Notes under the pieces: model-generated
The model's input: the letters and a program-made list of their open reading frames with translations, nothing else
What the model was told of the DNA's origin: nothing
Database searches by the model: none
NCBI RefSeq assembly: GCF_006715045.1
Contig: NZ_VFML01000001.1
Location: 4,432,501 to 4,496,500, forward strand
From: Amycolatopsis cihanbeyliensis
GTDB taxonomy: Bacteria; Actinomycetota; Actinomycetes; Mycobacteriales; Pseudonocardiaceae
Direction: 5' to 3'
DNA length: 64,000 nucleotides
Shown: in pieces, positions 1 through 64,000 of the stretch
Layout of the letters: every line of letters begins with the position of its first letter
Numbering within the stretch: position 1 is the stretch's first letter
Made by a program: the position numbers and the translations under genes

Positions 1-28
1 CCACTTCACACCGCAGAGAGACCATCGT

Positions 29-240
29 CTAGCTGCGGTTTTCTCTGTCTGGATCCTCACCTCCTCCAGTCGATCGCACCGTTTCGGGGCCATGGGTGCC
101 CGATGGCTGCCCGAGCGTTTTCGTGGGTGCCCGGCGGGGCACCACCGCCGCGGTCGCCTCGGCCGCAGCCCGCGCGACATCCGGCAGCACGCTCGTGTAG
201 AGATCGCTCGTGGTCGCCAACGCCGAGTGCCCGAGCGCGG
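29..240 (-). pseudogene. Tyrosine recombinase (integrase) C-terminal remnant
   Basis: The minus strand encodes LGHSALATTSDLYTSVLPDV followed by an Ala-rich tail. This matches the end of actinobacterial phage-type integrases, where LGHxxxxTTxxxYTxVLP carries the last catalytic His and the nucleophilic Tyr. The open frame continues upstream to 367, but that part (from about 240) reads as antisense of the plus-strand gene and is not integrase-like. Only the last ~70 residues remain, so the gene is truncated and cannot act. A weak hairpin (ACCGCAG at 10-16, CTGCGGT at 33-39, then TTTT) lies just beyond the stop. The remnant is scar evidence for a former integrated element. Confidence 0.6.
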
Positions 241-406
241 TGGCATCGCCGACCTCACCCGGGCGGTGGCCGCACTGTCCCGCGACCCCGGACTGACGGA
301 GGACCGGGTCGAGCAGATCATCCGGGACGCCGTGGCGCAGCACATCGAGATCACCGGCGAAGTCCACATCGGCGCCGCGCCGGTCAGCGAAGGGAGCGAC
401 ACGTGA
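233..406 (+). pseudogene. Phage-like protein, 3' fragment
   Basis: The plus strand from about 233 encodes a protein-like C-terminus (GIADLTRAVAALSRDP, then TEDRVEQIIRDAVAQHIEI and GEVHIGAAPV). The open frame extends back to 92, but residues before ~233 are Arg/Pro-rich and lie opposite the integrase remnant, so they are probably not genuine. The gene therefore looks cut at its 5' end by the same junction that cut the integrase. The stop TGA overlaps the GTG start of the next gene (GTGA), which indicates translational coupling. No family could be assigned. Confidence 0.45.
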
Positions 407-588
407 AGATCGGACCGAAGCTCAAGGCCATCGTGGCCGCGGTCGGCACCGTCATCACCGCGGTGTCCGACGCGCTCGCGGACAACCTGCTCGGGCTGGA
501 TGAAACCGCCACCCTCGCCAGCACACTCGTCCTCGCGGCCGGCACTGTCTACGCGGTATGGCGCGTCCCTAACCGCGACGAACGCTAG
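403..588 (+). CDS. Small membrane protein, holin-like
   Basis: A 61-residue protein starting at GTG 403, overlapping the preceding stop by 4 nt. Two hydrophobic stretches (around residues 9-25, including IVAAVGTVITAV, and 38-53, including ASTLVLAAGTVYAVW) flank a short acidic loop, and the tail is charged. This two-helix layout and its coupling to a phage-like gene resemble holin-type or small prophage membrane proteins. No family motif is diagnostic, so holin function is inference only. It is the last gene of the leftmost phage-like fragment. Confidence 0.55.
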   Translation: MKIGPKLKAIVAAVGTVITAVSDALADNLLGLDETATLASTLVLAAGTVYAVWRVPNRDER

Positions 589-645
589 AAACAGCCAGCA
601 CTCACGCGTCGGAGCAAGCGCAGGCCAGAACCTCTCAACATGCGG

Positions 646-1263
646 CTACGCGTCGTCCTTGATCGTCTGGAGAACAGCGAAAGCGATATTCTCGGCAGCC
701 TTACAGGCGTCATTTCCGGCGCGTGTCCTGACGTTGGCGTCGAAAAACAGGTCATCCCTGATGCCAATAGCCATGCCGCAATCGCCCTGATCGCGATTGT
801 CGGCTATTTCAACATATACTGCCGGGTATCCGTCCACTTCGGTCGGCTCAAAATATCCCTTATCCCAGTGACCTGTGTCGTTGAGTGCATAGATGTTGCT
901 CAAGCCGTTCTCGACGGACGTCATATACGAAACGCCCGCGCTTGTCGATCCGTCCCTGATATTCCAGCGGCAGTTCGTAGCGGTCTCGTTGTTGTTTTCT
1001 CGGCTCGACGTGACCTCAAATTTCTGCTGTTGCGCCTCCGTCAGGCTCGAACATGGATCCTGGATGTACTTCGATGCGTCCAACGGCTCGGGTACTGGTG
1101 GCGCTTCACTGAACTGCCGCCCGGTCGTGCTGGGCTGAGAACTGCTGGTGTCTAGCCTGGAAGTGGGTAACGCTTGTCCTGTCTCGTGGGAGTCGCACCC
1201 TGCCAGTGAGGCTGACAGCAGTGTGGCGCCTACGACGAACCAGCGCTTACGCATAGAGACCAC
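646..1263 (-). CDS. DUF3558-type lipoprotein
   Basis: A 205-residue protein with GTG start at 1263 or, possibly, ATG at 1254. Residues ~5-23 form a lipoprotein signal peptide with lipobox SLAGC, followed by a Ser/Thr/Pro-rich linker. The remainder has the DUF3558 pattern common in Pseudonocardiaceae: DPCSSLTEAQ near residue 69, a Cys pair partner in NCRW near 97, and a final DGYPAVYVE...GDCGMAI region. It is probably anchored to the outer face of the membrane; its function is unknown. It begins 5 nt after the stop of the helical protein upstream, so the two form an operon. Coding GC is lower than in neighbouring core genes, which fits horizontal acquisition. Confidence 0.85.
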   Translation of the reverse strand: MVSMRKRWFVVGATLLSASLAGCDSHETGQALPTSRLDTSSSQPSTTGRQFSEAPPVPEPLDASKYIQDPCSSLTEAQQQKFEVTSSRENNNETATNCRWNIRDGSTSAGVSYMTSVENGLSNIYALNDTGHWDKGYFEPTEVDGYPAVYVEIADNRDQGDCGMAIGIRDDLFFDANVRTRAGNDACKAAENIAFAVLQTIKDDA

Positions 1264-1268
1264 TGGAG

Positions 1269-1838
1269 TTACGCCCCCGTCCCGGATGACGACCCGTCCT
1301 CGCCACGATCCTTGAAGACCTCAGCGGTGTCCTCCTCCTTCTCCACATAAGTTCCATTCGCCTTACGTAAGGCGTCGATGTAAGATTGAGCGTACTCAGC
1401 CATCGCCTTGTTGTGTTCAGCGGCTTTGTTGATGGATTCCTGAGCTGCTTTGGCCTGGTTTACTGCGGGTGCATCAGGTGACGGCGGAGTGCAAGCTGCT
1501 GCCGCCTGCCGTAACTCGTCATATTTCTCGGTGATCTGATCGCGAAGATTTTCGAATTCGCGAATCTTGGCGGCGATGGTCTCTTCGTCGAACAGGTAGC
1601 CACCACCCACGGACGCCGCGACCCGGTTAATGCCGTCGAGCCAGCTACCACCGCCGCCCTCGCGGTGCTCCTCCAGCCGCTCCTGCGCATCTGCGCGCTC
1701 CTCGGCGATCTCGTCTTCGATGTCGTGCCGAGCCTCCGGAGCCGCGCCGGGAGTCGAGCCCCCACCGGTCACATTGACCTGTCCCGCGTCCTCCCCGCCG
1801 AGGACGCTGCGCAGGTATTCATCCCCCGCTGACGCCAT
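1269..1838 (-). CDS. Helical protein, possible type VII-associated partner
   Basis: A 189-residue protein with ATG at 1838 preceded by GGAGGGG. Residues ~1-35 are Gly-rich. Residues ~36-60 are a highly charged helix, and residues ~85-165 are predicted long amphipathic helices containing IREFENLRDQITEKYDELRQ. The tail is acidic and Ser/Gly-rich. There is no signal peptide. Size and helical-hairpin character recall ESX/WXG100-like or PE-like substrates, which in this family often sit beside DUF3558 lipoproteins, but no WxG motif is present. It lies 5 nt upstream of the DUF3558 gene. The assignment to secretion is inference. Confidence 0.75.
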   Translation of the reverse strand: MASAGDEYLRSVLGGEDAGQVNVTGGGSTPGAAPEARHDIEDEIAEERADAQERLEEHREGGGGSWLDGINRVAASVGGGYLFDEETIAAKIREFENLRDQITEKYDELRQAAAACTPPSPDAPAVNQAKAAQESINKAAEHNKAMAEYAQSYIDALRKANGTYVEKEEDTAEVFKDRGEDGSSSGTGA

Positions 1839-1947
1839 GCCGTGCCCCTCCTGCGTGCGGCCAGTGCCGTGGCCATCCAGCCCAGCACCTTAGCGCGACC
1901 GCTCATGCACGCACAGCACTTCACCGCAAACGGCGCCTGGGCCTCGC

Positions 1948-2301
1948 TCACACCGACTGACCCAGCGCGTGCGCAGCACAGACCGGGCAGAGGAGGCAGC
2001 GGGCCCGGTAGTCGACCGGTTCCGGCCTGCAGGGCGCGCCGCAATGCGCGCGATGGGTGCGCGGTGCCTCGGCGGGCACGAAGTGCACCAACCATTCCAG
2101 GGAACCATGTTCGGTGACCTGCCACTGCCCCCGCTTGACCTGTGCCCTGACCAGGCAACTCGGGCAGTGCGGAGCCACGGTGTTGGCGTCGTTATGGGCC
2201 GGTAGCAGCAGCCCACACGCGGCGAACCTCACCCGTTCTGATCTGGTCGTTACGGCCAGCGCGTGCCGGTGATCGTCCACCGTGATCCATATTCTCGCCA
2301 A
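1948..2301 (-). CDS. Cys-rich hypothetical protein
   Basis: A 117-residue protein starting at TTG 2301. The start is supported by GAGGG six bases upstream and by the protein-like N-terminus ARIWITVDD. It holds several Cys clusters: C29 in AACGLLLP, HCPSC near residue 45, a later CGAPC, and LLCPVC near the C-terminus. These could bind zinc as ribbon-like motifs. I recognise no named family; similar small proteins appear to occur in actinomycete accessory regions near XRE regulators. It stands alone, on the same strand as the genes on both sides. Confidence 0.65.
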   Translation of the reverse strand: MARIWITVDDHRHALAVTTRSERVRFAACGLLLPAHNDANTVAPHCPSCLVRAQVKRGQWQVTEHGSLEWLVHFVPAEAPRTHRAHCGAPCRPEPVDYRARCLLCPVCAAHALGQSV

Positions 2302-2552
2302 GCGTTTCCCTCGCGTTCCTGAGTTGGGGTCGAGCCTCGGGCGCCTCGCTCAGCTGCGCGGGAAGGGGAGTCGCTGCGAGGGCTCGCGGCCGGTGGTTGT
2401 AGCGCTAGCCTTTCTCGGGTTGGTGTGGCCCGACCGACGCGGCGGGCTTCACGCCGACCGGGGTCAAGGTGGGCCCCGGCGCGGAGAGTGGGTGGACGCC
2501 GGGACCCGTGCCGCCGGTTCCGAGGGGACGGGGACCGGCAGCAGCCAAGGGT

Positions 2553-2660
2553 TCAGCAGCCGCACCACCATCCGGCCGTGAAGCCGATCGACTGCACCAG
2601 GGACACCGCCAACGCGAGCAGCATCAGCACCAGAAGTGGCCGGTCCTGTCGCTGGATCAT
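2553..2660 (-). CDS. Very small membrane peptide
   Basis: A 35-residue open frame that starts at ATG 2660, overlapping the upstream stop (ATGA). It consists of a short charged N-terminus (MIQRQDRP) and one hydrophobic helix (LLVLMLLALAVSLVQSIGF), ending in WWCGC. The coupling to the upstream gene and the single clean membrane segment support a real gene, but it is too short for certainty. Function unknown. Confidence 0.4.
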   Translation of the reverse strand: MIQRQDRPLLVLMLLALAVSLVQSIGFTAGWWCGC

Positions 2661-2950
2661 CGGCGCACTCCGCTCGCCCGGCCGCCGCGCGGCGCCTCAC
2701 GGGCTGCATCGTCCTGCGCCTCGTGGAACTCCTCGCACCGGGTGGCGTGCTCAGCGGTCGGGTAGGTCGCCTTGCAATGCCAGCAGGTCCGAGCCTCCCG
2801 CGCCAGCCGGTGCCAGCCCGCGATCTCGTCCGCTCCCGCCCGTAGCTTGGCGAATTCGTCCGGCGGGGCGTGCTTCCGCCTCACCATGGCCGCCTCGCGC
2901 TGCTGATATCCCGCATGCACGTAGCGTCGACCGGCCGCTAGCAGGTCCAC
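2657..2950 (-). CDS. Small protein with CxxC...H...C zinc-ribbon-like motif
   Basis: A 97-residue frame from GTG 2950; an ATG at 2887 giving MVRRKHAPPDEF is an alternative start. Around residues 55-75 it shows CWHCKATYP followed by His and CEEFHEA, a plausible zinc-binding finger. The rest is charged and Ala-rich. Its stop overlaps the start of the tiny membrane peptide, and it lies 35 nt downstream of the XRE regulator gene, so all three probably share a transcript. No named family is recognised. Confidence 0.55.
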   Translation of the reverse strand: MDLLAAGRRYVHAGYQQREAAMVRRKHAPPDEFAKLRAGADEIAGWHRLAREARTCWHCKATYPTAEHATRCEEFHEAQDDAAREAPRGGRASGVRR

Positions 2951-2985
2951 AGGGGTTACGCCATGCGCGGCCTATGCGCATAGGG

Positions 2986-3978
2986 TTAGCGGGACTCGCG
3001 GGCAGCACATAGCGCGTGCTGGTACTCAGTGGCCCACTCCGCGCCCTGCTGATCGTCCGGCAGCCCGTCCAGACCGGTCGCCAGGTGGGCGGCTGCCTCA
3101 CCGTGATCACCAAGGGACAGTCGGGCCAAGCCGATATTGAGGTGCTGGAACGTCGGTGTCAGCCAGTACGCCGTTCCCGGCGGGGTCTCCCGCGCAGCCG
3201 GTTCGAGTAGGTCTGTCGCCTCGTCCAGCAGCCGCCGCGCCGTGTCCAAGTCACCGAGATCGGCGTAGCCCTGCGCGGCCTGAGCGGCATCCCCCGCGCG
3301 TTGCGCAGCGTGCGCGCCCGGCGTGTGATGCGCCGCCAGAAACCAGCGCGCCACCGCCCGAGGGCGCGCCTGCTGCCGCGCGAGGTAGCCGCGAAAGTTC
3401 GCCACCTGCGCGGCCAAGGTGCCGTCGTCCGCCTCATCGGCGAGCAGTTCGGCTTGGTCCAACAGCCGTGCCGCGTCGGCATCCCTGCGCGCTTCCGCAT
3501 GCAGCCAACCCGCGAACTGGACGAACTCGGCCACGACCGGGGCCAGCTCGACACGGTGCCGGCCGCGCGCTTCACGGTAGAGGCTGGTCACCGTGTCGAC
3601 CTGCGCCATCGTTGTAGGGATCAGCAGGTCCGGCCCGAGCGCGTCGTCCAGGCGGCGCTGCGCCGCGAGGGACTGTGCGAGCGCGTCGATAGCGTTCGCG
3701 TCGATGCGCTCGGGGTGCTTCACGCTGTAGACGATGCGGTCGCACTGGTCGGCGTTCAGCACGTTCGCGGTCGGGCGGGGGCGCAACGCCTGTAGCTCAC
3801 CGTCCGCGCCGAGGATGCTGTCCAGGCGTGCCGCCGTCATCGCGTCGATGGCTTGCCGGTCCGACTCGTATCGGGACAAGCTGGACTGGCTGATCGGCAC
3901 TTGCCGGGCGAGCGCGGGCTGCGACAACTCGGCCTGCTCGCGGAGTCGGCGGAGTGCCTGACCGAAACTCTCGACCAT
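2986..3978 (-). CDS. XRE-family regulator with C-terminal TPR-like region
   Basis: A 330-residue protein starting at ATG 3978. This start is favoured over the longer frame (TTG 4026) by an AGAGGG ribosome site and by the canonical N-terminus VESFGQALRRLREQAELSQ. Residues ~5-60 form a lambda-repressor-like helix-turn-helix (ALARQVPISQSSLSRYE). The remaining ~250 residues are Ala/Leu-rich helical repeats of TPR type, as in actinobacterial regulators that sense a peptide or small ligand through their C-terminus. The inverted repeat at 4059-4080 upstream is a likely autoregulatory operator. It heads the small-gene operon that runs down to 2553. Confidence 0.88.
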   Translation of the reverse strand: MVESFGQALRRLREQAELSQPALARQVPISQSSLSRYESDRQAIDAMTAARLDSILGADGELQALRPRPTANVLNADQCDRIVYSVKHPERIDANAIDALAQSLAAQRRLDDALGPDLLIPTTMAQVDTVTSLYREARGRHRVELAPVVAEFVQFAGWLHAEARRDADAARLLDQAELLADEADDGTLAAQVANFRGYLARQQARPRAVARWFLAAHHTPGAHAAQRAGDAAQAAQGYADLGDLDTARRLLDEATDLLEPAARETPPGTAYWLTPTFQHLNIGLARLSLGDHGEAAAHLATGLDGLPDDQQGAEWATEYQHALCAARESR

Positions 3979-4012
3979 GGCGCCCTCTCGCGGAGTGGAC
4001 CCCTTCGCGTGC

Positions 4013-4034
4013 CCCCCGGTGGCCAAACCGGGGG
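4013..4034. other. Hairpin in the XRE leader
   Basis: CCCCCGGT (4013-4020) and ACCGGGGG (4027-4034) can pair around a 6-nt loop. It lies 35 nt upstream of the XRE start, inside the probable 5' leader, and could modulate that gene. It has no U-tract. Confidence 0.4.
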
Positions 4035-4058
4035 CTTCCCTCCGCGAAGAGGTGCAAT

Positions 4059-4080
4059 GTCAGGTTACCCACTACCTGAC
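4059..4080. promoter_or_regulatory. Inverted-repeat operator upstream of the XRE gene
   Basis: GTCAGGT (4059-4065) and ACCTGAC (4074-4080) are a perfect 7-bp inverted repeat with an 8-bp centre, giving about a two-turn spacing suited to a dimeric XRE protein. It sits ~80 bp upstream of the XRE start. Autoregulation is inference. Confidence 0.5.
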
Positions 4081-4515
4081 CGGGTGAACACGGTCGCCAC
4101 CTCGGGCAACCGGGAACCGGTGCCCGTGGCCAGCAGGGCGCGCGTTACCGCTTGCCGCTGTCCCAGTGCTCCGGGTCGTACTTCCACGGCTTTCGCCGCA
4201 CCCGACGTGCACAGTCACACCGCCCGTGGTGTGGGCCAGGGCGCTGTCCTGGTCGACGTATTCGCCGTTCCACGGCCGACCGTCCAACTTCTCCCGCAGC
4301 ATCGCCAGCGGGTCACACTCCGGCGCGTCCTCGGCCGGCTCGGCCTCGGTGGTGGTCGGCTCGCCGCTCGGCGTGGTGTCGCTCGGTGGCGGGGTCGTCT
4401 GCTGGGCCACGTTGGTGGACGGGTCGGAGTCCGGCGGCGGTGACGCCGATTCCTCCCCGCTGCACCCTGCCAGCAGCAGAAGGCCGGCGAACACGGCAAC
4501 GATCACGCGGGTCAT
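4072..4515 (-). CDS. Small lipoprotein with a probable 3' frameshift
   Basis: Start ATG 4515, with GGGAG seven bases upstream, is preferred over the longer frame to 4548. Residues 1-18 are a lipoprotein signal (lipobox LLAGC), followed by ~45 residues of Ser/Thr/Pro-rich linker and a short conserved-looking domain (DPLAMLREKLDGRPWNGEYV, then TTGGVTVHVGCGESR). After that point the frame becomes low-complexity and runs into the XRE operator before stopping at 4072. In the neighbouring frame the sequence continues as WKYDPEHWDSGKR and stops at TAA 4145. One missing base near 4187 would restore this natural end. Function unknown. Confidence 0.65.
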   Translation of the reverse strand: MTRVIVAVFAGLLLLAGCSGEESASPPPDSDPSTNVAQQTTPPPSDTTPSGEPTTTEAEPAEDAPECDPLAMLREKLDGRPWNGEYVDQDSALAHTTGGVTVHVGCGESRGSTTRSTGTAASGNARPAGHGHRFPVARGGDRVHPVR

Positions 4516-4653
4516 CAGGAAACTCCCAACCTCGGTCACTGTGGCCACGGCCGTTAACGGACGTGACGGGCTGTAACCGAGTTGTCATCGCTGCTCGCCC
4601 GCTCGGTTGTCCACGTTCGGCTGACCGGTGAGCACGTGCGTCACGCTGCCGGA

Positions 4654-4842
4654 TCACGGCGCCACCTCCTCGGCCAGCGCACGCAGCCCCTCGGCCTCGG
4701 CCTCGGTGAGTCCGAACCGGCCGGTCAACTGGTGGAGGTCCCGCTGCCCGGTGCCCAGTTGAGCGACGCGCCGATCGAGTACGTGCGGCGCAACCTGGTC
4801 ACCGTCTCGCGCGCGCAGTACGAACGGAAGGCGGCCGCGTGA
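4654..4842 (+). other. Region of competing gene fragments
   Basis: The stretch 4516-4838 has no convincing full gene. On the plus strand, ~4729-4842 encodes a plausible C-terminus (VEVPLPGAQLSDAPIEYVRR, then NLVTVSRAQYERKAAA) whose TGA overlaps the GTG of the kinase gene by 4 nt. On the minus strand, 4654 to ~4740 encodes another plausible C-terminus (FGLTEAEAEGLRALAEEVAP). Both end mid-sequence near 4735, suggesting a rearrangement junction between two truncated genes. Confidence 0.35.
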
Positions 4843-5480
4843 GCGCATCGCCTGGCGGTGTCCTGGTCACCCTCGACGGGCCGGCCGGGGTCGGCAAGAC
4901 CACCACCGCCCGACTCCTACGCGAATACCTCGGCCGGCGCGGCTACCCCGTGCACACCACGACCCAACCCTCGCACGGCGTGTTGGGCAAGACCGCACGG
5001 CACCACACGGACAGCTACCACGGGTACGCGCTCGCGTGCCTGGTCGCGGCCGACCGATACCACCACCTCGAGACCGACGTGCGGCCGCATCTCGAGGCGG
5101 GGCATATCGTCGTGTGCGACCGCTATGTCGCGTCCTCCTACGTCTTGCAGCGGATGGACGGCGTGCCGCTGCCGTTCGTCGAGGCGATCAACGCGGCCGC
5201 CGACCGGCCGGACCTTGCCGTTATCTTGCAGGCTCCGCCGGCTGTCACCGCGGCGCGAGTCGCTGCCCGCGGCGCGCACAACCGGTTTCATACTGGCGAG
5301 TGCACCAGCAGGCAGGAGAACGACCTTTACGAGGACACCGCAACGCGGCTCGCGGCCGGTGGCTATCCGGTCCTTGCTGTGCAGACCGGCGACCGGTCGC
5401 CGACTGGGGTCGCTGATTACCTCACGGCGCGAATCGCCGATCTGGTGGAGGGTCACGGCCCGGAGGTGGTGACGGCGTAG
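4839..5480 (+). CDS. Thymidylate-kinase-like nucleotide kinase
   Basis: A 213-residue protein starting at GTG 4839. It carries a P-loop at residues ~11-20 (GPAGVGKTTT), the DRY motif of TMP kinases at ~90 (CDRYVASSYVLQ), and a lid-like region with Arg residues (AARVAARG, ~145). It would transfer phosphate from ATP to a nucleoside monophosphate in the cytoplasm. Length fits the family. It lacks the exact TMP-binding signature, lies in an accessory region, and is coupled to an unknown upstream fragment, so it is unlikely to be the housekeeping tmk. A strong hairpin follows its stop. Confidence 0.75.
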   Translation: MSASPGGVLVTLDGPAGVGKTTTARLLREYLGRRGYPVHTTTQPSHGVLGKTARHHTDSYHGYALACLVAADRYHHLETDVRPHLEAGHIVVCDRYVASSYVLQRMDGVPLPFVEAINAAADRPDLAVILQAPPAVTAARVAARGAHNRFHTGECTSRQENDLYEDTATRLAAGGYPVLAVQTGDRSPTGVADYLTARIADLVEGHGPEVVTA

Positions 5481-5483
5481 CCT

Positions 5484-5522
5484 CTGCACGTCCGCGGCGA
5501 CCAGTATGCCGCGGACGTGCAG
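5484..5522 (+). terminator. Hairpin terminator after the kinase gene
   Basis: A perfect 15-bp inverted repeat, CTGCACGTCCGCGGC (5484-5498) and GCCGCGGACGTGCAG (5508-5522), with a 9-nt loop. It begins 3 nt after the kinase stop and is followed by GTTTCC, a poor U-tract. It ends 30 nt before the NUDIX start. Confidence 0.6.
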
Positions 5523-5552
5523 GTTTCCACCGGCTCGTGAGGATCTCGCCGC

Positions 5553-6014
5553 ATGGCAGACGGGCAACACACCATCATCGACGTGCACGTGCTACTCGTC
5601 CGCGGCGACGAGTTGTTGCTCACCCAGCGGCGCGGCACCTACGGCTCCGGCATGTGGCATCTTCCGTCCGGCAAGCTCGACGCTGGCGAGTCGCTACTCG
5701 CCGCCGCGGTGCGTGAAGCCGAGGAAGAGGTCGGCGTGCTCATCGCCCCCGCCGAGCTGCGCCATGTGCACACGGTGCACGTGGCCGGGTCCGGGCCGGT
5801 GCCGCGGCTGGGGGTGTTCTTCGAGGCACAACGGTGGATTGGCGAGCCGGACAACCGCGAGCCCGACAAGTGCTCGGCCGTCGAATGGTTCCGGCTCGAC
5901 AGCCTGCCCGATGAGGTGATCCCGTACCCGCTGGCCGGTATCCGCGGCTACCTCGAGGGCATCCCCTTCGGCGTGCTCGGTTGGGCTGACCACCGACGGC
6001 CTGCGATGGCCTGA
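5553..6014 (+). CDS. NUDIX hydrolase
   Basis: A 153-residue cytoplasmic enzyme starting at ATG 5553 with a GAGGA site upstream. The Nudix box (G-x5-E-x7-REUxEExGU) is complete at residues ~40-62 (GKLDAGES, then REAEEEVGV). Nudix enzymes hydrolyse nucleoside diphosphates linked to another moiety; the substrate cannot be told from sequence. Being next to a nucleotide kinase suggests nucleotide-pool or nucleotide-derivative handling, although a hairpin separates the two. It converges with the phage-like gene that ends 6 nt away. Confidence 0.85.
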   Translation: MADGQHTIIDVHVLLVRGDELLLTQRRGTYGSGMWHLPSGKLDAGESLLAAAVREAEEEVGVLIAPAELRHVHTVHVAGSGPVPRLGVFFEAQRWIGEPDNREPDKCSAVEWFRLDSLPDEVIPYPLAGIRGYLEGIPFGVLGWADHRRPAMA

Positions 6015-6019
6015 ACGGT

Positions 6020-6625
6020 TCACCGGAGCGCGAACCAGAACTTTTGGTTGGCTCTGGTCCATCGGGTGTGGTGCAGGTTCAGCGTCTCGGGCAGGGGATA
6101 GCTTTGTCCGCCCTGGTAGACGCTGTAGGGGGTTTCGTTGATGAGGGTGGACCCTCCGGGGGTGGTCGAGGCGAGTCGTGGGGCGGTGCCGCTGCCGGTG
6201 GTGACTCCGCACATGGCGACCGCTTCCCCCTTGGTGAGAGTGATGGGGTTGGGCAGAGTCCAGGACTTGACGCCGGGGGTGGCGATCCAGTCCAGCGAGA
6301 ACGTGCTTGCGCGTTGGGTGAGAGTGGTGAGGTCGGGGCCGGTGTAGATTCCGAAATCGAATGTGGCGAGCCCGCTGTGTGCGGTGAACACGCAGAACGT
6401 GAGCACGCTCGCCGTGAGCGTTTTCGGCGAGATCATCGCCCACGCGGTGAGGTAGCCGGGCGAGAGGGTTTCGCCCCAGATGGCCTCGACTCGGCGCAGG
6501 GTGGATATCTGGTCACCGTAGAGGGTGGTGTCGGTGGCTTGCGGCTCGACCAGTGGTAGCCGGTCCATCGTGGCGACATCGGTGCCGGTGACAGGTTTCG
6601 GACCGTGGTATTCGAGTGCGGGCAT
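6020..6625 (-). CDS. Phage-like structural protein
   Basis: A 201-residue protein, ATG at 6625, rich in Thr, Ser and aromatic residues. It has short beta-type segments (LTFCVFTAHSGLATFDFGIY, WTLPNPITLTKGEAVAMCGV) and no signal peptide, Cys clusters or charged helices. The composition is that of tail-fibre or receptor-binding proteins of actinophages, but no named family is certain. Its ATG overlaps the TAA of an upstream fragment (TAATG), so it belonged to a longer same-strand gene string, as in phage tail modules. It probably belongs to the same eroded element as the integrase remnant. Confidence 0.55.
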   Translation of the reverse strand: MPALEYHGPKPVTGTDVATMDRLPLVEPQATDTTLYGDQISTLRRVEAIWGETLSPGYLTAWAMISPKTLTASVLTFCVFTAHSGLATFDFGIYTGPDLTTLTQRASTFSLDWIATPGVKSWTLPNPITLTKGEAVAMCGVTTGSGTAPRLASTTPGGSTLINETPYSVYQGGQSYPLPETLNLHHTRWTRANQKFWFALR

Positions 6626-6795
6626 TAGCCGGTCACCACCACGCGGTAGGAGCCTTGCCTGCCAACATATCCAGACCAGGATGAAAACGGTTCACTATGG
6701 TAACTCGCTGTATGTTGCGGCAGCCGTACTCGATTCGACAACTCGCCTGTTCCTAAGCTGGGCTGCGACTGTGATCGCCCCAGCCTATGTAGCAC
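6625..6795 (-). pseudogene. 3' fragment of a gene upstream of the phage-like protein
   Basis: An open minus-strand frame ends at TAA 6625-6627, overlapping the next ATG. Its last residues (SSWSGYVGRQGSYRVVVTG) look like a real beta-rich C-terminus. Further upstream the frame stays open, but the DNA is more AT-rich and the residues look random, so the true gene was probably broken near 6690-6720. The only in-frame start noted is GTG 6795. Nothing else was seen between 6796 and 6862. Confidence 0.35.
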
Positions 6796-6862
6796 GGACC
6801 GGGGCGACGTCAGCCGACATGGACTTGGGCGGAACTGTGGACGAGCAGGAAAGGATTCCAGA

Positions 6863-7870
6863 TCAGCGGGGGTCCCAGAGGACGTCGCGCATCACCGGGA
6901 GCTCCCTGCGCAGTCCTTGCCAGCCGGCGCAGTGGATGTTGTGCGCGCAGTCGTACTCGACGAACCAGCTGTTGGTGATCCCGTTGGCCAGCAGGTGCTG
7001 GTGGAACTCGTAACTCAGCCGGTGTGCCTGGGCCTCCAGCGGGTCACCGTGTTGCGTGCCGCCGTAGAGCACCGTGTGCACCCCGCTGAGCGCGCCGACC
7101 CGGTGCTGCGGGTTGTTGAACGCCCAGGAGCCGTCGCCGGGCGCGCCGAAGGGGCCGTCCAGCGGGAACCCCTCGATCTCCATCGAACCGGTGACGGCGG
7201 TGCGCATCCGCACGTCCTCCAGGTTGTAGCCCCCGGAGAAACCCGCGGCGAACCGGAACAGCCCGGGCCGGTGGGTGGCGTGCCGGATCGCGGCGAACGC
7301 GCCCATGGAGAACCCGGCGATCGCGCGGCCCTCCCGCTCGCGGATGGTGTTCAGGTTCTGGTCGATCCACGGTACGAGCTGGTCGAGGTGGAAGGTGTCC
7401 CATTGCTGGACGCCCGCGGATTGGTTGACCCAGTTGGTCGCCCAGCCCGCCTTGCCCGCCTCGGCGGTCACCGTGATGAACGGGAATCCCCGGGTGATCC
7501 CCTCCACGTCGGCCTCGTTGTGCCAGGCGCCCGGCCCCTGGCCGCGGCCGTGGAACAGGTACAGCACCGGATAGCTCAGGGCCGGGTTGTAGCCCTCGGG
7601 CAGGGTGACGATCACGTCGTGGTAGTCCCAGGCGATGGCGCGGGTGTCCACCGCGCCGGTGTGGATGTTCACCACATACGACCGTGGCGTGCTGCGTAGC
7701 ACGTTGCGTACCTCGATGCCGTGCCCGGAGGTGAAGGTCGGTTGTGCGGCGGCGCCCACCGGTGCCGGCGCGACGATCAGGGTCGCCACGAGCGCGACGA
7801 CCACTGACAGGGCGCGGCGCCAGCGCGCTCGCCGTGGGGCGGCAGGGTGTTCGTACGACCGGAAAGCCAC
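6863..7870 (-). CDS. Secreted esterase / mycolyltransferase-fold protein
   Basis: A 335-residue protein starting at GTG 7870, chosen for the GGAGGAG site seven bases upstream. Residues ~15-45 form a signal peptide (RRALSVVVALVATLIVAPA, then an AAA-type cleavage region). The mature part is an alpha/beta-hydrolase of the esterase-D/antigen-85 type: PVLYLFHGRGQG near residue 105, nucleophile Ser in AGFSMGAF near 190, and a late His (CAHNIHCAGW) as probable third triad member. It probably hydrolyses or transfers esters outside the cell; the substrate is unknown. It is divergent from the padR gene. Confidence 0.82.
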   Translation of the reverse strand: MAFRSYEHPAAPRRARWRRALSVVVALVATLIVAPAPVGAAAQPTFTSGHGIEVRNVLRSTPRSYVVNIHTGAVDTRAIAWDYHDVIVTLPEGYNPALSYPVLYLFHGRGQGPGAWHNEADVEGITRGFPFITVTAEAGKAGWATNWVNQSAGVQQWDTFHLDQLVPWIDQNLNTIREREGRAIAGFSMGAFAAIRHATHRPGLFRFAAGFSGGYNLEDVRMRTAVTGSMEIEGFPLDGPFGAPGDGSWAFNNPQHRVGALSGVHTVLYGGTQHGDPLEAQAHRLSYEFHQHLLANGITNSWFVEYDCAHNIHCAGWQGLRRELPVMRDVLWDPR

Positions 7871-7957
7871 GTGCCATCTCCTCCGTGCTGATCCGCGGGT
7901 CTGCCCAGAGGACGCTAGGCGAGTCCGTTGAAATTCCGATGAAACGGCCGCCAACCT

Positions 7958-7976
7958 TATAGCAAGTTGCTATAAT
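7958..7976 (+). promoter_or_regulatory. PadR operator overlapping a -10 box
   Basis: TATAGCAA (7958-7965) and TTGCTATA (7967-7974) form a perfect 8-bp inverted repeat around one base. Its right arm includes TATAAT (7971-7976), a consensus -10 element 27 nt before the padR ATG. No good -35 is visible. The layout fits repression by the adjacent PadR protein; that link is inference. Confidence 0.65.
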
Positions 7977-8002
7977 GCAGTACGGACGAAGGGATGGGTG
8001 CG

Positions 8003-8620
8003 ATGGCTCGGCTGCGCAGGGTGGATCGCGATCTGGCGGCGGTGACCGTGCTCGCGCTGCTGCTCCAGGGGCCCCGGCACACCTACGAGATGCACCGGCT
8101 GATCGTCGACACGCACAAGGATTTCGTCACCGGCCTGCCGCGGCGGCTGTACCACGCGGTGGAGCGGCTGGAGCGGGACGGCCTGATCGGCGTGGTCGAG
8201 CACAGCCGCGCGGGGAGCCGCCCGGAGCGCACCATCTACCGGCTCACCGAGCAGGGGCGGTCGGCGCTCACGGATCGGGTGTACCGGCTGCTGGCGACCC
8301 CGGATCGGGACGCGACGCTGTTGGTCGCCGGGCTCTCGCTGATCGGCTGCCTGCCGGTGGACCGGGCCGGGCAGGCACTGGCCGAGCGTGCCGAGGCACT
8401 GGCCCGCGCGGTGCGGCAGACCGAAGACCAGTTGCGATCCGTGCCGGCGGAGCTGCCGCGGGTGCTGCTGCTCGAAGCCGAGTACGAGCTGACCCGCTTG
8501 GGTGCCGAGCGGGACTGGGTACGGGCGCGGCTGGCCGAGCTGGATTCCGGCGAACTGGCCTGGCCTGCCGATCTCAGGCGGCTGATGCCGATCGAGGAGG
8601 CGCTTGATGACCTGACCTGA
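8003..8620 (+). CDS. PadR-family transcriptional regulator
   Basis: A 205-residue protein. ATG 8003 is preferred (AAGGG nine bases upstream) over ATG 7994. Residues ~10-85 are the PadR winged helix (VTVLALLLQGPRHTYEMHRL, then LYHAVERLERDGLI and a wing TIYRLTEQGRSAL). Residues ~110-200 are a helical C-terminal dimerisation region of the PadR/Vir type. It probably represses its own gene and the downstream VOC gene in the absence of a ligand, using the operator at 7958-7974. A hairpin follows directly. Confidence 0.88.
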   Translation: MARLRRVDRDLAAVTVLALLLQGPRHTYEMHRLIVDTHKDFVTGLPRRLYHAVERLERDGLIGVVEHSRAGSRPERTIYRLTEQGRSALTDRVYRLLATPDRDATLLVAGLSLIGCLPVDRAGQALAERAEALARAVRQTEDQLRSVPAELPRVLLLEAEYELTRLGAERDWVRARLAELDSGELAWPADLRRLMPIEEALDDLT

Positions 8621-8623
8621 AAG

Positions 8624-8657
8624 CCATCGGCGTGATGCGGCAACACCACGCCGATGG
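8624..8657 (+). terminator. Hairpin after padR
   Basis: CCATCGGCGTG (8624-8634) and CACGCCGATGG (8647-8657) form a perfect 11-bp stem with a 12-nt loop, 3 nt after the padR stop. There is no U-run, so termination may be partial. Confidence 0.55.
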
Positions 8658-8821
8658 CGGAAGCACCCCGAACCGATCCACTGGCGCGAACCGGTACTCG
8701 AGATGCGGCATATTCAGGGTATCCGATCGCGCTCCGTGGAACGGAAGCGCGCCCGCGCCGGGAAACACCCCGCCGTGGCGCTCATCCCGTTCGAAACACA
8801 AACATAAAGGAGCGAAAGGAA

Positions 8822-9544
8822 ATGCCCGAAGGTTATTTCGTCGCGCACGAACTGCGCGTCTCGGATGTGGCGGCAGGCGCGGCGTTCTACGGCGACCTGT
8901 TCGGCTGGACCGCCATCGCCACGCCGACCGGCAGGCAACTGCGCGCCGATCACACCCCGCTCGGCGGGGTGAGCCAGGTCAAGGACGGAGTCCCGCCGCA
9001 CTGGAGCAGCTGCGTGGCGGTGACCGATGTGCCCGCCGCGGTCGGCACCGCCACGGCCCATGGCGCGACCGTGACCACGCCAGGCGGCCGGCCGGTGCGT
9101 GTCCCCGGCCAGGGTTGGCTGGCGCCGATCCTGGATCCGGCGCGGGGGTTCTTCCTCATCGCCGAACCGGCCGCCGGAGTGCCGGCAGGGACACCGGGGA
9201 CCTTCGCCCGGCACCGGCTGCATGCCACCGACCCCAGCGCGGCGGCCGCCTTCTACCAGGCGGTGCTGCCCTGGCAGGTCCATGGTGGTACCGGCGAGGT
9301 CACCCACACCTTCCGGCTCCCCGGCGGCGCGCCGGTGGCCGAGGTCGTCCAGGCCGACGGCCCCGCGCAGTACTGGCTGCCCTACGTGCTCGTGGCGGAC
9401 CTGGACGCCGCCTGCGCACTGGCCGCCGAGCTCGGCGCCGCCGTGCACGACGACCGTGGCGCCGCGCCGACCGGCGGTGGCTCGTGCGTGATCGTCGATC
9501 CGCAGGGTGCCGAACTCGGCCTTTGCGCGGAGCCCCGGCGGTGA
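8822..9544 (+). CDS. VOC-family (glyoxalase-like) protein, two domains
   Basis: A 240-residue protein from ATG 8822, with a strong AAAGGA-type site just upstream; longer frames lack one. It holds two glyoxalase/bleomycin-resistance-type beta-alpha-beta repeats. The first covers residues ~5-115 (VSDVAAGAAFYGDLFGW) and the second ~120-238 (TDPSAAAAFYQAVLPWQ, ending IVDPQGAELGL). Such proteins bind metals or sequester or modify small hydrophobic compounds. The exact role is not predictable. It lies downstream of padR, suggesting ligand-induced expression. Confidence 0.85.
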   Translation: MPEGYFVAHELRVSDVAAGAAFYGDLFGWTAIATPTGRQLRADHTPLGGVSQVKDGVPPHWSSCVAVTDVPAAVGTATAHGATVTTPGGRPVRVPGQGWLAPILDPARGFFLIAEPAAGVPAGTPGTFARHRLHATDPSAAAAFYQAVLPWQVHGGTGEVTHTFRLPGGAPVAEVVQADGPAQYWLPYVLVADLDAACALAAELGAAVHDDRGAAPTGGGSCVIVDPQGAELGLCAEPRR

Positions 9545-9593
9545 ATATGTAACCATCCGGGGTGGGGACGGGCGCCGGAGAAGCGGGGGCACG

Positions 9594-12347
9594 ATGAGCG
9601 CACAGCTGCGGCTCGCCGTGCTCGGCCCGCTTCGGGCCTGGCGCGGCGGGCAGCCGCTCGATCTGGGGCCGATCCGCCAGCAGGCGCTGCTGGCGGCCCT
9701 GGTGCTCCGCCCGGATGTGCCGGTCAGCCAGCAGGAACTGCTCGAAAGCGTGTGGGGCACGGAACCACCGGGCACGGGCGGCAAGGTGGTTCCGGTCTAC
9801 GTGCACCGGCTGCGCAAGTGCCTGCGCGCGGACGGGGCGGGCCCTGCGGACTCGGTGATCGGCACGGGTCGCGGTGGCTACCGCTTCGCCAGCGCGGGTG
9901 TCCGGCTGGACTCGGTGCGCCTGGCGGAAATCCTCGCCGAGGCGAACGCGGCCGACCGGGCGGGCGATCTGGCCGGGGCCGTCCACGCGTACGCGGGGGC
10001 GCTCGAGTTGTTCCGGGGCGAGCCGCTGGCCGGGCTGCCCGGACCCTTCGCGGCGGGGGAACGGCTGCGGCTGACCGAACGCCGGACCGCCCTGCTGCAG
10101 GAAAAGCTGGAGCGGCAACTGCGGCTGGGCCGGTACGCCGACGCGGTCGCCGAACTGTCCGCGTTGCTGCCTGCGCACCCGCATAACGAGCCGCTCGGTG
10201 CGCTGCTGATGCGCGCCCTGTACGGCAGCGGTCGTGCCGGCGACGCACTGGCCGTGTTCACCCGGCTGCGCCGCCGCCTGGTGGACGATCTCGGGGTGGA
10301 ACCGGGCGGCCCGCTGCGTCGGGTGCAGCAGGCGGTGCTGCGCGGGGAGGACGAGCTGCTCGGCGTGACCGCGGTCGGCCGGGCTCGGCCCGCTCGGCCA
10401 CGGAACGAGCTGCCCGCCGACACCGGGGAGCTGGCCGGGCGCGGGCCGGAACTCGCGTCGCTCGGGACGCCCGCGGACGCCGCGGTGGTGTCGGTCGACG
10501 CCGTGCACGGGGTGGCCGGTGCGGGTAAGACCGCGCTGGTGGTCCGCGCGGCACACCGGCTGCGGGCGGATCACCCGGATGGTTGCCTGTTCGTGGACCT
10601 GCACGGGCACACCGAGGGTCGCACGCCGCTGACCACGCAACGCGCGCTGCGGCGGCTGCTGCGGTCGGTCGGCGTGGACGACAGTGCTCACCCGGACGAC
10701 CCCGATGAACTGACCGCGTGCTGGCGATCCGCGAGTGCCTCGCTACGCCTGCTGCTGGTGCTCGACGATGCCGCCGGGGCCGGGCAGGTACGCCCGCTGC
10801 TGCCGACCGGGCCGGGCAGCCGGGTGCTGGTGACCAGCAGGCAGCGGCTCACCGGGCTGGAGGTGCAGCGCAGGATCTCCCTGGAACCCCTCGACCTCGA
10901 CACGGCGGGCGAACTCCTCGGTCGTATCGCCGGCGGATCCCGCGCCGCCCGGGAGCCGGGCGCCGTGCGCGAGCTGGCCCGGCTGTGCGGGCGGCTGCCG
11001 CTGGCGCTGTGGCTCGCCGGAGCCCGGCTGCAAGATCGTCCTATGTGGACGTTTCAGTGGCTGGTGGAGCGGCTGGCCGACGACGAGCGCAGGCTCGGCG
11101 AACTGGCCGCGGGGGACCGCAGCGTCGCGGCGGCGTTGCGGCTGTCCTACGCGCAGCTTCCCGTGGCCGCCCGGCGCGCGTTCCGCGCGCTCGGGCAGTG
11201 CCCGACGGTGCGGCACGATCGACTGGGGCTGGCCGCGATGCTGGACTGTTCGGCCGAGGAAGCCGAACGGCTGCTGGAAGGCCTTGTCGACGCGAGCCTG
11301 CTGGAACAGCCCGCGGCCGGCCGGTACCGGTTGCACGACCTGGTCGCGGTGTACGCCCGGCACGCCGTTCCGCAGGAGCACGGGGAGACCCTGGTCGCGG
11401 CCCGGATCAGGGTGTTCGAGCTCTGTATCGCCGCGGCCCGGTGCGCGAGCGACTGGGGCTTCGCCGGCTACCCGACCGGCCCCACACCGTTCACCGGCTG
11501 GGCGGAGGCCGCCGCCTGGCTGGACGCCGCCGGAGGCGAACTCGTCGACGTGGTCGGGCAGGCGGCGGCCGACGGGCATGCCGACCATGCTTGCCGGCTC
11601 GCCGAGGCACTGGTCGACTACCTCACCCGGCAGGGCCGGTACCACGAGTGCCGCGGCGCGCTGGAGATCGCGCTGCCGCTGGCCGACCAGGCCGGTGACC
11701 GGCGGTTGGCCTCCTCGCTGCGGCTGTGCTTCGGTCTTGTCGCCGGCACTCAGGGCCGGTACGAGCAGGCGGGGGACTGGTTCGCCGAGGCCTTGCGGAT
11801 CGGGCGGTGTAGCGGCGACCGGCGGGAGGAGGCCCGTGCCCTCGGCGGGCTGGGCATGGTGGCCACGGCGCTCGGGCGGTATGCCCAGGCGCTCGAGCGG
11901 CTGACCGAGGCGGTGGCCATGGCCGAGGAGTTGGCGGACCACTGGCTGGCCGGAACAGCGATCTCCGGGATCGGTTTCATCCACCATGTGTACGGGCGGC
12001 ACGAGGAGGCGCTGGACTGCTTCGCGCGTTCCGGCGTGCTGGGCGAGAAGACCGGCAGCGTGAAGATCCTGGGAAACACGATGTGCGCCACCGGCAGCGT
12101 CCAGCTCGAACTCGGGCGGCCGGCCGAGGCCGCGATCGCGTTGCGGCAGGCCGTGGAACTGGCCGAGCGGCTCGGGGACGTCCAACTCCACGCGTTCAGC
12201 CTGACCCGGCTGGGTAGTGCCGAGCAGGAAATGGGAAACCAGGACACCGGGACTCGGCTCCACTACCGGGCGCTTGCCATGGTCACCGAGCAGACCACGG
12301 TGGACCTCGAACTGGAGATCCGGGCCCGGCTGGCTGTCAGGGGGTGA
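9594..12347 (+). CDS. SARP-family regulator with ATPase and TPR domains (first)
   Basis: A 917-residue protein from ATG 9594 (GGGGG upstream). Residues ~5-95 are an OmpR-like winged helix and ~100-245 the bacterial transcriptional activation domain (BTAD), together the SARP signature. Residues ~285-560 are an NB-ARC/STAND ATPase with Walker A GVAGAGKT near 305 and Walker B LLLVLDDAAG near 385. Residues ~640-917 are TPR-type repeats. Large SARPs of this AfsR type activate transcription, often of secondary-metabolite or development genes. Its 3' end overlaps the convergent marR gene by 11 bp. No biosynthetic genes are adjacent, so its target is unknown. Confidence 0.92.
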   Translation: MSAQLRLAVLGPLRAWRGGQPLDLGPIRQQALLAALVLRPDVPVSQQELLESVWGTEPPGTGGKVVPVYVHRLRKCLRADGAGPADSVIGTGRGGYRFASAGVRLDSVRLAEILAEANAADRAGDLAGAVHAYAGALELFRGEPLAGLPGPFAAGERLRLTERRTALLQEKLERQLRLGRYADAVAELSALLPAHPHNEPLGALLMRALYGSGRAGDALAVFTRLRRRLVDDLGVEPGGPLRRVQQAVLRGEDELLGVTAVGRARPARPRNELPADTGELAGRGPELASLGTPADAAVVSVDAVHGVAGAGKTALVVRAAHRLRADHPDGCLFVDLHGHTEGRTPLTTQRALRRLLRSVGVDDSAHPDDPDELTACWRSASASLRLLLVLDDAAGAGQVRPLLPTGPGSRVLVTSRQRLTGLEVQRRISLEPLDLDTAGELLGRIAGGSRAAREPGAVRELARLCGRLPLALWLAGARLQDRPMWTFQWLVERLADDERRLGELAAGDRSVAAALRLSYAQLPVAARRAFRALGQCPTVRHDRLGLAAMLDCSAEEAERLLEGLVDASLLEQPAAGRYRLHDLVAVYARHAVPQEHGETLVAARIRVFELCIAAARCASDWGFAGYPTGPTPFTGWAEAAAWLDAAGGELVDVVGQAAADGHADHACRLAEALVDYLTRQGRYHECRGALEIALPLADQAGDRRLASSLRLCFGLVAGTQGRYEQAGDWFAEALRIGRCSGDRREEARALGGLGMVATALGRYAQALERLTEAVAMAEELADHWLAGTAISGIGFIHHVYGRHEEALDCFARSGVLGEKTGSVKILGNTMCATGSVQLELGRPAEAAIALRQAVELAERLGDVQLHAFSLTRLGSAEQEMGNQDTGTRLHYRALAMVTEQTTVDLELEIRARLAVRG

Positions 12348-12786
12348 ACTCGAGGGTGGCGAGGGCGCTGACCAGGGGAGCCAGTTCGGGGAGTTCGGCG
12401 GCCTCGTCCAGTGCCGCGGACAGTGCCGCGTCGTGGGTGGGGCGGGCGGCGCCGAACAACTCCCTTCCGGCAGGGGTGAACTCGGTGTAGATACCGCGCC
12501 GGTCGGTCGGGCACAGGTAGCGCTGTAGCAGCCCGCGGTCCTCCAGCCTGCCGACCAGCCGGGTGGTCGCCGACTGGCTCAGTACCACCGCGTTGGCGAG
12601 CTGGTTCATCCGCAGGTGGAAGCCGTCCTGCCGGGACAGCACGTCCAGCAGTGAGTACTCGCTGACGGACAACTCGTGCTCCCGTTGCAGGGCTCGCTCC
12701 AGCTTGTCCTCGATCCGCGCGTGCAGCGCGGCCAGGGTGCGCCAGCCCTGGGCGCGGGCTTCGACGGCGTCATCGGGCACTGACAC
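12337..12786 (-). CDS. MarR-family regulator
   Basis: A 149-residue protein, probable GTG start at 12786 (GGAGG about 12 nt upstream); the start is not certain. It shows the MarR winged helix: SVSEYSLLDVLSRQ near residue 42, recognition helix region MNQLANAVVLSQSATTRLVG near 60, and wing DRRGIYTEFTPAG near 95. It is divergent from an aldo-keto reductase gene, with an inverted repeat between them, so it probably represses that gene and itself until a ligand binds. Confidence 0.85.
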   Translation of the reverse strand: MSVPDDAVEARAQGWRTLAALHARIEDKLERALQREHELSVSEYSLLDVLSRQDGFHLRMNQLANAVVLSQSATTRLVGRLEDRGLLQRYLCPTDRRGIYTEFTPAGRELFGAARPTHDAALSAALDEAAELPELAPLVSALATLEFTP

Positions 12787-12850
12787 GGTGCACCATATCC
12801 TCCGGCTCGGGCGGGTGTGTCCACCATCATTGCACGCCACTGTAGTTTTG

Positions 12851-12876
12851 ATTTGCAATAACCAGCGTACGCAAAT
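12851..12876. promoter_or_regulatory. MarR-type operator between marR and the aldo-keto reductase
   Basis: ATTTGC (12851-12856) and GCAAAT (12871-12876) form a 6-bp inverted repeat in an AT-rich island between the divergent genes. The spacing and position suit a MarR dimer. Confidence 0.45.
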
Positions 12877-12917
12877 ATTGTTGCCGCCGGTAGTCGTCAA
12901 CAGGAAAGGATTGGGTC

Positions 12918-13751
12918 ATGGCTGGCGTACCCACCGTCACGCTGAACAACGGCGTGACCATGCCGCAACTCGGCTTCGGCGTGTTCCAGGTGCCGGAGGC
13001 CGAGACGAAAGCCGCGGTCACGGCCGCGCTCGAAGCCGGCTACCGCAGCATCGACACGGCGACCGCCTACAAGAACGAGGGCGCCGTCGGCCGGGCCCTC
13101 GCCGAGTCCGGGCTGCCCAGGGACGAGCTGTTCGTCACCACCAAGCTGTGGAACAGCGACCAGGGCTACGACGCCACCCTGCGTGCCTTCGACAACAGCC
13201 TCGAGCTGCTCGGGCTGGACTACCTGGACCTGTACCTGATCCACTGGCCGGTCCCGGAGCGGGACCGCTACGTCGAGTCCTGGCAGGCGATGGAGAAGCT
13301 GCATGCCGACGGGCGGATCCGGGCGATCGGGGTGTCCAACTTCCACCCGCAGCACCTGCGCAGGCTCGCGGAGAACAGCGATGTGGTGCCCGCGGTCAAC
13401 CAGATCGAGTTGCACCCCTACCTTCAGCAGGCCGCCCTGCGCGCCTACCACGCCGAGCACGGCATCCACACCGAGGCGTGGAGCCCGCTGGCCAAGGGTG
13501 GCGACCTGCTGAACGAGCAGGCGGTGACCGACCTGGCGAGCAAGCACGAGCGCACACCCGCCCAGATCGTGCTGCGCTGGCACCTGCGGCTCGGCAACAT
13601 CGTCATCCCCAAGTCGGTCACCCCGGAACGCATCCGGGCCAACATCGAGGTTTTCGACTTCGACCTCGACCAGGCGGACCTGGATGCGCTGTCCACGCTG
13701 GACCGTGGTGTGCGCACCGGGCCGGATCCGGAAGCCTTCAACGTGGTCTGA
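12918..13751 (+). CDS. Aldo/keto reductase
   Basis: A 277-residue cytoplasmic NADPH-dependent reductase with a full (beta/alpha)8 set of motifs. The catalytic tetrad is visible as D46 and Y51 (IDTATAYKNE), K76 (TTKLWN) and H109 (YLIHWP). The NADP-binding end shows IPKSVTPERI near residue 230. Length and motifs match the 2,5-diketo-D-gluconate reductase-like AKR group. It would reduce aldehydes or ketones to alcohols; the substrate is unknown. Start ATG 12918 has AGGAAAGG upstream. Regulation is probably by the divergent MarR. Confidence 0.93.
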   Translation: MAGVPTVTLNNGVTMPQLGFGVFQVPEAETKAAVTAALEAGYRSIDTATAYKNEGAVGRALAESGLPRDELFVTTKLWNSDQGYDATLRAFDNSLELLGLDYLDLYLIHWPVPERDRYVESWQAMEKLHADGRIRAIGVSNFHPQHLRRLAENSDVVPAVNQIELHPYLQQAALRAYHAEHGIHTEAWSPLAKGGDLLNEQAVTDLASKHERTPAQIVLRWHLRLGNIVIPKSVTPERIRANIEVFDFDLDQADLDALSTLDRGVRTGPDPEAFNVV

Positions 13752-13869
13752 GCGGGAGAAGGAGGCATGCCGCTGGATCTCGGCCGCGGTCGGCGCGGGC
13801 CGGGGTGGGATTGAGTCGGGCGGTGATCGGGTACCACCTGGACTGCAGACGCAGAAAGGGGGTGCGGAC

Positions 13870-14310
13870 ATGACCGAGGGCAAGGACGCCGGTACCCCGC
13901 CGCAGGACACCGGCCCGCCGGACCAGGCCGAGACCGATCCGGCCGCGCTGAGCAGCAGTGAGGACCTCGACGAGGATCGGCTGCGGGTGGATCCGCTGGA
14001 AGAAGGGGTGGAACCGCCGGAGCGAACGGCCGCGGTCGACCGGTACGGCACGACCCCGTTCGAGGAGCACCAGGGCGAGGACCTCGAGCAGCGGCTGGCC
14101 CAGGAGCAGCCGGACACCCCGGCGACCGGGCTGGACGAGACCCTCGAGCAGGAGACCACGGACGCCGAGTCGGTCGCCCCGCCGGAGCCGGGCAGCGAGG
14201 ACCGGGAGATCCATACCCCGGCGGAGCGCGGCGGCCAGCATGCCGACGAGGCGGGCGGGTCCGTCGCCGACGCGCTGCGGACCCCGCGGCGGCCCGCTCC
14301 TGGCGAGTAG
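13870..14310 (+). CDS. DUF5709-type acidic protein
   Basis: A 146-residue, strongly acidic, Pro/Glu/Asp-rich protein starting at ATG 13870 (GGGGG site). It has the pattern of the actinobacterial DUF5709 family: an SSEDLDEDRL segment, LEEGVEPPER and YGTTPFEEHQGEDLEQRLAQ in the first half, then a disordered tail with SVADALRTPRRPAPGE. There is no signal peptide or membrane segment. Function is unknown; such proteins appear unstructured and are sometimes linked to stress. It sits alone between the reductase and the second SARP. Confidence 0.75.
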   Translation: MTEGKDAGTPPQDTGPPDQAETDPAALSSSEDLDEDRLRVDPLEEGVEPPERTAAVDRYGTTPFEEHQGEDLEQRLAQEQPDTPATGLDETLEQETTDAESVAPPEPGSEDREIHTPAERGGQHADEAGGSVADALRTPRRPAPGE

Positions 14311-14382
14311 CCGTCCACGAGGTGTCCGGCTGGACAACGACCGGCCGCGATCACTTGCTTTCCCGCCGTACACCCTCGATGC

Positions 14383-17352
14383 TTGCTGCACGCAGCGAAA
14401 CGTGAGATCACGGTGGTGTACGTGCGGTACGGCATCCTCGGTTCCACACTCGTCTCTGGGGCCCCGATCGGACCTAGGCAGGTCCGGACCGTTCTTGCTG
14501 TCCTGCTCAGCCAGCCCAACCAGCCGGTGAGCACCGAGGCGCTGGCCGGGGAGTTGTGGCCGGGTTCGGCACCCGGCTCGAGCGACGCGGTGCTGCAGGG
14601 CCGGGTGTCCACCCTGCGCAAGGTGCTCTGCCCGGACCTGCCCGCGCGCTCGCCCCGGCAGGTCATCCGTACCCGGCAGGGCAGCTACACGCTGATCCTG
14701 GACGAGGGCGAGCTGGACGCGGCCGAGTTCAGCAGGCTGGTCGAGGCCGGCCAGCGGGCCGCCGCCCAGGGTGACCTGGTCGAGGCAGGCCGCCACCTGC
14801 GGGACGGCCTGCGGCTGTGGCGGGGACCGGCGCTGCAGGACACCGGCCGCGGGCCGGTGCTGTCCGCCTACGCGGGGGTACTGGAGCAGCAGAAGCTGGC
14901 CGCGCTGGAGCAGCGGTTCGAGGTCGACATCGCGCTCGGCCGGCTCAGCGAGGCGATCGGCGGGCTGACCGAGCAGCTGAGCCAGGACCCGACCCAGGAG
15001 AACTTCGCCGCGCTGCTGATCGAGGCGCTGGTCGCCGCCGGAAGGGGCGCGGCGGCGCGGGACGTGTTCGACAGCACGCGGGCCGCGCTGGAGCGGGTCG
15101 GACTTGTTCCCGGTACCCGGCTCTACCTTGCGCGCGAGCAGCTCCAGCCCGAGCCGCAGGCGCCCGCGATCACCCGGCCGACCACCTGCCCCGCCGAGGT
15201 GCCCGCGCAGTTGCCCGACTTCACCGGCCGGGGGGAGTTGCTCGAGCAGATCCGCTCGGCGCTGACCGGTCGCGGTCCCCGGCTGGTGGTGCTCAGCGGG
15301 CCCGGCGGGGTGGGCAAGAGCACCCTCGCGGTGCGCGCGGCGCACCTGCTGCGCCGCGAGTTCCCCGGCGGGCAGGTGGTCGCCGACCTCACCAGCGAGC
15401 CGGGCCGGCCCAGCGAGGTGCTGCGCCGGTTCCTGCTGTCCATCGGGGTCGCCGAGGACGCCATCCCGCACGGCTTCGTCGAGCGGCAGCAGCTCTGGCG
15501 CAGCCGTACCGCGGACGCCAAGGTGCTGGCGCTGCTGGACGACGCCCGCGACGAGGCGCAGGTGCGGGCGTTGCTCCCGGCCGGCGCCGACTGCGGTGTG
15601 CTGGTGACCTCCCGCCGCCGGATGCTGGGGCTGGCCGGGGCGAAGACCATCGCGGTGGAGGCCTTCGACCAGGACGAGTCCTGGGAGCTGCTGTCCGGGA
15701 TCGTCGGCGAGCAGCGGATCGCCGCGGAGCCGGGATCGGCCCGCAAGCTGGTCGAGCTGTGCGCCGGGCTCCCGCTCGCGGTGCGCATCGTCGGGGCCAA
15801 GCTGGCCGCACGCCCGCACGAGACGGTGGAGGAGCTCGCGCTGCGGATCGGTGCCGGGCGCGGCAGGCTGGCCGAGCTGCGGGCGGGTGATCTCGATGTG
15901 CGGGCCACCATCGAGGTGAGTTACGCCGAGTGCACCGAGGGCACCCGCAGGGCGCTGCGCCTGCTCGGCGCGATCCGGTTGCCGGCCGTATCCCGCTCCG
16001 CGCTCGCCTGCCTGCTGGACACGCCGGAGGAGACCGGCGCCGATGTGGCCGAGGCGCTGGTCGAGGCCCAGCTGCTGCAGGTCCGTGGCCGGGACGAGCT
16101 CGGGCAACTGCGCTACCAGCCGCACGACCTGATCGCCGAGTTCGCGGCGGAGAAGGCGCGCGGGGAGGAACCGGCCGGTGTGCTGGACGCCGCGCTGGAC
16201 CGGATGCTGGACGGGTATCTCGCCGCCGGCCGGTGCGGCGGCGAGCGGCACAATCCGGCGAGCTGGTGCGCCGCCGAGGCGGACAACGTGTTCGCGGTGA
16301 CCCGCGCCGCGGTGGAGCGCGGCTGGTGGGAACGGGGATGGCGGCTCGCGGACTCCTTCGCCGAGGTCGCCAAGGTACGGCCGGGGTCGGCCTCGGCGCG
16401 CAACGTGACCGTGCTCGCGCTGCGTGCCGCCCGGCGCTCCGGCGACCTGCGGGCCGAGGCGATCAGCCTGCGCAGGCTGGGCGAGCTGCAATGGCAGCAG
16501 GTCAAGGTGGCCAGCGCGGTGCGCTATCTCGGCGCGGCGGCGCAACGCTTCCGCGGCCTTGACGACGGCGCCGAGCTGGCGCGCACCCTGGTCGTCGAGG
16601 CCGACGTGCTCGCCGAGACGGGCAGGGTGGGGCAGGCGAGGGACCGGCTCAGCACCGCGCTGGAGGCCGCCAAGCAGGCGGATGACCAGCGAGTGCATGC
16701 CGCCGCGCTGGACCAGCTCGGCGGGCTGCACTCCGATGCGGGCGACTTCGCGGAGGCGCAGCGGTGCTTCGTCGAAGCACTGCAACTGGCGCGGGAGGCG
16801 GGCGACCTGCGCGGGATCGTGGCGATACGCAAACGTTTGGCAGACGTGCTGCGCCGGGCCGGGCGCCTCGATCAGGCCGCGGAGCTGCTGGCCGAGGCGC
16901 TGGCCGGGGCGCGGGAGACCGGGGACGCGCACTGGGAGGCGCACGTCCTGCGCAGCCTCGGCGAGGTGCAGCGCTACTTCGGCGACACCGGTCCGGCCCG
17001 CGGCAGCCTCGCGCGCTCGCTCGAGCTGTTCACCGAGCACGGCCACCGGCATGCCGCGGCCTACTCGTTGCGCAGCCTGGCCGACCTGCAGGCCCAGGTG
17101 CGCGAGTACGAGCAGGCCGGTGAGGCGCTCGAGCGCTGCCGCACGATCTTCGACGCGCTCGGCGATCGGCGGGGGCAGGCATACACGCTGCGCAGCCTGG
17201 GTGGGCTGTGCGTGCGGACCGGGCGCTGGGTGCAGGCCGAGCGCTCGCTGCGCGCCGCGCTGACGATCTTCGACGAGCTCTCGATGCGCTGGTTCAGCCA
17301 GGATGCCGCGCGTGCCCTCGCCCAGACCCGGAACTGGTCCAGCGCGAGCTGA
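14383..17352 (+). CDS. SARP-family regulator with ATPase and TPR domains (second)
   Basis: An ~989-residue protein; starts at 14383 or a GTG near 14416 are both possible. Residues ~15-105 are the winged helix (VRTVLAVLLSQPNQPVSTEA), ~110-250 the BTAD, and ~270-560 an NB-ARC-like ATPase (Walker A GPGGVGKST near 306, Walker B VLALLDDARD near 382). Residues ~680-985 are at least five TPR-like repeats. It is paralogous in layout to the SARP at 9594 but clearly divergent. Two secreted wall-active genes follow on the same strand and are its most obvious candidate targets; that is inference from position. Confidence 0.92.
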   Translation: MLHAAKREITVVYVRYGILGSTLVSGAPIGPRQVRTVLAVLLSQPNQPVSTEALAGELWPGSAPGSSDAVLQGRVSTLRKVLCPDLPARSPRQVIRTRQGSYTLILDEGELDAAEFSRLVEAGQRAAAQGDLVEAGRHLRDGLRLWRGPALQDTGRGPVLSAYAGVLEQQKLAALEQRFEVDIALGRLSEAIGGLTEQLSQDPTQENFAALLIEALVAAGRGAAARDVFDSTRAALERVGLVPGTRLYLAREQLQPEPQAPAITRPTTCPAEVPAQLPDFTGRGELLEQIRSALTGRGPRLVVLSGPGGVGKSTLAVRAAHLLRREFPGGQVVADLTSEPGRPSEVLRRFLLSIGVAEDAIPHGFVERQQLWRSRTADAKVLALLDDARDEAQVRALLPAGADCGVLVTSRRRMLGLAGAKTIAVEAFDQDESWELLSGIVGEQRIAAEPGSARKLVELCAGLPLAVRIVGAKLAARPHETVEELALRIGAGRGRLAELRAGDLDVRATIEVSYAECTEGTRRALRLLGAIRLPAVSRSALACLLDTPEETGADVAEALVEAQLLQVRGRDELGQLRYQPHDLIAEFAAEKARGEEPAGVLDAALDRMLDGYLAAGRCGGERHNPASWCAAEADNVFAVTRAAVERGWWERGWRLADSFAEVAKVRPGSASARNVTVLALRAARRSGDLRAEAISLRRLGELQWQQVKVASAVRYLGAAAQRFRGLDDGAELARTLVVEADVLAETGRVGQARDRLSTALEAAKQADDQRVHAAALDQLGGLHSDAGDFAEAQRCFVEALQLAREAGDLRGIVAIRKRLADVLRRAGRLDQAAELLAEALAGARETGDAHWEAHVLRSLGEVQRYFGDTGPARGSLARSLELFTEHGHRHAAAYSLRSLADLQAQVREYEQAGEALERCRTIFDALGDRRGQAYTLRSLGGLCVRTGRWVQAERSLRAALTIFDELSMRWFSQDAARALAQTRNWSSAS

Positions 17353-17452
17353 CCCAAACTTTCGCCAAAATGCGCCCTCGGGTGCGTTGGTGGTAATTGA
17401 TTTCCTTGTCCATGGGCGACATGGTCGATTTCTTGCGGTACTGATATTTCCC

Positions 17453-18436
17453 ATGAGTGCGAGCCGAGTGCGAACCGCGAGTGTCCTGGCGGTTCTCGCC
17501 TGCCTGCTGTTCGCGGGTAATCCGGTGGTCGCGCAGGCCGCCGACCACCCGAGCTCGGATCTGGAACTGACCAGGGACGACATCCTGGTACGTGGCAAGA
17601 GCTGGATCGACGAACGGGTTCCCTACAGCCAGAGCAGCTGGCACACCAACCAGTTCGGCCGGTACCGGCAGGACTGCTCCGGCTACGTGTCGATGGCCTG
17701 GGGGCTGCACCGGGTCCGCTGGACCGGCGACATCATGGAGGTCGCCCACCGGATCGACAGGCGGGACCTGCTGCCCGGCGACGCGTTGTGGTTGCACGGC
17801 AGCAGCACCCAGCACATGGCGTTGTTCGTGCGGTGGGCCGATTCGGCCGAGACCAGGGCGGTGGTCTGGGAGGAGTACCGCACCGGCACGGTGGCCTCGG
17901 AGCGCACCTGGTCGGCGAGCCGCACCTCCCGGTTCAACGCGATCCGCTACGACAACGTGATCGAGGGCGACGCCACCACCTGCGCCACGGCGCAGCTCAG
18001 CCACACCCGGTATCCCGCGCTGGCGGCCGGCGCGAGCGGCGAGCTGGTGCGGGCCGCGCAGTGCCTGCTGATCAGGGCGGGCTTCAACACCGGAGAGGGC
18101 GGGCCCAGCGGCACCTTCGACCCGACAACGGCCGATGCGGCCAGGCAGTTCCGCGCCTCGGTCGGCCTGCCCGCCGAGGGTGAGGTGGACGCGCACACCT
18201 GGACCGCGCTGCTGTCGGCCGGTTCCACGCCGACGATCCAGGACGGCTCCTCGGGCGGCGCCGTGCTCCGCGTGCAGCGCGCGCTCAACGCCGCGCGGTC
18301 GGCCGGGCTCACGGTGGACGGTCGGTTCGGACCGAGGACCACCGCCGCGGTACGCGACTACCAGTCCGCCAGCGGACTCGGCGTGGACGGGATCGTCGGC
18401 CCGAACACCTGGAAGGCGTTGCAGGCGGGTCGCTGA
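17453..18436 (+). CDS. Secreted NlpC/P60-like protein with two peptidoglycan-binding modules
   Basis: A 327-residue protein from ATG 17453. Residues 1-27 are a signal peptide (VLAVLACLLFAGNPVVAQAA). Residues ~45-165 resemble an NlpC/P60-type fold: Cys in QDCSGYVSMAW and a downstream His in QHMALFV, with DLLPGDALWL between. Residues ~180-250 and ~255-325 are two PG_binding_1 modules, the second ending GVDGIVGPNTWKALQAG. It probably acts on or binds cell-wall peptidoglycan outside the cell. The C-terminal modules are nearly repeated in the next gene. The AT-richer leader 17353-17452 may hold its promoter. Confidence 0.85.
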   Translation: MSASRVRTASVLAVLACLLFAGNPVVAQAADHPSSDLELTRDDILVRGKSWIDERVPYSQSSWHTNQFGRYRQDCSGYVSMAWGLHRVRWTGDIMEVAHRIDRRDLLPGDALWLHGSSTQHMALFVRWADSAETRAVVWEEYRTGTVASERTWSASRTSRFNAIRYDNVIEGDATTCATAQLSHTRYPALAAGASGELVRAAQCLLIRAGFNTGEGGPSGTFDPTTADAARQFRASVGLPAEGEVDAHTWTALLSAGSTPTIQDGSSGGAVLRVQRALNAARSAGLTVDGRFGPRTTAAVRDYQSASGLGVDGIVGPNTWKALQAGR

Positions 18437-18467
18437 GCGGCGTCCTATGTCGAGAAAGGAGTGTGCG

Positions 18468-19604
18468 ATGCGCAAGATTCTGGCGAGTCTGGCAACCGGC
18501 GTGCTGGTGGCCGGTGCCGCCGCGGTGGCGACCGTTCCGGCTGCGAGCGCCGCGGACCCGCCGAGCGGTTCCGAGCTGAGCGCCGTGGTGCAGCAGTGCG
18601 ACCAGCAGGTGTCCAACGGCCGGTATGCCGAGCGGAGCGGCCAGTCGCGCACGGTGCCGGTCTGTGCCACTGGAAACGCGGTGCACTGGCGGTCCGGCAT
18701 GACCATCGACTGCGATGGGCAGCGGACGGCGAAGTGCAACAGCTCGACCGACCCGACCTACTGGCACCAGACCGCGTGGCAGCAGCCGGACGGCAAGTAC
18801 CTGAACGCCGAGAAGCTGCCGTACGTCGTGGTGCCCATCTCCACCTCCACCTGGGACCACTACGACTCCGGGATCACCGGTGGCACCGTGGTGGCCGTGG
18901 TGTACGAGGGCAGGGTGGTCTACGGCGTGGTGGGTGATCGCGGCCCGCGGGACGCGATCGGTGAGGCCTCCTACGCGCTGGCCGACGCGCTCGGTATCAA
19001 CCCGAACCCGCGTACCGGCGGGGTTTCCGGCAAGGTGGTCGACTACATCGCGTTTCCCGGGGTGAAGGCGAGCCCGATCGAGGACAACGCGGACGCGGTG
19101 CGCAAGGGGCGGCAGGCCGCGGCGGACCTGGTGGCCGGCCGGGAGGGCTGCGTCGGCACCCAGCTCGACTTCACCAGCTACCCGGCGCTGGAGGCCGGCG
19201 CGACCGGGGACCGGGTGACGGCCGCGCAGTGCCTGCTGCGCGCGGCCGGGTACGACATCGGCGAGGGCGACCCGAGCGGCACCCTGGACGAGTCGACCAT
19301 GGGCGCGGTGCGCGGGTTCCAGTCCGCGGTGGGACTGCCCGCCGAGGGAACGGTGGACGCGCACACCTGGACCGCGCTGCTGTCGGCCGGTTCCACTCCG
19401 CTGCTGCGGGAGGGCGCCACGGGCGAGGCGGTGTACCGGGTGCAGCGCGCGGTCAACGCGGCGACCGGCGCGCGCCTCGCGATGGATGGCATCTTCGGTC
19501 CGAACACCGCGGCCGGGGTGCGGGACTACCAGTCGGCCAGTGGACTCGGCGTGGACGGGATCGTCGGCCCGAACACCTGGCAGGCACTACAGTCGGGTAC
19601 GTGA
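18468..19604 (+). CDS. GH75 chitosanase with two peptidoglycan-binding-type modules
   Basis: A 378-residue secreted protein from ATG 18468 (AAAGGAG site). Residues 1-28 are a signal peptide (ending VPAASAA). Residues ~35-215 match family 75 glycoside hydrolases: TIDCDGQ, then the probable catalytic Asp and Glu in VVGDRGPRDAIGEASYA (fungal GH75 chitosanases use an Asp and a Glu here), then GKVVDYIAFPG. Residues ~230-300 and ~305-377 are two PG_binding_1 modules. It would cleave chitosan or related glucosamine polymers, and the modules may hold it on walls. It begins 31 nt after the preceding gene, so they are probably co-transcribed. Confidence 0.88.
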   Translation: MRKILASLATGVLVAGAAAVATVPAASAADPPSGSELSAVVQQCDQQVSNGRYAERSGQSRTVPVCATGNAVHWRSGMTIDCDGQRTAKCNSSTDPTYWHQTAWQQPDGKYLNAEKLPYVVVPISTSTWDHYDSGITGGTVVAVVYEGRVVYGVVGDRGPRDAIGEASYALADALGINPNPRTGGVSGKVVDYIAFPGVKASPIEDNADAVRKGRQAAADLVAGREGCVGTQLDFTSYPALEAGATGDRVTAAQCLLRAAGYDIGEGDPSGTLDESTMGAVRGFQSAVGLPAEGTVDAHTWTALLSAGSTPLLREGATGEAVYRVQRAVNAATGARLAMDGIFGPNTAAGVRDYQSASGLGVDGIVGPNTWQALQSGT

Positions 19605-19608
19605 TCAC

Positions 19609-19745
19609 AGACCACTGTGAGGGTTATTCGGAACGACCCAGCGACCGCGGGCCGCCAGGCGCGTGCGGGAGGTCGTTGCAGGTCACAGTAGTGGTGACGC
19701 ACGCTACGGACCTGAATAACCCGACATTTGAATAAGACCACTGTG
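19609..19745. repeat. Repeat-rich intergenic segment
   Basis: The segment is bounded by an 11-bp direct repeat AGACCACTGTG (19609-19619 and 19735-19745). It contains an inverted repeat GGGTTATTC (19621-19629) / GAATAACCC (19714-19722) and a related motif GTCACAGTAGTGGTGAC at 19682. It has no open frame of note. It could be a small relic element or a complex regulatory site; neither is proven. Confidence 0.4.
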
Positions 19746-19748
19746 TGC

Positions 19749-19798
19749 GCGGGAATCGGGCAGGAACTCCCCCTCGCTGCCCGATTCCCGCATTTTCT
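19749..19798. terminator. Rho-independent terminator between convergent genes
   Basis: GCGGGAATCGGGCAG (19749-19763) and CTGCCCGATTCCCGC (19777-19791) form a perfect 15-bp stem with a 13-nt loop, followed by ATTTTCTT. It lies between the chitosanase and ohr ends and could serve both strands. Confidence 0.85.
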
Positions 19799-19808
19799 TG
19801 CCCGTCGC

Positions 19809-20240
19809 TCAGGCCAGCGCGGCGTCCATGGTGATCGTCGTGCCGGACAGCGCCTTGCTGACCGGGCAGCCGTCCTTGGCGGTCCGGGCCAGCTCGGCGA
19901 ACCGCTCGGCGTCGAGGCCTTCGACCTCTGCCCGCAGGGTCAGGGCGACCCCGCTGATCTGGTAGCCCTCGGTGTCCGGGCCGAGGGTGACCTCCGCGCT
20001 GACGTCGATCCAGCTCGCGGTCAGGCCCTCCCTGAGGAACACCCCGGACAGGTTCATCGCGAGGCAGGACGAGTGCGCCGCAGCGATCAGCTCCTCGGGG
20101 CTGGTCTGGCCGTCCGGGTCGCCCGAGCGGGTCGGGAAGGACACCGGGAACTGGCCCGCGTTGGACGAGTCCAGGGTGACCTGTCCCTTGCCGGTGCGCA
20201 GGTCGCCTTCCCAGTGGGTGGTGGCATCGCGGCTGGGCAT
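19809..20240 (-). CDS. ohr: Organic hydroperoxide resistance protein (Ohr/OsmC)
   Basis: A 143-residue cytoplasmic thiol peroxidase from ATG 20240 (AAGGAG site). Both redox Cys are visible: AAAHSSCLAMNLSG near residue 60 and DGCPVSKALSG near 125, with the Arg/Glu-containing FPTRSGDPDGQTSPEELIAA region before the first. It reduces organic hydroperoxides to alcohols using dithiol partners. Length fits OsmC/Ohr proteins of about 140 residues. It lies 34 nt downstream of a MarR-type gene with an OhrR-like Cys, so the pair is a peroxide-inducible operon. Confidence 0.9.
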   Translation of the reverse strand: MPSRDATTHWEGDLRTGKGQVTLDSSNAGQFPVSFPTRSGDPDGQTSPEELIAAAHSSCLAMNLSGVFLREGLTASWIDVSAEVTLGPDTEGYQISGVALTLRAEVEGLDAERFAELARTAKDGCPVSKALSGTTITMDAALA

Positions 20241-20274
20241 GACGTATCTCCTTCTGGGTAGGTTCCGGGTGCGG

Positions 20275-20727
20275 TCAGCATCCGGTGTTCGTGGAGCGGA
20301 CCGTGGCGGTGAGGTCCCGCAGCCTGCGAATGAGGTCGCGGCGGCCCTCGTCGTCAAGGCCCATGGCGCAGCCGATCTCCCGCGGGATGCGCTCGGCCCG
20401 TTCGCGCAGCGCGGTGCCCGCCGGGGTGAGCCGGACGGCAACACTGCGCTCGTCCCCCGCCTGCCTGCTGCGGGTCAGCAGGCCACGGGCCTCCAGCCGT
20501 TTCAGCAGCGGGGACACCGTGCCGTAGTCGAGCTGTAGCGCGGCGCCGACCTCTTTCACCGGCCGGGCGTCGCGTTCCCACAGCACGAGCAGCACCAGGT
20601 ACTGGGGGTAGGTCAGGTCCAGCTCCGCCAGCAGCGGCCGGTACAGGTCGGTGACCGCCCGGGACGCCGCGTAGAGCGCGAAGCAGGCTTGCTCCTCCAG
20701 TAGCAGGGCGCGATCGGCAGGGGGCAT
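20275..20727 (-). CDS. ohrR: OhrR-type peroxide-sensing MarR regulator
   Basis: A 150-residue protein from ATG 20727. It has the OhrR N-terminus with a single reactive Cys (LLEEQACFALYAASRAV, Cys near residue 15) and the Tyr-containing LDLTYPQYLVLLVLWE. The MarR winged helix follows (VKEVGAALQLDYGTVSPLLK, wing DERSVAVRLTPAG). In the known mechanism, Cys oxidation by organic peroxides releases DNA and derepresses ohr. The operator at 20737-20763 overlaps the start region, so it is autoregulated with ohr downstream. Confidence 0.9.
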   Translation of the reverse strand: MPPADRALLLEEQACFALYAASRAVTDLYRPLLAELDLTYPQYLVLLVLWERDARPVKEVGAALQLDYGTVSPLLKRLEARGLLTRSRQAGDERSVAVRLTPAGTALRERAERIPREIGCAMGLDDEGRRDLIRRLRDLTATVRSTNTGC

Positions 20728-20736
20728 ACGACAACC

Positions 20737-20763
20737 ATAGCGCGCGATTACATCGTGCGCAAT
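20737..20763. promoter_or_regulatory. OhrR-like operator
   Basis: An imperfect palindrome, ATAGCGCGCGA (20737-20747) with TCGTGCGCAAT (20753-20763), resembles the TTGCGCAC-type half sites of known OhrR operators. It lies 10 nt upstream of the ohrR start. Confidence 0.6.
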
Positions 20764-20779
20764 CTTTTTCGGCGAACGC

Positions 20780-21472
20780 CTACTGCAAGCCGACGAACTC
20801 GAGCATCTGCTCCACGGCGTGCGCGAAGAACTCACTGCTCGGGTCGACGCTGCCGACCAGTTGCCCGAACAGTTCGAAGCTGAGCATGCCGAAGAGCTGG
20901 GTCCAGGCGATCAGCACGCGGGTGAGCACCCTGCTCGGCAGTTCCGGAGCGACCTGCGCGGCCAGCCGGGTGGTCTGGATGTCCAACGTGGCGGAAAGGG
21001 ATGGCCCGGTGAAAGCCGGTCGCACCCCGGTGGTGCCCCAGGCCAGCCGGACCACCCCGACCAGGGCGAGCGGGACCCGCGCGGCGGGCTCGACGGTGTC
21101 CTGTGGTGCGCGGTAACCGGGGACCGGCGAGCCGTAGATGAGCGCGTACTCGTGCGGGTGCGCCCTGGCCCACTTGCGGGCGGCGTGGCAGCACATCCGC
21201 CACTGCTCGATGGGCACCACCTCCCTGGCGGCCGCCTCCTCGACGGCCGCGCCGAGCGTGTTGTAGGCGTCGATGATCAGGGCGGTCAGCAGGTGGTCGC
21301 GGCTGGGGAAGTACCGGTAGAGAGCCGAGGACACCATGCCCAGCTTGCGGGAGACGGCGCGCAGGGACAGCCCGTCCGCGCCCACCTGGGCGAGCTGCCT
21401 GCGCGCTTCGTCCTTGATCTCCCTGGTCAGCTCCGCGCGGGCTCGTTCGCGTGCTGTGCGGCTGGTCGTCAC
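20780..21472 (-). CDS. TetR-family regulator
   Basis: A 230-residue protein from GTG 21472. The N-terminal TetR helix-turn-helix covers residues ~15-62 (ADGLSLRAVSRKLGMVSSAL, then YRYFPSRDHLLTALI). The C-terminal region (~85-225) has the WHG-type pattern of the TetR_C_33 group (KWARAHPHEYALIYGSPVPGY). Two palindromes with consensus AGAGCAnTGCTCT lie between it and the divergent F420-type gene and are probably its operators. The ligand is unknown. Confidence 0.88.
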   Translation of the reverse strand: MTTSRTARERARAELTREIKDEARRQLAQVGADGLSLRAVSRKLGMVSSALYRYFPSRDHLLTALIIDAYNTLGAAVEEAAAREVVPIEQWRMCCHAARKWARAHPHEYALIYGSPVPGYRAPQDTVEPAARVPLALVGVVRLAWGTTGVRPAFTGPSLSATLDIQTTRLAAQVAPELPSRVLTRVLIAWTQLFGMLSFELFGQLVGSVDPSSEFFAHAVEQMLEFVGLQ

Positions 21473-21510
21473 CCCGGCAGTCTGCCATTTACGAGATCAC
21501 TGCACAAATT

Positions 21511-21580
21511 AGAGAGCAATGCTCTTGACTGGACGCATCGCTCTCGTGTTCACTGCTCCTATTCGAGAGCACTGCTCTCG
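21511..21580. promoter_or_regulatory. Twin TetR operators
   Basis: Operator 1: AGAGCA (21513-21518), A, TGCTCT (21520-21525). Operator 2: CGAGAGCA (21564-21571), C, TGCTCTCG (21573-21580), a perfect 8-1-8 palindrome. The centres are 53 bp apart, and both lie between the divergent tetR and the F420-type gene. Confidence 0.65.
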
Positions 21581-21599
21581 TGAGTGAAGGGAGAGCGCC

Positions 21600-22049
21600 A
21601 TGAACACCACCGCCCGTTACCTCGAGCCCGGCCGCGCCGCCGGGGTGCTGAACACCGTCGTGACCGGCCTGACCCGGCTCGGAGTCAGCCTGTGGGGGAG
21701 CCGGGTGCTTGCCGTGCGTGGCCGGGTGAGCGGCGAGTGGCGCACCGTCCCGGTGAACGTGCTGACCTTCCGGGGCGAGCGCTATCTGGTCGCGCCGCGC
21801 GGGGAGACGCAGTGGGTGCGCAACCTGCGGGTGGCCGGGGGCGGCGAGTTGCGAGTCGGCAGCCGGGTCGAGGCGTTCGCCGCGACCCCGGTAGCCGATG
21901 CCGACAAGCCCGCGCTGCTGCGTGCCTACCTGCGGCGCTGGAAGTTCGAGGTAGGCGTCTTCTTCGACGGGGTCGACCAGGACGCACCGGAGCACCGCCT
22001 ACGCGAGATCGCCCCGGACTACCCCGCCTTCCACCTCCGCGGTAGGTGA
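21600..22049 (+). CDS. Deazaflavin (F420)-dependent nitroreductase-family protein
   Basis: A 149-residue protein from ATG 21600 (AAGGGAGAG site). It has the split-barrel pattern of the Ddn/FDOR family: RGRVSGEWRTVPVNVLTFRG near residues 40-60, then RYLVAPRGETQWVRNLRVAG near 62-80 and VEAFAATPV. Such enzymes use reduced F420 to reduce quinones, nitro compounds or other substrates near the membrane. The specific substrate is unknown. It is divergent from a tetR gene and probably repressed by it. Confidence 0.8.
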   Translation: MNTTARYLEPGRAAGVLNTVVTGLTRLGVSLWGSRVLAVRGRVSGEWRTVPVNVLTFRGERYLVAPRGETQWVRNLRVAGGGELRVGSRVEAFAATPVADADKPALLRAYLRRWKFEVGVFFDGVDQDAPEHRLREIAPDYPAFHLRGR

Positions 22050-22059
22050 AGGTGCGGGG

Positions 22060-23277
22060 TTACCGGGTGCGCTCGAAAACGGCGGCGAGGCCCTGGCCGC
22101 CGCCGATGCACATGGTCTCCAGGCCGTAGCGGGCCTGGCGGCGGTCGAGCTCGCGCAGCAGGGTGGTGAGGATACGCACGCCGGTCGCCCCGACCGGGTG
22201 GCCGAGCGAGACCCCGGAGCCGTTCACGTTGGTCCGCGCCCAGTCCGCCTCGCCGAACTTCCACTCCGCGGTGCAGGCCAGCACCTGCGCGGCGAATGCC
22301 TCGTTCAGCTCGATCAGGTCCATCTCGCCGAGGGTGAGCCCGGCACGGGTCAGCGCCCGCTCGGTGGCCGGCACCGGGCCGATGCCCATGGTGCGCGGGG
22401 GAACCCCGGCCGCCGCCCAGCTCACCAGCCGGGCGAGCGGGCGCAGGCCCAGCTCGGCGGCCTGTTCCGGGGTAGTGACCAGGCAGGCCGCCGCGCCGTC
22501 GTTCTGCCCGCTCGCGTTGCCCGCGGTCACCGTGGCCTCCGGGTCCTGCCTGCCGAGCACCGGCCGCAGCTTCGCCAGGGACTCCATCGTGCTGTCCGCC
22601 CTGGGATGCTCGTCCCGCTCGACGGTCGGACCAGGCTCCCCGCGCTTGCCCGGTGTCGGAACCGGCACGATCTCCTCGGCGAACCGGCCGTCCTCGATCG
22701 CCGCCACCGCGCGCTGGTGTGAGCGCACCGCCAACTCGTCCTGCGCGATGCGGGAGATCCGGTACTCGCGCCGCAGGTTCTCCGCCGTCTCCAACATCCC
22801 GCCCTCGACGGGGTGGTGCACCCCGCCCGCGGTGACCCTGGCGCGTGCCAGCCGATCCTTCAGCTCGACGCCGGGACCGCGAACGCCCCAGCGCATCGCG
22901 TCGGAGTAGAACTCGACCTGGCTCATGCTCTCCGCGCCACCGGCGATCACCACATCGGCGGCGCCGGTCTGCACCCGCATCGCGGCGTCCAGCACGGCCT
23001 GCAGGCCGGAGCCGCAGCGGCGGTCCACCTGCAGCCCGGCGACCTCCACCGGCATGCCCGCGTCCAGCGCGGCGACCCTGCCGATCGCCGGCGCCTCGCC
23101 GTTCGGGTAACACTGGCCGAACAGCACGTCCTCCACCGTGCCGGGCGGCATCCCGGTGCGCCGCAGCAACTCGCGCAGTACCGCGGTGGCCAGCTCCGTC
23201 GCCGGAACCTCGCGGAACACCCCGCCGAATCGCCCGACCGGCGTCCTGACCGGCTCACAGACCACGGCTGTACGCAT
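22060..23277 (-). CDS. Thiolase (acetyl-CoA acetyltransferase family)
   Basis: A 405-residue protein from ATG 23277 (GGAGG five bases upstream). Thiolase motifs are complete: nucleophilic Cys in VDRRCGSGLQA near residue 90, GHPVGATGVR His near 360, and the C-terminal acid/base Cys in MCIGGGQG near 389. It catalyses thiolytic cleavage of 3-ketoacyl-CoA or the reverse condensation in the cytoplasm. It lies 52 nt downstream of a hotdog/SCP2-like gene and a tetR gene on the same strand, suggesting an inducible acyl-CoA degradation unit. Confidence 0.93.
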   Translation of the reverse strand: MRTAVVCEPVRTPVGRFGGVFREVPATELATAVLRELLRRTGMPPGTVEDVLFGQCYPNGEAPAIGRVAALDAGMPVEVAGLQVDRRCGSGLQAVLDAAMRVQTGAADVVIAGGAESMSQVEFYSDAMRWGVRGPGVELKDRLARARVTAGGVHHPVEGGMLETAENLRREYRISRIAQDELAVRSHQRAVAAIEDGRFAEEIVPVPTPGKRGEPGPTVERDEHPRADSTMESLAKLRPVLGRQDPEATVTAGNASGQNDGAAACLVTTPEQAAELGLRPLARLVSWAAAGVPPRTMGIGPVPATERALTRAGLTLGEMDLIELNEAFAAQVLACTAEWKFGEADWARTNVNGSGVSLGHPVGATGVRILTTLLRELDRRQARYGLETMCIGGGQGLAAVFERTR

Positions 23278-23329
23278 ACCGAACCTCCATTCGCAAACCG
23301 CACACGGCTCACCGGCCACAGTAGCGGGG

Positions 23330-24082
23330 TCAGCGCACGGCGTCCCGGTGGGCGAGCTCACGGATGGAGTCCCAGGCGCTCACCACGGCCTTGGTGAACC
23401 GAACGTACTCGTGTGCGTTGCCGGTCGCGTAGAACTGGCTGGTCATGGTCCGCGCGATGAAGTCGTTGCGTGGCGCGCCGGCCAGCTCCGCCCAGGCCAG
23501 CTCGCTCCCGGCGACAGTGAACGTCGGACCGGTGGGCGTCGACCTGCCCACCTCCACGATTCGTCCTTTGTAGACTCGGATATGCGCTTCCTCGTCGCCG
23601 CAGCGGAACCCGAGCGTGCCGTCCATCGGCCTGGTCGCGGAGACGAAATCCTCGTTGCGTTCCAGGGTGTCGCACAGCAACTCGGCCCACGCGACCGAGC
23701 CGAAGTCGGTGCGGACATGCCGCTCGTCCGGCGTGGCCTGCCGGGTCGGGATGGTGAAACTGCCGGTGCCGTCGCCGAGCACGGTGTCGTCCTGGCCGGC
23801 GAGCACCAGATGCCGGTGCAGCAGGCCCCAGCCGTCTCCGCCTGCCCGGCACCGGGTCACCGTCGCGGTCAGCCGAACTCGATCACCCCGGCGCACCGGG
23901 GCGTGGAAGCTCCACCGCAGGTCGTTCAGCACGCCCTGATCGGAAACCAGTAGGGTCACGGTCGCCAGGGAGGCCACGGTGGACGGTTGGGATGTGGTGA
24001 TCGTGGTGTTGCCGAGCTCGCCGTGCTGGCCTACCCGGAAGTCTTCGAGGTAGTGGCTCCAGATCTGCGTGGCCTCGCTCAT
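23330..24082 (-). CDS. Hotdog-like N-terminus plus SCP2-like C-terminus, acyl-CoA-associated
   Basis: A 250-residue protein from ATG 24082, overlapping the tetR stop (ATGA). Residues ~30-120 look like a MaoC/hotdog fragment (WSFHAPVRRGDRVRLTATVT). Residues ~150-245 resemble a sterol-carrier/SCP2-type domain (GTLGFRCGDEEAHIRVYKGR, then FTVAGSELAWAEL, then TAVVSA-like helix near the end). I am not certain of either family; both are inferred from pattern. Its place between tetR and a thiolase suggests a role in lipid or steroid-type acyl-CoA metabolism. Confidence 0.55.
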   Translation of the reverse strand: MSEATQIWSHYLEDFRVGQHGELGNTTITTSQPSTVASLATVTLLVSDQGVLNDLRWSFHAPVRRGDRVRLTATVTRCRAGGDGWGLLHRHLVLAGQDDTVLGDGTGSFTIPTRQATPDERHVRTDFGSVAWAELLCDTLERNEDFVSATRPMDGTLGFRCGDEEAHIRVYKGRIVEVGRSTPTGPTFTVAGSELAWAELAGAPRNDFIARTMTSQFYATGNAHEYVRFTKAVVSAWDSIRELAHRDAVR

Positions 24083-24672
24083 CTCGCCTCCAGCAACGCG
24101 AGGGCATACCGGGCGTAACGACGCTCCGTCTCTTCCGGCGTTGGGGGCCCGCCCGCGGCGGGGCAGTCCGGCACCCCCACGCACATGGCCAGGATGGCGC
24201 GACCGGCCTGGTCCGGGTAGGGGGTGTGGAACACGCCCGCGGCCACCCCCTCCGCCACCAGGTCGGCGAACAGGCGCCGATGCTGGTCCTGTGCGCGGGT
24301 CACGTGCAGGCAGGCGCCCTCGTCCAGGTACCGGTACTCGCTGTGCACGATGCGGCTCTCGGCCTGCCGCTCGAGGTCGAACCGGACGTAGGCGCCCACG
24401 GCGGCGCGCAGCCGCTCGGTCACCGAGCCGCCCGCCGCCTGGACGGCCGCCCGCGTGTCGGCGAGTTGGTCGTCGCTCGCCCTGTGCAACAGGGTCACCA
24501 GCAGGTCGGACTTGGAGTCGACGTAGTTGTAGACATTCGCGAGAGTGACCTCGGCGAGTCCGGCGATCTGGCGCATGGTCGCTCCGTGGAAGCCGCGAGT
24601 GGCGAAGGCGTCGAGTGCGGCGCGAAGAATGGCCTGCTCGACCACCGAACGCCTGGACGAACGCTCGTTCAC
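24079..24672 (-). CDS. TetR-family regulator of the thiolase operon
   Basis: A 197-residue protein, likely start GTG 24672 (longer frames to 24780 enter an AT-rich promoter-like zone). The helix-turn-helix covers residues ~10-58 (AALDAFATRGFHGATMRQIA, then LANVYNYVDSKSDLLV), of FadR/KstR2-like TetR style. The C-terminal half is a ligand-binding helical bundle. It heads a three-gene same-strand operon with the hotdog/SCP2-like gene and the thiolase, and probably autoregulates it in response to an acyl-CoA; the ligand is inference. Confidence 0.85.
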   Translation of the reverse strand: MNERSSRRSVVEQAILRAALDAFATRGFHGATMRQIAGLAEVTLANVYNYVDSKSDLLVTLLHRASDDQLADTRAAVQAAGGSVTERLRAAVGAYVRFDLERQAESRIVHSEYRYLDEGACLHVTRAQDQHRRLFADLVAEGVAAGVFHTPYPDQAGRAILAMCVGVPDCPAAGGPPTPEETERRYARYALALLEAR

Positions 24673-24996
24673 CCGGGCAAACCTAGGCCAGTTCGATTGA
24701 ATTATCAATGAGAAATCGGGCGAGCGAATCCGGCCGGACGGCCTACCTTCGCTTGCCCCACATGCCGGTGAGACAGTCATGGTGACCTTCAGGGGCCGTC
24801 GAAGGCGGGGAGCATGAGGATCGCCGAGGCGGCCCGCTCCGGCCTCGTGCGCCTGGATACCCGCGCGCTCACACCCGCCCCCTCGCTTCGGTTCCCGGTA
24901 CTGTGAGACGCGACACGTCTGAATGTCAACCCTGCGTGGGCAGAAATGTCGGCACCGCGGCCGCGCTTCACCAGCGTTTCACCACGACCGGGCCGG
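24673..24996. other. Intergenic region between tetR and the dehydrogenase end
   Basis: No credible gene on either strand. The part near 24685-24720 (TTCGATTGAATTATCAATGAG) is AT-rich and probably holds the promoter of the minus-strand tetR operon. The remainder is GC-rich with only antisense-like open frames. Confidence 0.4.
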
Positions 24997-26448
24997 TCAG
25001 GAGAGGGCAAGGGCCAGGTACCGGGTATCCAGGTACTCGTCGATGCCCTCGGCTCCGCCCTCCCGGCCGAAGCCGGAGGCCTTGACACCGCCGAACGGCG
25101 CGGCCGCGTTGGACACCAGTCCGGTGTTCAGGCCGACCATCCCGGTGCGCAACCGTTCGCCCACGCGCACCGCGCGCTCAAGGTCCCGGGTGTAGAGGTA
25201 GGCGACCAGGCCGAACTCGGTGTCGTTCGCCTGACGTAACGCGTCCTCCTCGTCACTGAAAGTGGTCACCGGCGCGACCGGCCCGAACACCTCCTCGCGC
25301 AGGATGCGTGCCTGCCCCGGCACATCGGCGAGCACGGTCGGCGAGTAGAAGAACCCGGTGCCGCCGGGGGTGCTGCCGCCGGTGGTTACCCGGGCACCCT
25401 GGTCGGTCGCGTCCGCGACGAGCTCGACCACCTTGTCCCGCTGCTCGATGCTGACCAGCGGGCCGACCGAGACACCGTCCGTCAACCCGTGCCCGACCCG
25501 CAGCGAGCCGAGCTCCTCGGTGAGCCTGCGGGTGAACTCCTCGGCCACCGGCTCGGCGACGTGGAACCGGTTGGCGGCCACGCAGGATTCGCCGTTGTTG
25601 CGCAGCTTCGCGGTGACCGCGCCCCGCACCGCCGCGTCCAGGTCGGCATCGGAGAACACCAGGAACGGCGCGTTGCCACCGAGCTCCATCGACATACGCT
25701 GCAGGTTGGGCGCGCATCGCCGCACGAGATCGCGACCGACCTCGGTGGAGCCGGTGAAGGACAGCTTGCGTACTCGTGCGTCGGCCAGTATCGGGTCCAC
25801 CACCCGGCTCGCCGAGGTGCTCGGCAGCACGTTCAGCACGCCTGCGGGCAGCCCGGCCTCTTCCAGCAGGGCCACCAGGCCGAGCATGGAGATCGGGGTG
25901 AGCCGCGCCGGTTTCACGATCATCGTGCAGCCGGCCGCGATCGCCGGGCCGATCTTGCGGGTGCCCATCGCCAGCGGGAAGTTCCACGGCGTGATCAGCA
26001 GGCAGGGGCCGACCGCCTGCTTGGTGACGATGGTCCGGCCGCCCCCCGCCGGGCTGCGCGTGTACCGGCCGTCGATCCGCACCGCCTCCTCGGCGAACCA
26101 GCGGAAGAACTCGGCCGCGTAGGTCACCTCGGCCCGTGACTCCGGCAGGCTCTTGCCCATTTCCAGGGTCATCACGGTGGCCAGGTCCTCGGTGCGTTCG
26201 GTGATCAGTTCCCAGGCCCGGCGCAGGATCTCGGCGCGCTGCCGGGGCGCGGTGGTGGCCCAGTCCTCCTGCGCGCGGACCGCGGCCTCGACGGCCCGCC
26301 GCGCGTCGGTGGGTCGCGCGTCGGCGACATCGCACAACCACTGCTCGTCACCGGGGTCGTGCACCCCGAAGGTAAGGCCGTCGGTGGCGTCGGCGAACCG
26401 GCCGTCCAGGTAGAGCTGCTTGGGCGCCTTGTCTATCAGTGTGTTCAT
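24997..26448 (-). CDS. NAD(P)-dependent (succinate-)semialdehyde dehydrogenase
   Basis: A 483-residue aldehyde dehydrogenase from ATG 26448. Motifs: cofactor loop LLITPWNFPLAM near residue 148, FTGSTEVG near 228, MELGGNAPFLVF near 252, catalytic Cys in NNGESCVAANRF near 285, and EEVFGPVAPV near 385. The closest named group is succinate-semialdehyde dehydrogenase (GabD), but substrate prediction within this superfamily is unreliable. It lies downstream of the ABC exporter genes but is separated from them by a strong palindromic hairpin, so it is probably transcribed alone. Confidence 0.88.
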   Translation of the reverse strand: MNTLIDKAPKQLYLDGRFADATDGLTFGVHDPGDEQWLCDVADARPTDARRAVEAAVRAQEDWATTAPRQRAEILRRAWELITERTEDLATVMTLEMGKSLPESRAEVTYAAEFFRWFAEEAVRIDGRYTRSPAGGGRTIVTKQAVGPCLLITPWNFPLAMGTRKIGPAIAAGCTMIVKPARLTPISMLGLVALLEEAGLPAGVLNVLPSTSASRVVDPILADARVRKLSFTGSTEVGRDLVRRCAPNLQRMSMELGGNAPFLVFSDADLDAAVRGAVTAKLRNNGESCVAANRFHVAEPVAEEFTRRLTEELGSLRVGHGLTDGVSVGPLVSIEQRDKVVELVADATDQGARVTTGGSTPGGTGFFYSPTVLADVPGQARILREEVFGPVAPVTTFSDEEDALRQANDTEFGLVAYLYTRDLERAVRVGERLRTGMVGLNTGLVSNAAAPFGGVKASGFGREGGAEGIDEYLDTRYLALALS

Positions 26449-26491
26449 CTCCGCTGGTTACCCAGCGAAGCGGCCGCGCATGCCGTTGGCG

Positions 26492-26529
26492 GCCGCCTGC
26501 CATGTCGGCCAGCCGACATGGCAGGCGGC
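26492..26529 (-). terminator. Perfect 18-bp hairpin after the ABC permease
   Basis: GCCGCCTGCCATGTCGGC (26492-26509) and its exact complement (26512-26529) are separated by 2 bases, a near-perfect 38-bp palindrome. It lies 5 nt beyond the permease stop and 43 nt before the dehydrogenase start. It lacks a U-tract. Confidence 0.65.
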
Positions 26530-26534
26530 GGCCG

Positions 26535-27377
26535 TCAACGTTGCCTGCGGTAGAGGCGCATCGTCAGGGCACCGAACACCAGGGTCAGCGCGGCGCAGGA
26601 GGCCAGCACCAGCAGCAGCTGGCCCGCGGTCGCGGTGCCGTGCATCAGCCCGCGCACGGCGGTCGCCGCGTGACTGATCGGGTTCACCTCGACGAACGCC
26701 CTGAGCCATCCCGGCAGGCTGGCGGGCAGCACGAAAATGTTGCTCAGGAACACCAGCGGGAACACCACCAGCATGCTGGTGCCGGAGATCGACTCGGGCT
26801 TGTTCAGCAGCAGGCCGAGCGTGGTGAAGATCCAGCCGACGCTGAACGCGAACACCAGCAGCAGCACCGCGGCCAGCAGCACCCCGCCGACCCCGGCCGC
26901 GGGCCGGAAGCCCAGCGCGAGGCCGAGCCCGATCGTCACGGTCATCGAGATCACGAACCGGAGCACGTCACCGGACAGCTTGCCGACCAGGTTCGCCGGC
27001 TGCCAGATCGGCAACGTGCGGAACCGGTCGAAGATGCCCGTGGCCAGGTCGGTGTTCAGGGATACCCCGGTGTAGACGCTCATCAGGGTCACCAACTGCA
27101 CCAGCACCCCGGGCAGCAGGTACTGCAGGTACTGCTCGGTGGAACCGGCGATGGCCCCGCCGAACAGGAAGTTGAACAGCAGCATCATGCTCGCCGGGGT
27201 GGCGATCACGTCGATCAGCTGCTCGGGGCTGTGCTTGACGTGCAGGAGGGCCCGCCAGGAGAAGGTGAGCGTGGCGGTCGACCTGCTCGGCGGCGCGGGC
27301 CGGGAACGGTCGGCCAGCGCGCCGAGCAGGTTCGGTTGGACGGTAGGAATGTCGCGAGCTACCGGAACGGCGGTCAC
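26535..27377 (-). CDS. DrrB-type ABC-2 transporter permease
   Basis: A 280-residue membrane protein, start at 27377 overlapping the ATPase stop by 4 nt. About six membrane segments are visible from residue ~55 on (including [40 protein letters not shown] and [18 protein letters not shown]). The N-terminal ~45 residues are cytoplasmic. It matches daunorubicin-resistance-type permeases that export lipophilic drugs or lipids with an ATP-binding partner. The substrate is unknown. A hairpin ends the operon. Confidence 0.9.
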
Positions 27378-28354
27378 ACTGCCTCCTTTTCGGACGTTTG
27401 GTCGGCCGGATGTCCGGTCAGGGCAAGAAACACCTCGTCCAGGCTTGGTTGGCCGAGGGAGAAGGACGGGGTCTCGATCCCGGCGGCGGACAGCCGGGCC
27501 AGCGCCGGACCGACGCTGGATTCCTCGGTTACCAGCGTGGACAGGCTGGTCGGGTCAGCTCCCGGCTGAACCTCGGCGCCGAGTGCCGCCGCCAGCAGCT
27601 CCCGTGCCTCCGCGCGCCGGCCGGCGTCCCACAGCCGGACGTGCAGTACCCCGCCACCGATCGAGGACTTCAGCTCGTCGCTGGTGCCCTCGGCGATGAC
27701 CCGGCCGTGGTCGATCACCGCGATCCGGTCGGCGAGCTGGTCGGCCTCCTCGAGATACTGCGTGGTGAGCAGTACGGTCGTGCCACCGGCGACCAGCGCG
27801 CGCACGATCGCCCAGACCTGGTTGCGGCTGCGCGGGTCGAGGCCGGTGGTCGGTTCGTCCAGGCACATCAGGTCCGGGGTGGTCACCAGCCCGGCCGCGA
27901 TATCCAGCCGGCGACGCATGCCGCCGGAGTAGGTGCCGACCCTGCGGTCGGCGGCGTCGGTGAGGGAGAGGGCTTCCAGTAGCAGCTCCGCCCTGCGCCG
28001 GGCGGAGATCCGGGAATGGCCGAGCAACCTGCCGAGCAGGAGCAGGTTCTCCCGGCCGGTGATTTCCTCGTCCACCGAGGCGAACTGCCCGGTGAGCCCG
28101 ATCCGGCTGCGGACCGCGTCCGGCTCGGCGACGATGTCGTGCCCGAACACGTGCGCCGTCCCGGCGTCCGGCCGCAGCAGGGTGGCGAGCATTCGGATGG
28201 TGGTGGTCTTTCCGGCTCCGTTCGGCCCCAGTACCCCGTAGACGACACCCGGCGGCACGGCCAGGTTCACCCCGTCGACGGCGCGTGTGCTGCCGAAGCT
28301 CTTGCGTAGTTCGGAGGCCTCGATGGCGTATCGCGGGCGTGCAGTACCGCTCAA
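27374..28354 (-). CDS. DrrA-type ABC transporter ATP-binding protein
   Basis: About 326 residues, with start TTG 28354 or GTG 28357 next to GAGGAGA; the longer frame lacks support. Walker [11 protein letters not shown] near residue 43, signature [15 protein letters not shown] near 141, Walker [16 protein letters not shown] near 161, and the C-terminal DrrA-like extension ending [13 protein letters not shown]. It energises the adjacent permease for export. Start-stop overlap with the permease shows translational coupling. Confidence 0.92.
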
Positions 28355-28486
28355 CACTTCTCCTCGAATCTGAGCGTGACCGGTTCGCCCACCGGCGCAG
28401 CGCGGCAGGCGAATCCGAACTGAATGGATGGCAGGCTGATTTCCTGCGAACAAAAACTCTACCCGGGAATCGCGTGAGAACCAAAT

Positions 28487-28506
28487 ACGCGAACCGTCGT
28501 TCGCGT
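28487..28506 (-). terminator. Hairpin between the winged-helix and ABC genes
   Basis: ACGCGAAC (28487-28494) and GTTCGCGT (28499-28506) form a perfect 8-bp stem with a 4-nt loop, 27 nt past the stop of the winged-helix gene on the minus strand and followed by ATTTGG. It could instead be an operator for the ABC operon, whose start lies ~130 nt further. Confidence 0.5.
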
Positions 28507-28532
28507 TTATTACGAATGTGGGTAGATGGCGT

Positions 28533-29714
28533 TCAGAACGTCACGTCGACCCGGCGTGCCCCGCGAAAAGGCGGCAACGACTCGGCCTCCCGCTCGATGG
28601 CGGCCCGCGTGGGTCCGACCGCTTCGGTGAACGTCTCGACGCGCACGGTGAGCGTGTTGCCCCGCTTGCGCGGGCGCCACAGCCCGGCGACCTCGCCGTC
28701 CACCATGAGCACCCCGGGATTCCCGCTCGTGCGCCAGACTTGCTTGCGTAACGCGGGTTCGGTGACCAGGCAGCCGCGATCCCTCGTGCCGAGTAAGGGG
28801 TCGTGCGCCGGCAGCAGCAGTGCGCCGCGGGTGGACGGTGGTTCGCGCAGCAGCGCCAGATCCGGTCGCCGGATCCAGCGACCGCGGTCCGCGTAGCGCA
28901 CCTCGACCAGTTCGTCGGGGAGCAGATCGAATGATCGCCGTGCGTATTCCGGTGACACCCCGGCCCAACTCGCGAACTCCGTGGCATCGGAAGGCCCGTG
29001 GCAGCGCAGGTATCGGCGGACGAGTTCGGCGCGGGCCGCGATCGGTTCCATGCGCGGCAACGCGGCACCCAACCATTGCCAGGGCAACGCGAACCGGGCG
29101 GCCCCGCGGGCGGGGGAATGGATGACCAACTCGCCGTGCAACCCGACGACATAGAGCGCGAAGCGGACCAGGCTCTGCCCGTAGGTGTTGTGCCCGAGGC
29201 CGTCCGGTTCCCGCCATGCCGTGCGCATCCGCGCGGGGAGCTTCTCGACGACGCGTTCGGCCAGCTCGACCCCGAGCTCGTCCTTGGTCAGCATCCGGCC
29301 GTCCAGCACGGCGGGCAGTGCCTCCCTGGTGTACCGCACCGCCTCGCTCGCGCTGAGCCCGAATCGCGCGAGGTGGTCGGCCGCGCCCCGGATGAAGCGC
29401 AGGCAGGACTCCTCGTCATCCGGGAGCGCACCGGTGGTGAACACCGCCGCGTCCGCGGTCGGCACCACATGCGGTGCTCCGCGCACGCTCCACAACTGGA
29501 CCAGCGTCTTGCCGGTGTCCAGCGCCTCGGCCACGTGCTCAGGGGTGAGGCCGGCCAGCCGGGCGTGCAGGGCCTGCGCCGCGGAGCCCGGCGGAGTGTG
29601 CTGAATCCCGATGGCGCCGGCCGCGGGCAACAACTCCTCGGCCGGGCCGCGTTCGGCGAGTCGGTGCTGGGCAAGGCGGTACCGCAGTACCTGCCGTCGC
29701 TCGACGGTCACCAT
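28533..29714 (-). CDS. Winged-helix DNA-binding protein (AlkZ/YcaQ-like, HTH_42)
   Basis: A 393-residue protein from ATG 29714. The pattern is that of the HTH_42 winged-helix family: an N-terminal helical domain, [15 protein letters not shown] in the middle, [20 protein letters not shown] near residue 165, [20 protein letters not shown] near 225, and a C-terminal [14 protein letters not shown] strand. Related proteins include the AlkZ/YcaQ DNA glycosylases that unhook interstrand crosslinks. Whether this copy is a glycosylase is inference, and the QxD/QxQ motif is not clear here. It is divergent from a small lipoprotein gene. Confidence 0.75.
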
Positions 29715-29771
29715 GCGGTCACGGTAGCGGCGCGACGCAACCACCGCCGGGCCTCGGCACGTCCCGGCGGT

Positions 29772-30164
29772 ATGCGTGTGCTGCTGCTCCCTGCCGCCCT
29801 GCTGGCGCTCGCCGTCACCGGATGCGCCGGCGAGACCCGGCGAGCCTGCACGTTGATCGCCGCCACTGGCGGGATCGAGGTCGAGGTGGCACAGCGGTTG
29901 GCGGCCAGGGCCGACCGGGCGACGTTGACCGCCTGCTGGGCGGGCTCCTGCCGGACCGGGCAGGTGCGCGAGTTCGTTCCGCTGTCCGACCTGCCCGCTG
30001 CCCCGGTGCGGGTCACGCTCCGGCTGTCCGGCCCCGATCTCGCCGTGGCGGAGACTACCCGGCTCACCCCCGAGGTGACCTATCCCAACGGTCCTGGTTG
30101 CCCGCCCGAGACCGCCAGGGCGAGGGTACGGATGGACGTGACCGGAACGCTCCGCGCGGGCTGA
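29772..30164 (+). CDS. Small lipoprotein of unknown function
   Basis: A 130-residue protein from ATG 29772. Residues 1-19 are a lipoprotein signal (LLLPAALLALAVTGC). The mature part has four further Cys (RRACTL, LTACWAGSC and GPGCPPE), probably disulfide-bonded outside the cell, and a beta-rich sequence. No named family is recognised. It lies 51 nt before the LLM-class gene on the same strand. Confidence 0.72.
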   Translation: MRVLLLPAALLALAVTGCAGETRRACTLIAATGGIEVEVAQRLAARADRATLTACWAGSCRTGQVREFVPLSDLPAAPVRVTLRLSGPDLAVAETTRLTPEVTYPNGPGCPPETARARVRMDVTGTLRAG

Positions 30165-30215
30165 CCAGTCGTGTTACGTTCTAAGCGTCCTGTAAGTGAC
30201 GTGGTGGAGGGTCGG

Positions 30216-31256
30216 ATGCGGATCGGTGCCCAGCTCAGCTACGCCGGTGGGTTCACCGAGGCGGTCGCGGAGGTCGCGGAGCAGGAACGTGCCGGCCTGG
30301 ACATCGTGTTCGTGCCGGAGGCGTACTCCTACGACGCGGTTAGCCTGCTGGGGTATCTCGCGGCCAGGACGGAGCGGGTCGAGCTGGCCTCCGGCATCCT
30401 GCAGATCTACACCCGAACGCCGGCGCTGACCGCGATGACCGCGGCCGGGCTGGACTATGTCTCGGACGGCCGGTTCACCCTCGGCCTCGGCGCGTCCGGG
30501 CCGCAGGTGATCGAGGGTTTCCACGGCGTGCGTTACGACGCGCCGATCGGCCGGACCAGGGAGATCGTGGAGATCTGCCGGCAGGTGTGGCGGCGCGAGC
30601 GGGTGGAGTACGAGGGCAGGCACTACCGCATCCCGCTGCCCGCCGAGGAGGGCAGCGGGCTCGGCAAGCCGCTGAAGCTGATCAACCACCCGGTGCGCGA
30701 GCGGATCCCGATCCTGCTGGCCGCGCTGGGACCGAAGAACGTCGCGCTGACCGCGGAGCTGGCCGAGGGCTGGCAGCCGATCTTCTTCTACCCGGAGAAG
30801 GCGGGTGAGGTCTGGGGAGGCCCGCTGGCCGAGGGTAAGGCCAAGCGTGCTCCCGAACTCGGTGAGCTCGACGTGGTGGCCAGCCTGCCGCTGGCCATCG
30901 GCGAGGACGTGGAGCACCTGCTGGAGCCGTACCGGCACATGGTGGCGCTGTATGTGGGCGGGATGGGCGCGCGGGGCAAGAACTTCTACAACGACCTCGC
31001 GATCCGCTACGGCTTCGCGGACGCGGCCAAGGAGATCCAGGATCTCTACCTGGACGGTAAGAAAGCCGAGGCGGCCGCCGCCGTGCCCGACGAGTTGCTG
31101 CGCGCGATCTCGCTGGTCGGCCCGCTCGGCTTCGTCAAGGAACGGGTCGCCGCCTTCGCCGAGGCCGGGGTCACCACCCTGCTCGTGCACCCGCTGGCCG
31201 ACACCGCCGCCGAGCGCGTCAACCTGATCAGCCAACTCCGCGACATCACCGGCTGA
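30216..31256 (+). CDS. LLM-class F420-dependent oxidoreductase
   Basis: A 346-residue TIM-barrel protein from ATG 30216 (GGAGGG site). It shows luciferase-like monooxygenase superfamily features: FTEAVAEVAEQERAGLDIVF near residue 13, ASGILQIYTRTPALTAMTAA near 60, FTLGLGASGPQVIEGFHGV near 89, and a C-terminal GPLGFVKERVAAFAEAGVTT. Actinobacterial members of this subgroup use F420 rather than FMN. The substrate is unknown. The repeat element begins 13 nt after its stop. Confidence 0.9.
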   Translation: MRIGAQLSYAGGFTEAVAEVAEQERAGLDIVFVPEAYSYDAVSLLGYLAARTERVELASGILQIYTRTPALTAMTAAGLDYVSDGRFTLGLGASGPQVIEGFHGVRYDAPIGRTREIVEICRQVWRRERVEYEGRHYRIPLPAEEGSGLGKPLKLINHPVRERIPILLAALGPKNVALTAELAEGWQPIFFYPEKAGEVWGGPLAEGKAKRAPELGELDVVASLPLAIGEDVEHLLEPYRHMVALYVGGMGARGKNFYNDLAIRYGFADAAKEIQDLYLDGKKAEAAAAVPDELLRAISLVGPLGFVKERVAAFAEAGVTTLLVHPLADTAAERVNLISQLRDITG

Positions 31257-31268
31257 CCCGACGCCCCC

Positions 31269-31349
31269 GCGTGTTTGCCCCCCACGTAACCGAGTTTGCT
31301 GTCCACGCGCGTGAGTTTGCCGCTCACGTGCACGAGTTTGCCGTTCCCG
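31269..31349 (+). repeat. 21-bp repeat element, copy A
   Basis: After a GCGT boundary come three full 21-bp units starting GTTTGC(C) at 31273, 31294 and 31315, then a partial fourth (GTTTGCCGTTCCCG) at 31336. Each full unit carries a CACG-centred palindromic core, such as CACGCGCGTG in unit two. By eye, 73 of 81 positions match copy C at 56113-56193, including both boundaries. Confidence 0.8.
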
Positions 31350-31530
31350 TACGGGGCCGCCGCGACCTCCGCCCGGCAACTCGCCACCCTCCGCGAGGTC
31401 GGTAAGCGCCGCGACGTCGCGTTCGGTGCGACGGTCGCCGTGCCGGGACACCAGGGACCGCGCGGGCGGTGCGCTGACGCTCTCCCCGCGCGCGTGGTCC
31501 GGGGCGATCGCGGCGTGGCGGGCGACGCGC

Positions 31531-31631
31531 TGACGTGGGGGGCAAACTCGCCTACGCGAGCGGCAAACTCGGTTACGTGGGGGGCCAACACGGTTACGCG
31601 AGCGGCAAACACGGTTACGTGGGGGGCCAAC
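31531..31631 (-). repeat. 21-bp repeat element, inverted copy B
   Basis: On the minus strand, units begin at 31631, 31610, 31589, 31568 and 31547 (the last partial). Two types alternate: GTTGGCCCCCCACGTAACCG and GTTTGCCGCTCGCGTA..., giving a 42-bp super-period. It faces copy A across ~180 bp of GC-rich DNA in which I see no convincing gene, so A and B form a large imperfect inverted pair. Confidence 0.8.
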
Positions 31632-31639
31632 ACGCCGGG

Positions 31640-31673
31640 GTCGAGCCCGGACCCCCCGAGGTCCGGGCTCGAC
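31640..31673 (-). terminator. Hairpin terminator after the ABC permease
   Basis: GTCGAGCCCGGAC (31640-31652) and GTCCGGGCTCGAC (31661-31673) form a perfect 13-bp stem with an 8-nt loop, 13 nt beyond the permease stop and directly beside repeat copy B. Confidence 0.7.
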
Positions 31674-31686
31674 CGTCCCCCATGCC

Positions 31687-33282
31687 TCAGCCGACGTCGC
31701 GCCTGCGGAAGGCGGTCAGGCCGGCGCCGAGGGCGATCACCGCGAGCGCGGTCAGCCACACCAGCGGCGTCGCGGTGAACTCGCCGCCGGGCAGTTTCGG
31801 GATGTGCGTGAACGGCGAGACGTCCATCAGCAACTGCGGTAGTTGCACCACCGGACCGAACATGCTGATCAGCACGGCGACCGCGAGCACGCCCCAGGCC
31901 GCGACCGAGTACTTCGGCCAGATACCGAAGAGCGCGACGGCGATCCCGACGATCAGCCAGACCGCGGGCAACTGTGCCAGGGTGCCGGTCAGCACGTCCC
32001 CGACGGCGCCGGGGACGTCGTCCACCCGCAGGCCGTGCGCGAGGCCGACCCCGACCCCGCCGAGCACGGTCACCAGCGCGGTGCCGAGGAAGGCGAACAC
32101 CAGGTGGCTCCCGGTCCAGCCGAGCCTGCTGACCCGGGTGGCCAGCAGGGGTTCGGCCCGGTAACCGACCTCCTCGCCGCGCATCCGCAGGGTGGCCTGC
32201 ACCCCGTAGATCGCGGCGATCACGCCGAACATCCCGGTCATCGCGGCGAGGAAGGCCTGGATCATGCCCTCCGATCCGCCCATCCGCGCGAAGATCTCCC
32301 GCGCCTGCGCGCTGTCCCCGATGATGTCGGTGATGCCGCTTGCGATCGAGCCCATCAGCACCCCGGACACCGCGAACGCGACGGACCAGCCGATCAGCGA
32401 TCCCCGGTGCAGCCGCCAGGCCAGCGCGAACGGGCTACGCAGCCCGGGTGCCGCGGTGGCGGGGCCGGGCCGCGACCGGATCAGCCCCGCGTCGAAGTCC
32501 CGCCGGGGCAGCAGCGCGTATCCGGCGGCGCCGACGACCAGCGCGGCGCCCAGCGCGAGCCCGAGCACCCACCAGCGCTCGCCGGCGAACGCCCTGATCT
32601 GTTGCGTCCAGCCGATCGGGGACAGCCAGGACAGCCAGGTCGCCTCGCTGGAGTCCCCGACACCGCGCAGCAGGAAGGTGATGCCGAGCACGGCCGAGGC
32701 CATTCCGTTGGCCGTCCGCGAGTACTCGGCGAGCTGCACGGCAGCCGCCGCGATCGCGGTGAACACCAGCCCGGCCCCCGCGGTGGACAGCCCGAACGCC
32801 CAGGCTCCCGGCACGGCGACCCCCGTGCCCAGCAGGAACAGCGACTGCAGCACACCGATCAGCACGCTGGCGCCACCCGCGACGATCACCCCGGCCGTCA
32901 GCATCGCGAAGCGCCCCACCACGGTGGAACCGAGTAGCTCGCCACGGCCGGTGTCCTCCTCGGCCCTGGTGTGCCGGGTGACCGTGAAGATCGCCATCAG
33001 ACCGATCATCACCGCCATGAACCCGATCAGTCGCCAGGCCAGGAAGCCGCCCGCGGTGGAGAGGTCGAAGGCCGGGCCGTACAGCAGCGAGATCGAGGGG
33101 TTGTTGCCCATCGCGGCGGTCAGCCCGGCCCGCTCGGCCTCGGTCGGGTAAAGCTGCTCGTAGGCGCCCGCCGTGCTGGCCGGCATGACACTGAGCAGGA
33201 CGATCCACAGCGGCAGGATGATCCGGTCCCGGCGCAGCGCGTGCCGCACCAGGTGCCGCGTTCCGACGAGTGGCCTGCTCAT
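31687..33282 (-). CDS. Large ABC-2-type exporter permease
   Basis: A 531-residue membrane protein; its start overlaps the ATPase stop (33279-33282). About twelve membrane segments can be seen in two similar halves, each beginning with a conserved R-x-HR-x(S)-LIxW-type segment ([17 protein letters not shown] near residue 14, [20 protein letters not shown] near 290). This duplicated layout is typical of polyketide-antibiotic-exporter permeases of the TnrB3 type. With the ATPase it probably exports a lipophilic compound. Neighbouring GbsR/MarR control suggests inducible expression. Confidence 0.88.
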
Positions 33283-34196
33283 GCCGTCGCCTCCGTGCTG
33301 TGCCTGCCGGAGGCCTGCTCGGTGTAGTGCCGCAGGAAAAGCTCTTCCAAGGTGGGCGGCTGGCTGGTCAGGCTGCGCACGCCGATCTGGGTGAGCTGCC
33401 GCAGCGCCTCGTCCAGCGCGCTGGTCTCCACGTCGAAGCGCACGGTGTTGCCCTCGATCTTCAGGTCGTGCACGTTCTCCAGCCGGGAAAGGCCGTTCGG
33501 GTGCGCGGCCAGCTCGGCGAAGATCGAGGTGCGGGTCAGGTGGCGCAGGTCGGCCAGCGTGCCGGACTCCACCGTGCGGCCGTTGCGGATGATGCTGACC
33601 CGGTCACACAGCGCCTCCACCTCGGCCAGGATGTGGCTGGACAGCAGCACGGTGCGGCCCTGCTCACGCTCCTCCTGGATCGCGTACTGGAAGGTGGCCT
33701 CCATCAGCGGGTCCAGCCCGGCCGTGGGCTCGTCCAGGATCAGCATGTCCACATTGGACGACAGTGCGGCGACGATGGCGACCTTCTGGCGGTTGCCCTT
33801 GGAGTAGGCGCGGCCCTTCTTCTTCGGGTCGAGATCGAAGCGCTCGATGAGCTCCTTGCGACGGCGCTGGTCGAGTCCACCGCGCAACCGGCCGAGCAGG
33901 TCGATGACCTCGCCGCCGGAGAGGTTGGGCCACAGGCTGACGTCACCGGGCACGTAGGCGAGGCGACGGTGCAGGCTCGCGGCGTCTTTCCACGGATCGC
34001 CACCGAGCAGCCGCACGTTGCCGGAGTCCGGACGCAACAGACCCAGCAGCACCCGGACGGTGGTGGACTTCCCGGAGCCGTTGGGGCCGAGGAAGCCGTG
34101 CACCTCCCCGGGAGCGACATCGAGGTTCAGCCCGTCGAGGGCCTTGGTCCGACCGAACGCCTTGTGCAGGTCGGAAACGGAGATGGCGTTGTCCAT
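33279..34196 (-). CDS. ABC transporter ATP-binding protein
   Basis: A 305-residue protein from ATG 34196. Walker [11 protein letters not shown] near residue 39, signature [15 protein letters not shown] near 133, Walker [16 protein letters not shown] near 155, and switch His in LLSSHIL near 188. It drives the 531-residue permease encoded immediately downstream with a 4-nt overlap. The gene is divergent from a GbsR/MarR regulator, with an operator-like repeat between them. Confidence 0.92.
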
Positions 34197-34216
34197 GCCC
34201 CGGAAGGTACTGTTAT

Positions 34217-34232
34217 TTCACAAACTTGTGAA
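34217..34232. promoter_or_regulatory. GbsR/MarR-type operator
   Basis: TTCACAA (34217-34223) and TTGTGAA (34226-34232) form a perfect 7-2-7 palindrome in an AT-rich island between the divergent ABC operon and regulator gene. Confidence 0.65.
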
Positions 34233-34290
34233 GTTAAGAAAACATATAGATCAGGTGATCAACCCGATCGTGATTGGAGAGGATGGACCC

Positions 34291-34809
34291 ATGTCGATCA
34301 GGCCCCAGTCCCAGCGTGACCCAGGTACCGAGACCGTGCATCGCGACGAGGACGCCGTCCGTCACTACGTGGAGCGGCTCGCGCTCGTGCTGAACGAGAT
34401 CGGTGTGCAGCGGATGTCGGCCCGCGTGTTCGCGACCCTGATGACGACCGACAGCGGCAAGATGACGGCCGCCGAGCTCGCCGAGCAGCTCTCGGTGAGT
34501 CCGGCGGCCATATCCGGTGCGGTGCGGTTCCTCGACCAGATCGGCCTGGTCGCCAAGGAGCGGGAGCCGGGTGCCCGCCGGGACCACTACCGGCTCCAGG
34601 ACGATCTCTGGTACGCCACCTTCCTCAAGCGCGACCGGATGATGACCATGTGGCGGGACGCCACGCTCGAGGGTGTACACGTTCTCGGTCCGGGTACCCC
34701 GGCGGGCAAGCGGCTCGCCGATATGACCGACTTCCTCGAGTTCATGCTCAAGGAGATCCCGGAGTTGTTCGCCAGGTGGAAGGCGCAGCACGAGAGCCAG
34801 CAGCGGTAG
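34291..34809 (+). CDS. GbsR/MarR-family regulator
   Basis: A 172-residue protein from ATG 34291 (GGAGAGGA upstream). The winged helix covers residues ~25-95: RMSARVFATLMTTDSGKMTA, then AELAEQLSVSPAAISGAVRF, and wing REPGARRDHYRL. The C-terminal half is helical (TDFLEFMLKEIPELFARWKA). This arrangement is typical of the GbsR-like group that controls drug exporters in actinomycetes. It is divergent from the ABC exporter operon and probably represses it through 34217-34232. Confidence 0.88.
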   Translation: MSIRPQSQRDPGTETVHRDEDAVRHYVERLALVLNEIGVQRMSARVFATLMTTDSGKMTAAELAEQLSVSPAAISGAVRFLDQIGLVAKEREPGARRDHYRLQDDLWYATFLKRDRMMTMWRDATLEGVHVLGPGTPAGKRLADMTDFLEFMLKEIPELFARWKAQHESQQR

Positions 34810-34849
34810 GTGCGCCGGATGTGCGCCGTGGTTGATGTCCGGCTAATTT

Positions 34850-34864
34850 GATAACTATGTTATC
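34850..34864. promoter_or_regulatory. AT-rich inverted repeat upstream of the FUSC gene
   Basis: GATAAC (34850-34855), TAT, GTTATC (34859-34864), within an AT-rich stretch 47 nt upstream of the FUSC-type gene. It could be an operator or promoter element. Confidence 0.45.
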
Positions 34865-34910
34865 GCTACGGCCGGCCATGGCCGTACCCGGCTGAGTCGC
34901 GGCTTCCCGT

Positions 34911-36824
34911 GTGAGTATGGGTGCCGTGACCAGTACCGATTTCGCGGCGCCGCACTGGCTGGTCCAGCTCCTGCGCAGCACGCCGGAGCCGACGCCGTGG
35001 AACCGGGTGGTACGCGCCGCGCTGGCGCTGGCCGGGCCTCCCGCGGTCGGGTTCGCCCTGGGTGACCTCGCCCTAGGCGCGCTGGTGTCGACCGGCGCGT
35101 TGCCCACCGTGCTGGCCGACTCGGCGGGCTCCTACCGCTACCGCGCCGTGCGGCTCGGCGGCGCCGTGCTGGCCGCCACGCTCGGCTTCGGTACCGGCCT
35201 GCTCACCGGCTGGGCCCCGGTGCTGTCCATGCTCGCCGTGGTCGGGGTCGCGGCGGTCTCGGCGCTGATCAGCACCGCGGGCAGCAACGCCTCGGTGGCC
35301 GGGCTGCAGTTGCTGGTGTTCGCGGTGCTCGGCACCGGGCAGCACGCCATGAACATCGACCCTGGCGTGGCCATGCTCTGCTTCCTCGGCGGGGCCGCAT
35401 GGGGGCTGCTGGTGGCGCTGGCCGCGTGGGCGGTGCGCGCGACCTCCCCGGAGCGCGGCGCCGTGGCGCAGGTGTACATCGAGCTCGCCGCCATGCTCTC
35501 CGCCCAGGACGACGAGACCCGCCGCGCGTCCCGGTACCAGCTGACCACCGCGCTGAACACCGCCTACGACCGGCTGCTGGAGGCGCGATCCTGGTTGTCC
35601 GGCCGGGACGCGACCTACCGCGGGCTGCTCAACCTGCTGGCCGCGAGCACCCCGGCCGTGGAGGCCGCGGTGGCCATGGTGAACGCCAGGCGGCACGCCC
35701 CGCCCGAGCTGGTGGACCACCTCACCGCCGTGGCCACCTCGGTGCTCGCTCGCGCGCCGCTGCCGCCCGCGCCCGCGGCCGAGCCCGCGGATCCGGCGCT
35801 GGCCGCGCTGTACGCGGGTCTGGCCAGGATCGACAACGGGACCGAACGCAAGCGCAGCGAGCGCGTGCCGGTTCGTACCCAGCTACGCGAGTGGGCGGAC
35901 TCGGTGATCTCCGGCCCGCTCACCTGGCTGACCACGCTGCGGCTGGTGCTGTGCGTGGCGCTGGCCGAGGTGGCCGCGTTGCTGGTGCCGGTCGAGCGTT
36001 CGTACTGGATCACGCTGACCGTGGGCATCGTGCTGAAGCCGGACTTCGGTTCGGTGTTCGGCCGGGCGGTGTTGCGCGGGCTCGGCACCGTGGTCGGCGT
36101 CGGTATCGGCGCGGCCGTGCTCGGGCTCGGGGTGCACGGCTGGGCGCTGGTGCTGCTGATCGCGCTGTTCGCCGGTGGGGTGGCCGCCGGCAAGACCCGC
36201 AACTACGGGATCCTGAGCGCCTTCGTCACCCCGCTGATCATCTTGCAGATGGACCTCGCCAGCCGGGGCGACTGGGCGCTGGTGTTCGCGCGGCTGGTGG
36301 ACACCCTGATCGGCTGCGCGATCGTGTTGGTGTTCGGCTACCTGCTGTGGCCGGGCAGCAGGCGCCCCCGGGTCGGCGGGAAACTGGCCGAGGTCGCCGA
36401 CGCCGTTGGCCGCTACGTGGAGCACGGGCTGCGGGCCACCGGCTCGGCCGACCAGCGGGCGGAGCGTTCCCGCTACCGCCGCCGTGCCTACCGCGGGCTG
36501 ACCGACCTGCGCACCGCTTTCCAGCAGGTCGTGGTCGAGCCCTCGCCCGCGGGCAGGCAGGCGACCGCCTGGTGGCCCGCGATCGTCGGCCTGGAACGCG
36601 TCACCGACGCGGTGACCGAGGTCGTGGTGACCGTGGAGCAGGGTGCCCCGGAGCCGGACCCGGAGGATGTGCGACTGCTCACCGTGGCGCTCGCGGAGTT
36701 CGCCGCCGCCGTTCGCGAGCAACGTGAGCCCGCCGACCAGCGGTTACCCGCCGCGCAACAGCTTGCCGGGGTGGTCGAGCAGGTGGCGGCCGCCTTCGCG
36801 GCGGTACGCGGCCCGCGGGGGTGA
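34911..36824 (+). CDS. FUSC-family (aromatic acid exporter-like) membrane protein
   Basis: A ~637-residue protein; GTG 34911 or ATG 34917 may be the start. It has two membrane clusters (residues ~35-165 and ~340-485) separated and followed by soluble helical regions. This is the duplicated half-repeat layout of FUSC/YccS-type proteins. The second cluster carries SYWITLTVGIVLKPDFGSVF and RVLARGLGT-like residues (LRGLGTVVGVGIGAAVLGLG). It is presumably an efflux carrier for aromatic or amphipathic acids; the substrate is unknown. It stands as a single gene. Confidence 0.82.
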   Translation: MSMGAVTSTDFAAPHWLVQLLRSTPEPTPWNRVVRAALALAGPPAVGFALGDLALGALVSTGALPTVLADSAGSYRYRAVRLGGAVLAATLGFGTGLLTGWAPVLSMLAVVGVAAVSALISTAGSNASVAGLQLLVFAVLGTGQHAMNIDPGVAMLCFLGGAAWGLLVALAAWAVRATSPERGAVAQVYIELAAMLSAQDDETRRASRYQLTTALNTAYDRLLEARSWLSGRDATYRGLLNLLAASTPAVEAAVAMVNARRHAPPELVDHLTAVATSVLARAPLPPAPAAEPADPALAALYAGLARIDNGTERKRSERVPVRTQLREWADSVISGPLTWLTTLRLVLCVALAEVAALLVPVERSYWITLTVGIVLKPDFGSVFGRAVLRGLGTVVGVGIGAAVLGLGVHGWALVLLIALFAGGVAAGKTRNYGILSAFVTPLIILQMDLASRGDWALVFARLVDTLIGCAIVLVFGYLLWPGSRRPRVGGKLAEVADAVGRYVEHGLRATGSADQRAERSRYRRRAYRGLTDLRTAFQQVVVEPSPAGRQATAWWPAIVGLERVTDAVTEVVVTVEQGAPEPDPEDVRLLTVALAEFAAAVREQREPADQRLPAAQQLAGVVEQVAAAFAAVRGPRG

Positions 36825-36902
36825 CGGCACGCTCGCCATGTTGCGAGATCCGGCTGGTGCGGTTTGATGGGTAGTGTCGCGTATGTGAAGTGAGGAGTTC
36901 CG

Positions 36903-37148
36903 ATGGGAATCAACTTCGGCGAGATGAAGCAGAAGGCTCAGGAACAGCTGGGCAAGCACAGCGACAAGGTGGAGCAGGGGCTGGACAAGGCGGGCAAGTT
37001 CGCCAAGTCCCGGTTCGGCGACCACTCCGAGAAGATCGACAACGCCACCCGGAAGGCCAAGGACGCGCTGCACCGCGGCGCGGGGGATGAGGGCAAGGAG
37101 CCGCCGAACGACCAGGGTGGCGGCCAGCGGCCACCGCAAGGCCAGTAA
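36903..37148 (+). CDS. MT0933-type antitoxin-like small protein
   Basis: An 81-residue, strongly charged helical protein from ATG 36903 (GAGGAG-type site). The pattern MKQKAQEQLGKHSDKVEQGL followed by DKAGKFAKSRFGDHSEKID matches the MT0933/Rv0909 antitoxin-like family, whose tail is Gly/Gln-rich. No toxin gene is adjacent: upstream is the FUSC gene and downstream a convergent prephenate dehydrogenase. It may act independently, for example as a stress-associated protein, so the name should not be read as proof of a toxin-antitoxin pair. Confidence 0.75.
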   Translation: MGINFGEMKQKAQEQLGKHSDKVEQGLDKAGKFAKSRFGDHSEKIDNATRKAKDALHRGAGDEGKEPPNDQGGGQRPPQGQ

Positions 37149-37155
37149 CAGCCGG

Positions 37156-38133
37156 CTACGCCACCTCGCCGAGCGCGGTGCTGCCGTCGATCCCCACGAT
37201 CCGGCCGCCGCGCTCGCCGAGCGCGCACAGGCCGTCCCGGGCGTCCGGCGCGGCCAGGCTGACCTGCACCGCGGCCCGGGCGGCACCGCGCAGGTCGGCG
37301 ATGCGGCGCGCGCCCTCGTGCCCGGCGTTCAGCGTGGCCGCCAGCCCTCCGGTGGAGGCCAGCGAGCCGCGGGCCGCCCCCAGCCTGCCGAGCGCCTCGT
37401 CCAGCACCGGCAGCAACGCCTCCCGGTTGCCCTCGGTCATCGCCCGCACCAGCTCCGGCCGGCTGCCGGCCACCCTGGTGCCATCGGTGAAGGACCCGGC
37501 GGCCAGTGACGCGGCCAGCGGGCCGCCGTAGGCTCCGGTCGCGGCGAGCACGGCCGCGAGCAGGTGCGGCAGGTGGGAGATCCGGGCGACGGCCTCGTCG
37601 TGCACGGCCGCCGCCACCGGCACCACGTGCGCGCCGAGTTCGATCGCCAGGGTGGACACCTCGGCCCAGGCCGCCAGGTCGGTGTCCGGTTCCACGCAGG
37701 CCACCCAGGCCGCGCCCGTGAACAGGGCCGGGTTGCCCGCGGCCCAGCCGGAGGAGGTCCCGCCTGCCATCGGGTGCCCGCCGACGAACCGGGCGCCCGG
37801 GGCCAGCCGCCGCACGGATGCCAGCACGGGCGCCTTCACGCTGGTCACATCGGTCAGCAGGCAGGAGGGCGCCTGCTCGGCCACGAGCCGTAGCACCTCG
37901 TCCAACCCGGTCAGCGGCACGGCGAGCACCACGATCGCGTCCCGCTCGGCCGCCTTGCGTAGCGCACCCGCGACGTCGGTGCCCACCTCGTAGCCGTCGG
38001 CCACGGCCGTCTCGGCATCCACCGCGGACTCAGTGGCGCCCCAGGTCGTCCTGCCGCCGGCGCTCGCGGCCCGCAACAGGGAGCCGCCGATCAACCCGAG
38101 TCCGATCACGCAGACATCTCGCACGAGCGACAT
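37156..38133 (-). CDS. tyrA: Prephenate dehydrogenase
   Basis: A 325-residue enzyme from ATG 38133. The N-terminal Rossmann domain has GLGLIGGSLLRAA near residue 11. The substrate region shows FVGGHPMAGGTSSGW near 120, and SHLPHLLAAVLA near 200 contains the conserved His used in catalysis. It converts prephenate to 4-hydroxyphenylpyruvate with NAD(P)+ in tyrosine biosynthesis. Length is in the family range for a short form without an ACT domain. It ends 8 nt from the convergent antitoxin-like gene. Confidence 0.92.
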   Translation of the reverse strand: MSLVRDVCVIGLGLIGGSLLRAASAGGRTTWGATESAVDAETAVADGYEVGTDVAGALRKAAERDAIVVLAVPLTGLDEVLRLVAEQAPSCLLTDVTSVKAPVLASVRRLAPGARFVGGHPMAGGTSSGWAAGNPALFTGAAWVACVEPDTDLAAWAEVSTLAIELGAHVVPVAAAVHDEAVARISHLPHLLAAVLAATGAYGGPLAASLAAGSFTDGTRVAGSRPELVRAMTEGNREALLPVLDEALGRLGAARGSLASTGGLAATLNAGHEGARRIADLRGAARAAVQVSLAAPDARDGLCALGERGGRIVGIDGSTALGEVA

Positions 38134-38170
38134 CTTGCCGTATCGGGCAAACCCCGTGGAGTACACCAAC

Positions 38171-39409
38171 TCAGTGGGCCGGAGCGCGCAGCGCGTCCAG
38201 CGCGAAAGCCGCGTACATCGCCACACCGTGCGGGAGGGCGTCCTCGTCGTAGTGCACCCGGTTGGAGTGGTTCGGCGCGGCCTCCTCGGGCGGGGTTCCC
38301 GGTGGGCAGGCGCCGAGAAAGGCGAAGGCCCCCGGTACCCGCTGCAGCACGTAGGAGAAGTCCTCGGCCCCCATCAGCGGTTCCGCCATGGTCTCCGCCC
38401 GCTCGGCCCCGAGCACCTCGCCGGCCAGCTCGAGCACGCGATCGGCCATGGCGGGGTCGTTCGCGGTCACCGGGTAGCCGGGCTCGACGTCCGCGGAGAC
38501 CCGGCAGTGGTGCGCCTCGCCGACGTGCTCGCAGATCCGCGGCAGCTCCTCCCGGATCCGGGCGCGGGCCCGCTCGGACAGGGTGCGGATCGTGCCCTCC
38601 AGCTCCGCGGTCTCCGGGATGATGTTGCTGGTCGTGCCGGCGGCGATCCGGGTCACCGACAGCACGGCAGGGTCGAACACGTTGATCCGCCTGGTGACCA
38701 TGGTCTGCAGCGCGCCGACCATCGCGGCCGCGGCCGGCACCGGGTCGATGGCGTGGTGCGGCGCGGAGCCGTGCCCGCCCTTGCCGCTGACCAGCACGTC
38801 GAACCGGTCGGCCGAGGCCAGGATCGGACCGGGGCGGCAGAGCAGTTGGCCGGTCGGCGCGTTGGCGTAGATGTGCAGGGCGAACGCCCGCTCCACCCGC
38901 GAGCCCGCCGCGTCCAGCACGCCTTCGTGGATCATGTGCCGCGCGCCGTGGTATCCCTCCTCGCCGGGCTGGAACATGAACACCACCGACCCGGCCAGCT
39001 CGTCCACGTGCCTGGCGAGCAGGTGCGCCGCGGAGGCGAGCATCGCGACGTGCGTGTCGTGCCCGCACGCGTGCATGCTGTCCTCGAGTTCCGAGGCGTA
39101 GTCCGCGCCGGTCTCCTCGGTCAGCGGCAGCGCGTCCATATCGCCGCGCAGCAGCACCGCGGGTCCGGGAAGGCCGCCGCGCAGCACCGCGGTGACCGAG
39201 CCGACCGACGTGCCGCGGATGATCTCCACCGGCAGGCCCTCCAGCGCACGGAGCACGGTCTGCTGGGTCTCCGGCAGCTCGAGCCCCTGCTCGGGGCGTC
39301 GGTGGATGGCCCTGCGCAACTCCACGGTGCGCGGTTGCAGCGCCTGTGCCTCGGCCAGCAGGCCGGCGAACCGGGCATCGGGGAGCGAGGGCAACTCGGT
39401 GGGTTCCAT
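38171..39409 (-). CDS. M20-family amidohydrolase
   Basis: A 412-residue metalloenzyme from ATG 39409. Motifs of the M20D/IAA-amino-acid hydrolase group: LRGDMDALPL near residue 87, HACGHDTHVAML near 112, FQPGEEGYHGARHMI near 145, and a late MGAEDFSYVL near 360. These supply the dinuclear metal ligands. It would cleave N-acyl or amide bonds of amino-acid conjugates. The exact substrate is unknown. It lies 37 nt upstream of tyrA on the same strand, so co-transcription is possible. Confidence 0.9.
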   Translation of the reverse strand: MEPTELPSLPDARFAGLLAEAQALQPRTVELRRAIHRRPEQGLELPETQQTVLRALEGLPVEIIRGTSVGSVTAVLRGGLPGPAVLLRGDMDALPLTEETGADYASELEDSMHACGHDTHVAMLASAAHLLARHVDELAGSVVFMFQPGEEGYHGARHMIHEGVLDAAGSRVERAFALHIYANAPTGQLLCRPGPILASADRFDVLVSGKGGHGSAPHHAIDPVPAAAAMVGALQTMVTRRINVFDPAVLSVTRIAAGTTSNIIPETAELEGTIRTLSERARARIREELPRICEHVGEAHHCRVSADVEPGYPVTANDPAMADRVLELAGEVLGAERAETMAEPLMGAEDFSYVLQRVPGAFAFLGACPPGTPPEEAAPNHSNRVHYDEDALPHGVAMYAAFALDALRAPAH

Positions 39410-39480
39410 ACCTTCGATAGTCGCATTCCCGGACGGCTTGAGGCATTGCGCGTGCTTTCGGCGGACGCGCGGCATACGGT

Positions 39481-39969
39481 GTGCGCATGGCGGTGAAGGA
39501 GCCGATCACGGGGTTCGCGGCGGCCGTGATCCGCGAGGACGGGCGATGGCGGTGCAGCCCGCTGGACGCCGCTGCGCTCACCGAGCTGGATGCCGCGATC
39601 ACCGAACTGGGCAAACTGCGTTCGACCGGCGCGGTGTTCGGTCTGCTCGCCGTGGACGACGAGTTCTTCGTGATCGTCCGGCCGAGCCCGAGGGGCGCAT
39701 CCCTGCTGCTCTCGGACGCGGCGGCGGCGCTGGACTACGACATCGCGGCCGATGTGCTGGACCTGCTCCGGGTGGACCCCCCGGACGAGGAGGACGAGGC
39801 GGTGTGGCCGGAGGGCGACCTCGAGGTGCTCGCCGACCTCGGCCTGCCCGGGGTGGAGATGCAGGTGATCGTCGCCGATGTCGACCTGTATCCGGATGAG
39901 CAGCTACAGATGGTCGCCCAGCGTTGTGGCTTCGGTGAGCAGTTCACCGCCCTGCTCGACGAGCTCTGA
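39481..39969 (+). CDS. tRNA adenosine deaminase-associated protein
   Basis: A 162-residue protein, start GTG 39481 or ATG 39487. The pattern GFAAAVIREDGRWRCSPLDA, EFFVIVRPSPRG and LGLPGVEMQVIVADVDLYPD matches the actinobacterial protein regularly encoded just before tadA. It is acidic and soluble. Its biochemical role is unknown; its conserved position suggests it assists TadA or shares its regulation. It ends 6 nt before the tadA start. Confidence 0.88.
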   Translation: MRMAVKEPITGFAAAVIREDGRWRCSPLDAAALTELDAAITELGKLRSTGAVFGLLAVDDEFFVIVRPSPRGASLLLSDAAAALDYDIAADVLDLLRVDPPDEEDEAVWPEGDLEVLADLGLPGVEMQVIVADVDLYPDEQLQMVAQRCGFGEQFTALLDEL

Positions 39970-39975
39970 GCGTCG

Positions 39976-40467
39976 GTGGAGGACTCGGCGGGGGACCCGG
40001 TGGGGGACGAGGCCGCCGTGCGGGCCGCGATCGAGGCCGCACGGGCCGCGATCGGAACGCGGGATGTCCCGATCGGCGCTGTGGTCCTCGCGCCGGACGG
40101 CAACCGGCTGGCCGCCGCGTGCAACGCCAGGGAGGAGCTCGGCGACCCCACCGCGCACGCCGAGATCCGCGCCCTGCGGGCGGCCGCGCGGGCGTACGGC
40201 GACGGCTGGCGCCTGGCCGGCTGCACCCTCGCGGTCACCGTCGAGCCGTGCACCATGTGCGCCGGGGCGCTGGTGCTCGCGCGGGTGGCCAAGGTGGTGT
40301 TCGGTGCGTGGGAACCGCGGACCGGTGCCGTGGGTTCGCTGTGGGACGTGGTGCGCGACCGCAGGCTCAACCACCGCCCGGAGGTACGCGGCGGTGTGCT
40401 GGAACGGGAGTGCGCCCGGCTACTCGAGGACTTCTTCGCCGAGCGTCGACCTCACTCCGCGGGGTGA
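39976..40467 (+). CDS. tadA: tRNA adenosine deaminase
   Basis: A 163-residue cytidine-deaminase-fold enzyme from GTG 39976. The catalytic zinc site is complete: HAEIRAL near residue 55 (His ligand and catalytic Glu) and PCTMCAGAL near 88 (two Cys ligands). It deaminates adenosine 34 to inosine in tRNA-Arg(ACG). Length and motifs match TadA, and the upstream associated gene supports this over a generic nucleoside deaminase. Confidence 0.93.
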   Translation: MEDSAGDPVGDEAAVRAAIEAARAAIGTRDVPIGAVVLAPDGNRLAAACNAREELGDPTAHAEIRALRAAARAYGDGWRLAGCTLAVTVEPCTMCAGALVLARVAKVVFGAWEPRTGAVGSLWDVVRDRRLNHRPEVRGGVLERECARLLEDFFAERRPHSAG

Positions 40468-40558
40468 TCTTCGTCCTCATCGCGTGATGAACGCCCCGTA
40501 CGGGGTATCCGAGTCGATGTCCGGTGCGTTCGCCCGGCACCCGCACGAGGAGGATCGA

Positions 40559-40774
40559 ATGAGCGTGTTCGACAAGGCGAAGGACAAGGCGGAGCAGGCA
40601 GTCGGCAGCGCCAAGGAGAAGCTCGGCGAGCTGACCGGGAACGAGGAGCTGACCGACTCCGGCAAGGCCGACCAGACCAGCGGTGAGGCCAAGGAGGCAG
40701 GCCACGAGCTGAAGGACAAGGCCTCCGGCGCCGTGCAGGACGTCAAGGACAAGTTCAGCAACGAAGACCGCTAG
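40559..40774 (+). CDS. CsbD-family stress protein
   Basis: A 71-residue Lys/Glu/Ala-rich helical protein from ATG 40559 (GAGGAGGA site). The pattern FDKAKDKAEQAVGSAKEKLG, ELTGNEELTDSGKADQTSGE and VQDVKDKFS is the CsbD signature. CsbD proteins are induced by general stress in other bacteria; the molecular role is unknown. It lies ~85 nt before tRNA-Ser on the same strand. Confidence 0.88.
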   Translation: MSVFDKAKDKAEQAVGSAKEKLGELTGNEELTDSGKADQTSGEAKEAGHELKDKASGAVQDVKDKFSNEDR

Positions 40775-40858
40775 CGAAATCGCTGCGCATGACGTGGACA
40801 CGATCGCGGGGGACCCGGCCTTCGAGGGGCAGGTGAGGGATGCAGTATCGTGTTCCGC

Positions 40859-40945
40859 GGTAGCGTGTCCGAGCGGCCGAAGGAGCTCGCCTCGAAAGCG
40901 AGTGACGGGTGAAACCGTCCGTGGGTTCAAATCCCACCGCTACCG
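40859..40945 (+). tRNA. tRNA-Ser(CGA)
   Basis: An 87-nt type II tRNA. Acceptor GGTAGCG (40859-40865) pairs with CGCTACC (40938-40944), with discriminator G at 40945. The anticodon stem-loop GCTCGCCTCGAAAGCGAGT gives anticodon CGA (Ser, UCG). It has a long variable arm and T-loop GGTTCAAATCC. CCA is not encoded. Confidence 0.95.
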
Positions 40946-40949
40946 CACT

Positions 40950-40990
40950 GGCCCCGACCAGCGGAAACGCTGGTCGGGGCCGTTTGTTTG
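40950..40990 (+). terminator. Rho-independent terminator of tRNA-Ser
   Basis: GGCCCCGACCAGC (40950-40962) and GCTGGTCGGGGCC (40969-40981) form a perfect 13-bp stem with a 6-nt loop, followed by GTTTGTTTG. Confidence 0.88.
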
Positions 40991-41155
40991 AGAGCACCGT
41001 GGGGGCGAGCACAGAGTGTCCGGTGCGTACACGGAGTCGGCGGCCGCCTGGCCTGCCTCCGAGACCGCTGTTGGCGCCCCTGGAGGCGGTCTCGGCGCGC
41101 CTGGTCCTCGCGTCGCGCCGTTGCCGCTGTCCCGAGTTTCGTGCACCGCGCGTGA
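40991..41155. other. Intergenic region after tRNA-Ser
   Basis: No gene is supported. It contains an inverted repeat CCGAGACCGC / GCGGTCTCGG near 41060-41095 with a 17-nt loop. Open frames on both strands look antisense-like. Confidence 0.35.
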
Positions 41156-41515
41156 TTGGTACCGGGCCAGGCGACGCTCGGCGGCGTGGGGTTCGCCGGC
41201 GCCGCTCCCGTGCCGCCGGAGGACGTACGGCCGGATCTGTCCGTGCCATTGCCGCTGAACCAGCACCTACTCGAGACATGCAACACGTCGCACGGGTACA
41301 AGATCGTTGTGCATGCCTTGCCGGGTGATGCGAGTTGCCAACATCCGGATGGGCGGCCCGGCAGGCACGACGCCGCCCCGCCCGGGTTGCCGGGGGTCAT
41401 TTCGGGCAACCAGATTCAGGTGCCCATTGATCTGCCCATCAATGCCTGTGACAAATCGATCGATATTGTGGGCCTTCTCAACCCGTCTTTTGGAAATACC
41501 TGCACTTCAGGATAA
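41156..41515 (+). CDS. Chaplin-like domain ORF without a signal peptide
   Basis: The last ~42 residues (from about 41390) match the chaplin domain: GNQIQVPIDLPINAC, then IDIVGLLNPSFGNTC with the two conserved Cys, ending two residues later. Chaplins are secreted amphipathic proteins that coat aerial hyphae. The preceding ~78 residues look unlike a signal peptide, the only start is TTG 41156 directly after a stop, and no signal peptide is found in the other frames. The gene is either degraded or fused to an unusual N-terminus. Confidence 0.45.
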   Translation: MVPGQATLGGVGFAGAAPVPPEDVRPDLSVPLPLNQHLLETCNTSHGYKIVVHALPGDASCQHPDGRPGRHDAAPPGLPGVISGNQIQVPIDLPINACDKSIDIVGLLNPSFGNTCTSG

Positions 41516-41596
41516 CTATGAATCGATTGTGTTGAGCGGAACCCCGGGACTGGGGCCGGGTGTCGGGCCGGAGCCGGTACCGGCTGGAAGCGGCGC

Positions 41597-42274
41597 TCAG
41601 CCGCCGGTGACCGAGTCGATCCAGTCGTGGAACGCACCGAGATGGGTGTACTGGCACGTTGCCGCGCCGCCGGTGGAGAGCACCCCGACCTGGCGGCCGT
41701 TGGCGGCGAACATCGGCCCGCCGGAATCCCCCATGGCGCAGACGCCGTCGATCCGGGTGGCGTCGATCGCCCGCCCGCCGTAGGCATCCGTGGCCGCGGT
41801 GTCGGTCACCCGCAGGCGGGCGTTCTTCAGCCGAGGAGACTGGCGGTCCTGCTCCGTCCTGCCCCAGCCGTGGATGGTGACCGTGTCGCCAGCGGCGACG
41901 TCAGCGGCAGTGCCGAGGGTGACCGTCTCCGCCTCGACGGGCCGGCTGAGCCGGACGAGCGCCAGGTCTGCCTGCTCGTGCACGGTGACCCCGCCGGGCG
42001 CGGCGTCGACGTACTCGCCCCTGGCGTGCTCGATATCGCCGATCCGGAAGCCCCACCGGTGCTCGCCACCGATGCAGTGCCGCGCGGTCAGGATCCACTC
42101 GGCCGACAGGACGGTGGCGGTGCAGTAGCCGTCCGAGCCGTCCTGGTAGAGCCGGGCGCTCCAGGGCGCCGACTCGGTGAATGAGCCGTCGATGATCCCT
42201 TCCGCCGGCGCCGCGAGGACGGCAGGGGCAGCGACGGCGGCCACCGCGCACGCGACGATCGAACGAATCCGCAC
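41597..42274 (-). CDS. Secreted trypsin-like serine protease
   Basis: About 225 residues from GTG 42274, preferred over ATG 42289 because AAGGGAG lies six bases upstream. Residues 1-22 are a signal peptide (SIVACAVAAVAAPAVLAAPA). The catalytic triad is complete: His in LTARHCIGG, Asp in EQADLALVRL, Ser in MGDSGGPMF. Two Cys pairs flank the active site (YCTA...RHC and GVC...ATC). It is an S1-family extracellular protease; an oligo-residue propeptide is too short to be clear. It is divergent from a methyltransferase gene. Confidence 0.9.
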   Translation of the reverse strand: MRIRSIVACAVAAVAAPAVLAAPAEGIIDGSFTESAPWSARLYQDGSDGYCTATVLSAEWILTARHCIGGEHRWGFRIGDIEHARGEYVDAAPGGVTVHEQADLALVRLSRPVEAETVTLGTAADVAAGDTVTIHGWGRTEQDRQSPRLKNARLRVTDTAATDAYGGRAIDATRIDGVCAMGDSGGPMFAANGRQVGVLSTGGAATCQYTHLGAFHDWIDSVTGG

Positions 42275-42360
42275 GAGTGCTCCCTTCATGGTGACAACAC
42301 CGGGACGGTAACCGCGCCGCACCCTGACCAGTACCCGCCGAAAGTCAGGACCATGGGGCC

Positions 42361-43098
42361 ATGGACACCTACGACCGGATCGGCGTCGGCTATGCGCGGG
42401 GACGCCGCACCGACCCCCGCTGGCAGGCGGTCATCGAGGACGCGCTCGGCGGGGCGCGGTCGGTGCTGAACATCGGCGCGGGCACCGGCTCGTACGAACC
42501 GGCGGGGCGCACAGTGCTGGCCGTGGAGCCCTCCGCCGAGATGCTGCGCCAGCGACCGGGCGATGCCGCGCCCGCGGTGCGGGCGGTGGCCGAGCGGCTG
42601 CCGGTGCGGGATGGCGCCGCCGAGGCGGCGCTGGCCGTGCTCACCGTGCACCACTGGAACGACTGGCGGCGCGGGCTCGCCGAGCTGCGCCGGGTCGCGC
42701 CGGTGCGGGTGGTGCTGGCCTACGACACCCGGATGCACGCCGACTACTGGTTCGTCCGGGAGTACGTGCCGGAGATCGCCGAGCGGGAGCTGGGCCGGCC
42801 CGCCGCCGCTGATATCGCCGAGGTGCTCGGCGCGCAGCGGGTCGTCCCGTTGCCGGTGCCGTGGGACTTCACCGACGGCGTCTTCCCCGCCTACTGGCGG
42901 CGTCCCGCCGCCTACCTCGATCCCGGCGTTCGCCGGAACTGCTCCGCGCTCGCGCAGGCCGATCCGCAAGCCGTTCGGCGCGGCCTGGGACGGCTGCGCG
43001 CGGACCTGGCCGACGGCCGGTGGCGGGACCGGCACCGGGACCTGCTCGGGCAGGCCGAGTTCGACGCCGGTTTCCGGTTGCTGATCTCCCGGAACTGA
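42361..43098 (+). CDS. Class I SAM-dependent methyltransferase
   Basis: A 245-residue cytoplasmic protein from ATG 42361. SAM-binding motif I is clear (VLNIGAGTGSYEP near residue 36), with motif II acid in VLAVEPSAEML near 52 and the post-I/motif IV region AALAVLTVHHWNDW near 90. It is of the UbiE/methyltransf_11 type. The methyl acceptor is unknown. It stands alone between the protease and the SMR transporter. Confidence 0.87.
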   Translation: MDTYDRIGVGYARGRRTDPRWQAVIEDALGGARSVLNIGAGTGSYEPAGRTVLAVEPSAEMLRQRPGDAAPAVRAVAERLPVRDGAAEAALAVLTVHHWNDWRRGLAELRRVAPVRVVLAYDTRMHADYWFVREYVPEIAERELGRPAAADIAEVLGAQRVVPLPVPWDFTDGVFPAYWRRPAAYLDPGVRRNCSALAQADPQAVRRGLGRLRADLADGRWRDRHRDLLGQAEFDAGFRLLISRN

Positions 43099-43141
43099 GC
43101 CCGACCGCGGGCGAGGAAGAGTGTAGGCTGGCCATGTATTT

Positions 43142-43153
43142 GAACTACCGTTC
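43142..43153. promoter_or_regulatory. Inverted repeat upstream of the SMR transporter
   Basis: GAAC (43142-43145), TACC, GTTC (43150-43153), in an AT-richer stretch 18 nt before the SMR gene. It could be the operator for the TetR encoded downstream. Confidence 0.45.
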
Positions 43154-43170
43154 TACTTGTTGGGGGTTCG

Positions 43171-43491
43171 ATGGCTCACCTGCTCCTGCTGGCGGCGATC
43201 CTGGCCGAGGTCGTCGGCACGATCGCGGTCCGCTTCTCGGACGGCTTCTCGAAGCCGGTGCCTTCCGTGGTGGCCGCGCTCGGTGTGGTCGGGGCCTACT
43301 TCCTGCTCTCCCGGGTGCTGAAGCAGGGGATGGGTGTGGGTGTGGCCTACGGCATCTGGGCGGCGCTGGGCGTCAGCCTGATCGCGATCATCGGGATCTT
43401 TCTCGGCGACGGGCTCACCTGGATCCAGGGTGCCGGGGTCGTACTGGTGATCGGGGGTGTGCTGGCGCTGGAGCTGGGCGCGGCACACTGA
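43171..43491 (+). CDS. SMR-family small multidrug transporter
   Basis: A 106-residue protein with four membrane helices and the essential Glu14 in LLLAAILAEVVGTIA. Further family motifs are FSKPVPSVVAALGVV and VAYGIWAALGVSLIAIIGI. Length is typical of EmrE-like SMR proteins, which exchange cationic drugs or guanidinium compounds for protons as dimers. The tetR gene begins 4 nt after its stop, forming a regulated export unit. Confidence 0.92.
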   Translation: MAHLLLLAAILAEVVGTIAVRFSDGFSKPVPSVVAALGVVGAYFLLSRVLKQGMGVGVAYGIWAALGVSLIAIIGIFLGDGLTWIQGAGVVLVIGGVLALELGAAH

Positions 43492-43495
43492 CCGG

Positions 43496-44050
43496 GTGAC
43501 CGAACCGCGGGATGGCCGCAGGGCGCGCGGCGAGCGCAAGCGCGCCGCGATCATCGCCGCCACCCTCCGGGTGGTGGAGCGGGACGGCGTCGCCGGGGTC
43601 AGTCACCGCGCCGTGGCCCGCGAGGCCGGGGTGGCAGGCAGCGCGGCGATCTACTACTTCGCCACCCTGGACGACCTGCTGGTCGCCGCGCTCACCGCGG
43701 CGGCCGAGGACTACGCGCGCCAGTTGCGCGAGATCATCGAGGGCGGCGGGGACGGGGTCGACGGCCTCGCCCAGCTGATCACCGAAGCGGGCGGGTCCGG
43801 CCGCAGCCGCGCGCTGGCCGAGCAGGAGCTGACGCTGCTCGCCGCCCGCCGGCCTGCGCTGCGTGCGGTCGCGACCCACTGGCGGGACATGGTTGCCGAT
43901 GTGGCGCGCGGGTACACCAGCGACCCGGTGGCCGTCGAGGCCACTGTCGCCGCCGCGGACGGCCTGTGTGCTCGCATGCTGCTCGGTGCCGAGTCCCTGA
44001 CGGCCGCGCAGGTCAGCGCCCTGCTGCGGCACGCGCTGCGGCTGACCTGA
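43496..44050 (+). CDS. TetR-family regulator of the SMR transporter
   Basis: A 184-residue protein from GTG 43496. TetR helix-turn-helix at residues ~12-60 (RAAIIAATLRVVERDGVAGV, then SHRAVAREAGVAGSAAIYYF). The helical C-terminal ligand-binding domain is short. It lies 4 nt downstream of the SMR gene and probably autoregulates the pair by binding upstream of 43171. It converges with the DUF1989 gene. Confidence 0.88.
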   Translation: MTEPRDGRRARGERKRAAIIAATLRVVERDGVAGVSHRAVAREAGVAGSAAIYYFATLDDLLVAALTAAAEDYARQLREIIEGGGDGVDGLAQLITEAGGSGRSRALAEQELTLLAARRPALRAVATHWRDMVADVARGYTSDPVAVEATVAAADGLCARMLLGAESLTAAQVSALLRHALRLT

Positions 44051-44112
44051 CCCGGCGAGTGACCAGGACCACCCGGCGCCGCGCGGTGCACCGCGGTGTG
44101 AACCGGGAGTCC

Positions 44113-44952
44113 TCACCCCGTGCCGGCCCGGGAGCCGGGTCGGCGGGCCAACCCGTGCCCGCCCGCGTAGGCCGCCACCCGCGGCGGGCTCCAGCCCGCC
44201 AGCGCCGCCGGGTCCGGGCGGTGCACCTCGACGCCCAGCGGGCGGCAGACCTCGACCGGGTCGCGGGCGTCCGGGCCCCACATCGGTACCGAGAGGTCCC
44301 CGCCAGGGCAGGTGGACAGCGCGCACAGCAGGTCCTGCTCGGCGAAGAACTCGAGGTAGTCGCCTGCCCGCGCGGGGCAGGCCAGCATGAAGTACCGGTC
44401 CTGCGCGTTCAAGCCGGTGCGCTGGAACACGTTCAGCACGTCGTGCACGTCGAGCTCGGTCAGCCCGTACGGCAGCACCGCGCGCACCAGGTTGGAGTGG
44501 CAGTGGAAGTCGAAGTCCTCGCCGGTGAGCATCCGGTTCACGTACGGATCGCAGCGGGTGCCGAGCAGGTCGTGCACCCGGCCGCCGTCGTCATCCACGC
44601 CGTAGCCCGCCAGCGAGTCGTGCGTGATCGTCACCAGCGGCCGCAGGTACGGCAGGGTGGACCACAGCCGGTCGAAGGTACTCACATGCGCGCCCTGTAA
44701 CTGCCGTGTCCTGGACGCCCACAGCCGCTCGCGCGGGTTGTGCCGGTTCCAGATGTTCAGGTCGCCCACCTGTGGACCCTCGACGGTGACGACCCGGCAC
44801 AGGTGCCCGGCGGGCACCTCCCATGCCTGCCCCGACCGGATCGGGAGCACGAAGTCCAGCACCGGCGTCCGGTCGGCCCCTGCGATCCGCCGGTACAGGT
44901 CGCGGTCCACCTCGAGCGCGCCACCCTGGTACGCGGCGGGCGGTGTGTCCAT
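44113..44952 (-). CDS. DUF1989 (urea carboxylase-associated-type) protein
   Basis: A 279-residue protein from ATG 44952 (GGGGAGG site). The pattern AWEVPAGHLCRVVTVEGPQV, GDLNIWN, a Cys/His-rich region in HDLLGTRCDPYVN and DFHCHSNLVRA, and LNVFQRTGL matches DUF1989. Members often accompany urea carboxylase or amino-acid degradation genes and may bind a metal. Here it starts 2 nt after the LuxR-type regulator gene and ends an operon with no urea genes, which is unusual. Its substrate is unknown. Confidence 0.85.
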   Translation of the reverse strand: MDTPPAAYQGGALEVDRDLYRRIAGADRTPVLDFVLPIRSGQAWEVPAGHLCRVVTVEGPQVGDLNIWNRHNPRERLWASRTRQLQGAHVSTFDRLWSTLPYLRPLVTITHDSLAGYGVDDDGGRVHDLLGTRCDPYVNRMLTGEDFDFHCHSNLVRAVLPYGLTELDVHDVLNVFQRTGLNAQDRYFMLACPARAGDYLEFFAEQDLLCALSTCPGGDLSVPMWGPDARDPVEVCRPLGVEVHRPDPAALAGWSPPRVAAYAGGHGLARRPGSRAGTG

Positions 44953-44954
44953 GG

Positions 44955-47414
44955 TCACGGCCTCCCCGTTCGATCCTCGAGCGCCGACCGTAGCCGGGAC
45001 AGCAGCTCGCCGCGGCTGGCCGCGCCGAGTCGCTGCCGCATCCTGGCCATGTGGTGCTCGACGGTCTTGGCCGAGATGAACAGCCGGTCGCCCACCTGCT
45101 TGTAGGTCAGCCCGGCCACCACCAACTCGGCCACCTGCAACTCGCGCTCGCTCAACCGGCCGCGCTCGGTGGGCGCGGCCGGCTCGTCCGGCTGCGCGGG
45201 CTGCCCCTGCATCGAGCGGGCGACCTCCAGCAGGCCGACCATGGCCTTGCGGTCGGCGGTGCGGATGGCAGCCTGCCCGGCCAACCGCGCGCCGTCCCAG
45301 CGGAAGCCGGCCTCGTGCAGGCCGCGGGCGGCCTGCTCCACCCGCTCCGGGTCCACCTCGCCCCGGACCACGGCCAGCCAGCACCGCGCCGCCGCGGCGA
45401 GCACCGTCGCGTACGGCCCGTTCCCCGCGCCCGCGGCGAGTGCCTCGGCATGCGCCGCGGCCTCCTCCTTCCGCTCGGCGATGATCGCGCCGTGCAGGCC
45501 GCCCCAGTGCAGCGGCCATGTCCACAGTGGAGGGTCGCCGAGCGCGGTGCAGAGTTCGCTCGCGCGGCGCAGGTGTGGTGCGAGGCGCTCGGTGTCGCCG
45601 AGCCGGGCGGCGGCCACGGCGAACTCGCCGAAGGGCAACAGGGTGAACAGGTCCACCGGGTGTCGGATCACCGCCGTGCAGGCCTGCTCCCAGATCCGGT
45701 GCAGCCCGGCCACGTCGCTCGCCCTGCGGGCCAGCCCGACGCGGAGCGCCACGGCGAACAACCAGTCCCTCGGCGCGAGCCCGGAACCCGCCTCCGCCAG
45801 CAGGGTGCCCGCGCGCTCGGCCTCGCCGCGCAGCATCGCGACCCACGCCCGCAGCAGCCGGTGCCGTGCGGCCAGCGTGTCGCCCCCGCATCCCCCGGCG
45901 GTGGCGTCCTGGAGCAGGGCATCGGCGATGGTCAGCTCGCCGGAGTGGATCGCGACCAGCGCGCCGAGCGCGGCCGGGCTGTCCGGGAGCAGCACGGTGC
46001 GCCCCACCGGCTCCAGCATTTCCGCCGCACTCACCAGGGTGGACAGTGCCGCCGCCGGCGCTTCGGACACCGAGGCCAGCAGCCCTTCCGCGGTGTCGGT
46101 GATCGCGGTGGCCAGCAGGGTCGGCGGTTCGTCGGCGGGCGGCGCGGCGAGCGACTCGCGCGCCTCGCCCTGCCTGCCGGTGCCGAGCAGGCCGATGGCG
46201 GCGAAGGCGGTGTCCAGGGTGCCGCCCGCCCACCGGTGCATCCGCGTGGCGCGGTCCAGCCGGCCGCGGTACGCCAGCACTGTGCCGGCCACCCGAGCGG
46301 CCGCCGCCCGCTCGGGCGCGCCCGCCGTGGCGATCACCTCGTCGGCCAGCCGCAGCGCGGCGTCCAGCTCACCGGCCCTGGCCGCCGCCTCCGCCCGCCG
46401 GGCCGCCACCTCATCCCTGCGCGCGCCCGCGGCGACCGCCGCGTCCAGCAGCCGGGTGGCCAGCACCGGGTCCGTGCCGACGGCCTCCGCCGCGGCGGCC
46501 TCGAACACCGCCGCCGTGCCGGGGGCACCCAGCCCGGCCCCGGAGCCCGCCTCCAGCAGCGACCGGGCCAGGTGCAGTACCGGCGCTCCCCGGTCCAGCA
46601 GCAGCCCGGCCAGCCGCTGCCACAGCGCGGCCCTGCGTTCGGGGGGAACCAGCGCGGCCAGCGCGCGGGCGCCGATCGGCAGCAGTCTGCCGTCCAGGTC
46701 GAGCAGCCCGGTGGCCCTGGCCGCGTCCATGACCTCGGCTACCCGATCCCGGTCGAGCAACCCGGCCAGCAGGGCGGCATCCAGCCGGGTCCCGGTCTCG
46801 GCGGCCAGCAGCAGGTGCAGGGTGTCCTCCCCGGCGCGGTCCAGCTCGTGCCGGAACCCGGCCAGCGCGACTTCCGGCACCCGTGGCTCGGGGTCCCTGC
46901 CGAGCGCCTGCCCGAGCCGGTGCACGAACCCGGGAATGCCGCCGGTCTGGATGCGGGTGAACTCGATCAGCCGGTCCGGGGCCGGCCTGCCGGTGGCGGC
47001 GGCCAGCAGGGTCGCGGTGCCGGCGTGGTCCAGCGGGCGCAGCACGAGTTGCCCGGCGAGCCCGCGCAGCACCCCGGCGAGGGTGTCCGGGCGCGGCCAC
47101 GGCCGGGCGGCGAGCACCAGCCCGCCGCCGGCGGCGGCCAGCCTGGCGAGCTGGTCGAGGGCGGGCTCGCCGAGCTCGTGCGCGTCGTCCACCAGGACGA
47201 GCCCCTCTTGCGGCGGCTCGGCACCCGGTCGGAACCGGTGCACCGGCAGCCCGGCCCTGGCGCAGGTGCGGTCGAGATGGTCGAGCACGGCGGTCTTGCC
47301 GTAGCCGCCCGGCGCGAGGATCGCCAGCCGGGGCCGGGTGAGCCTTCGCTCCGCGATGTCCCCGCACAGCCGGCGGGTGGGTCCGTCCAGGACCGGGAGA
47401 GCTGGTTGGCTCAA
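44955..47414 (-). CDS. ATP-binding LuxR-family regulator, IniR-like
   Basis: An 819-residue protein starting at TTG 47414, overlapping the Hsp70-like stop (TTGA). Walker A lies near the N-terminus (APGGYGKTA, residues ~34-42) and Walker B is GLVLVDDAHE near 68. A long helical/TPR-like middle follows, and the C-terminus is a LuxR helix-turn-helix (LSERELQVAELVVAGLTYKQ, then SAKTVEHHMARMRQRLG). This LAL architecture and its position beside iniBAC-like genes resemble mycobacterial IniR. It probably activates the divergent iniB-iniA-iniC genes; that is inference. Confidence 0.88.
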   Translation of the reverse strand: MSQPALPVLDGPTRRLCGDIAERRLTRPRLAILAPGGYGKTAVLDHLDRTCARAGLPVHRFRPGAEPPQEGLVLVDDAHELGEPALDQLARLAAAGGGLVLAARPWPRPDTLAGVLRGLAGQLVLRPLDHAGTATLLAAATGRPAPDRLIEFTRIQTGGIPGFVHRLGQALGRDPEPRVPEVALAGFRHELDRAGEDTLHLLLAAETGTRLDAALLAGLLDRDRVAEVMDAARATGLLDLDGRLLPIGARALAALVPPERRAALWQRLAGLLLDRGAPVLHLARSLLEAGSGAGLGAPGTAAVFEAAAAEAVGTDPVLATRLLDAAVAAGARRDEVAARRAEAAARAGELDAALRLADEVIATAGAPERAAAARVAGTVLAYRGRLDRATRMHRWAGGTLDTAFAAIGLLGTGRQGEARESLAAPPADEPPTLLATAITDTAEGLLASVSEAPAAALSTLVSAAEMLEPVGRTVLLPDSPAALGALVAIHSGELTIADALLQDATAGGCGGDTLAARHRLLRAWVAMLRGEAERAGTLLAEAGSGLAPRDWLFAVALRVGLARRASDVAGLHRIWEQACTAVIRHPVDLFTLLPFGEFAVAAARLGDTERLAPHLRRASELCTALGDPPLWTWPLHWGGLHGAIIAERKEEAAAHAEALAAGAGNGPYATVLAAAARCWLAVVRGEVDPERVEQAARGLHEAGFRWDGARLAGQAAIRTADRKAMVGLLEVARSMQGQPAQPDEPAAPTERGRLSERELQVAELVVAGLTYKQVGDRLFISAKTVEHHMARMRQRLGAASRGELLSRLRSALEDRTGRP

Positions 47415-48643
47415 CTGCCGTCCTTCTGCTCGGCGGGCTCGGCCTTGGCCGCGGCACGGTTCCTGCGCCGGGTCGGCAACCGGGGCCGCGGTGGTTCCAG
47501 CGGGGTGATCTCTACCGGCGGCCGGGGTGGTGGCGGCTCCAGCTCGGGTTCCGGGTCCCCGGCGGGCACCAGCGCCACCTGGTCCGTGGGGTGCACCGGA
47601 CCCGCGGTACGGGACAGCGCGGCCAGCGTGGCGAGGGCGGCGCCCCGCGCGGCCGCCGACGCGGGGTCGGCCTCCGCCGCGGGCGCGCGACCGAAGGCGG
47701 ACTCGACCAGCTCGGTTACCAGCGGGACGCGTGCCGTTCCGCCGGCGAGCAGCACCGCGGACAGCTCCCCGGCGGGTACCGCACCGGCCGTGCGCCGCGC
47801 CAGTGCCACCGCTTCGGTGAGTGCCGGGCGGGCGAGCGCGTCGAACTCCGGCCTGGTCACCCGCACCCCCGCGGTGGGAAGGTCCGCTTCGGTGCCGACC
47901 GAAAGCTGCTCCTTCGCCCCGGTACAGGCCGCGCGCAGCCCCGCCATGGCCGCGTCGGGCGGCGGTTCCTCCCGCGCGAGCCGGGCCAGCACGTGCGCGG
48001 TGAGCAGGTCGTCCAGTTCCGTACCCGCGCCGGGGCCCACCTGCTCGCCGTGCGCGAGCGGCTCGAACCCGGTCGGCGTGCGGCGCAGCACAGTGGCCTC
48101 CACCTGCTCGCCGCCGAACCGGCACACCACCAGCGCGTCACCCGGCTCCGCGCCGTGCCGGGCGAGGTGGTTCTCCGCCACCGCCACCGGACTCGGCAGC
48201 AGCAGCACCCCGGGCAGGCCGGCCTCGTGCAGTGCCTCACCGAGCAGGCCGCGGCGGTGCGCGCCCCAACCCGCGGGATGGGTCACCGCGACCCGGGTCG
48301 CCTCGTCCCGCTCGGCCTCGGCCACCCGGTCGGCGATCCATCCCACGAGCACCGCCGTCAGCACCTCGGCCGGGTAGCAGTGGGTCCCCAGCACAAACGG
48401 TGTCTCGTCGCCGACTCGGCGCAGGAACCCCCGTGCGACGCGTTCCGGTTCGGCGCCTGCCCACTGCAGCGCGGCCCGCCCGGCCAGCACCGTGCCCTCC
48501 CGCGAGACGTGCAGTACCGACTCGACCCACGGGGTGCCGTCCAGTGGAACGGCCTGGGGATCACCCCAGCTCTCCCCGTCGTAACGAAGGACCGCGGCCT
48601 TGCTGCGCGTGCCACCCAGCTCAATGCCCAGGACGTAGCGCAT
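47411..48643 (-). CDS. Hsp70-like ATPase domain protein without substrate-binding domain
   Basis: A 410-residue protein from ATG 48643. It has the actin/Hsp70 ATPase fold: phosphate-1 motif GIELGGTRSKAAVLRY near residue 6, ATRVAVTHPAGWGAHRR near 114, and adenosine motif AVLLAGGTARVPLV near 300. It ends with ~60 Pro-rich residues instead of a beta-sandwich substrate domain, so it is not a canonical DnaK. It is translationally coupled to the IniR-like regulator and divergent from iniB, suggesting a sensor or chaperone role in that stress module. Confidence 0.88.
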   Translation of the reverse strand: MRYVLGIELGGTRSKAAVLRYDGESWGDPQAVPLDGTPWVESVLHVSREGTVLAGRAALQWAGAEPERVARGFLRRVGDETPFVLGTHCYPAEVLTAVLVGWIADRVAEAERDEATRVAVTHPAGWGAHRRGLLGEALHEAGLPGVLLLPSPVAVAENHLARHGAEPGDALVVCRFGGEQVEATVLRRTPTGFEPLAHGEQVGPGAGTELDDLLTAHVLARLAREEPPPDAAMAGLRAACTGAKEQLSVGTEADLPTAGVRVTRPEFDALARPALTEAVALARRTAGAVPAGELSAVLLAGGTARVPLVTELVESAFGRAPAAEADPASAAARGAALATLAALSRTAGPVHPTDQVALVPAGDPEPELEPPPPRPPVEITPLEPPRPRLPTRRRNRAAAKAEPAEQKDGS

Positions 48644-48838
48644 GGTGGCGATTCCTTCGTGGGTTACCTCGGTAGGGGGTCCGCCTTTCGTACCAAAGGG
48701 TTACCCCGCGGGGACAGCCCCGAGTGAGCTGAGTCGTGGACTCCCTAATCCCCTAACGCCCACCCGTTCGGGTGCCGTGGCAAGCACGGGGACGAGCCCC
48801 GATGTGCCGGACACCCCCGACTTCTAGCGTCGTCCACG

Positions 48839-48864
48839 GCGTTCGGCGGCCGGCCGCCGAACGC
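48839..48864. promoter_or_regulatory. Perfect 26-bp palindrome upstream of iniB-like gene
   Basis: GCGTTCGGCGGCC (48839-48851) is followed directly by its exact complement (48852-48864). It lies 30 nt before the iniB TTG start. It may be an operator for the IniR-like protein or a leader hairpin. Further up, 48747-48766 holds the short direct repeat CCCTAATCCCCTAACG. Confidence 0.6.
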
Positions 48865-48894
48865 TCCCACCCTTCCCGTTCAAGGAGACTTCCG

Positions 48895-50160
48895 TTGCAG
48901 AACGCCGACCAGACCCTGCACGACTTCGTGCTCACCCTGCTGACCGACGCCACCGCCCGGTCCGGCTTCGCCGAGGACCCCGCCGCGGCGCTCGCCGGAG
49001 CCGGCCTTTCCGACGTGACCGCGCAGGACGTCCAGGAGGTCGTCCCGCTGGTGCTGGACTATGCCCAGCTACCGGCCCAGGTGCCGGGGATGGACTCGCT
49101 GGACGGGGCCGAGCTGCCCGCGGGCGGCGCCGCGGACGCGATCGAGCAGCTGCGCGCCGTCGCGGAGGCGGCCGGTGCCCCGGACGTGGGCAGCTTCACC
49201 CTGTCCGGTGAGGGCAGCGCGGACGGCTTCACCGGCGTGGGCGGCGTGCGCAGCGAGACCTTCGAGGCCGGTGCGGACGCCGACCTGACCGGCAGCCTGA
49301 GCGGTGTCGCCGGGGGCGTCAGCGGCGGTACCGGCGAGGCCGGCGCGTTCCAGGCCGGCGCGGCCGCGGGCCCGGACGGGCTCACCGCGGACGGCGAGTT
49401 CGGCAACGCGCAGGTCTTCGGCACCGGGTACCTCGCCGCGGGCACCGGGGGTGTCGCCGCCGGGTTCGAGGTGGCCGGCACGGGCTTCTCGGTCGAGGGC
49501 GGCGGCGCGGGCACCACGGAGGAGTTCGCGGTCGGTGGTGCCACGATGTCCCCGCTCGGCGACTACGGCTTCGAGAGCGCGGGCGAGTTCGGTGAGCTCG
49601 GCGACATCGACCTGGACACCGAGGCGCTCGGCCGGGGCGGCGAGGCCGCGGGTGGCACCGTCGCGACCTACGTGTCCTCCGGCGGGCAGGCCTTCGCCGA
49701 CGGCGTGTCCACCGGGGCGGAGACGGTGAGTGGCCAGCTCGAGGACGCCGGCGCGGGTGAGGCCGCGGACGCGGTGCGTACCGGCGCCGACGCGGTGTCC
49801 GGGCAGGTCTCCTCGGCTACCGCCGAGGTGCCGCAGCCGGACGACCTCACCGGCCGGCTGGAGGACCTGCCCGCCGCCGAGGTGCCGGACACCGGCGCCC
49901 TGCCGGAGCTTCCCGAGCTGCCGGAACTGCCTGACCTGGCCGGCGCGCTGCCGGGGGAGCTGCCCGAGCTGCCGGTGGCCAACCCGCTGCCGGAGATGGA
50001 CCTGCCCGCGTCCGACCCCGCCGCGGCGACCGAGAAGGTGACCGACACCGTGACCGACACGGTCGGCGACAGCCCGCTGGGCCAGGTCACCCAGAACTCC
50101 GCGGCGGCTGACCTGCCCAACCCGTCCGGTGTGGTCGACGACCTGAGCCTCGGCGGCTGA
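48895..50160 (+). CDS. IniB-like Gly/Ala-rich protein
   Basis: A 421-residue protein starting at TTG 48895, with AAGGAG eight bases upstream. Residues ~1-60 form the conserved IniB N-terminal domain (LHDFVLTLLTDATARSGFAE, DPAAALAGAGLSDVTAQDVQ). Residues ~90-270 are Gly-rich and Ala-rich, and ~310-380 contain Pro/Leu/Glu repeats (LPELPELPELPDL). In mycobacteria IniB accompanies the dynamins IniA and IniC and is induced by cell-wall inhibitors. A strong hairpin separates it from the next gene. Export cannot be judged: there is no classical signal peptide. Confidence 0.85.
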   Translation: MQNADQTLHDFVLTLLTDATARSGFAEDPAAALAGAGLSDVTAQDVQEVVPLVLDYAQLPAQVPGMDSLDGAELPAGGAADAIEQLRAVAEAAGAPDVGSFTLSGEGSADGFTGVGGVRSETFEAGADADLTGSLSGVAGGVSGGTGEAGAFQAGAAAGPDGLTADGEFGNAQVFGTGYLAAGTGGVAAGFEVAGTGFSVEGGGAGTTEEFAVGGATMSPLGDYGFESAGEFGELGDIDLDTEALGRGGEAAGGTVATYVSSGGQAFADGVSTGAETVSGQLEDAGAGEAADAVRTGADAVSGQVSSATAEVPQPDDLTGRLEDLPAAEVPDTGALPELPELPELPDLAGALPGELPELPVANPLPEMDLPASDPAAATEKVTDTVTDTVGDSPLGQVTQNSAAADLPNPSGVVDDLSLGG

Positions 50161-50174
50161 TCCTCTCGCGGTTC

Positions 50175-50210
50175 GAGCCGGGCCCACCCAGCTCGAGGTG
50201 GGCCCGGCTC
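50175..50210 (+). terminator. Strong hairpin between iniB-like and iniA-like genes
   Basis: GAGCCGGGCCCACC (50175-50188) and GGTGGGCCCGGCTC (50197-50210) form a perfect 14-bp stem with an 8-nt loop, 14 nt after the iniB stop and followed by CTTCACC. It may set a lower level for the dynamin genes. Confidence 0.7.
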
Positions 50211-50266
50211 CTTCACCGGCTGTAAACGGGGACACTCGGCTCGATGAGTCTTAGGCGAAGAGGGCT

Positions 50267-52063
50267 ATGACCGCACCCCCGTGGCTCGATGTGCTCGATG
50301 ACACGGTCCGGGCCTGCGCCACCCACCGGCGCCCGGACCTGGCCCAGCGGTTGCGGGAAAGACGTGCCCAGCTACTGGACGGCCAGCTGCGGGTGCTGGT
50401 CCTCGGTGAGGCGGGCCAGGGCAAGAGCCAGCTGGTCAACGCCCTGGTCAACGCGCCGGTGTGCGCCACGGGGGACGACCAGACCACCACCGTGCCCGCG
50501 GTCGTCCGGCACGCCGACCGCCCGGCCGCGGTGCTGGTCACCGAGGAGGAGGCCGGTGAACCGCCCGCGCTGGAGGCCACCGCTGGCAGGCGGACCGTGC
50601 CGATCGAGTCGGCGACCGCGCTGGCCAACGGTGAGCCGGCTGGTGGCGTGCTGCGCGCCGAGGTCGGCCTGCCCCGGAAGCTGCTGTCCACCGGGCTCGC
50701 GCTGATCGACACGCCTTCCGCCCCGGACCCCACCACGTTGCCCCCGGCCGACGCGACTTTGCTGGTCTCCGACGCCACCCGGGAGCTGTCCGCGGGTGAG
50801 CTGGACCTGCTGGCCGGGGTGGTCGAGCTGTGTCCGACCGTGGTCGTCGTGCTGACCAAGATCGACCTGGTGCCGAACTGGCGGCGGGTGGCCGAGCGTA
50901 ACCGGGCCCGGCTGGCCAGGGACGGGCTGCGGGCGCCGGTCGTCCCGGTGTCGGCGAACCTGCGGCTGGCCGCCGCCCGCGACGGGGACCGGGTGCTGGC
51001 GACCGAATCCGGCTTCGGCGAGCTGATCCGGCTGTTGCGCCAGGATCTCGCCGGGCAGGCCGAGCTGCTGGCCCGCCGCTCGGTGACCGCCCTCGCCGGG
51101 TTGGCTGTCGAGCAGCTGGTCGAGCAGGTGCGCGCCGAGTACACCGCGACCCAGCACGCGGACACCGGGGAGCTGACCGCACGCTGGCACGCCGCGAGCC
51201 GGGAGCTGGAACGGCTGCAGCGCGAATCGGCCCGGTGGCAGACCCTGCTCTCCGACGAGGTGGCCGACCTGACCTCCGATGTGGAGTTCGACCTGCGGGA
51301 GCGGACGCGCCGGATCCTGCACGAGGTGGACGACTACTTCGACGTCGCGGACCCGGCGAAGAACTGGCCGGAGTTCGCGGAGTGGTTGCGGGAGAACCTG
51401 ACCACCGTGGCCGAGACCAACTCCGGCTGGTTGCTCGACCGCTTCGACTGGATCGCCCGCAGGTTGTCCCGGTTGGTCGCGCGGGACACCGCGGACGCGC
51501 CGTCCGACTCCGCGGCGCGGGACGGAGCCCTCGACCACGTCGGTGAGCTGCGGATGCCCGCCGTGGAACGGTTCGGCATCGGGCAGAAGCTGTTCGTCGG
51601 GATGCGCGGTTCCTACAGCGGCCTGCTGATGTTCGGGCTGGCCAGCACGGTCGCCGGCCTGACGCTGATCAACCCGATCTCCATCGGTGCCGGGGTCGCG
51701 TTCGGCGCGAAGAGCGTGTTCGAGGAGCGTGGCAACCGGCTCAAGCGGCGCCAGTCCGCGGCGAAGAACGCGGCGCACCGCTACGTGGACGACTTCTTCC
51801 TCGGGTACGGCAAGCACAGCAAGGACACCACCCGGCTGATCCACCGGGCCCTGCGCGACCGGTTCGCCGGCGTGGCCGAGGAACTGCGGGCGGAGATCTC
51901 CGAGTCCGCCAAGGGGGTCAAGCGACTCATCGACGCCGAGGCCACCGAGCGCGCGGCGCGGGCGCAGCGGCTCAAGCTCGGCATGGACGAGCTGACCCTG
52001 CTGCGCAGGCGGGTGCACGCGCTCGGCACGGTCCCCGGCGCGCGGCGTGAGCTGACCGCGTGA
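50267..52063 (+). CDS. IniA-like dynamin-family GTPase
   Basis: A 598-residue protein from ATG 50267. GTPase motifs: G1 GEAGQGKS at 47-54, G3 DTPS at 148-151 (Gly replaced by Ser), and G4 TKID at 197-200. Long helices of the stalk/bundle follow, with a hydrophobic hairpin near residues 451-481 (LLMFGLASTVAGLTLINPIS) that would insert in the membrane. Mycobacterial IniA is a bacterial dynamin that acts on membranes under envelope stress. It overlaps the iniC-like gene by 4 nt. Confidence 0.88.
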   Translation: MTAPPWLDVLDDTVRACATHRRPDLAQRLRERRAQLLDGQLRVLVLGEAGQGKSQLVNALVNAPVCATGDDQTTTVPAVVRHADRPAAVLVTEEEAGEPPALEATAGRRTVPIESATALANGEPAGGVLRAEVGLPRKLLSTGLALIDTPSAPDPTTLPPADATLLVSDATRELSAGELDLLAGVVELCPTVVVVLTKIDLVPNWRRVAERNRARLARDGLRAPVVPVSANLRLAAARDGDRVLATESGFGELIRLLRQDLAGQAELLARRSVTALAGLAVEQLVEQVRAEYTATQHADTGELTARWHAASRELERLQRESARWQTLLSDEVADLTSDVEFDLRERTRRILHEVDDYFDVADPAKNWPEFAEWLRENLTTVAETNSGWLLDRFDWIARRLSRLVARDTADAPSDSAARDGALDHVGELRMPAVERFGIGQKLFVGMRGSYSGLLMFGLASTVAGLTLINPISIGAGVAFGAKSVFEERGNRLKRRQSAAKNAAHRYVDDFFLGYGKHSKDTTRLIHRALRDRFAGVAEELRAEISESAKGVKRLIDAEATERAARAQRLKLGMDELTLLRRRVHALGTVPGARRELTA

Positions 52064-53490
52064 GTGCGGCGCTGGCGCAGCGCACGAGGGGCCTGCTGGA
52101 GCAGGCGCTCGAGCTGTACCGCGACAGCGGGCGGGCCACCACCTGGCTGCGACGGCACCTTGCCAGGCTGGACGACCCGCTGCGGCTGGCCGTGCTGGGT
52201 CCGCAGGGGTCCGGCAAGTCGACGCTGGTGAACGCGCTGGCCGGGGAGCAGGTCGCGCCGATCGAGCTGGCGGGCGGGCAGCCGCCTGCCTGGTACCGGG
52301 CCGCGCCGGAACCGCGGGCGGTCGGCTACCCGCGGTCCGCGCCGCCGTTCGAGCTGGCGGTGCGGCGCGCGGACCAGGCCGTGTGGCTGGACGGCGAGGC
52401 GCCGCCGGCGCCGGTGGACCGGGTGGAGCTGGACTGGCCGAACCGCGCGCTGCGCGAGCTGACCCTGGCGGACACCCCCGGGACGGACCTCGCCGAGGCG
52501 GCGCCCGTGGTGGAGGGGGTCAGCACCGAGGCCGACGCCGTGCTGTTCCTGCTGCCCAACCCGGCGCGGGCCGACCTCGGTTTCCTGCGGGCGACCCGCC
52601 AGCACCCGATCGCGCGGGCGGCGCCCGTGCATGCGCTCGCGGTGCTGTCCAGGGCCGATGAGCTCGGCGGCGGCAGGGTGGACGCGCTGATCTCGGCGCG
52701 GCAGGTCGCCCGGCGGCACCGCAGGGAGACCGAGGCAGGCCTGCTGTGCCAGGACGTGGTGGCCGTCGCCGGGCTACCGGCGGCGGCGGGCCGGACCCTG
52801 CGGGAGCCGGAGTTCGCGGCACTGGCCGAGCTGGCTCGGGTGCCGAGGACCGAGCTGGAGCCGTACCTGCTGTCCGCGGACCGCCTTGCCGGGCCGGACT
52901 TTCCCGCCCCGGTGGACCCGGGTACCCGCGCGAGGCTGCTGGAGCGGTTCGGGCTGTTCGGGGTGCGGCTGGCGAGTGCCCTGCTGCGCCGCTCGGCGGT
53001 CAGCCAGGCCGAGTTGGCCGCGCGGTTGGTGGCGCGCAGCGGGCTGGACGAGCTGCGCGAGTCCGTCGGTCGCAATTTCACCGGTCGCCGGCCCGCGCTC
53101 AAGGCCCGGTCGGCGCTGATCGCGCTGGAGGTCGTGCTGCGGATGGAGCCGCGGCCGGGGTCCGCCGCGCTGGCCGCCGAGCTGGAACGGGTGCTCGCCG
53201 GGGCGCACGAGTTCCGCGAGCTGCGCACCGTCGCTGAGTTGCGCGCGGGCAGGGTCACGCTGCCCGGGGAACTACTGGCCGAGGCGGTGCGCCTGCTCGG
53301 CGACGAGGGCGAGACCCCGCAACGGCGTCTCGGCCTCGACCCCGCCGCCGGGGAAGGGCCGTGCCGGCAGGCCGCCGCCGAGGCCCTGCGCCGCTGGCAG
53401 GAACAGGCCGAGAACCCCGCGCTCCCGGCCGTCACCCGCCGTACCGCCCGCACCGTCATCCGCACCTGCGAGGCACTCTGCTGCGCGTGA
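52060..53490 (+). CDS. IniC-like dynamin-family GTPase
   Basis: A 476-residue protein from GTG 52060, overlapping the iniA-like stop. G1 GPQGSGKS at 47-54 and G3 ADTPGTD near 138 are intact. The usual G4 N/TKxD reads SRAD (VLSRADELGG near 195), so guanine specificity may be altered. No membrane hairpin is evident. It is shorter than IniA, as in mycobacteria, and probably forms a hetero-complex with the IniA-like protein; that is inference. Confidence 0.85.
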   Translation: MSAALAQRTRGLLEQALELYRDSGRATTWLRRHLARLDDPLRLAVLGPQGSGKSTLVNALAGEQVAPIELAGGQPPAWYRAAPEPRAVGYPRSAPPFELAVRRADQAVWLDGEAPPAPVDRVELDWPNRALRELTLADTPGTDLAEAAPVVEGVSTEADAVLFLLPNPARADLGFLRATRQHPIARAAPVHALAVLSRADELGGGRVDALISARQVARRHRRETEAGLLCQDVVAVAGLPAAAGRTLREPEFAALAELARVPRTELEPYLLSADRLAGPDFPAPVDPGTRARLLERFGLFGVRLASALLRRSAVSQAELAARLVARSGLDELRESVGRNFTGRRPALKARSALIALEVVLRMEPRPGSAALAAELERVLAGAHEFRELRTVAELRAGRVTLPGELLAEAVRLLGDEGETPQRRLGLDPAAGEGPCRQAAAEALRRWQEQAENPALPAVTRRTARTVIRTCEALCCA

Positions 53491-53598
53491 CCCGCGTTCC
53501 GTGCGGTAGCGCTCGGTAACCGTTGTGCGCATGTCTTCCGTCGTTCACTCGTCTGGGTAAGGATGCCCCGAACGCACATTGCGAGGAGAGGACAACCC

Positions 53599-56076
53599 GT
53601 GACCCTGCCGGTAAGACGTGGCGCCCTCGCGGGTGCCGCCGCTGTCACCATGACCCTGAGCCTGGTCGCCGCCCCCTCGGCGCAGGCGGAGCCGAGCACC
53701 GGCGCGGTGATCGCCGAGGTCTACGGCGGTGGCGGCAACTCGGGGGCCACGCTGACCCATGACTTCGTCGAGCTGGCCACGGTCGGCGATGCCGAGGTCG
53801 CACTGGACGGCTGGAGCGTGCAGTACCTGCCGGCCGCGCCGAGCGAGCGCAGCCGGTGGCAGGTCACCGAGCTCACCGGCGGCGTCCGGCCGGAGGGTCG
53901 TTACCTGGTCCGCCAGGCCCAGGGGGCGGGCGGCTCGACTCCGCTGCCGGAACCGGATGCCAGCGGCCGGATCGCGATGAGCTCCCGGGCAGGCACCGTC
54001 GCGCTTGTCGACGGCGGCGAGCGGCTGACCTGCCTGACCGCGGCGGACTGCGCCGCGGACGCCCGCATCGTGGATCTTGTCGGTTACGGCGACGCCGTGG
54101 TCCGGGAGGGATCGCCCGCCCCGGGCACGGGCAACACCACCTCGGTCGCCCGCACCGAGCCCGCGGACACCGACGACAACGCCGCGGACTTCACCGAGGG
54201 CGAGCCGAGCCCGCGCAACGCGGCGGGGGAGACCCCGGGCGGGGAGGAACCCGAGCCGGTCACCGCCCGGATCCACGACATCCAGGGCAGCACCCGGATC
54301 TCCCCGCTGGACGGCGAGCGGGTCACCGGGGTCACCGGGGTGGTCACCGCGACCAGGACCTTCGGCTCCAGCCGCGGGTTCTGGTTCCAGGACCCGCGAC
54401 CGGACCAGGACCCGCGCACCAGCGAGGCCCTGTTCGTCTACACCGGCGACGCCGGGTTCGAGCTGTCCCCCGGCGACGCGGTCACGGTGAGCGGCACGGT
54501 CAAGGAGTACTACCCGGACTACGCGGAGGACTCGAAGTACCAGTCGCTCACCGAGCTCGGTAACGCGGAGTGGACGGTGACCTCCTCGGGCAACCCGGTC
54601 CCGGCGGCGGAGGTGATCGGTCCGGACACCGTGCCGGAGGAGCTCACCGCGCGGCCGGGCGGCAACATCGAGCCGCTGGAGCTGAAGCCGGACACCTACG
54701 CGCTGGACTTCTGGGAGGCGCGGGAGAGCGAGCGGGTCAGCGTCACCGACGCGCGGGTGGTCGGGCCGAGCACGCGGTACAACGAGCTGTACGTGACCAC
54801 GAAACCGGAGCAGAACCCCAGTGCCCGCGGCGGCACCGTGTACCTCGGCTACGACCGGCCGAACACCGGGATCCTCAAGGTGGAGTCGCTGATCCCGTTC
54901 GCCGAGCGGCCGTTCCCGCGGGCGAACACCGGGGACACCCTGTCCGGCCGTACCGCAGGCCCGGTCGAGTACGACCAGTACGGCGGGTACACCCTGTTCG
55001 CCGGCGAGCTCGGCACGGTGACCGACAACGGGCTGGAGCGCGAGACCACTCGCGAACAGCGCAGCGGCGAGCTCGCGGTGGCCACCTACAACCTGGAGAA
55101 CCTCTCCGCGGTCAACGACCAGGCCAAGTTCGACGAACTGGCCCGCGGCATCGTGCGCAACCTGGCCAGGCCGGACATCGTCACGCTGGAGGAGATCCAG
55201 GACGACAACGGCCCGGACGGCCGGGGTGACGGCGTGGTCGGTGCGGAGGAGACGCTGCGCAGGCTGGTCGAGGCGATCGTGGCCGCGGGCGGTCCGCGGT
55301 ACGAGTGGCGGCAGATCGACCCGCGGGATCTCACCGACGGTGGCCAGCCGGGTGGCAACATCCGCGTCGGCTTCCTGTTCAACCCGGAGCGTGTGTCCTT
55401 TGTGGATCGTCCAGGTGGGGACGCGAGCACGCCGGTCGAGGTGGTGACCGAGCACGGCGAGCCGCGGCTTTCGGTCTCACCGGGCCGGATCGACCCGGCC
55501 GACGAGGCGTGGGAGAACAGTCGCAAGCCGCTGGTCGGTGAGTTCGTCTTCGGCGGCCGCACGGTGTTCGTGGTGGCCAACCACTTCGCCTCCAAGGGCG
55601 GCGACGAGCCGACCCACGGCCGCTTCCAGCCGCCGACCCGGAGCTCAGAGGTGCAGCGGATCGAGCAGGCGCGGGTGGTGCGCGCCTTCGCCGACGAGCT
55701 GCTGGCGGCCGACCCGGAGGCCAACCTGGTGGTGGCCGGCGACCTGAACGACTACCCGTTCTCCCCCGCGGTGCGCACGCTGACCGAGGGCGGCGCGCTG
55801 GAAGCGCTGATGAGCACGCTGCCGGAGCACGAGCGGTACAGCTACATCTACGAGGGCAACTCGCAGGTGCTGGACCACGTGCTGGTCTCGGACGCCCCGC
55901 GCGGGGTGGACTACGACGTGGTGCACATCAACGCGGAGTTCGCCGACCAGGCCAGCGACCACGACCCGCAGGTGGTCCGCTTCCGCCCGAGCACCGGAAA
56001 CCCGGTGGCGGACGCGCTGAACGACCTGCTGGACTGGCTGGAGCGACTCCTCGGCCGCCCGCCGCACCGCTCGTGA
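53599..56076 (+). CDS. Large secreted nuclease (ExeM/NucH-like)
   Basis: An 825-residue protein from GTG 53599, with GAGGAGAGG upstream. Residues ~1-31 are a signal peptide (AAAVTMTLSLVAAPSAQA). Residues ~35-180 resemble a lamin-tail domain (AVIAEVYGGGGNSGATLTHD). Residues ~215-420 contain an OB-type segment (GVTGVVTATRTFGSSRGFWF). Residues ~490-800 are an endonuclease/exonuclease/phosphatase fold: VATYNLENLS, IVTLEEIQDDNG, FVVANHFASKGGD, VVAGDLNDYPFSP and SDHDPQVVRF supply the metal and catalytic residues. It probably degrades extracellular DNA. It is a single gene. Confidence 0.92.
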   Translation: MTLPVRRGALAGAAAVTMTLSLVAAPSAQAEPSTGAVIAEVYGGGGNSGATLTHDFVELATVGDAEVALDGWSVQYLPAAPSERSRWQVTELTGGVRPEGRYLVRQAQGAGGSTPLPEPDASGRIAMSSRAGTVALVDGGERLTCLTAADCAADARIVDLVGYGDAVVREGSPAPGTGNTTSVARTEPADTDDNAADFTEGEPSPRNAAGETPGGEEPEPVTARIHDIQGSTRISPLDGERVTGVTGVVTATRTFGSSRGFWFQDPRPDQDPRTSEALFVYTGDAGFELSPGDAVTVSGTVKEYYPDYAEDSKYQSLTELGNAEWTVTSSGNPVPAAEVIGPDTVPEELTARPGGNIEPLELKPDTYALDFWEARESERVSVTDARVVGPSTRYNELYVTTKPEQNPSARGGTVYLGYDRPNTGILKVESLIPFAERPFPRANTGDTLSGRTAGPVEYDQYGGYTLFAGELGTVTDNGLERETTREQRSGELAVATYNLENLSAVNDQAKFDELARGIVRNLARPDIVTLEEIQDDNGPDGRGDGVVGAEETLRRLVEAIVAAGGPRYEWRQIDPRDLTDGGQPGGNIRVGFLFNPERVSFVDRPGGDASTPVEVVTEHGEPRLSVSPGRIDPADEAWENSRKPLVGEFVFGGRTVFVVANHFASKGGDEPTHGRFQPPTRSSEVQRIEQARVVRAFADELLAADPEANLVVAGDLNDYPFSPAVRTLTEGGALEALMSTLPEHERYSYIYEGNSQVLDHVLVSDAPRGVDYDVVHINAEFADQASDHDPQVVRFRPSTGNPVADALNDLLDWLERLLGRPPHRS

Positions 56077-56086
56077 GCCGGCGCGA

Positions 56087-56117
56087 CACGCCGAGCGCAC
56101 CTCCCGCGCTCGGCGTG
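56087..56117 (+). terminator. Hairpin after the nuclease gene, fused to repeat copy C
   Basis: CACGCCGAGCGC (56087-56098) and GCGCTCGGCGTG (56106-56117) form a perfect 12-bp stem with a 7-nt loop, 11 nt after the stop, followed by TTTGCC. Its last five bases overlap the start of the repeat element. Confidence 0.75.
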
Positions 56118-56193
56118 TTTGCCGCCCACGTACGCGAGTTTGCCCTCCACGCGCGTGAGTTTGCCGCCCACGTACGCGAGTTTGCCGTTCCCG
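56113..56193 (+). repeat. 21-bp repeat element, copy C
   Basis: GCGT, then units at 56117, 56138 and 56159 and a partial unit GTTTGCCGTTCCCG at 56180. Units one and three are identical; unit two differs in its core (CACGCGCGTG in place of CACGTACGCG). The copy has the same architecture and boundaries as copy A at 31269-31349. Confidence 0.85.
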
Positions 56194-56208
56194 GAGGCGC
56201 GGGCGGGC

Positions 56209-56574
56209 TCAGCGGGCGCGCCAGCCGAGGTTGAGGATGGCCTGGTTCAGCTCCTGGTAGGTGGGCCGGATGTCCTCGAGGTACCGGTCCAGCCACTCGC
56301 CGCGGGCCGAGTCGATCGGTTCGGGCGCCGCCCCGGTCTCCAGCCAGGACACCCGATCGACGTTGTCGGCCGCCATCCGCCACCAACGGTTCGCCCGTTC
56401 GGTCGTGACCTGCTCCCGCTCGACGGCGGCGGCCACCTCGGCCTCGGCGGTGGCCCGCGCCGCGGCCAGTTCCTCGGCCCTGCTCAGCTCCCAGGACCGC
56501 AGGTCGTCCGCGGCCCTGCGGGCCAGGCCGATGATCTCCTTGTACCGCATGGCCGCCGTGCTGCCTTCGGTCAT
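56209..56574 (-). CDS. Helical partner protein of the FtsK-like ATPase
   Basis: A 121-residue protein from ATG 56574, overlapping the ATPase stop by 4 nt. It is almost wholly helical: YKEIIGLARRAADDLRSWEL, then an Ala/Glu-rich coiled-coil-like segment (EELAAARATAEAEVAAAVER), then RANRWWRMAADNVDRVSWLE. It ends LNLGWRAR. There is no signal peptide. No named family is recognised. It ends the four-gene operon. Confidence 0.75.
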   Translation of the reverse strand: MTEGSTAAMRYKEIIGLARRAADDLRSWELSRAEELAAARATAEAEVAAAVEREQVTTERANRWWRMAADNVDRVSWLETGAAPEPIDSARGEWLDRYLEDIRPTYQELNQAILNLGWRAR

Positions 56575-59348
56575 TCGTCACCTCCCGGATCCGGTTGGTG
56601 GAAGGGAATGATCACCTCGGGTGCGCTGTGCGTGCTGCGGTCGAAGAACAGCGCGCGGCCCGGCCGTGGCGACCAGTGCACCACCTGCCCCGCGCAGAAC
56701 GGGCTGAGCTCGCTGCCCTGAACGTCCAGCGCGGCCCAGGCGCCGATGTCGTCGGTGCCGGTGAAGCCGAGGGTGTCCTTCAGCCTGCTGACCCCGCGCC
56801 ACCAGCCGAGCACGTGCAACCCGTTGGTCGGCCCCTGCTTCAGCAGCACCCGGAGCTGGTCGAGCCCGCTGGCCTGGCCGGGCGACTTCTGCTCCAGCGC
56901 GGGCAGCGCCGCGTCCACGCCGTACAGCGTCACGATCCGCTTACTGTCTACCGCGGACAGATCGTCGGCGAGGGTGTGCACCCGTGCCGAGAGTTCGCCG
57001 GGGGCCACCAGTTCCACCTTGTGCCCCTCGGCGGCCAGCCGGTCGGACAGCTCGGTGACCGCGTTCGCGCAGGTCTCCACCAGGCAGCACAGCACGAACA
57101 GGGCCTCGCCCGGCTGGTACTGGCGGGCCAGTGACCGGGCGGCGGAGTTCATGATGGACAGTGCTTCCTTCTGCGTGGTGCCCAGCACCGCCACGTTGCG
57201 GCCAGGGGCGCCGGAAAGCTCGACCCCGCGCGCCGACTCGGCCACCTCGATGGACTGGCCGAGCAGGGCCTTCGGCCGCGCCACGTGCTCCAGATCGCCG
57301 AACGCGCGCGACTCCTCCAGCACCGGCGCGTGCGCCCCGTCGAACAGCCTGGGCCGCTGGTGCGAGGTGGCGTACCGTTCCCACAACCGTTGCTGCAGGC
57401 CGGGGAACACCCCCTTGGCACTGGCGTCCGGGATATGCGCGAGCTGGTTTCCGTGCGCCACCCCGGAGTCGTGGTTCACCACGGCATGCCACTTCGGTGC
57501 GGCCACGGCGGCCTGGTTCGTCTCGGAAAGCACCCGGCGCGCCTTCGGCATCGCGATCCGCAGCGTGCACTGCTCGAACACCGCGGGCTTGCCCCAGAAC
57601 GCCTCGATCCCGGCCACGTCCTGGCTGGCCAGCACCAGGTGAATACCCTGCGAGCGGCCACGCCGGGCGATGTCCTCCAGCAGGGAGGTGGCCAGCGCGG
57701 TGACCGTGTCCCGCCCGGCGAACAGGTACTGGAACTCGTCGATCACCGCGACGATCCGCGGCCAGTGCCCCTCCGGGTCCTGCTCGCGCAACTCGGCAAG
57801 GTGGGTCACCTCGTGGTCCTTGGCCGCGGCCGAGCGCCTGCGCAGCTCGTCGGCGAGGAACCGCAGCAGGGCGAGGCCGAACTCCCTGTCGGTGTTCACG
57901 TTCACCCCGACCAGCCGGGCGTGCGGCAGCCAGCTCTCGTCCCTGCGGCCGGGCGCGAGCCCGGCGAAGGACACGCCCTCCTTGAAGTCCAGCAGGTACA
58001 GCGCGAGTTCGTCCGGTGAGTAGCGCGCGCACAGGCTGCCGAGCAGCGCGTACAGGAAGTTGGTCTTGCCGGAGCCGCTCGGCCCGCCGATCAGTGCGTG
58101 CGGGCTGGCGTCGCCGATCACCACCTCCACCGGCTCGCCCTCGTAGAACCCGACCGGCGCCCGCAACTCCCACGCCGACCGCTGCTTGCCGAACTCGGTC
58201 GGCAGCAGGTCGGCGAAGGAACGCGGGCCGCCCTGCTTGGCGATGAGCGCCTCGGCGATCCGGCTCGCCGCGGTGCCGACCTGCCCGGCCGGCAGCGGGC
58301 GGTCCAGGTGCACCGCCAGGTCGGAGCCGGTCATGCTGCTGATCGCGCGGCGCTCGTCGAGCAGGCTGATGGATTCCACCGCTCCGCCGAGCGCGGTCGG
58401 CACGTCCACCAGGACCAGCGAGATGCCCGCGGCGAGCGCCCCGGAGGCGACCCGCTTCAGCTCACGTAGCTGCTCCGGTTGCAACTCCTCGCCGTTGCCG
58501 TAGAGCACGGCGATCCGCCATGGCTCGACCCTGCGCCCGGTGTCCCTGCGCATCGCCTGCAGCGAGGTGTACCCGGCCTGCATGGTGTGCGCGTGGATTC
58601 GCCGGATGTGCCCGGCCAGCTCGTCCAGCAGGTCGACCAGCCGGGTCGGGTCGTGCACGGTGAGCGCACTGGTGCGGCTGAGCGCGTAGAAGTTCGGCAG
58701 CACCGCGGTGAGCTGCCCGACATCCCACAGGTGCACCCGAACCGCGCCGGGTTCGAAGGTGCTGAGCACGCGCATCAGCAGGTTCTCCACCAGCGCGTCG
58801 ATACTCGGCCGGGTCTTCGGCGCGGAGGTGATGGAAAGATGCGACTCGTCCAGCAGCGGGACCGCGACGTCGAAGGTCATCTCGGTCCCCGGGGTGCGGC
58901 CGGCGTCACCCCCGTCCACGGTGGCCGAGCCGACCCGCCACAGTTCGGGGGCGATCACCCCGGAGTGCGTGCCGACCCGGCCGAGCCATTCGCCCGGCGG
59001 CTTGCCCGCGGCACCGGGGGCACTGGCCGCGACCAGCTCGCGCAGCCGGTTCGGCCCATCGGACCATTCCCCGTAGAACTGTTTACGGACCGTATCCAGC
59101 CAGGCGAACACCCCGGCCATCTCCGGTTCCTTGGCTCGCTCGACGACCTGCGGATCGGCCGCGGCGTGCTCGATCCCGGCCTGGACGATCGACTGCTCCA
59201 GTTCCAGCTTGGCGAGCTGATTCTCGGCCGACTTCCTGGCGTTGGTCGCCGCGCCGAGCGCGAGACCGATCTGCCTGCGTAGCTGGTCCAGCGCGGTGAT
59301 CACCCGCGCGCGTTGCTCGCCGGCCTTCTTTCCGATCACCCGGGTCAC
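56571..59348 (-). CDS. FtsK/SpoIIIE-type ATPase with N-terminal coiled coil
   Basis: A 925-residue protein from GTG 59348, directly after the upstream stop. Residues ~5-75 are a coiled coil (RRQIGLALGAATNARKSAEN). Residues ~150-400 include a domain like those flanking FtsK motors. The active motor has Walker A GGPSGSGKTNFLY near 418 and Walker B IVAVIDEFQYLF near 530, then LVLASQDV. A second region near 705 (GAPGRNVAVLGTTQKEALSI) aligns with a P-loop but lacks GKT/S, recalling degenerate EccC ATPase domains. There are no membrane segments. It may translocate DNA or protein; which one is unknown. Confidence 0.85.
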   Translation of the reverse strand: MTRVIGKKAGEQRARVITALDQLRRQIGLALGAATNARKSAENQLAKLELEQSIVQAGIEHAAADPQVVERAKEPEMAGVFAWLDTVRKQFYGEWSDGPNRLRELVAASAPGAAGKPPGEWLGRVGTHSGVIAPELWRVGSATVDGGDAGRTPGTEMTFDVAVPLLDESHLSITSAPKTRPSIDALVENLLMRVLSTFEPGAVRVHLWDVGQLTAVLPNFYALSRTSALTVHDPTRLVDLLDELAGHIRRIHAHTMQAGYTSLQAMRRDTGRRVEPWRIAVLYGNGEELQPEQLRELKRVASGALAAGISLVLVDVPTALGGAVESISLLDERRAISSMTGSDLAVHLDRPLPAGQVGTAASRIAEALIAKQGGPRSFADLLPTEFGKQRSAWELRAPVGFYEGEPVEVVIGDASPHALIGGPSGSGKTNFLYALLGSLCARYSPDELALYLLDFKEGVSFAGLAPGRRDESWLPHARLVGVNVNTDREFGLALLRFLADELRRRSAAAKDHEVTHLAELREQDPEGHWPRIVAVIDEFQYLFAGRDTVTALATSLLEDIARRGRSQGIHLVLASQDVAGIEAFWGKPAVFEQCTLRIAMPKARRVLSETNQAAVAAPKWHAVVNHDSGVAHGNQLAHIPDASAKGVFPGLQQRLWERYATSHQRPRLFDGAHAPVLEESRAFGDLEHVARPKALLGQSIEVAESARGVELSGAPGRNVAVLGTTQKEALSIMNSAARSLARQYQPGEALFVLCCLVETCANAVTELSDRLAAEGHKVELVAPGELSARVHTLADDLSAVDSKRIVTLYGVDAALPALEQKSPGQASGLDQLRVLLKQGPTNGLHVLGWWRGVSRLKDTLGFTGTDDIGAWAALDVQGSELSPFCAGQVVHWSPRPGRALFFDRSTHSAPEVIIPFHQPDPGGDE

Positions 59349-59594
59349 CTACAGCCGTGCTTCATAGCGGTTCAGCAGCTCGTCCGCGTTGTCCAGCCTT
59401 CCGGTCTGGGTGTCGAGTTGGTCGAAGGCGTTGGCCAGTTGCGGCGGGAGCCAGGGTTGGGCCTGTGCTTGCGCATCCACGATGGCGCGTCGCGATTCCT
59501 GCAGCAACCCTCGTGCTCGATCGAAGTGCGCCCGCGCGTCGGCCATCCCGCTGTGCACCGCGGCGAGCAGGCGGTGCAGCTCGTCCAGCGACAT
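59349..59594 (-). CDS. Small helical protein 2 of the FtsK cassette
   Basis: An 81-residue protein from ATG 59594, 4 nt after the previous stop and abutting the ATPase start. It has two amphipathic helices (LDELHRLLAAVHSGMADARA, HFDRARGLLQESRRAIVDAQ) and a third ending ADELLNRYEARL. Size and helical-hairpin form are like WXG100 proteins, but WxG is absent. It shares the C-terminal Tyr-x-Ala-Arg-Leu ending with the gene before it. Function unknown. Confidence 0.75.
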   Translation of the reverse strand: MSLDELHRLLAAVHSGMADARAHFDRARGLLQESRRAIVDAQAQAQPWLPPQLANAFDQLDTQTGRLDNADELLNRYEARL

Positions 59595-59598
59595 CGGG

Positions 59599-59859
59599 CT
59601 ACAGCCGCGCGGAGTACGAGTCGGCCGAGGAGATGCAGGCCTGGATCGTGCTCTGGGTGCCGTTGATGCCCTGCAGGGCTTCGGCGAGCAAACCGTGTGC
59701 CTGGTTCACCTCGGCCTGGGTGCTGCCGGATGTCGCTGCTGCCAGTGACTGCTGGGCTTCCTCCAGGGCCTGGGCGGCCTGTTGCAGGGCGGCGATGCTG
59801 GCGGAAGCCTTCTCGTTCGCGAGGGCGATCCCCGCGCGGATCTCTTCCACTCCGGGCAT
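59599..59859 (-). CDS. Small helical protein 1 of the FtsK cassette
   Basis: An 86-residue protein from ATG 59859, with AAGGAG eight bases upstream. It is a helical hairpin (VEEIRAGIALANEKASASIA, ALQQAAQALEEAQQSLAAAT, then AEVNQAHGLLAEALQGINGT), one Cys near residue 75, ending SSADSYSARL. It resembles WXG100/ESX substrates in size and form without the WxG motif. It heads the operon; a palindromic GGTAGGTCTACC lies ~30 nt upstream. Confidence 0.75.
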   Translation of the reverse strand: MPGVEEIRAGIALANEKASASIAALQQAAQALEEAQQSLAAATSGSTQAEVNQAHGLLAEALQGINGTQSTIQACISSADSYSARL

Positions 59860-59988
59860 GGGGCGGACTCCTTGGAGCTGGGTAGGTCTACCTTCAACAA
59901 ACCTAGCGTGACCGGGCGATTCCGGACAGACGGCGGGTGGGTGTTCGACTGGTCCTATGGGGGGTTCTCCCCCGCGAATATGGCTGGC

Positions 59989-60019
59989 GGCGTGTTCCGA
60001 GGTTGTCTCGGAACACGCC
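59989..60019 (-). terminator. Terminator hairpin of tRNA-Ser(GGA)
   Basis: GGCGTGTTCCGAG (59989-60001) and CTCGGAACACGCC (60007-60019) form a perfect 13-bp stem with a 5-nt loop, 12 nt beyond the 3' end of the minus-strand tRNA. Confidence 0.8.
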
Positions 60020-60031
60020 GCCAGCCGGGAG

Positions 60032-60118
60032 CGGAGGATACGGGATTCGAACCCGTGAGGGCTTTCACACCCAACACGATTTCCAATCGTGCGCCTTAGG
60101 CCGCTCGGCCAATCCTCC
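60032..60118 (-). tRNA. tRNA-Ser(GGA)
   Basis: An 87-nt type II tRNA on the minus strand. Acceptor GGAGGAT at the 5' end pairs with ATCCTCC (plus-strand arms 60112-60118 and 60033-60039), with discriminator G at 60032. Anticodon loop TTGGAAA gives anticodon GGA (Ser, UCC). It has a long variable arm and T-loop GGTTCGAATCC. Confidence 0.95.
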
Positions 60119-60650
60119 GCGAAAGAGGGTAGCAGAGCAGCCTCTGACCTGCGGATACGGGGTCTGAGCTGCGATGACGGGGTGGGCGCCCGCCATGCCG
60201 CCGCGGTCGTGGGCGGCCCGTGCGGGCGACGCGGCGGTGCCGCCCGCACGGGCCGCGGGAGTGGGTGAACGGCCGGTGAACGAGCGGTGGCCTGCCCGGT
60301 GCGCCGGTGGCCTGCCGCGCCGCATTCCGCCAGTTGTTCCCCTGGTCGGCGGCCTGTTTCGTGGTTCAATTCAGACAATTGAAAAATATTGCTTTCCTTG
60401 GTTGCCGGCAGTGTTTTGCTCATTTCCTGGGACGCTCGTTTTCCCTCTTGACCCCGTCTCGAGTGCGTGCTCAAGATGAAACCTGTTCGGTTTTGGTGCT
60501 CACCACGGCCTCGGCGCGACCACCCACGCTGCCACGCCTTACTCGTGAGTGCGCTTGCGGTCGCAACCTTCCCGCGAGCAGGCGGGACGGGGTCCGGATT
60601 TGTTTCGGGCCCCACTGATTGAAATATGTACATCAACCCGAGGAGGGGCA
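60119..60650. other. Intergenic region between tRNA-Ser and the lyase-like gene
   Basis: No gene is supported. A perfect 15-bp inverted repeat lies at 60213-60227 / 60242-60256 (GCGGCCCGTGCGGGC and its complement, 14-nt loop). From ~60360 to ~60470 the base composition turns AT-rich, with a 7-5-7 palindrome TTCAATT / AATTGAA (60365-60383). This part probably holds the promoter and regulatory sites of the following cluster. Confidence 0.5.
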
Positions 60651-61508
60651 ATGCGCCCTGGGCAGAATTTACGGAACAATGTTTCAGAAGGTGGTGTAAC
60701 GCCACTTATCGGTGTGTTCGACATGTTCTCCGCGTCGGTGGCGGCGCAGCACTACGACGGGTTCTTCGTGTCCGGGTTCGGCTTCGCCGCGTCCTACTAC
60801 GGCCTGCCGGACATCGGCTTCATCGCCTGGCCGGACATCGTGAACTTCGTCCAGCGGCTGCGCCTGGCCTTCCCCCAGCACCACATGCTGGTGGACATCG
60901 ACGACGGCTACGTCGACCCGGAGGTGGCCTGCCACGTCGTCGAGCACCTCGAGGCGATCGGCGCCTCCGGGGTGATCCTCGAGGACCAGAAGCGACCCCG
61001 GCGCTGCGGCCATGTGGAGGGCAAGCAGGTGCTGCCCCTGGCGGAGTACCTGGAGAAGCTGGAGTTGGTGCTGCAGACCCGGCGGGATCTGCTGGTGGTG
61101 GCCCGCACGGACGCCACCGAGGAGGCCGAGATCCTGCGCAGGGCCGAGGCGCTGGCCGGGACGGACGCCGACGTCATCCTGGTCGACGGCGTGCGCAGCG
61201 CGGACTGGATCGCCAAGGTCCGCGCGGTCATCGGCGACAAGCCGCTGCTGTTCAACCAGATCGCAGGCGGGAAGTCCCCGCGGCTCTCGCTGTCCGAACT
61301 CGAGCGGCTCGGCGTGGACGTCGCGATCTACAGCACCCCCTGCCTGTTCGCCGCGCAGTCGGCGATGGAGGGGGCGCTGACCGCACTGAAGGACAACGAC
61401 GGCCGGCTGCCGCACGGCGAGGACCAGGTCGGCGTCGCCGAGTCCCTGCTGCTGCTCGAGCAGAACATCAGTCGCCACCACCCGAAGCCGGCGCTCGTCG
61501 GTAGCTGA
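60651..61508 (+). CDS. Isocitrate lyase / PEP mutase superfamily enzyme
   Basis: A 285-residue enzyme from ATG 60651 (GAGGAGGGG site). It has TIM-barrel motifs of the ICL/PEPM superfamily: metal-binding LVDIDDGYVDP near residue 83, VILEDQKRPRRCGH near 105-118, and LLVVARTDA near 146. The Cys in RCGH is the catalytic acid in isocitrate and methylisocitrate lyases and is missing in PEP mutases, so a C-C lyase or related hydrolase is more likely than phosphonate chemistry. Its position before a transporter and an NRPS suggests precursor supply. Confidence 0.8.
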   Translation: MRPGQNLRNNVSEGGVTPLIGVFDMFSASVAAQHYDGFFVSGFGFAASYYGLPDIGFIAWPDIVNFVQRLRLAFPQHHMLVDIDDGYVDPEVACHVVEHLEAIGASGVILEDQKRPRRCGHVEGKQVLPLAEYLEKLELVLQTRRDLLVVARTDATEEAEILRRAEALAGTDADVILVDGVRSADWIAKVRAVIGDKPLLFNQIAGGKSPRLSLSELERLGVDVAIYSTPCLFAAQSAMEGALTALKDNDGRLPHGEDQVGVAESLLLLEQNISRHHPKPALVGS

Positions 61509-61523
61509 GGCAACCCCACGCCA

Positions 61524-61560
61524 GGGCGGTCCCGGCCCCAGCCACGTGCCGGGACCGCCC
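61524..61560 (+). terminator. Hairpin between the lyase-like and transporter genes
   Basis: GGGCGGTCCCGGC (61524-61536) and GCCGGGACCGCCC (61548-61560) form a perfect 13-bp stem with an 11-nt loop. There is no U-tract; read-through into the transporter is possible. Confidence 0.6.
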
Positions 61561-61579
61561 GGCCGGGGAGGGAGACTCC

Positions 61580-62578
61580 ATGATCCATCCGCTGAAACAC
61601 GTGAGTCGCTTCGTCGACCCCTACATCCTGGCCATCCTCGGCACCGTCGCGCTCGCCTCCCTGCTACCCGCGCGGGGCGTGGGCACCCCGGTCGTCGACA
61701 CCGGCGCCGACGTCGCGGTCGGCCTGCTGTTCTTCCTCTACGGCGCGCGGCTCTCCCCGCGCGCGGTCGCCGACGGCATGCGGCACTGGCGGCTGCACCT
61801 GGTGGTGTTCGGCAGCACCTTCGTGCTCTTCCCCGTGCTCGGCCTCGCCGCGCACGCGCTGGTGCCCTCGGTGCTCACCAGCGAGCTGTACATCGGGCTG
61901 GTGTTCCTGTGCGCGCTGCCCTCCACCGTGCAGTCCTCGATCGCCTTCACCTCCATCGCCAGGGGCAACGTCGCCGCCGCCATCTGCAGCGCCTCGCTGT
62001 CCAACCTGGTCGGGATCGTGCTCACCCCGGTGCTGGTCGGCCTGCTGCTGGCCACCAGGGGCGGCATCTCCGCGCAACCGATGCTGGACATCGGCGTACA
62101 ACTGCTGCTGCCGTTCGCGGCCGGGCAGCTGTCCCGGCGCTGGATCGGGGAGTGGATCACCCGCAACCGCCGGCTGCTCGGCTACGTCGACCGCGGCTCG
62201 ATCCTGCTGGTGGTGTACTCGGCGTTCAGCCAGGGCGTGCAGGCCGGGATCTGGCACCAGCTTCCGGTGCCGCGGCTCGGCGCCCTGCTCGCGGTCAGCG
62301 CGGTGCTACTCGGGCTGGTGCTGCTGAGCACCAGCTACGCCGCGCGCTGGCTCGGGTTCGACCTCGAGGACCAGATCGCGATCGTGTTCTGCGGCTCGAA
62401 GAAGAGCCTTGCCAGTGGGGTTCCGATGGCGGCGGTGCTGTTCGCCGACCAGAGCGTCGGGCTGATCGTGCTGCCGCTGATGCTGTTCCACCAGTTGCAG
62501 TTGATGGTCTGCGCCGCGCTGGCAAAGCGGTACGCCAACGCGCGGCCCGCGCTGTCCCCGGTGCCCGTGGCGCCATGA
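61580..62578 (+). CDS. Bile-acid:Na+ symporter-like transporter
   Basis: A 332-residue membrane protein from ATG 61580 (GGGAGGGAGA site). About nine to ten helices are visible from residue ~15. Family features include LYGARLSPRAVADGMRHWRL near 55, FLCALPSTVQSSIAFTSIAR near 113 and FCGSKKSLASGVPMAAVLFA near 270, the PF13593-type SBF pattern. It would move an organic anion with sodium. Its stop overlaps the NRPS start (ATGA), so it may export or import a metabolite of that pathway; direction and substrate are unknown. Confidence 0.87.
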   Translation: MIHPLKHVSRFVDPYILAILGTVALASLLPARGVGTPVVDTGADVAVGLLFFLYGARLSPRAVADGMRHWRLHLVVFGSTFVLFPVLGLAAHALVPSVLTSELYIGLVFLCALPSTVQSSIAFTSIARGNVAAAICSASLSNLVGIVLTPVLVGLLLATRGGISAQPMLDIGVQLLLPFAAGQLSRRWIGEWITRNRRLLGYVDRGSILLVVYSAFSQGVQAGIWHQLPVPRLGALLAVSAVLLGLVLLSTSYAARWLGFDLEDQIAIVFCGSKKSLASGVPMAAVLFADQSVGLIVLPLMLFHQLQLMVCAALAKRYANARPALSPVPVAP

Positions 62579-64000
62579 CCACGGTCGCCGGAAGGGACCT
62601 GCGCGGCCTGCGCGAGGTGTTCGAGGCCACCCGGGACGCCCGCCCGGAGGCCGTGGCACTGGAGTGCGGGGCGAGCAGGTTGACCTACGCCGAGCTGGAC
62701 GTGCGCGCCAACCGCCTCGCGCACTACCTGGCCACGACCGGGGTGCGGCCGGGCGGCAGGGTCGGTATCCAGCTACCACGGTCGGTGCACGCCTACGTCG
62801 CGCTGCTGGCCGTGGTGAAGGCGGGCGCGGTCTTCGTCCCGATCGACCCGGAGGCCCCGCCCGAACGGGTGGCGTTCATCGCCGGGGACGCCGCGCTGTC
62901 CGCCCTGCTGTGCGCCGAGGCGCCTGCCCGCACCCCGCACTGCGCGGTGCTGCGGATGGCCGAGATCGAACAGCTCGCCGCGGGCTTCCCGCCCTGGCGA
63001 CCGGCTCCCGAACCGGTGCCGGACCCGGCCGCCTACGTGATCTACACCTCGGGCTCGACCGGGCGGCCGAAAGGTGTGGAGGTGGCCCAGTCCGGCATCG
63101 TGCACTTCCTGGAGGTGGCGACGCCGATTTACCGGGTAGGGCCGGGGGATCGGGTCTACCAGGGTATGACGCTGGCCTTCGACTTCTCGATCGAGGAGAT
63201 CTGGCCGACCTGGGCGGTGGGCGCGACGCTGGTCGCCGGCCCGGAGGGCGAGGGCCGGTTCGGCGCGGGACTCGCCGCGTTCCTCGCCGAACAGCGGATC
63301 ACGGTGCTGTACTGCGTGCCGACCGTGCTGGCGACCCTCGAGGTCGAGTTGCCCGCGCTGACCACCCTCGTCGTCGGTGGGGAGGCCTGCCCCGCCGAGC
63401 TGGTACGCAGGTGGAGCCGGCCGGGTAGGCGGATGCTGAACACCTACGGCCCCACCGAGACCACGGTGACCGCGACCTGGGCGGAGCTGTGCCCGGGGCG
63501 GCCGGTCAGCATCGGCAGGCCGTTGCCCGGCTACCGGGTCGAGATCCTGGACGAGTGGCTGCGCCCGGTGCCGGACGGGACGGTCGGCGAGATCTGCGTC
63601 GGCGGGCCGGGCGTGGCCAGGGGATACCTGAACCGTCCCGAGTTGACCGCCGAACGGTTCCGCCGCACCGGCCGGGGAGACCGGATCTACCGGACCGGGG
63701 ATCAGGGCCGGGTGCTGCCGGACGGGGAGATCGCCTTCCTCGGGCGGGCGGACAGCGAGGTGAAGGTCCGGGGCCACCGGGTGGACCTGCAGGAGATCGA
63801 GAGCCTGCTGCTGGCCGACGGCGCGGTGACCGGGGCCGCGGCGCGGGTGCTGACCGGCGGCATCGAGCTGGCCGGCTACGTGACCACCGCTTCCGCCCCC
63901 GCCGACCTGCCCGCCCGGTTGCGGGAGCGGTTGCGCCGGAGCCTGCCCGGATACCTGGTGCCCAGCCACCTCGAGGTGCTGGACACGCTGCCGCTGCTAC
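62575..64000 (+). CDS. NRPS adenylation domain, Pls/PosA-like (3' end outside window)
   Basis: At least 475 residues from ATG 62575, cut by the window end. It begins directly with an adenylation domain and has no condensation domain before it. Core motifs: YTSGSTGRPKG (A3) near residue 158, AFDFSIEEIW (A4) near 200, NTYGPTETTVTATW (A5) near 289, YRTGDQGRVLPDGEI (A7) near 372, GRADSEVKVRGHRVDLQEIE (A8) near 391. The DFS-IEEIW form and the stand-alone N-terminal A domain recall Pls/PosA-type synthetases, which make poly-amino-acid chains. That needs the missing C-terminus to confirm. Confidence 0.85.
   Translation, partial: MTTVAGRDLRGLREVFEATRDARPEAVALECGASRLTYAELDVRANRLAHYLATTGVRPGGRVGIQLPRSVHAYVALLAVVKAGAVFVPIDPEAPPERVAFIAGDAALSALLCAEAPARTPHCAVLRMAEIEQLAAGFPPWRPAPEPVPDPAAYVIYTSGSTGRPKGVEVAQSGIVHFLEVATPIYRVGPGDRVYQGMTLAFDFSIEEIWPTWAVGATLVAGPEGEGRFGAGLAAFLAEQRITVLYCVPTVLATLEVELPALTTLVVGGEACPAELVRRWSRPGRRMLNTYGPTETTVTATWAELCPGRPVSIGRPLPGYRVEILDEWLRPVPDGTVGEICVGGPGVARGYLNRPELTAERFRRTGRGDRIYRTGDQGRVLPDGEIAFLGRADSEVKVRGHRVDLQEIESLLLADGAVTGAAARVLTGGIELAGYVTTASAPADLPARLRERLRRSLPGYLVPSHLEVLDTLPLL

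Follow-up and report, generated by a model that had tools for sequence, protein, structure and literature searches.

The window analysed here, a stretch of 64,000 nucleotides from Amycolatopsis cihanbeyliensis (contig NZ_VFML01000001.1, positions 4,432,501 to 4,496,500), holds three short arrays of 21-bp units, copies A, B and C. Together with the DNA between the first two and a hairpin at the third, they are as follows:

31271..31354, plus strand: copy A, four 21-bp units in unit register (unit scan)
31355..31528, no strand: stretch between copies A and B, compared by eye with locus L431 of G001, a close relative
31529..31633, minus strand: copy B, an array of five units (unit scan and gene calls)
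56085..56119, plus strand: strong hairpin with a 14-bp stem and a 7-base loop
56115..56198, plus strand: copy C, four units (unit scan and gene calls)

Copy A starts 14 bp past the stop codon of a luciferase-like monooxygenase gene (30201-31256; Pfam PF00296 and gene calls), while copy B lies 53 bp past the stop of a minus-strand gene (31687-33249), its tail facing copy A across 174 bp. Copy C is flanked by the convergent genes 53650-56076 (plus strand) and 56209-56574 (minus strand). A preliminary description of this DNA had counted 73 identities in 81 positions between 31269-31349 and 56113-56193, and had placed each copy behind the 3' end of a plus-strand gene, facing that of a minus-strand gene. 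The count is exact for an ungapped alignment, and the gene calls agree with the placement, copy B intervening at copy A. Nine ungapped placements of copy A reach at least 48/81 in the window, each within or overlapping A, B or C, and the best score against B is 61/81. In G001, an array is also present at the place of copy C (locus L392), and the place orthologous to 31355..31528 (locus L431) holds, by eye, about 1.3 kb of extra DNA that presumably carries a regulator-like gene. Parts of the A. cihanbeyliensis stretch resemble remnants of this extra DNA, again as judged by eye.

Within each unit, a 9-bp core (GNGTTKGCY) is nearly invariant, whereas the remaining 12 bp, the spacer, vary. Exact three-unit matches number 239 in the 7.4-Mb A. 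cihanbeyliensis genome and 174 in G001, with none for a reversed-pattern control in either. The set studied comprises 125 arrays from 98 regions of the A. cihanbeyliensis genome, which is a partial sample rather than a full census. With more than 100 arrays in the genome, and not only the copies of the window, the element is indeed defined and dispersed, as had been proposed. The core-to-core spacing is 21 bp in 327/335 pairs in A. cihanbeyliensis (four more being 42 bp), in 216/232 in G001 and in 99/117 at loci of other genomes. Of the fixed boundaries that had been suggested, the left one holds, since position 2 of the first unit is T in 88% of 110 arrays with at least three units, while the right one is looser. 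The suggested fixed unit number has to be abandoned: arrays have two to nine units, four being the mode (52/129 arrays in the 98 regions), and the number differs between the two species in 27 of 45 orthologous array pairs. The A. cihanbeyliensis set includes 85 single arrays and 17 head-to-head pairs, all 17 with a centre of 11-13 bp. A 12-bp centre is not a universal phase, however, since centres elsewhere (head-to-head or tail-to-tail, judged by eye) are 2, 8, 9, 11, 12, 14 and 16 bp. In 20 regions of G001, the 49 solitary cores do not exceed the 50 of the reversed-pattern control.

Placement is strongly biased. Rather than lying at random within genes, 118/125 arrays are outside predicted genes, and the 106 clusters that they form are divided into 52 convergent, 42 codirectional, 5 divergent and 7 overlapping a gene call. 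The enrichment at convergent junctions for which the preliminary description had proposed a test is borne out, with 52/99 classifiable clusters vs 72/388 (18.6%) of background junctions; in other genomes, 14/22 classifiable clusters are convergent, or about 12/20 without the G001 loci. Stop codons are 25 bp or less from an array end in 58/71 single arrays, starts in 3/71. In codirectional gaps with at least 100 free bp, 11/15 arrays begin no more than 25 bp past the stop, where 1.7 would be expected.

Positions behind stops and at convergent junctions are also what would be expected of a transcription terminator or 3'-UTR element, the arrays acting as RNA that ends or stabilizes transcripts. 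In its favour, the head-to-head pairs are strong hairpins (mean folding z -6.7, 17/17 below -2), single arrays fold slightly better than shuffles in antisense (mean z -1.19, 20/78 below -2) and a strong hairpin precedes copy C, its 3' arm extending into the first core. However, single arrays in sense fold like shuffles (mean z -0.10, n=78) and more weakly than coding controls (mean energy -28.4 vs -36.5 kcal), no stem-like covariation was found in 348 distinct unit pairs, in which the largest pairing excess (z 3.9, positions 18-23) is not a stem, and an Rfam scan of the whole window at the gathering score returned two tRNAs only, with no match at the arrays. The RNA structure for which the preliminary description had proposed a covariance test is unsupported for single arrays in sense. 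No terminator-like site was found in 56000-56300, the one stretch scanned for this purpose, and all eight arrays lying antisense to the genes on either side follow replication instead of those genes. Taken together, a terminator role appears unlikely for the family, although some arrays may have an RNA role, given the antisense folding of singles and the hairpins of the head-to-head pairs. Two narrower candidates were discarded. A per-unit RNA hairpin, CGTGAG-TTTGCCG-CTCACG, fits some units well, yet no excess is seen of the base pairs that it requires, and sense singles fold no better than shuffles. A terminator hairpin before the arrays reaches z<-2 in 3/25 arrays far from a co-oriented stop and in 0/46 near one, copy C being an exception whose hairpin is unusual among single arrays. 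The arms of head-to-head pairs have spacers no more alike within a pair than between pairs (0.397 vs 0.403).

The arrays are polar with respect to replication in A. cihanbeyliensis, where 59/78 single arrays are co-oriented with it, compared to 327/597 genes (55%), and where the orientation switches near dnaA. The same holds for 29/38 single arrays at convergent junctions, although genes are balanced in orientation there, and codirectional gene pairs have 15 sense and 0 antisense arrays when leading but 6 sense and 8 antisense when lagging. These figures would suit a replication-polar architecture signal, akin to KOPS/AIMS or a polar fork barrier, arrayed at gene ends. Such a role nevertheless seems highly improbable, because the bias is strongest near the origin, with 26/30 in the nearest 1 Mb, and weak at 8/12 past the 2-Mb mark of contig 1, head-to-head pairs have no direction, only 24/40 G001 singles point with replication (p=0.27, not significant; 10/14 in the first Mb) and at least five matches were found in just 11/297 genomes of the family sample, from 5/46 genera (by eye). 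The orientation, clear in A. cihanbeyliensis only, suggests that the replication fork is where copies come in or undergo selection.

Comparison of A. cihanbeyliensis with G001, to which it is about 90% alike in aligned regions, points to conserved positions and changing contents. Array positions are kept in both species in 37/44 judged clusters, the G001 DNA having mostly been chosen for its arrays. Spacer mismatch is 0.30-0.38 by unit in orthologous arrays, and 0.279 over 31 aligned pairs vs 0.170 in other intergenic DNA. Core conservation between species was weighted weakly, being partly circular (units were found via the core in both genomes); without the core-based filter, five usable clusters have mismatches at 8/120 core, 85/240 spacer and 216/1596 flanking positions. 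Turnover is not complete, since orthologous units retain some vertical likeness (0, 30 and 0 of 2000 permutations for the first, second and last unit). Some sites are filled in one species and empty or short in the other: seven A. cihanbeyliensis clusters have no array in G001, four of them being short gaps, with no clear target duplication by eye. Spacers show genome-specific dialects. Of the 80 loci listed in a contig search, 11 hold at least three cores at 21 bp, of which eight belong to Amycolatopsis or Pseudonocardia; the other three lie outside, in a Cytophagaceae MAG (L043), another MAG (L045) and a Paracoccaceae MAG (L094). L043 and L045, long minisatellite-like runs of nearly identical 21-bp units selected by pattern, are taken as chance likeness. 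The first search pattern had no matches in genome contigs. Viral contigs gave five stretches with one two-unit match each and no three-unit match, and copy A had no match to phages and plasmids at E 1e-5.

The patchy distribution, the sites that hold an array in one species but are short in the other, the dialects within genomes and the avoidance of starts and genes would all fit a purely selfish repeat that persists where it is harmless, has no host function and is bound by its mobilizer alone. This is possible, if doubtful: stop adjacency in long gaps (11/15) exceeds what promoter avoidance would readily give, the 37/44 kept clusters (in G001 DNA mostly selected for arrays) sit uneasily with it, and no mobilizer was found. 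A RAYT/REP system was rejected since the Y1 transposase profile PF01797 had 0 matches in A. cihanbeyliensis at the threshold used, at which control matches occur in 5/14 named genomes. Another candidate was a DUF222 (13E12-like) mobile element that would have spread the arrays as its left-end part. Eight arrays have in common their right end, GGGGAA, and the adjoining DNA, over about 1.55 kb in some copies, with homology beginning at the array, and PF02720 (DUF222) matches lie inside four of the eight. However, this is one subfamily of 8/125 arrays, and the eight best DUF222 genes (L344-L351; counted in A. cihanbeyliensis only) have no array within about 1.5 kb on either side. It was rejected as the general mobilizer, and an origin of the arrays in such an element is scarcely credible. 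By eye, the subfamily has an HNH-like end.

The best reading is that the arrays are an undescribed, non-palindromic extragenic repeat family working like BIMEs, in which a putative protein would read the DNA. To the description as a dispersed, non-autonomous, polar extragenic repeat family of Pseudonocardiaceae, putatively read by protein, we would give a probability of about 50%. The core may be recognized as double-stranded DNA by a trans-acting protein, with the 21-bp period, two helical turns, placing all cores on one side of the helix, as in plasmid iterons. Such recognition would preserve the core, leaving spacers to drift into dialects specific to each genome, and might underlie spread, homogenization or both. 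Arrays would be tolerated at gene ends because promoters are rare there, gene ends with converging transcripts might gain from a complex bound to the arrays, and copies may come in or be selected at the fork. More tentatively, the arrays could form a helically phased, iteron-like and fork-oriented platform at transcript ends, maintained and spread by a putative dedicated protein with genome-specific spacer dialects. If so, they would parallel REP/BIME without being palindromic and with a different enzymology.

Several known systems invite comparison. CRISPR loci have repeats of ~23-47 bp separated by unique spacers about as long, as well as cas genes, whereas the arrays have 9-bp repeats and 12-bp spacers of one style common to many loci. 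DNA uptake sequences occur as many solitary copies genome-wide, unlike the cores in the 20 G001 regions. MIRU, BOX and RUP are internally modular small repeats interspersed in bacterial genomes, from which the arrays appear to differ in unit length and words. Like MITEs, the arrays are short, non-autonomous and dispersed, with filled and empty sites, but no terminal inverted repeats are seen in single arrays on inspection (in the 17 head-to-head pairs, the two arms are inverted around a centre) and no parent transposase was found. Plasmid iterons are origin-linked direct repeats, 17-22 bp long, whose conserved cores lie on one helix face; the arrays share the direct repeats, core and helical phasing but differ in being more than 100 dispersed chromosomal arrays. 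A further parallel is REP/BIME, which bind gyrase, IHF or Pol I; REPs have a palindromic unit of 20-40 bp and GTAG/CGTC end tags. In two reports, these elements lie behind coding regions, between convergent or unidirectional genes (PMC3733652), and are regularly spaced, protein-binding, species-specific motifs (PMC2817692). The arrays are likewise high-copy, extragenic, convergent or codirectional and rarely divergent (5/106 clusters). However, their unit is not palindromic, as seen in the sense folding and covariation (the antisense z of -1.19 pointing the other way), they are mostly direct repeats, and the genome has no Y1 match at the threshold used, in contrast with RAYT systems. The intergenic TAACTGA heptamers of Beggiatoaceae are also direct repeats, but lie mostly just upstream of start codons in the genome described in PMC4679880, whereas the present arrays lie behind stops and have a different core word. 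A literature search, with subscription journals outside its coverage, found no paper naming the arrays among those listed, and a search for the string GAGTTTGCC gave no title on them among the matches listed. Among dispersed extragenic repeats in bacteria, the best known are palindromes linked to RAYT or IS transposases, in part according to PMC2817692. The present family is non-palindromic and without a RAYT as far as was found, yet numbers more than 100 arrays, and in several genera it retains its nine-base word and its period of two helical turns, mostly at stops. Because many positions are common to both species while unit sequences are largely replaced, it offers a natural experiment on the copying and homogenization of short repeats, and a clear starting point for finding a new protein that binds or copies DNA.

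A position-matrix unit scan resolved three arrays of 21-bp units in the window, each unit consisting of a 9-bp core (GNGTTKGCY) and a 12-bp spacer:

31271-31354 (in unit register), + strand, copy A, four units
31529-31633, - strand, copy B, five units
56115-56198 (in unit register), + strand, copy C, four units

Ungapped comparison of A (31269-31349) with C (56113-56193) gave 73 identical positions out of 81, the same figure as in the preliminary description, and the nine placements of copy A with at least 48/81 matches in the whole window all lie in or overlap A, B and C. The window is C1:4432501-4496500, and the whole 7.4-Mb genome in two contigs (C1 and C2) holds 239 matches to the exact three-unit pattern and none to the reversed pattern, which bears out the idea of a dispersed element. 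Places among the matches listed by several searches were clustered into 98 regions, in which the position matrix found 129 arrays with two or more units (reversed control 0), at least 125 after removal of overlaps between regions. Three further three-unit places on C1 (2477830, 2572257 and 2953483), seen by eye among the matches listed up to 2.95 Mb, lie outside this 125-array set.

The unit consensus is G-[AT]-G-T-T-[TG]-G-C-[CT] followed by 12 variable bases, and neighbouring cores less than 60 bp apart are spaced by 21 bp in 327/335 cases in this genome, 216/232 in the close relative G001 and 99/117 at other loci. In the 110 arrays with three or more units, first units start with GTG (T in 88%) and last units with GAG (A in 85%), positions 10-12 of the latter tending to GTT; arrays are thus polar and their units have positional identity. 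The unit number, previously described as fixed, ranges from 2 to 9 with a mode of 4 (129 arrays) and differs in 27/45 orthologous pairs. As for architecture, 85 arrays are single, 17 head-to-head pairs surround a centre of 11-13 bp (12 bp in 13/17), four arrays form tail-to-tail pairs (including A with B) and two are in tandem. A linker, CSCAGSTC, lies at most 26 bp before the array in 15/78 singles; among 553 gene ends taken to lack an array it occurs at four, of which two turned out to be array loci. A stretch like GAGTTGGTCAAGTTNCGACT, possibly a further shared module, stands right of four single arrays (C1 1240392, 4991177 and 4564872; C2 1050074). At several right ends (e.g. C1 880096 and 2619370, C2 566873), the last unit finishes with GTTGACGTACGG or a close variant and (T/C)CAAC comes next, an inverted repeat, overlapping in some cases the opposing gene's stop codon. 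A strong 14-bp hairpin (56085-56119), the inner part of which is also found in G001, directly precedes copy C, and a similar one precedes the array at C1 2241503.

Placement was assessed with a simple codon-usage gene caller made for this analysis. Rather than being scattered within genes, 118/125 arrays lie outside called genes, and the preference for convergent junctions suspected from A and C extends to the genome: of 106 clusters, 52 lie at convergent and 42 at codirectional junctions, 5 are divergent and 7 overlap a called gene, versus 72/388 convergent among background junctions in the window and 20 G001 regions. Among the 71 singles that overlap no gene, leaving out a subfamily of eight arrays with the common right end GGGGAA, a stop codon lies within 25 bp of an array end in 58 and a start codon in three. 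Where a codirectional gap leaves 100 bp or more free, the array starts within 25 bp of the stop in 11/15 cases (1.7 expected). Arrays antisense to both neighbours often abut the next gene's stop with their right end, which is at most 11 bp from it in 6/8. In other genomes, 27 clusters from 27 hand-picked loci comprise 14 convergent, 7 codirectional, 1 divergent and 1 overlapping, with 4 at locus edges; without three G001 loci, 12/20 classifiable clusters are convergent.

In this genome, singles tend to be oriented with replication. With dnaA at C1:3998276 and the direction of contig 2 taken from synteny with G001, 59/78 singles outside the GGGGAA subfamily are codirected with replication over both contigs, compared with 327/597 genes in the same regions; the count is 49/61 on contig 1 and 29/38 at convergent junctions. 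Between codirectional genes, 15 sense and no antisense arrays occur on the leading strand, versus 6 and 8 on the lagging strand (Fisher p 0.0007). Two results speak against such a link: on contig 1, the bias is strongest near the origin (26/30 within 1 Mb, 15/19 at 1-2 Mb and 8/12 beyond 2 Mb), and it is weaker in G001. In that genome, where the count covers the first 100 places listed, the origin was set by synteny and three arrays with known short partner arrays were left out, 24/40 singles follow replication (p=0.27), with 10/14 in the first Mb. All six testable GGGGAA copies are oriented against replication.

An RNA structure, raised as a possibility in the preliminary description, is not supported for single arrays in sense. 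Singles folded in sense have a mean z of -0.10 (z < -2 in 9/78, z > 2 in 3), versus -1.19 in antisense (z < -2 in 20/78) and -0.33 for coding controls (3/78), and in 348 distinct unit pairs no run of covarying pairs makes a stem, the top Watson-Crick excess being z 3.9 at positions 18-23. Head-to-head pairs do fold strongly (z < -2 in 17/17) because their cores are inverted, but their spacers are not more alike within than between pairs (0.397 vs 0.403 for unit 1, 0.554 vs 0.471 for unit 2), which argues that the arms are not maintained for pairing. Solitary cores in 20 G001 regions show no enrichment (49 vs 50 in the control). Together, these results are read as favouring recognition of the arrays as DNA.

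Comparison with G001 (alignment identity about 84-94%) suggests that positions are often retained. An array is present in G001 at 37 and absent at 7 of the 44/106 clusters with both flanks in the G001 DNA compared, and conversely 32/60 G001 array loci have a partner in the DNA compared here, with an array in 31 and none in one (L372); these shares are biased since, of the 80 G001 stretches compared, 60 were picked for holding arrays and 20 because a partner had previously not been found (4 present and 7 absent in the latter).

Arrays absent from G001
C1 5757971, short gap, 87 bp here vs 4 in G001
C1 5056765, short gap, 105 bp here vs 5 in G001
C1 5855172, short gap, 146 bp here vs 30 in G001
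C2 68940, short gap, 70 bp here vs 13 in G001
C2 415807, one unit left
C1 5921400 and C2 562845, other DNA in place

In the window, copy C has a counterpart in G001 (L392), and the gene upstream of copy A is followed there too by an array and then by further DNA (L431), of which 31355-31528, between A and B, is likely to be a remnant. Spacer mismatch is lower in orthologous (0.30, 0.38 and 0.31 for first, second and last units) than in non-orthologous arrays (0.37, 0.42 and 0.50), so some vertical likeness is left. Nevertheless, in 31 aligned pairs spacers diverge by 0.279, versus 0.170 for other intergenic DNA and 0.189 for third codon positions (0.103 for cores, a figure biased low), and in five equal-length clusters spacers differ by 0.354 and flanks by 0.135. 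Shared places, unequal unit numbers and diverged spacers thus indicate that contents are largely replaced. A genome-wide shift at core position 2 (A in 87/171 units here vs 31/166 in G001) looks like homogenisation within genomes.

By eye, array stretches of two genomes of the genus (G079 and G062) are identical to those in Amycolatopsis xylanica and Amycolatopsis sp. RYN_118 records (loci L168/L064 and L166/L063), making Amycolatopsis the probable genus. The three-unit pattern occurs in 10/80 genomes of the genus, most often in this one, with G001 (174) and G031 (25) next in number, and in this genome alone among 396 sampled across the phylum (15 of the same order, this one being the sole family member; one genome gave a single reversed-control match). 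A looser two-unit pattern is present in 59 of 297 family genomes, mostly with one or two matches, which could be chance level; at least five matches, and as many as 244, were counted by eye in eleven genomes of five genera, this one included, with arrays inspected in part. Spacer style differs in every genome examined: CACGTA/CACGCG here, CACGTCGGT in Amycolatopsis sp. GM8 (where tail-to-tail pairs have, by eye, an 8-bp centre), CCCGCACGC in A. xylanica and GACCTCCCGCGC in Pseudonocardia oceani. Three non-actinobacterial loci with three or more cores were found among the 80 matches listed in the genome_contigs scan. Two of them, L043 and L045, from MAGs outside Actinobacteria, are long runs of near-identical 21-bp units, also with GAGTTTGCY, and look like plain minisatellites.

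The eight GGGGAA loci of the 125-array set (L252, L253, L255, L261, L276, L278, L335 and L338) are copies of a longer repeat that reaches about 1.55 kb. Large internal deletions occur in some copies, and every copy opens with an array; arrays can therefore move as part of a larger element. Four match PF02720 (DUF222), three of them in degenerate form; no array lies within roughly 1.5 kb either side of the eight best DUF222 genes of this genome. The family does not fit ordinary MITEs, since singles have, on inspection, no terminal inverted repeats. At the seven clusters without a G001 array, four of them short gaps, no clear target-site duplication was visible by eye. Nor are these REP sequences, since the unit is non-palindromic and the genome has no match to the Y1 transposase (PF01797). 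Iterons, MIRU, KOPS, DUS and CRISPR served as further comparisons. The arrays are classed as a family of dispersed extragenic repeats in its own right, a new one, that resembles BIMEs in place and probable use.
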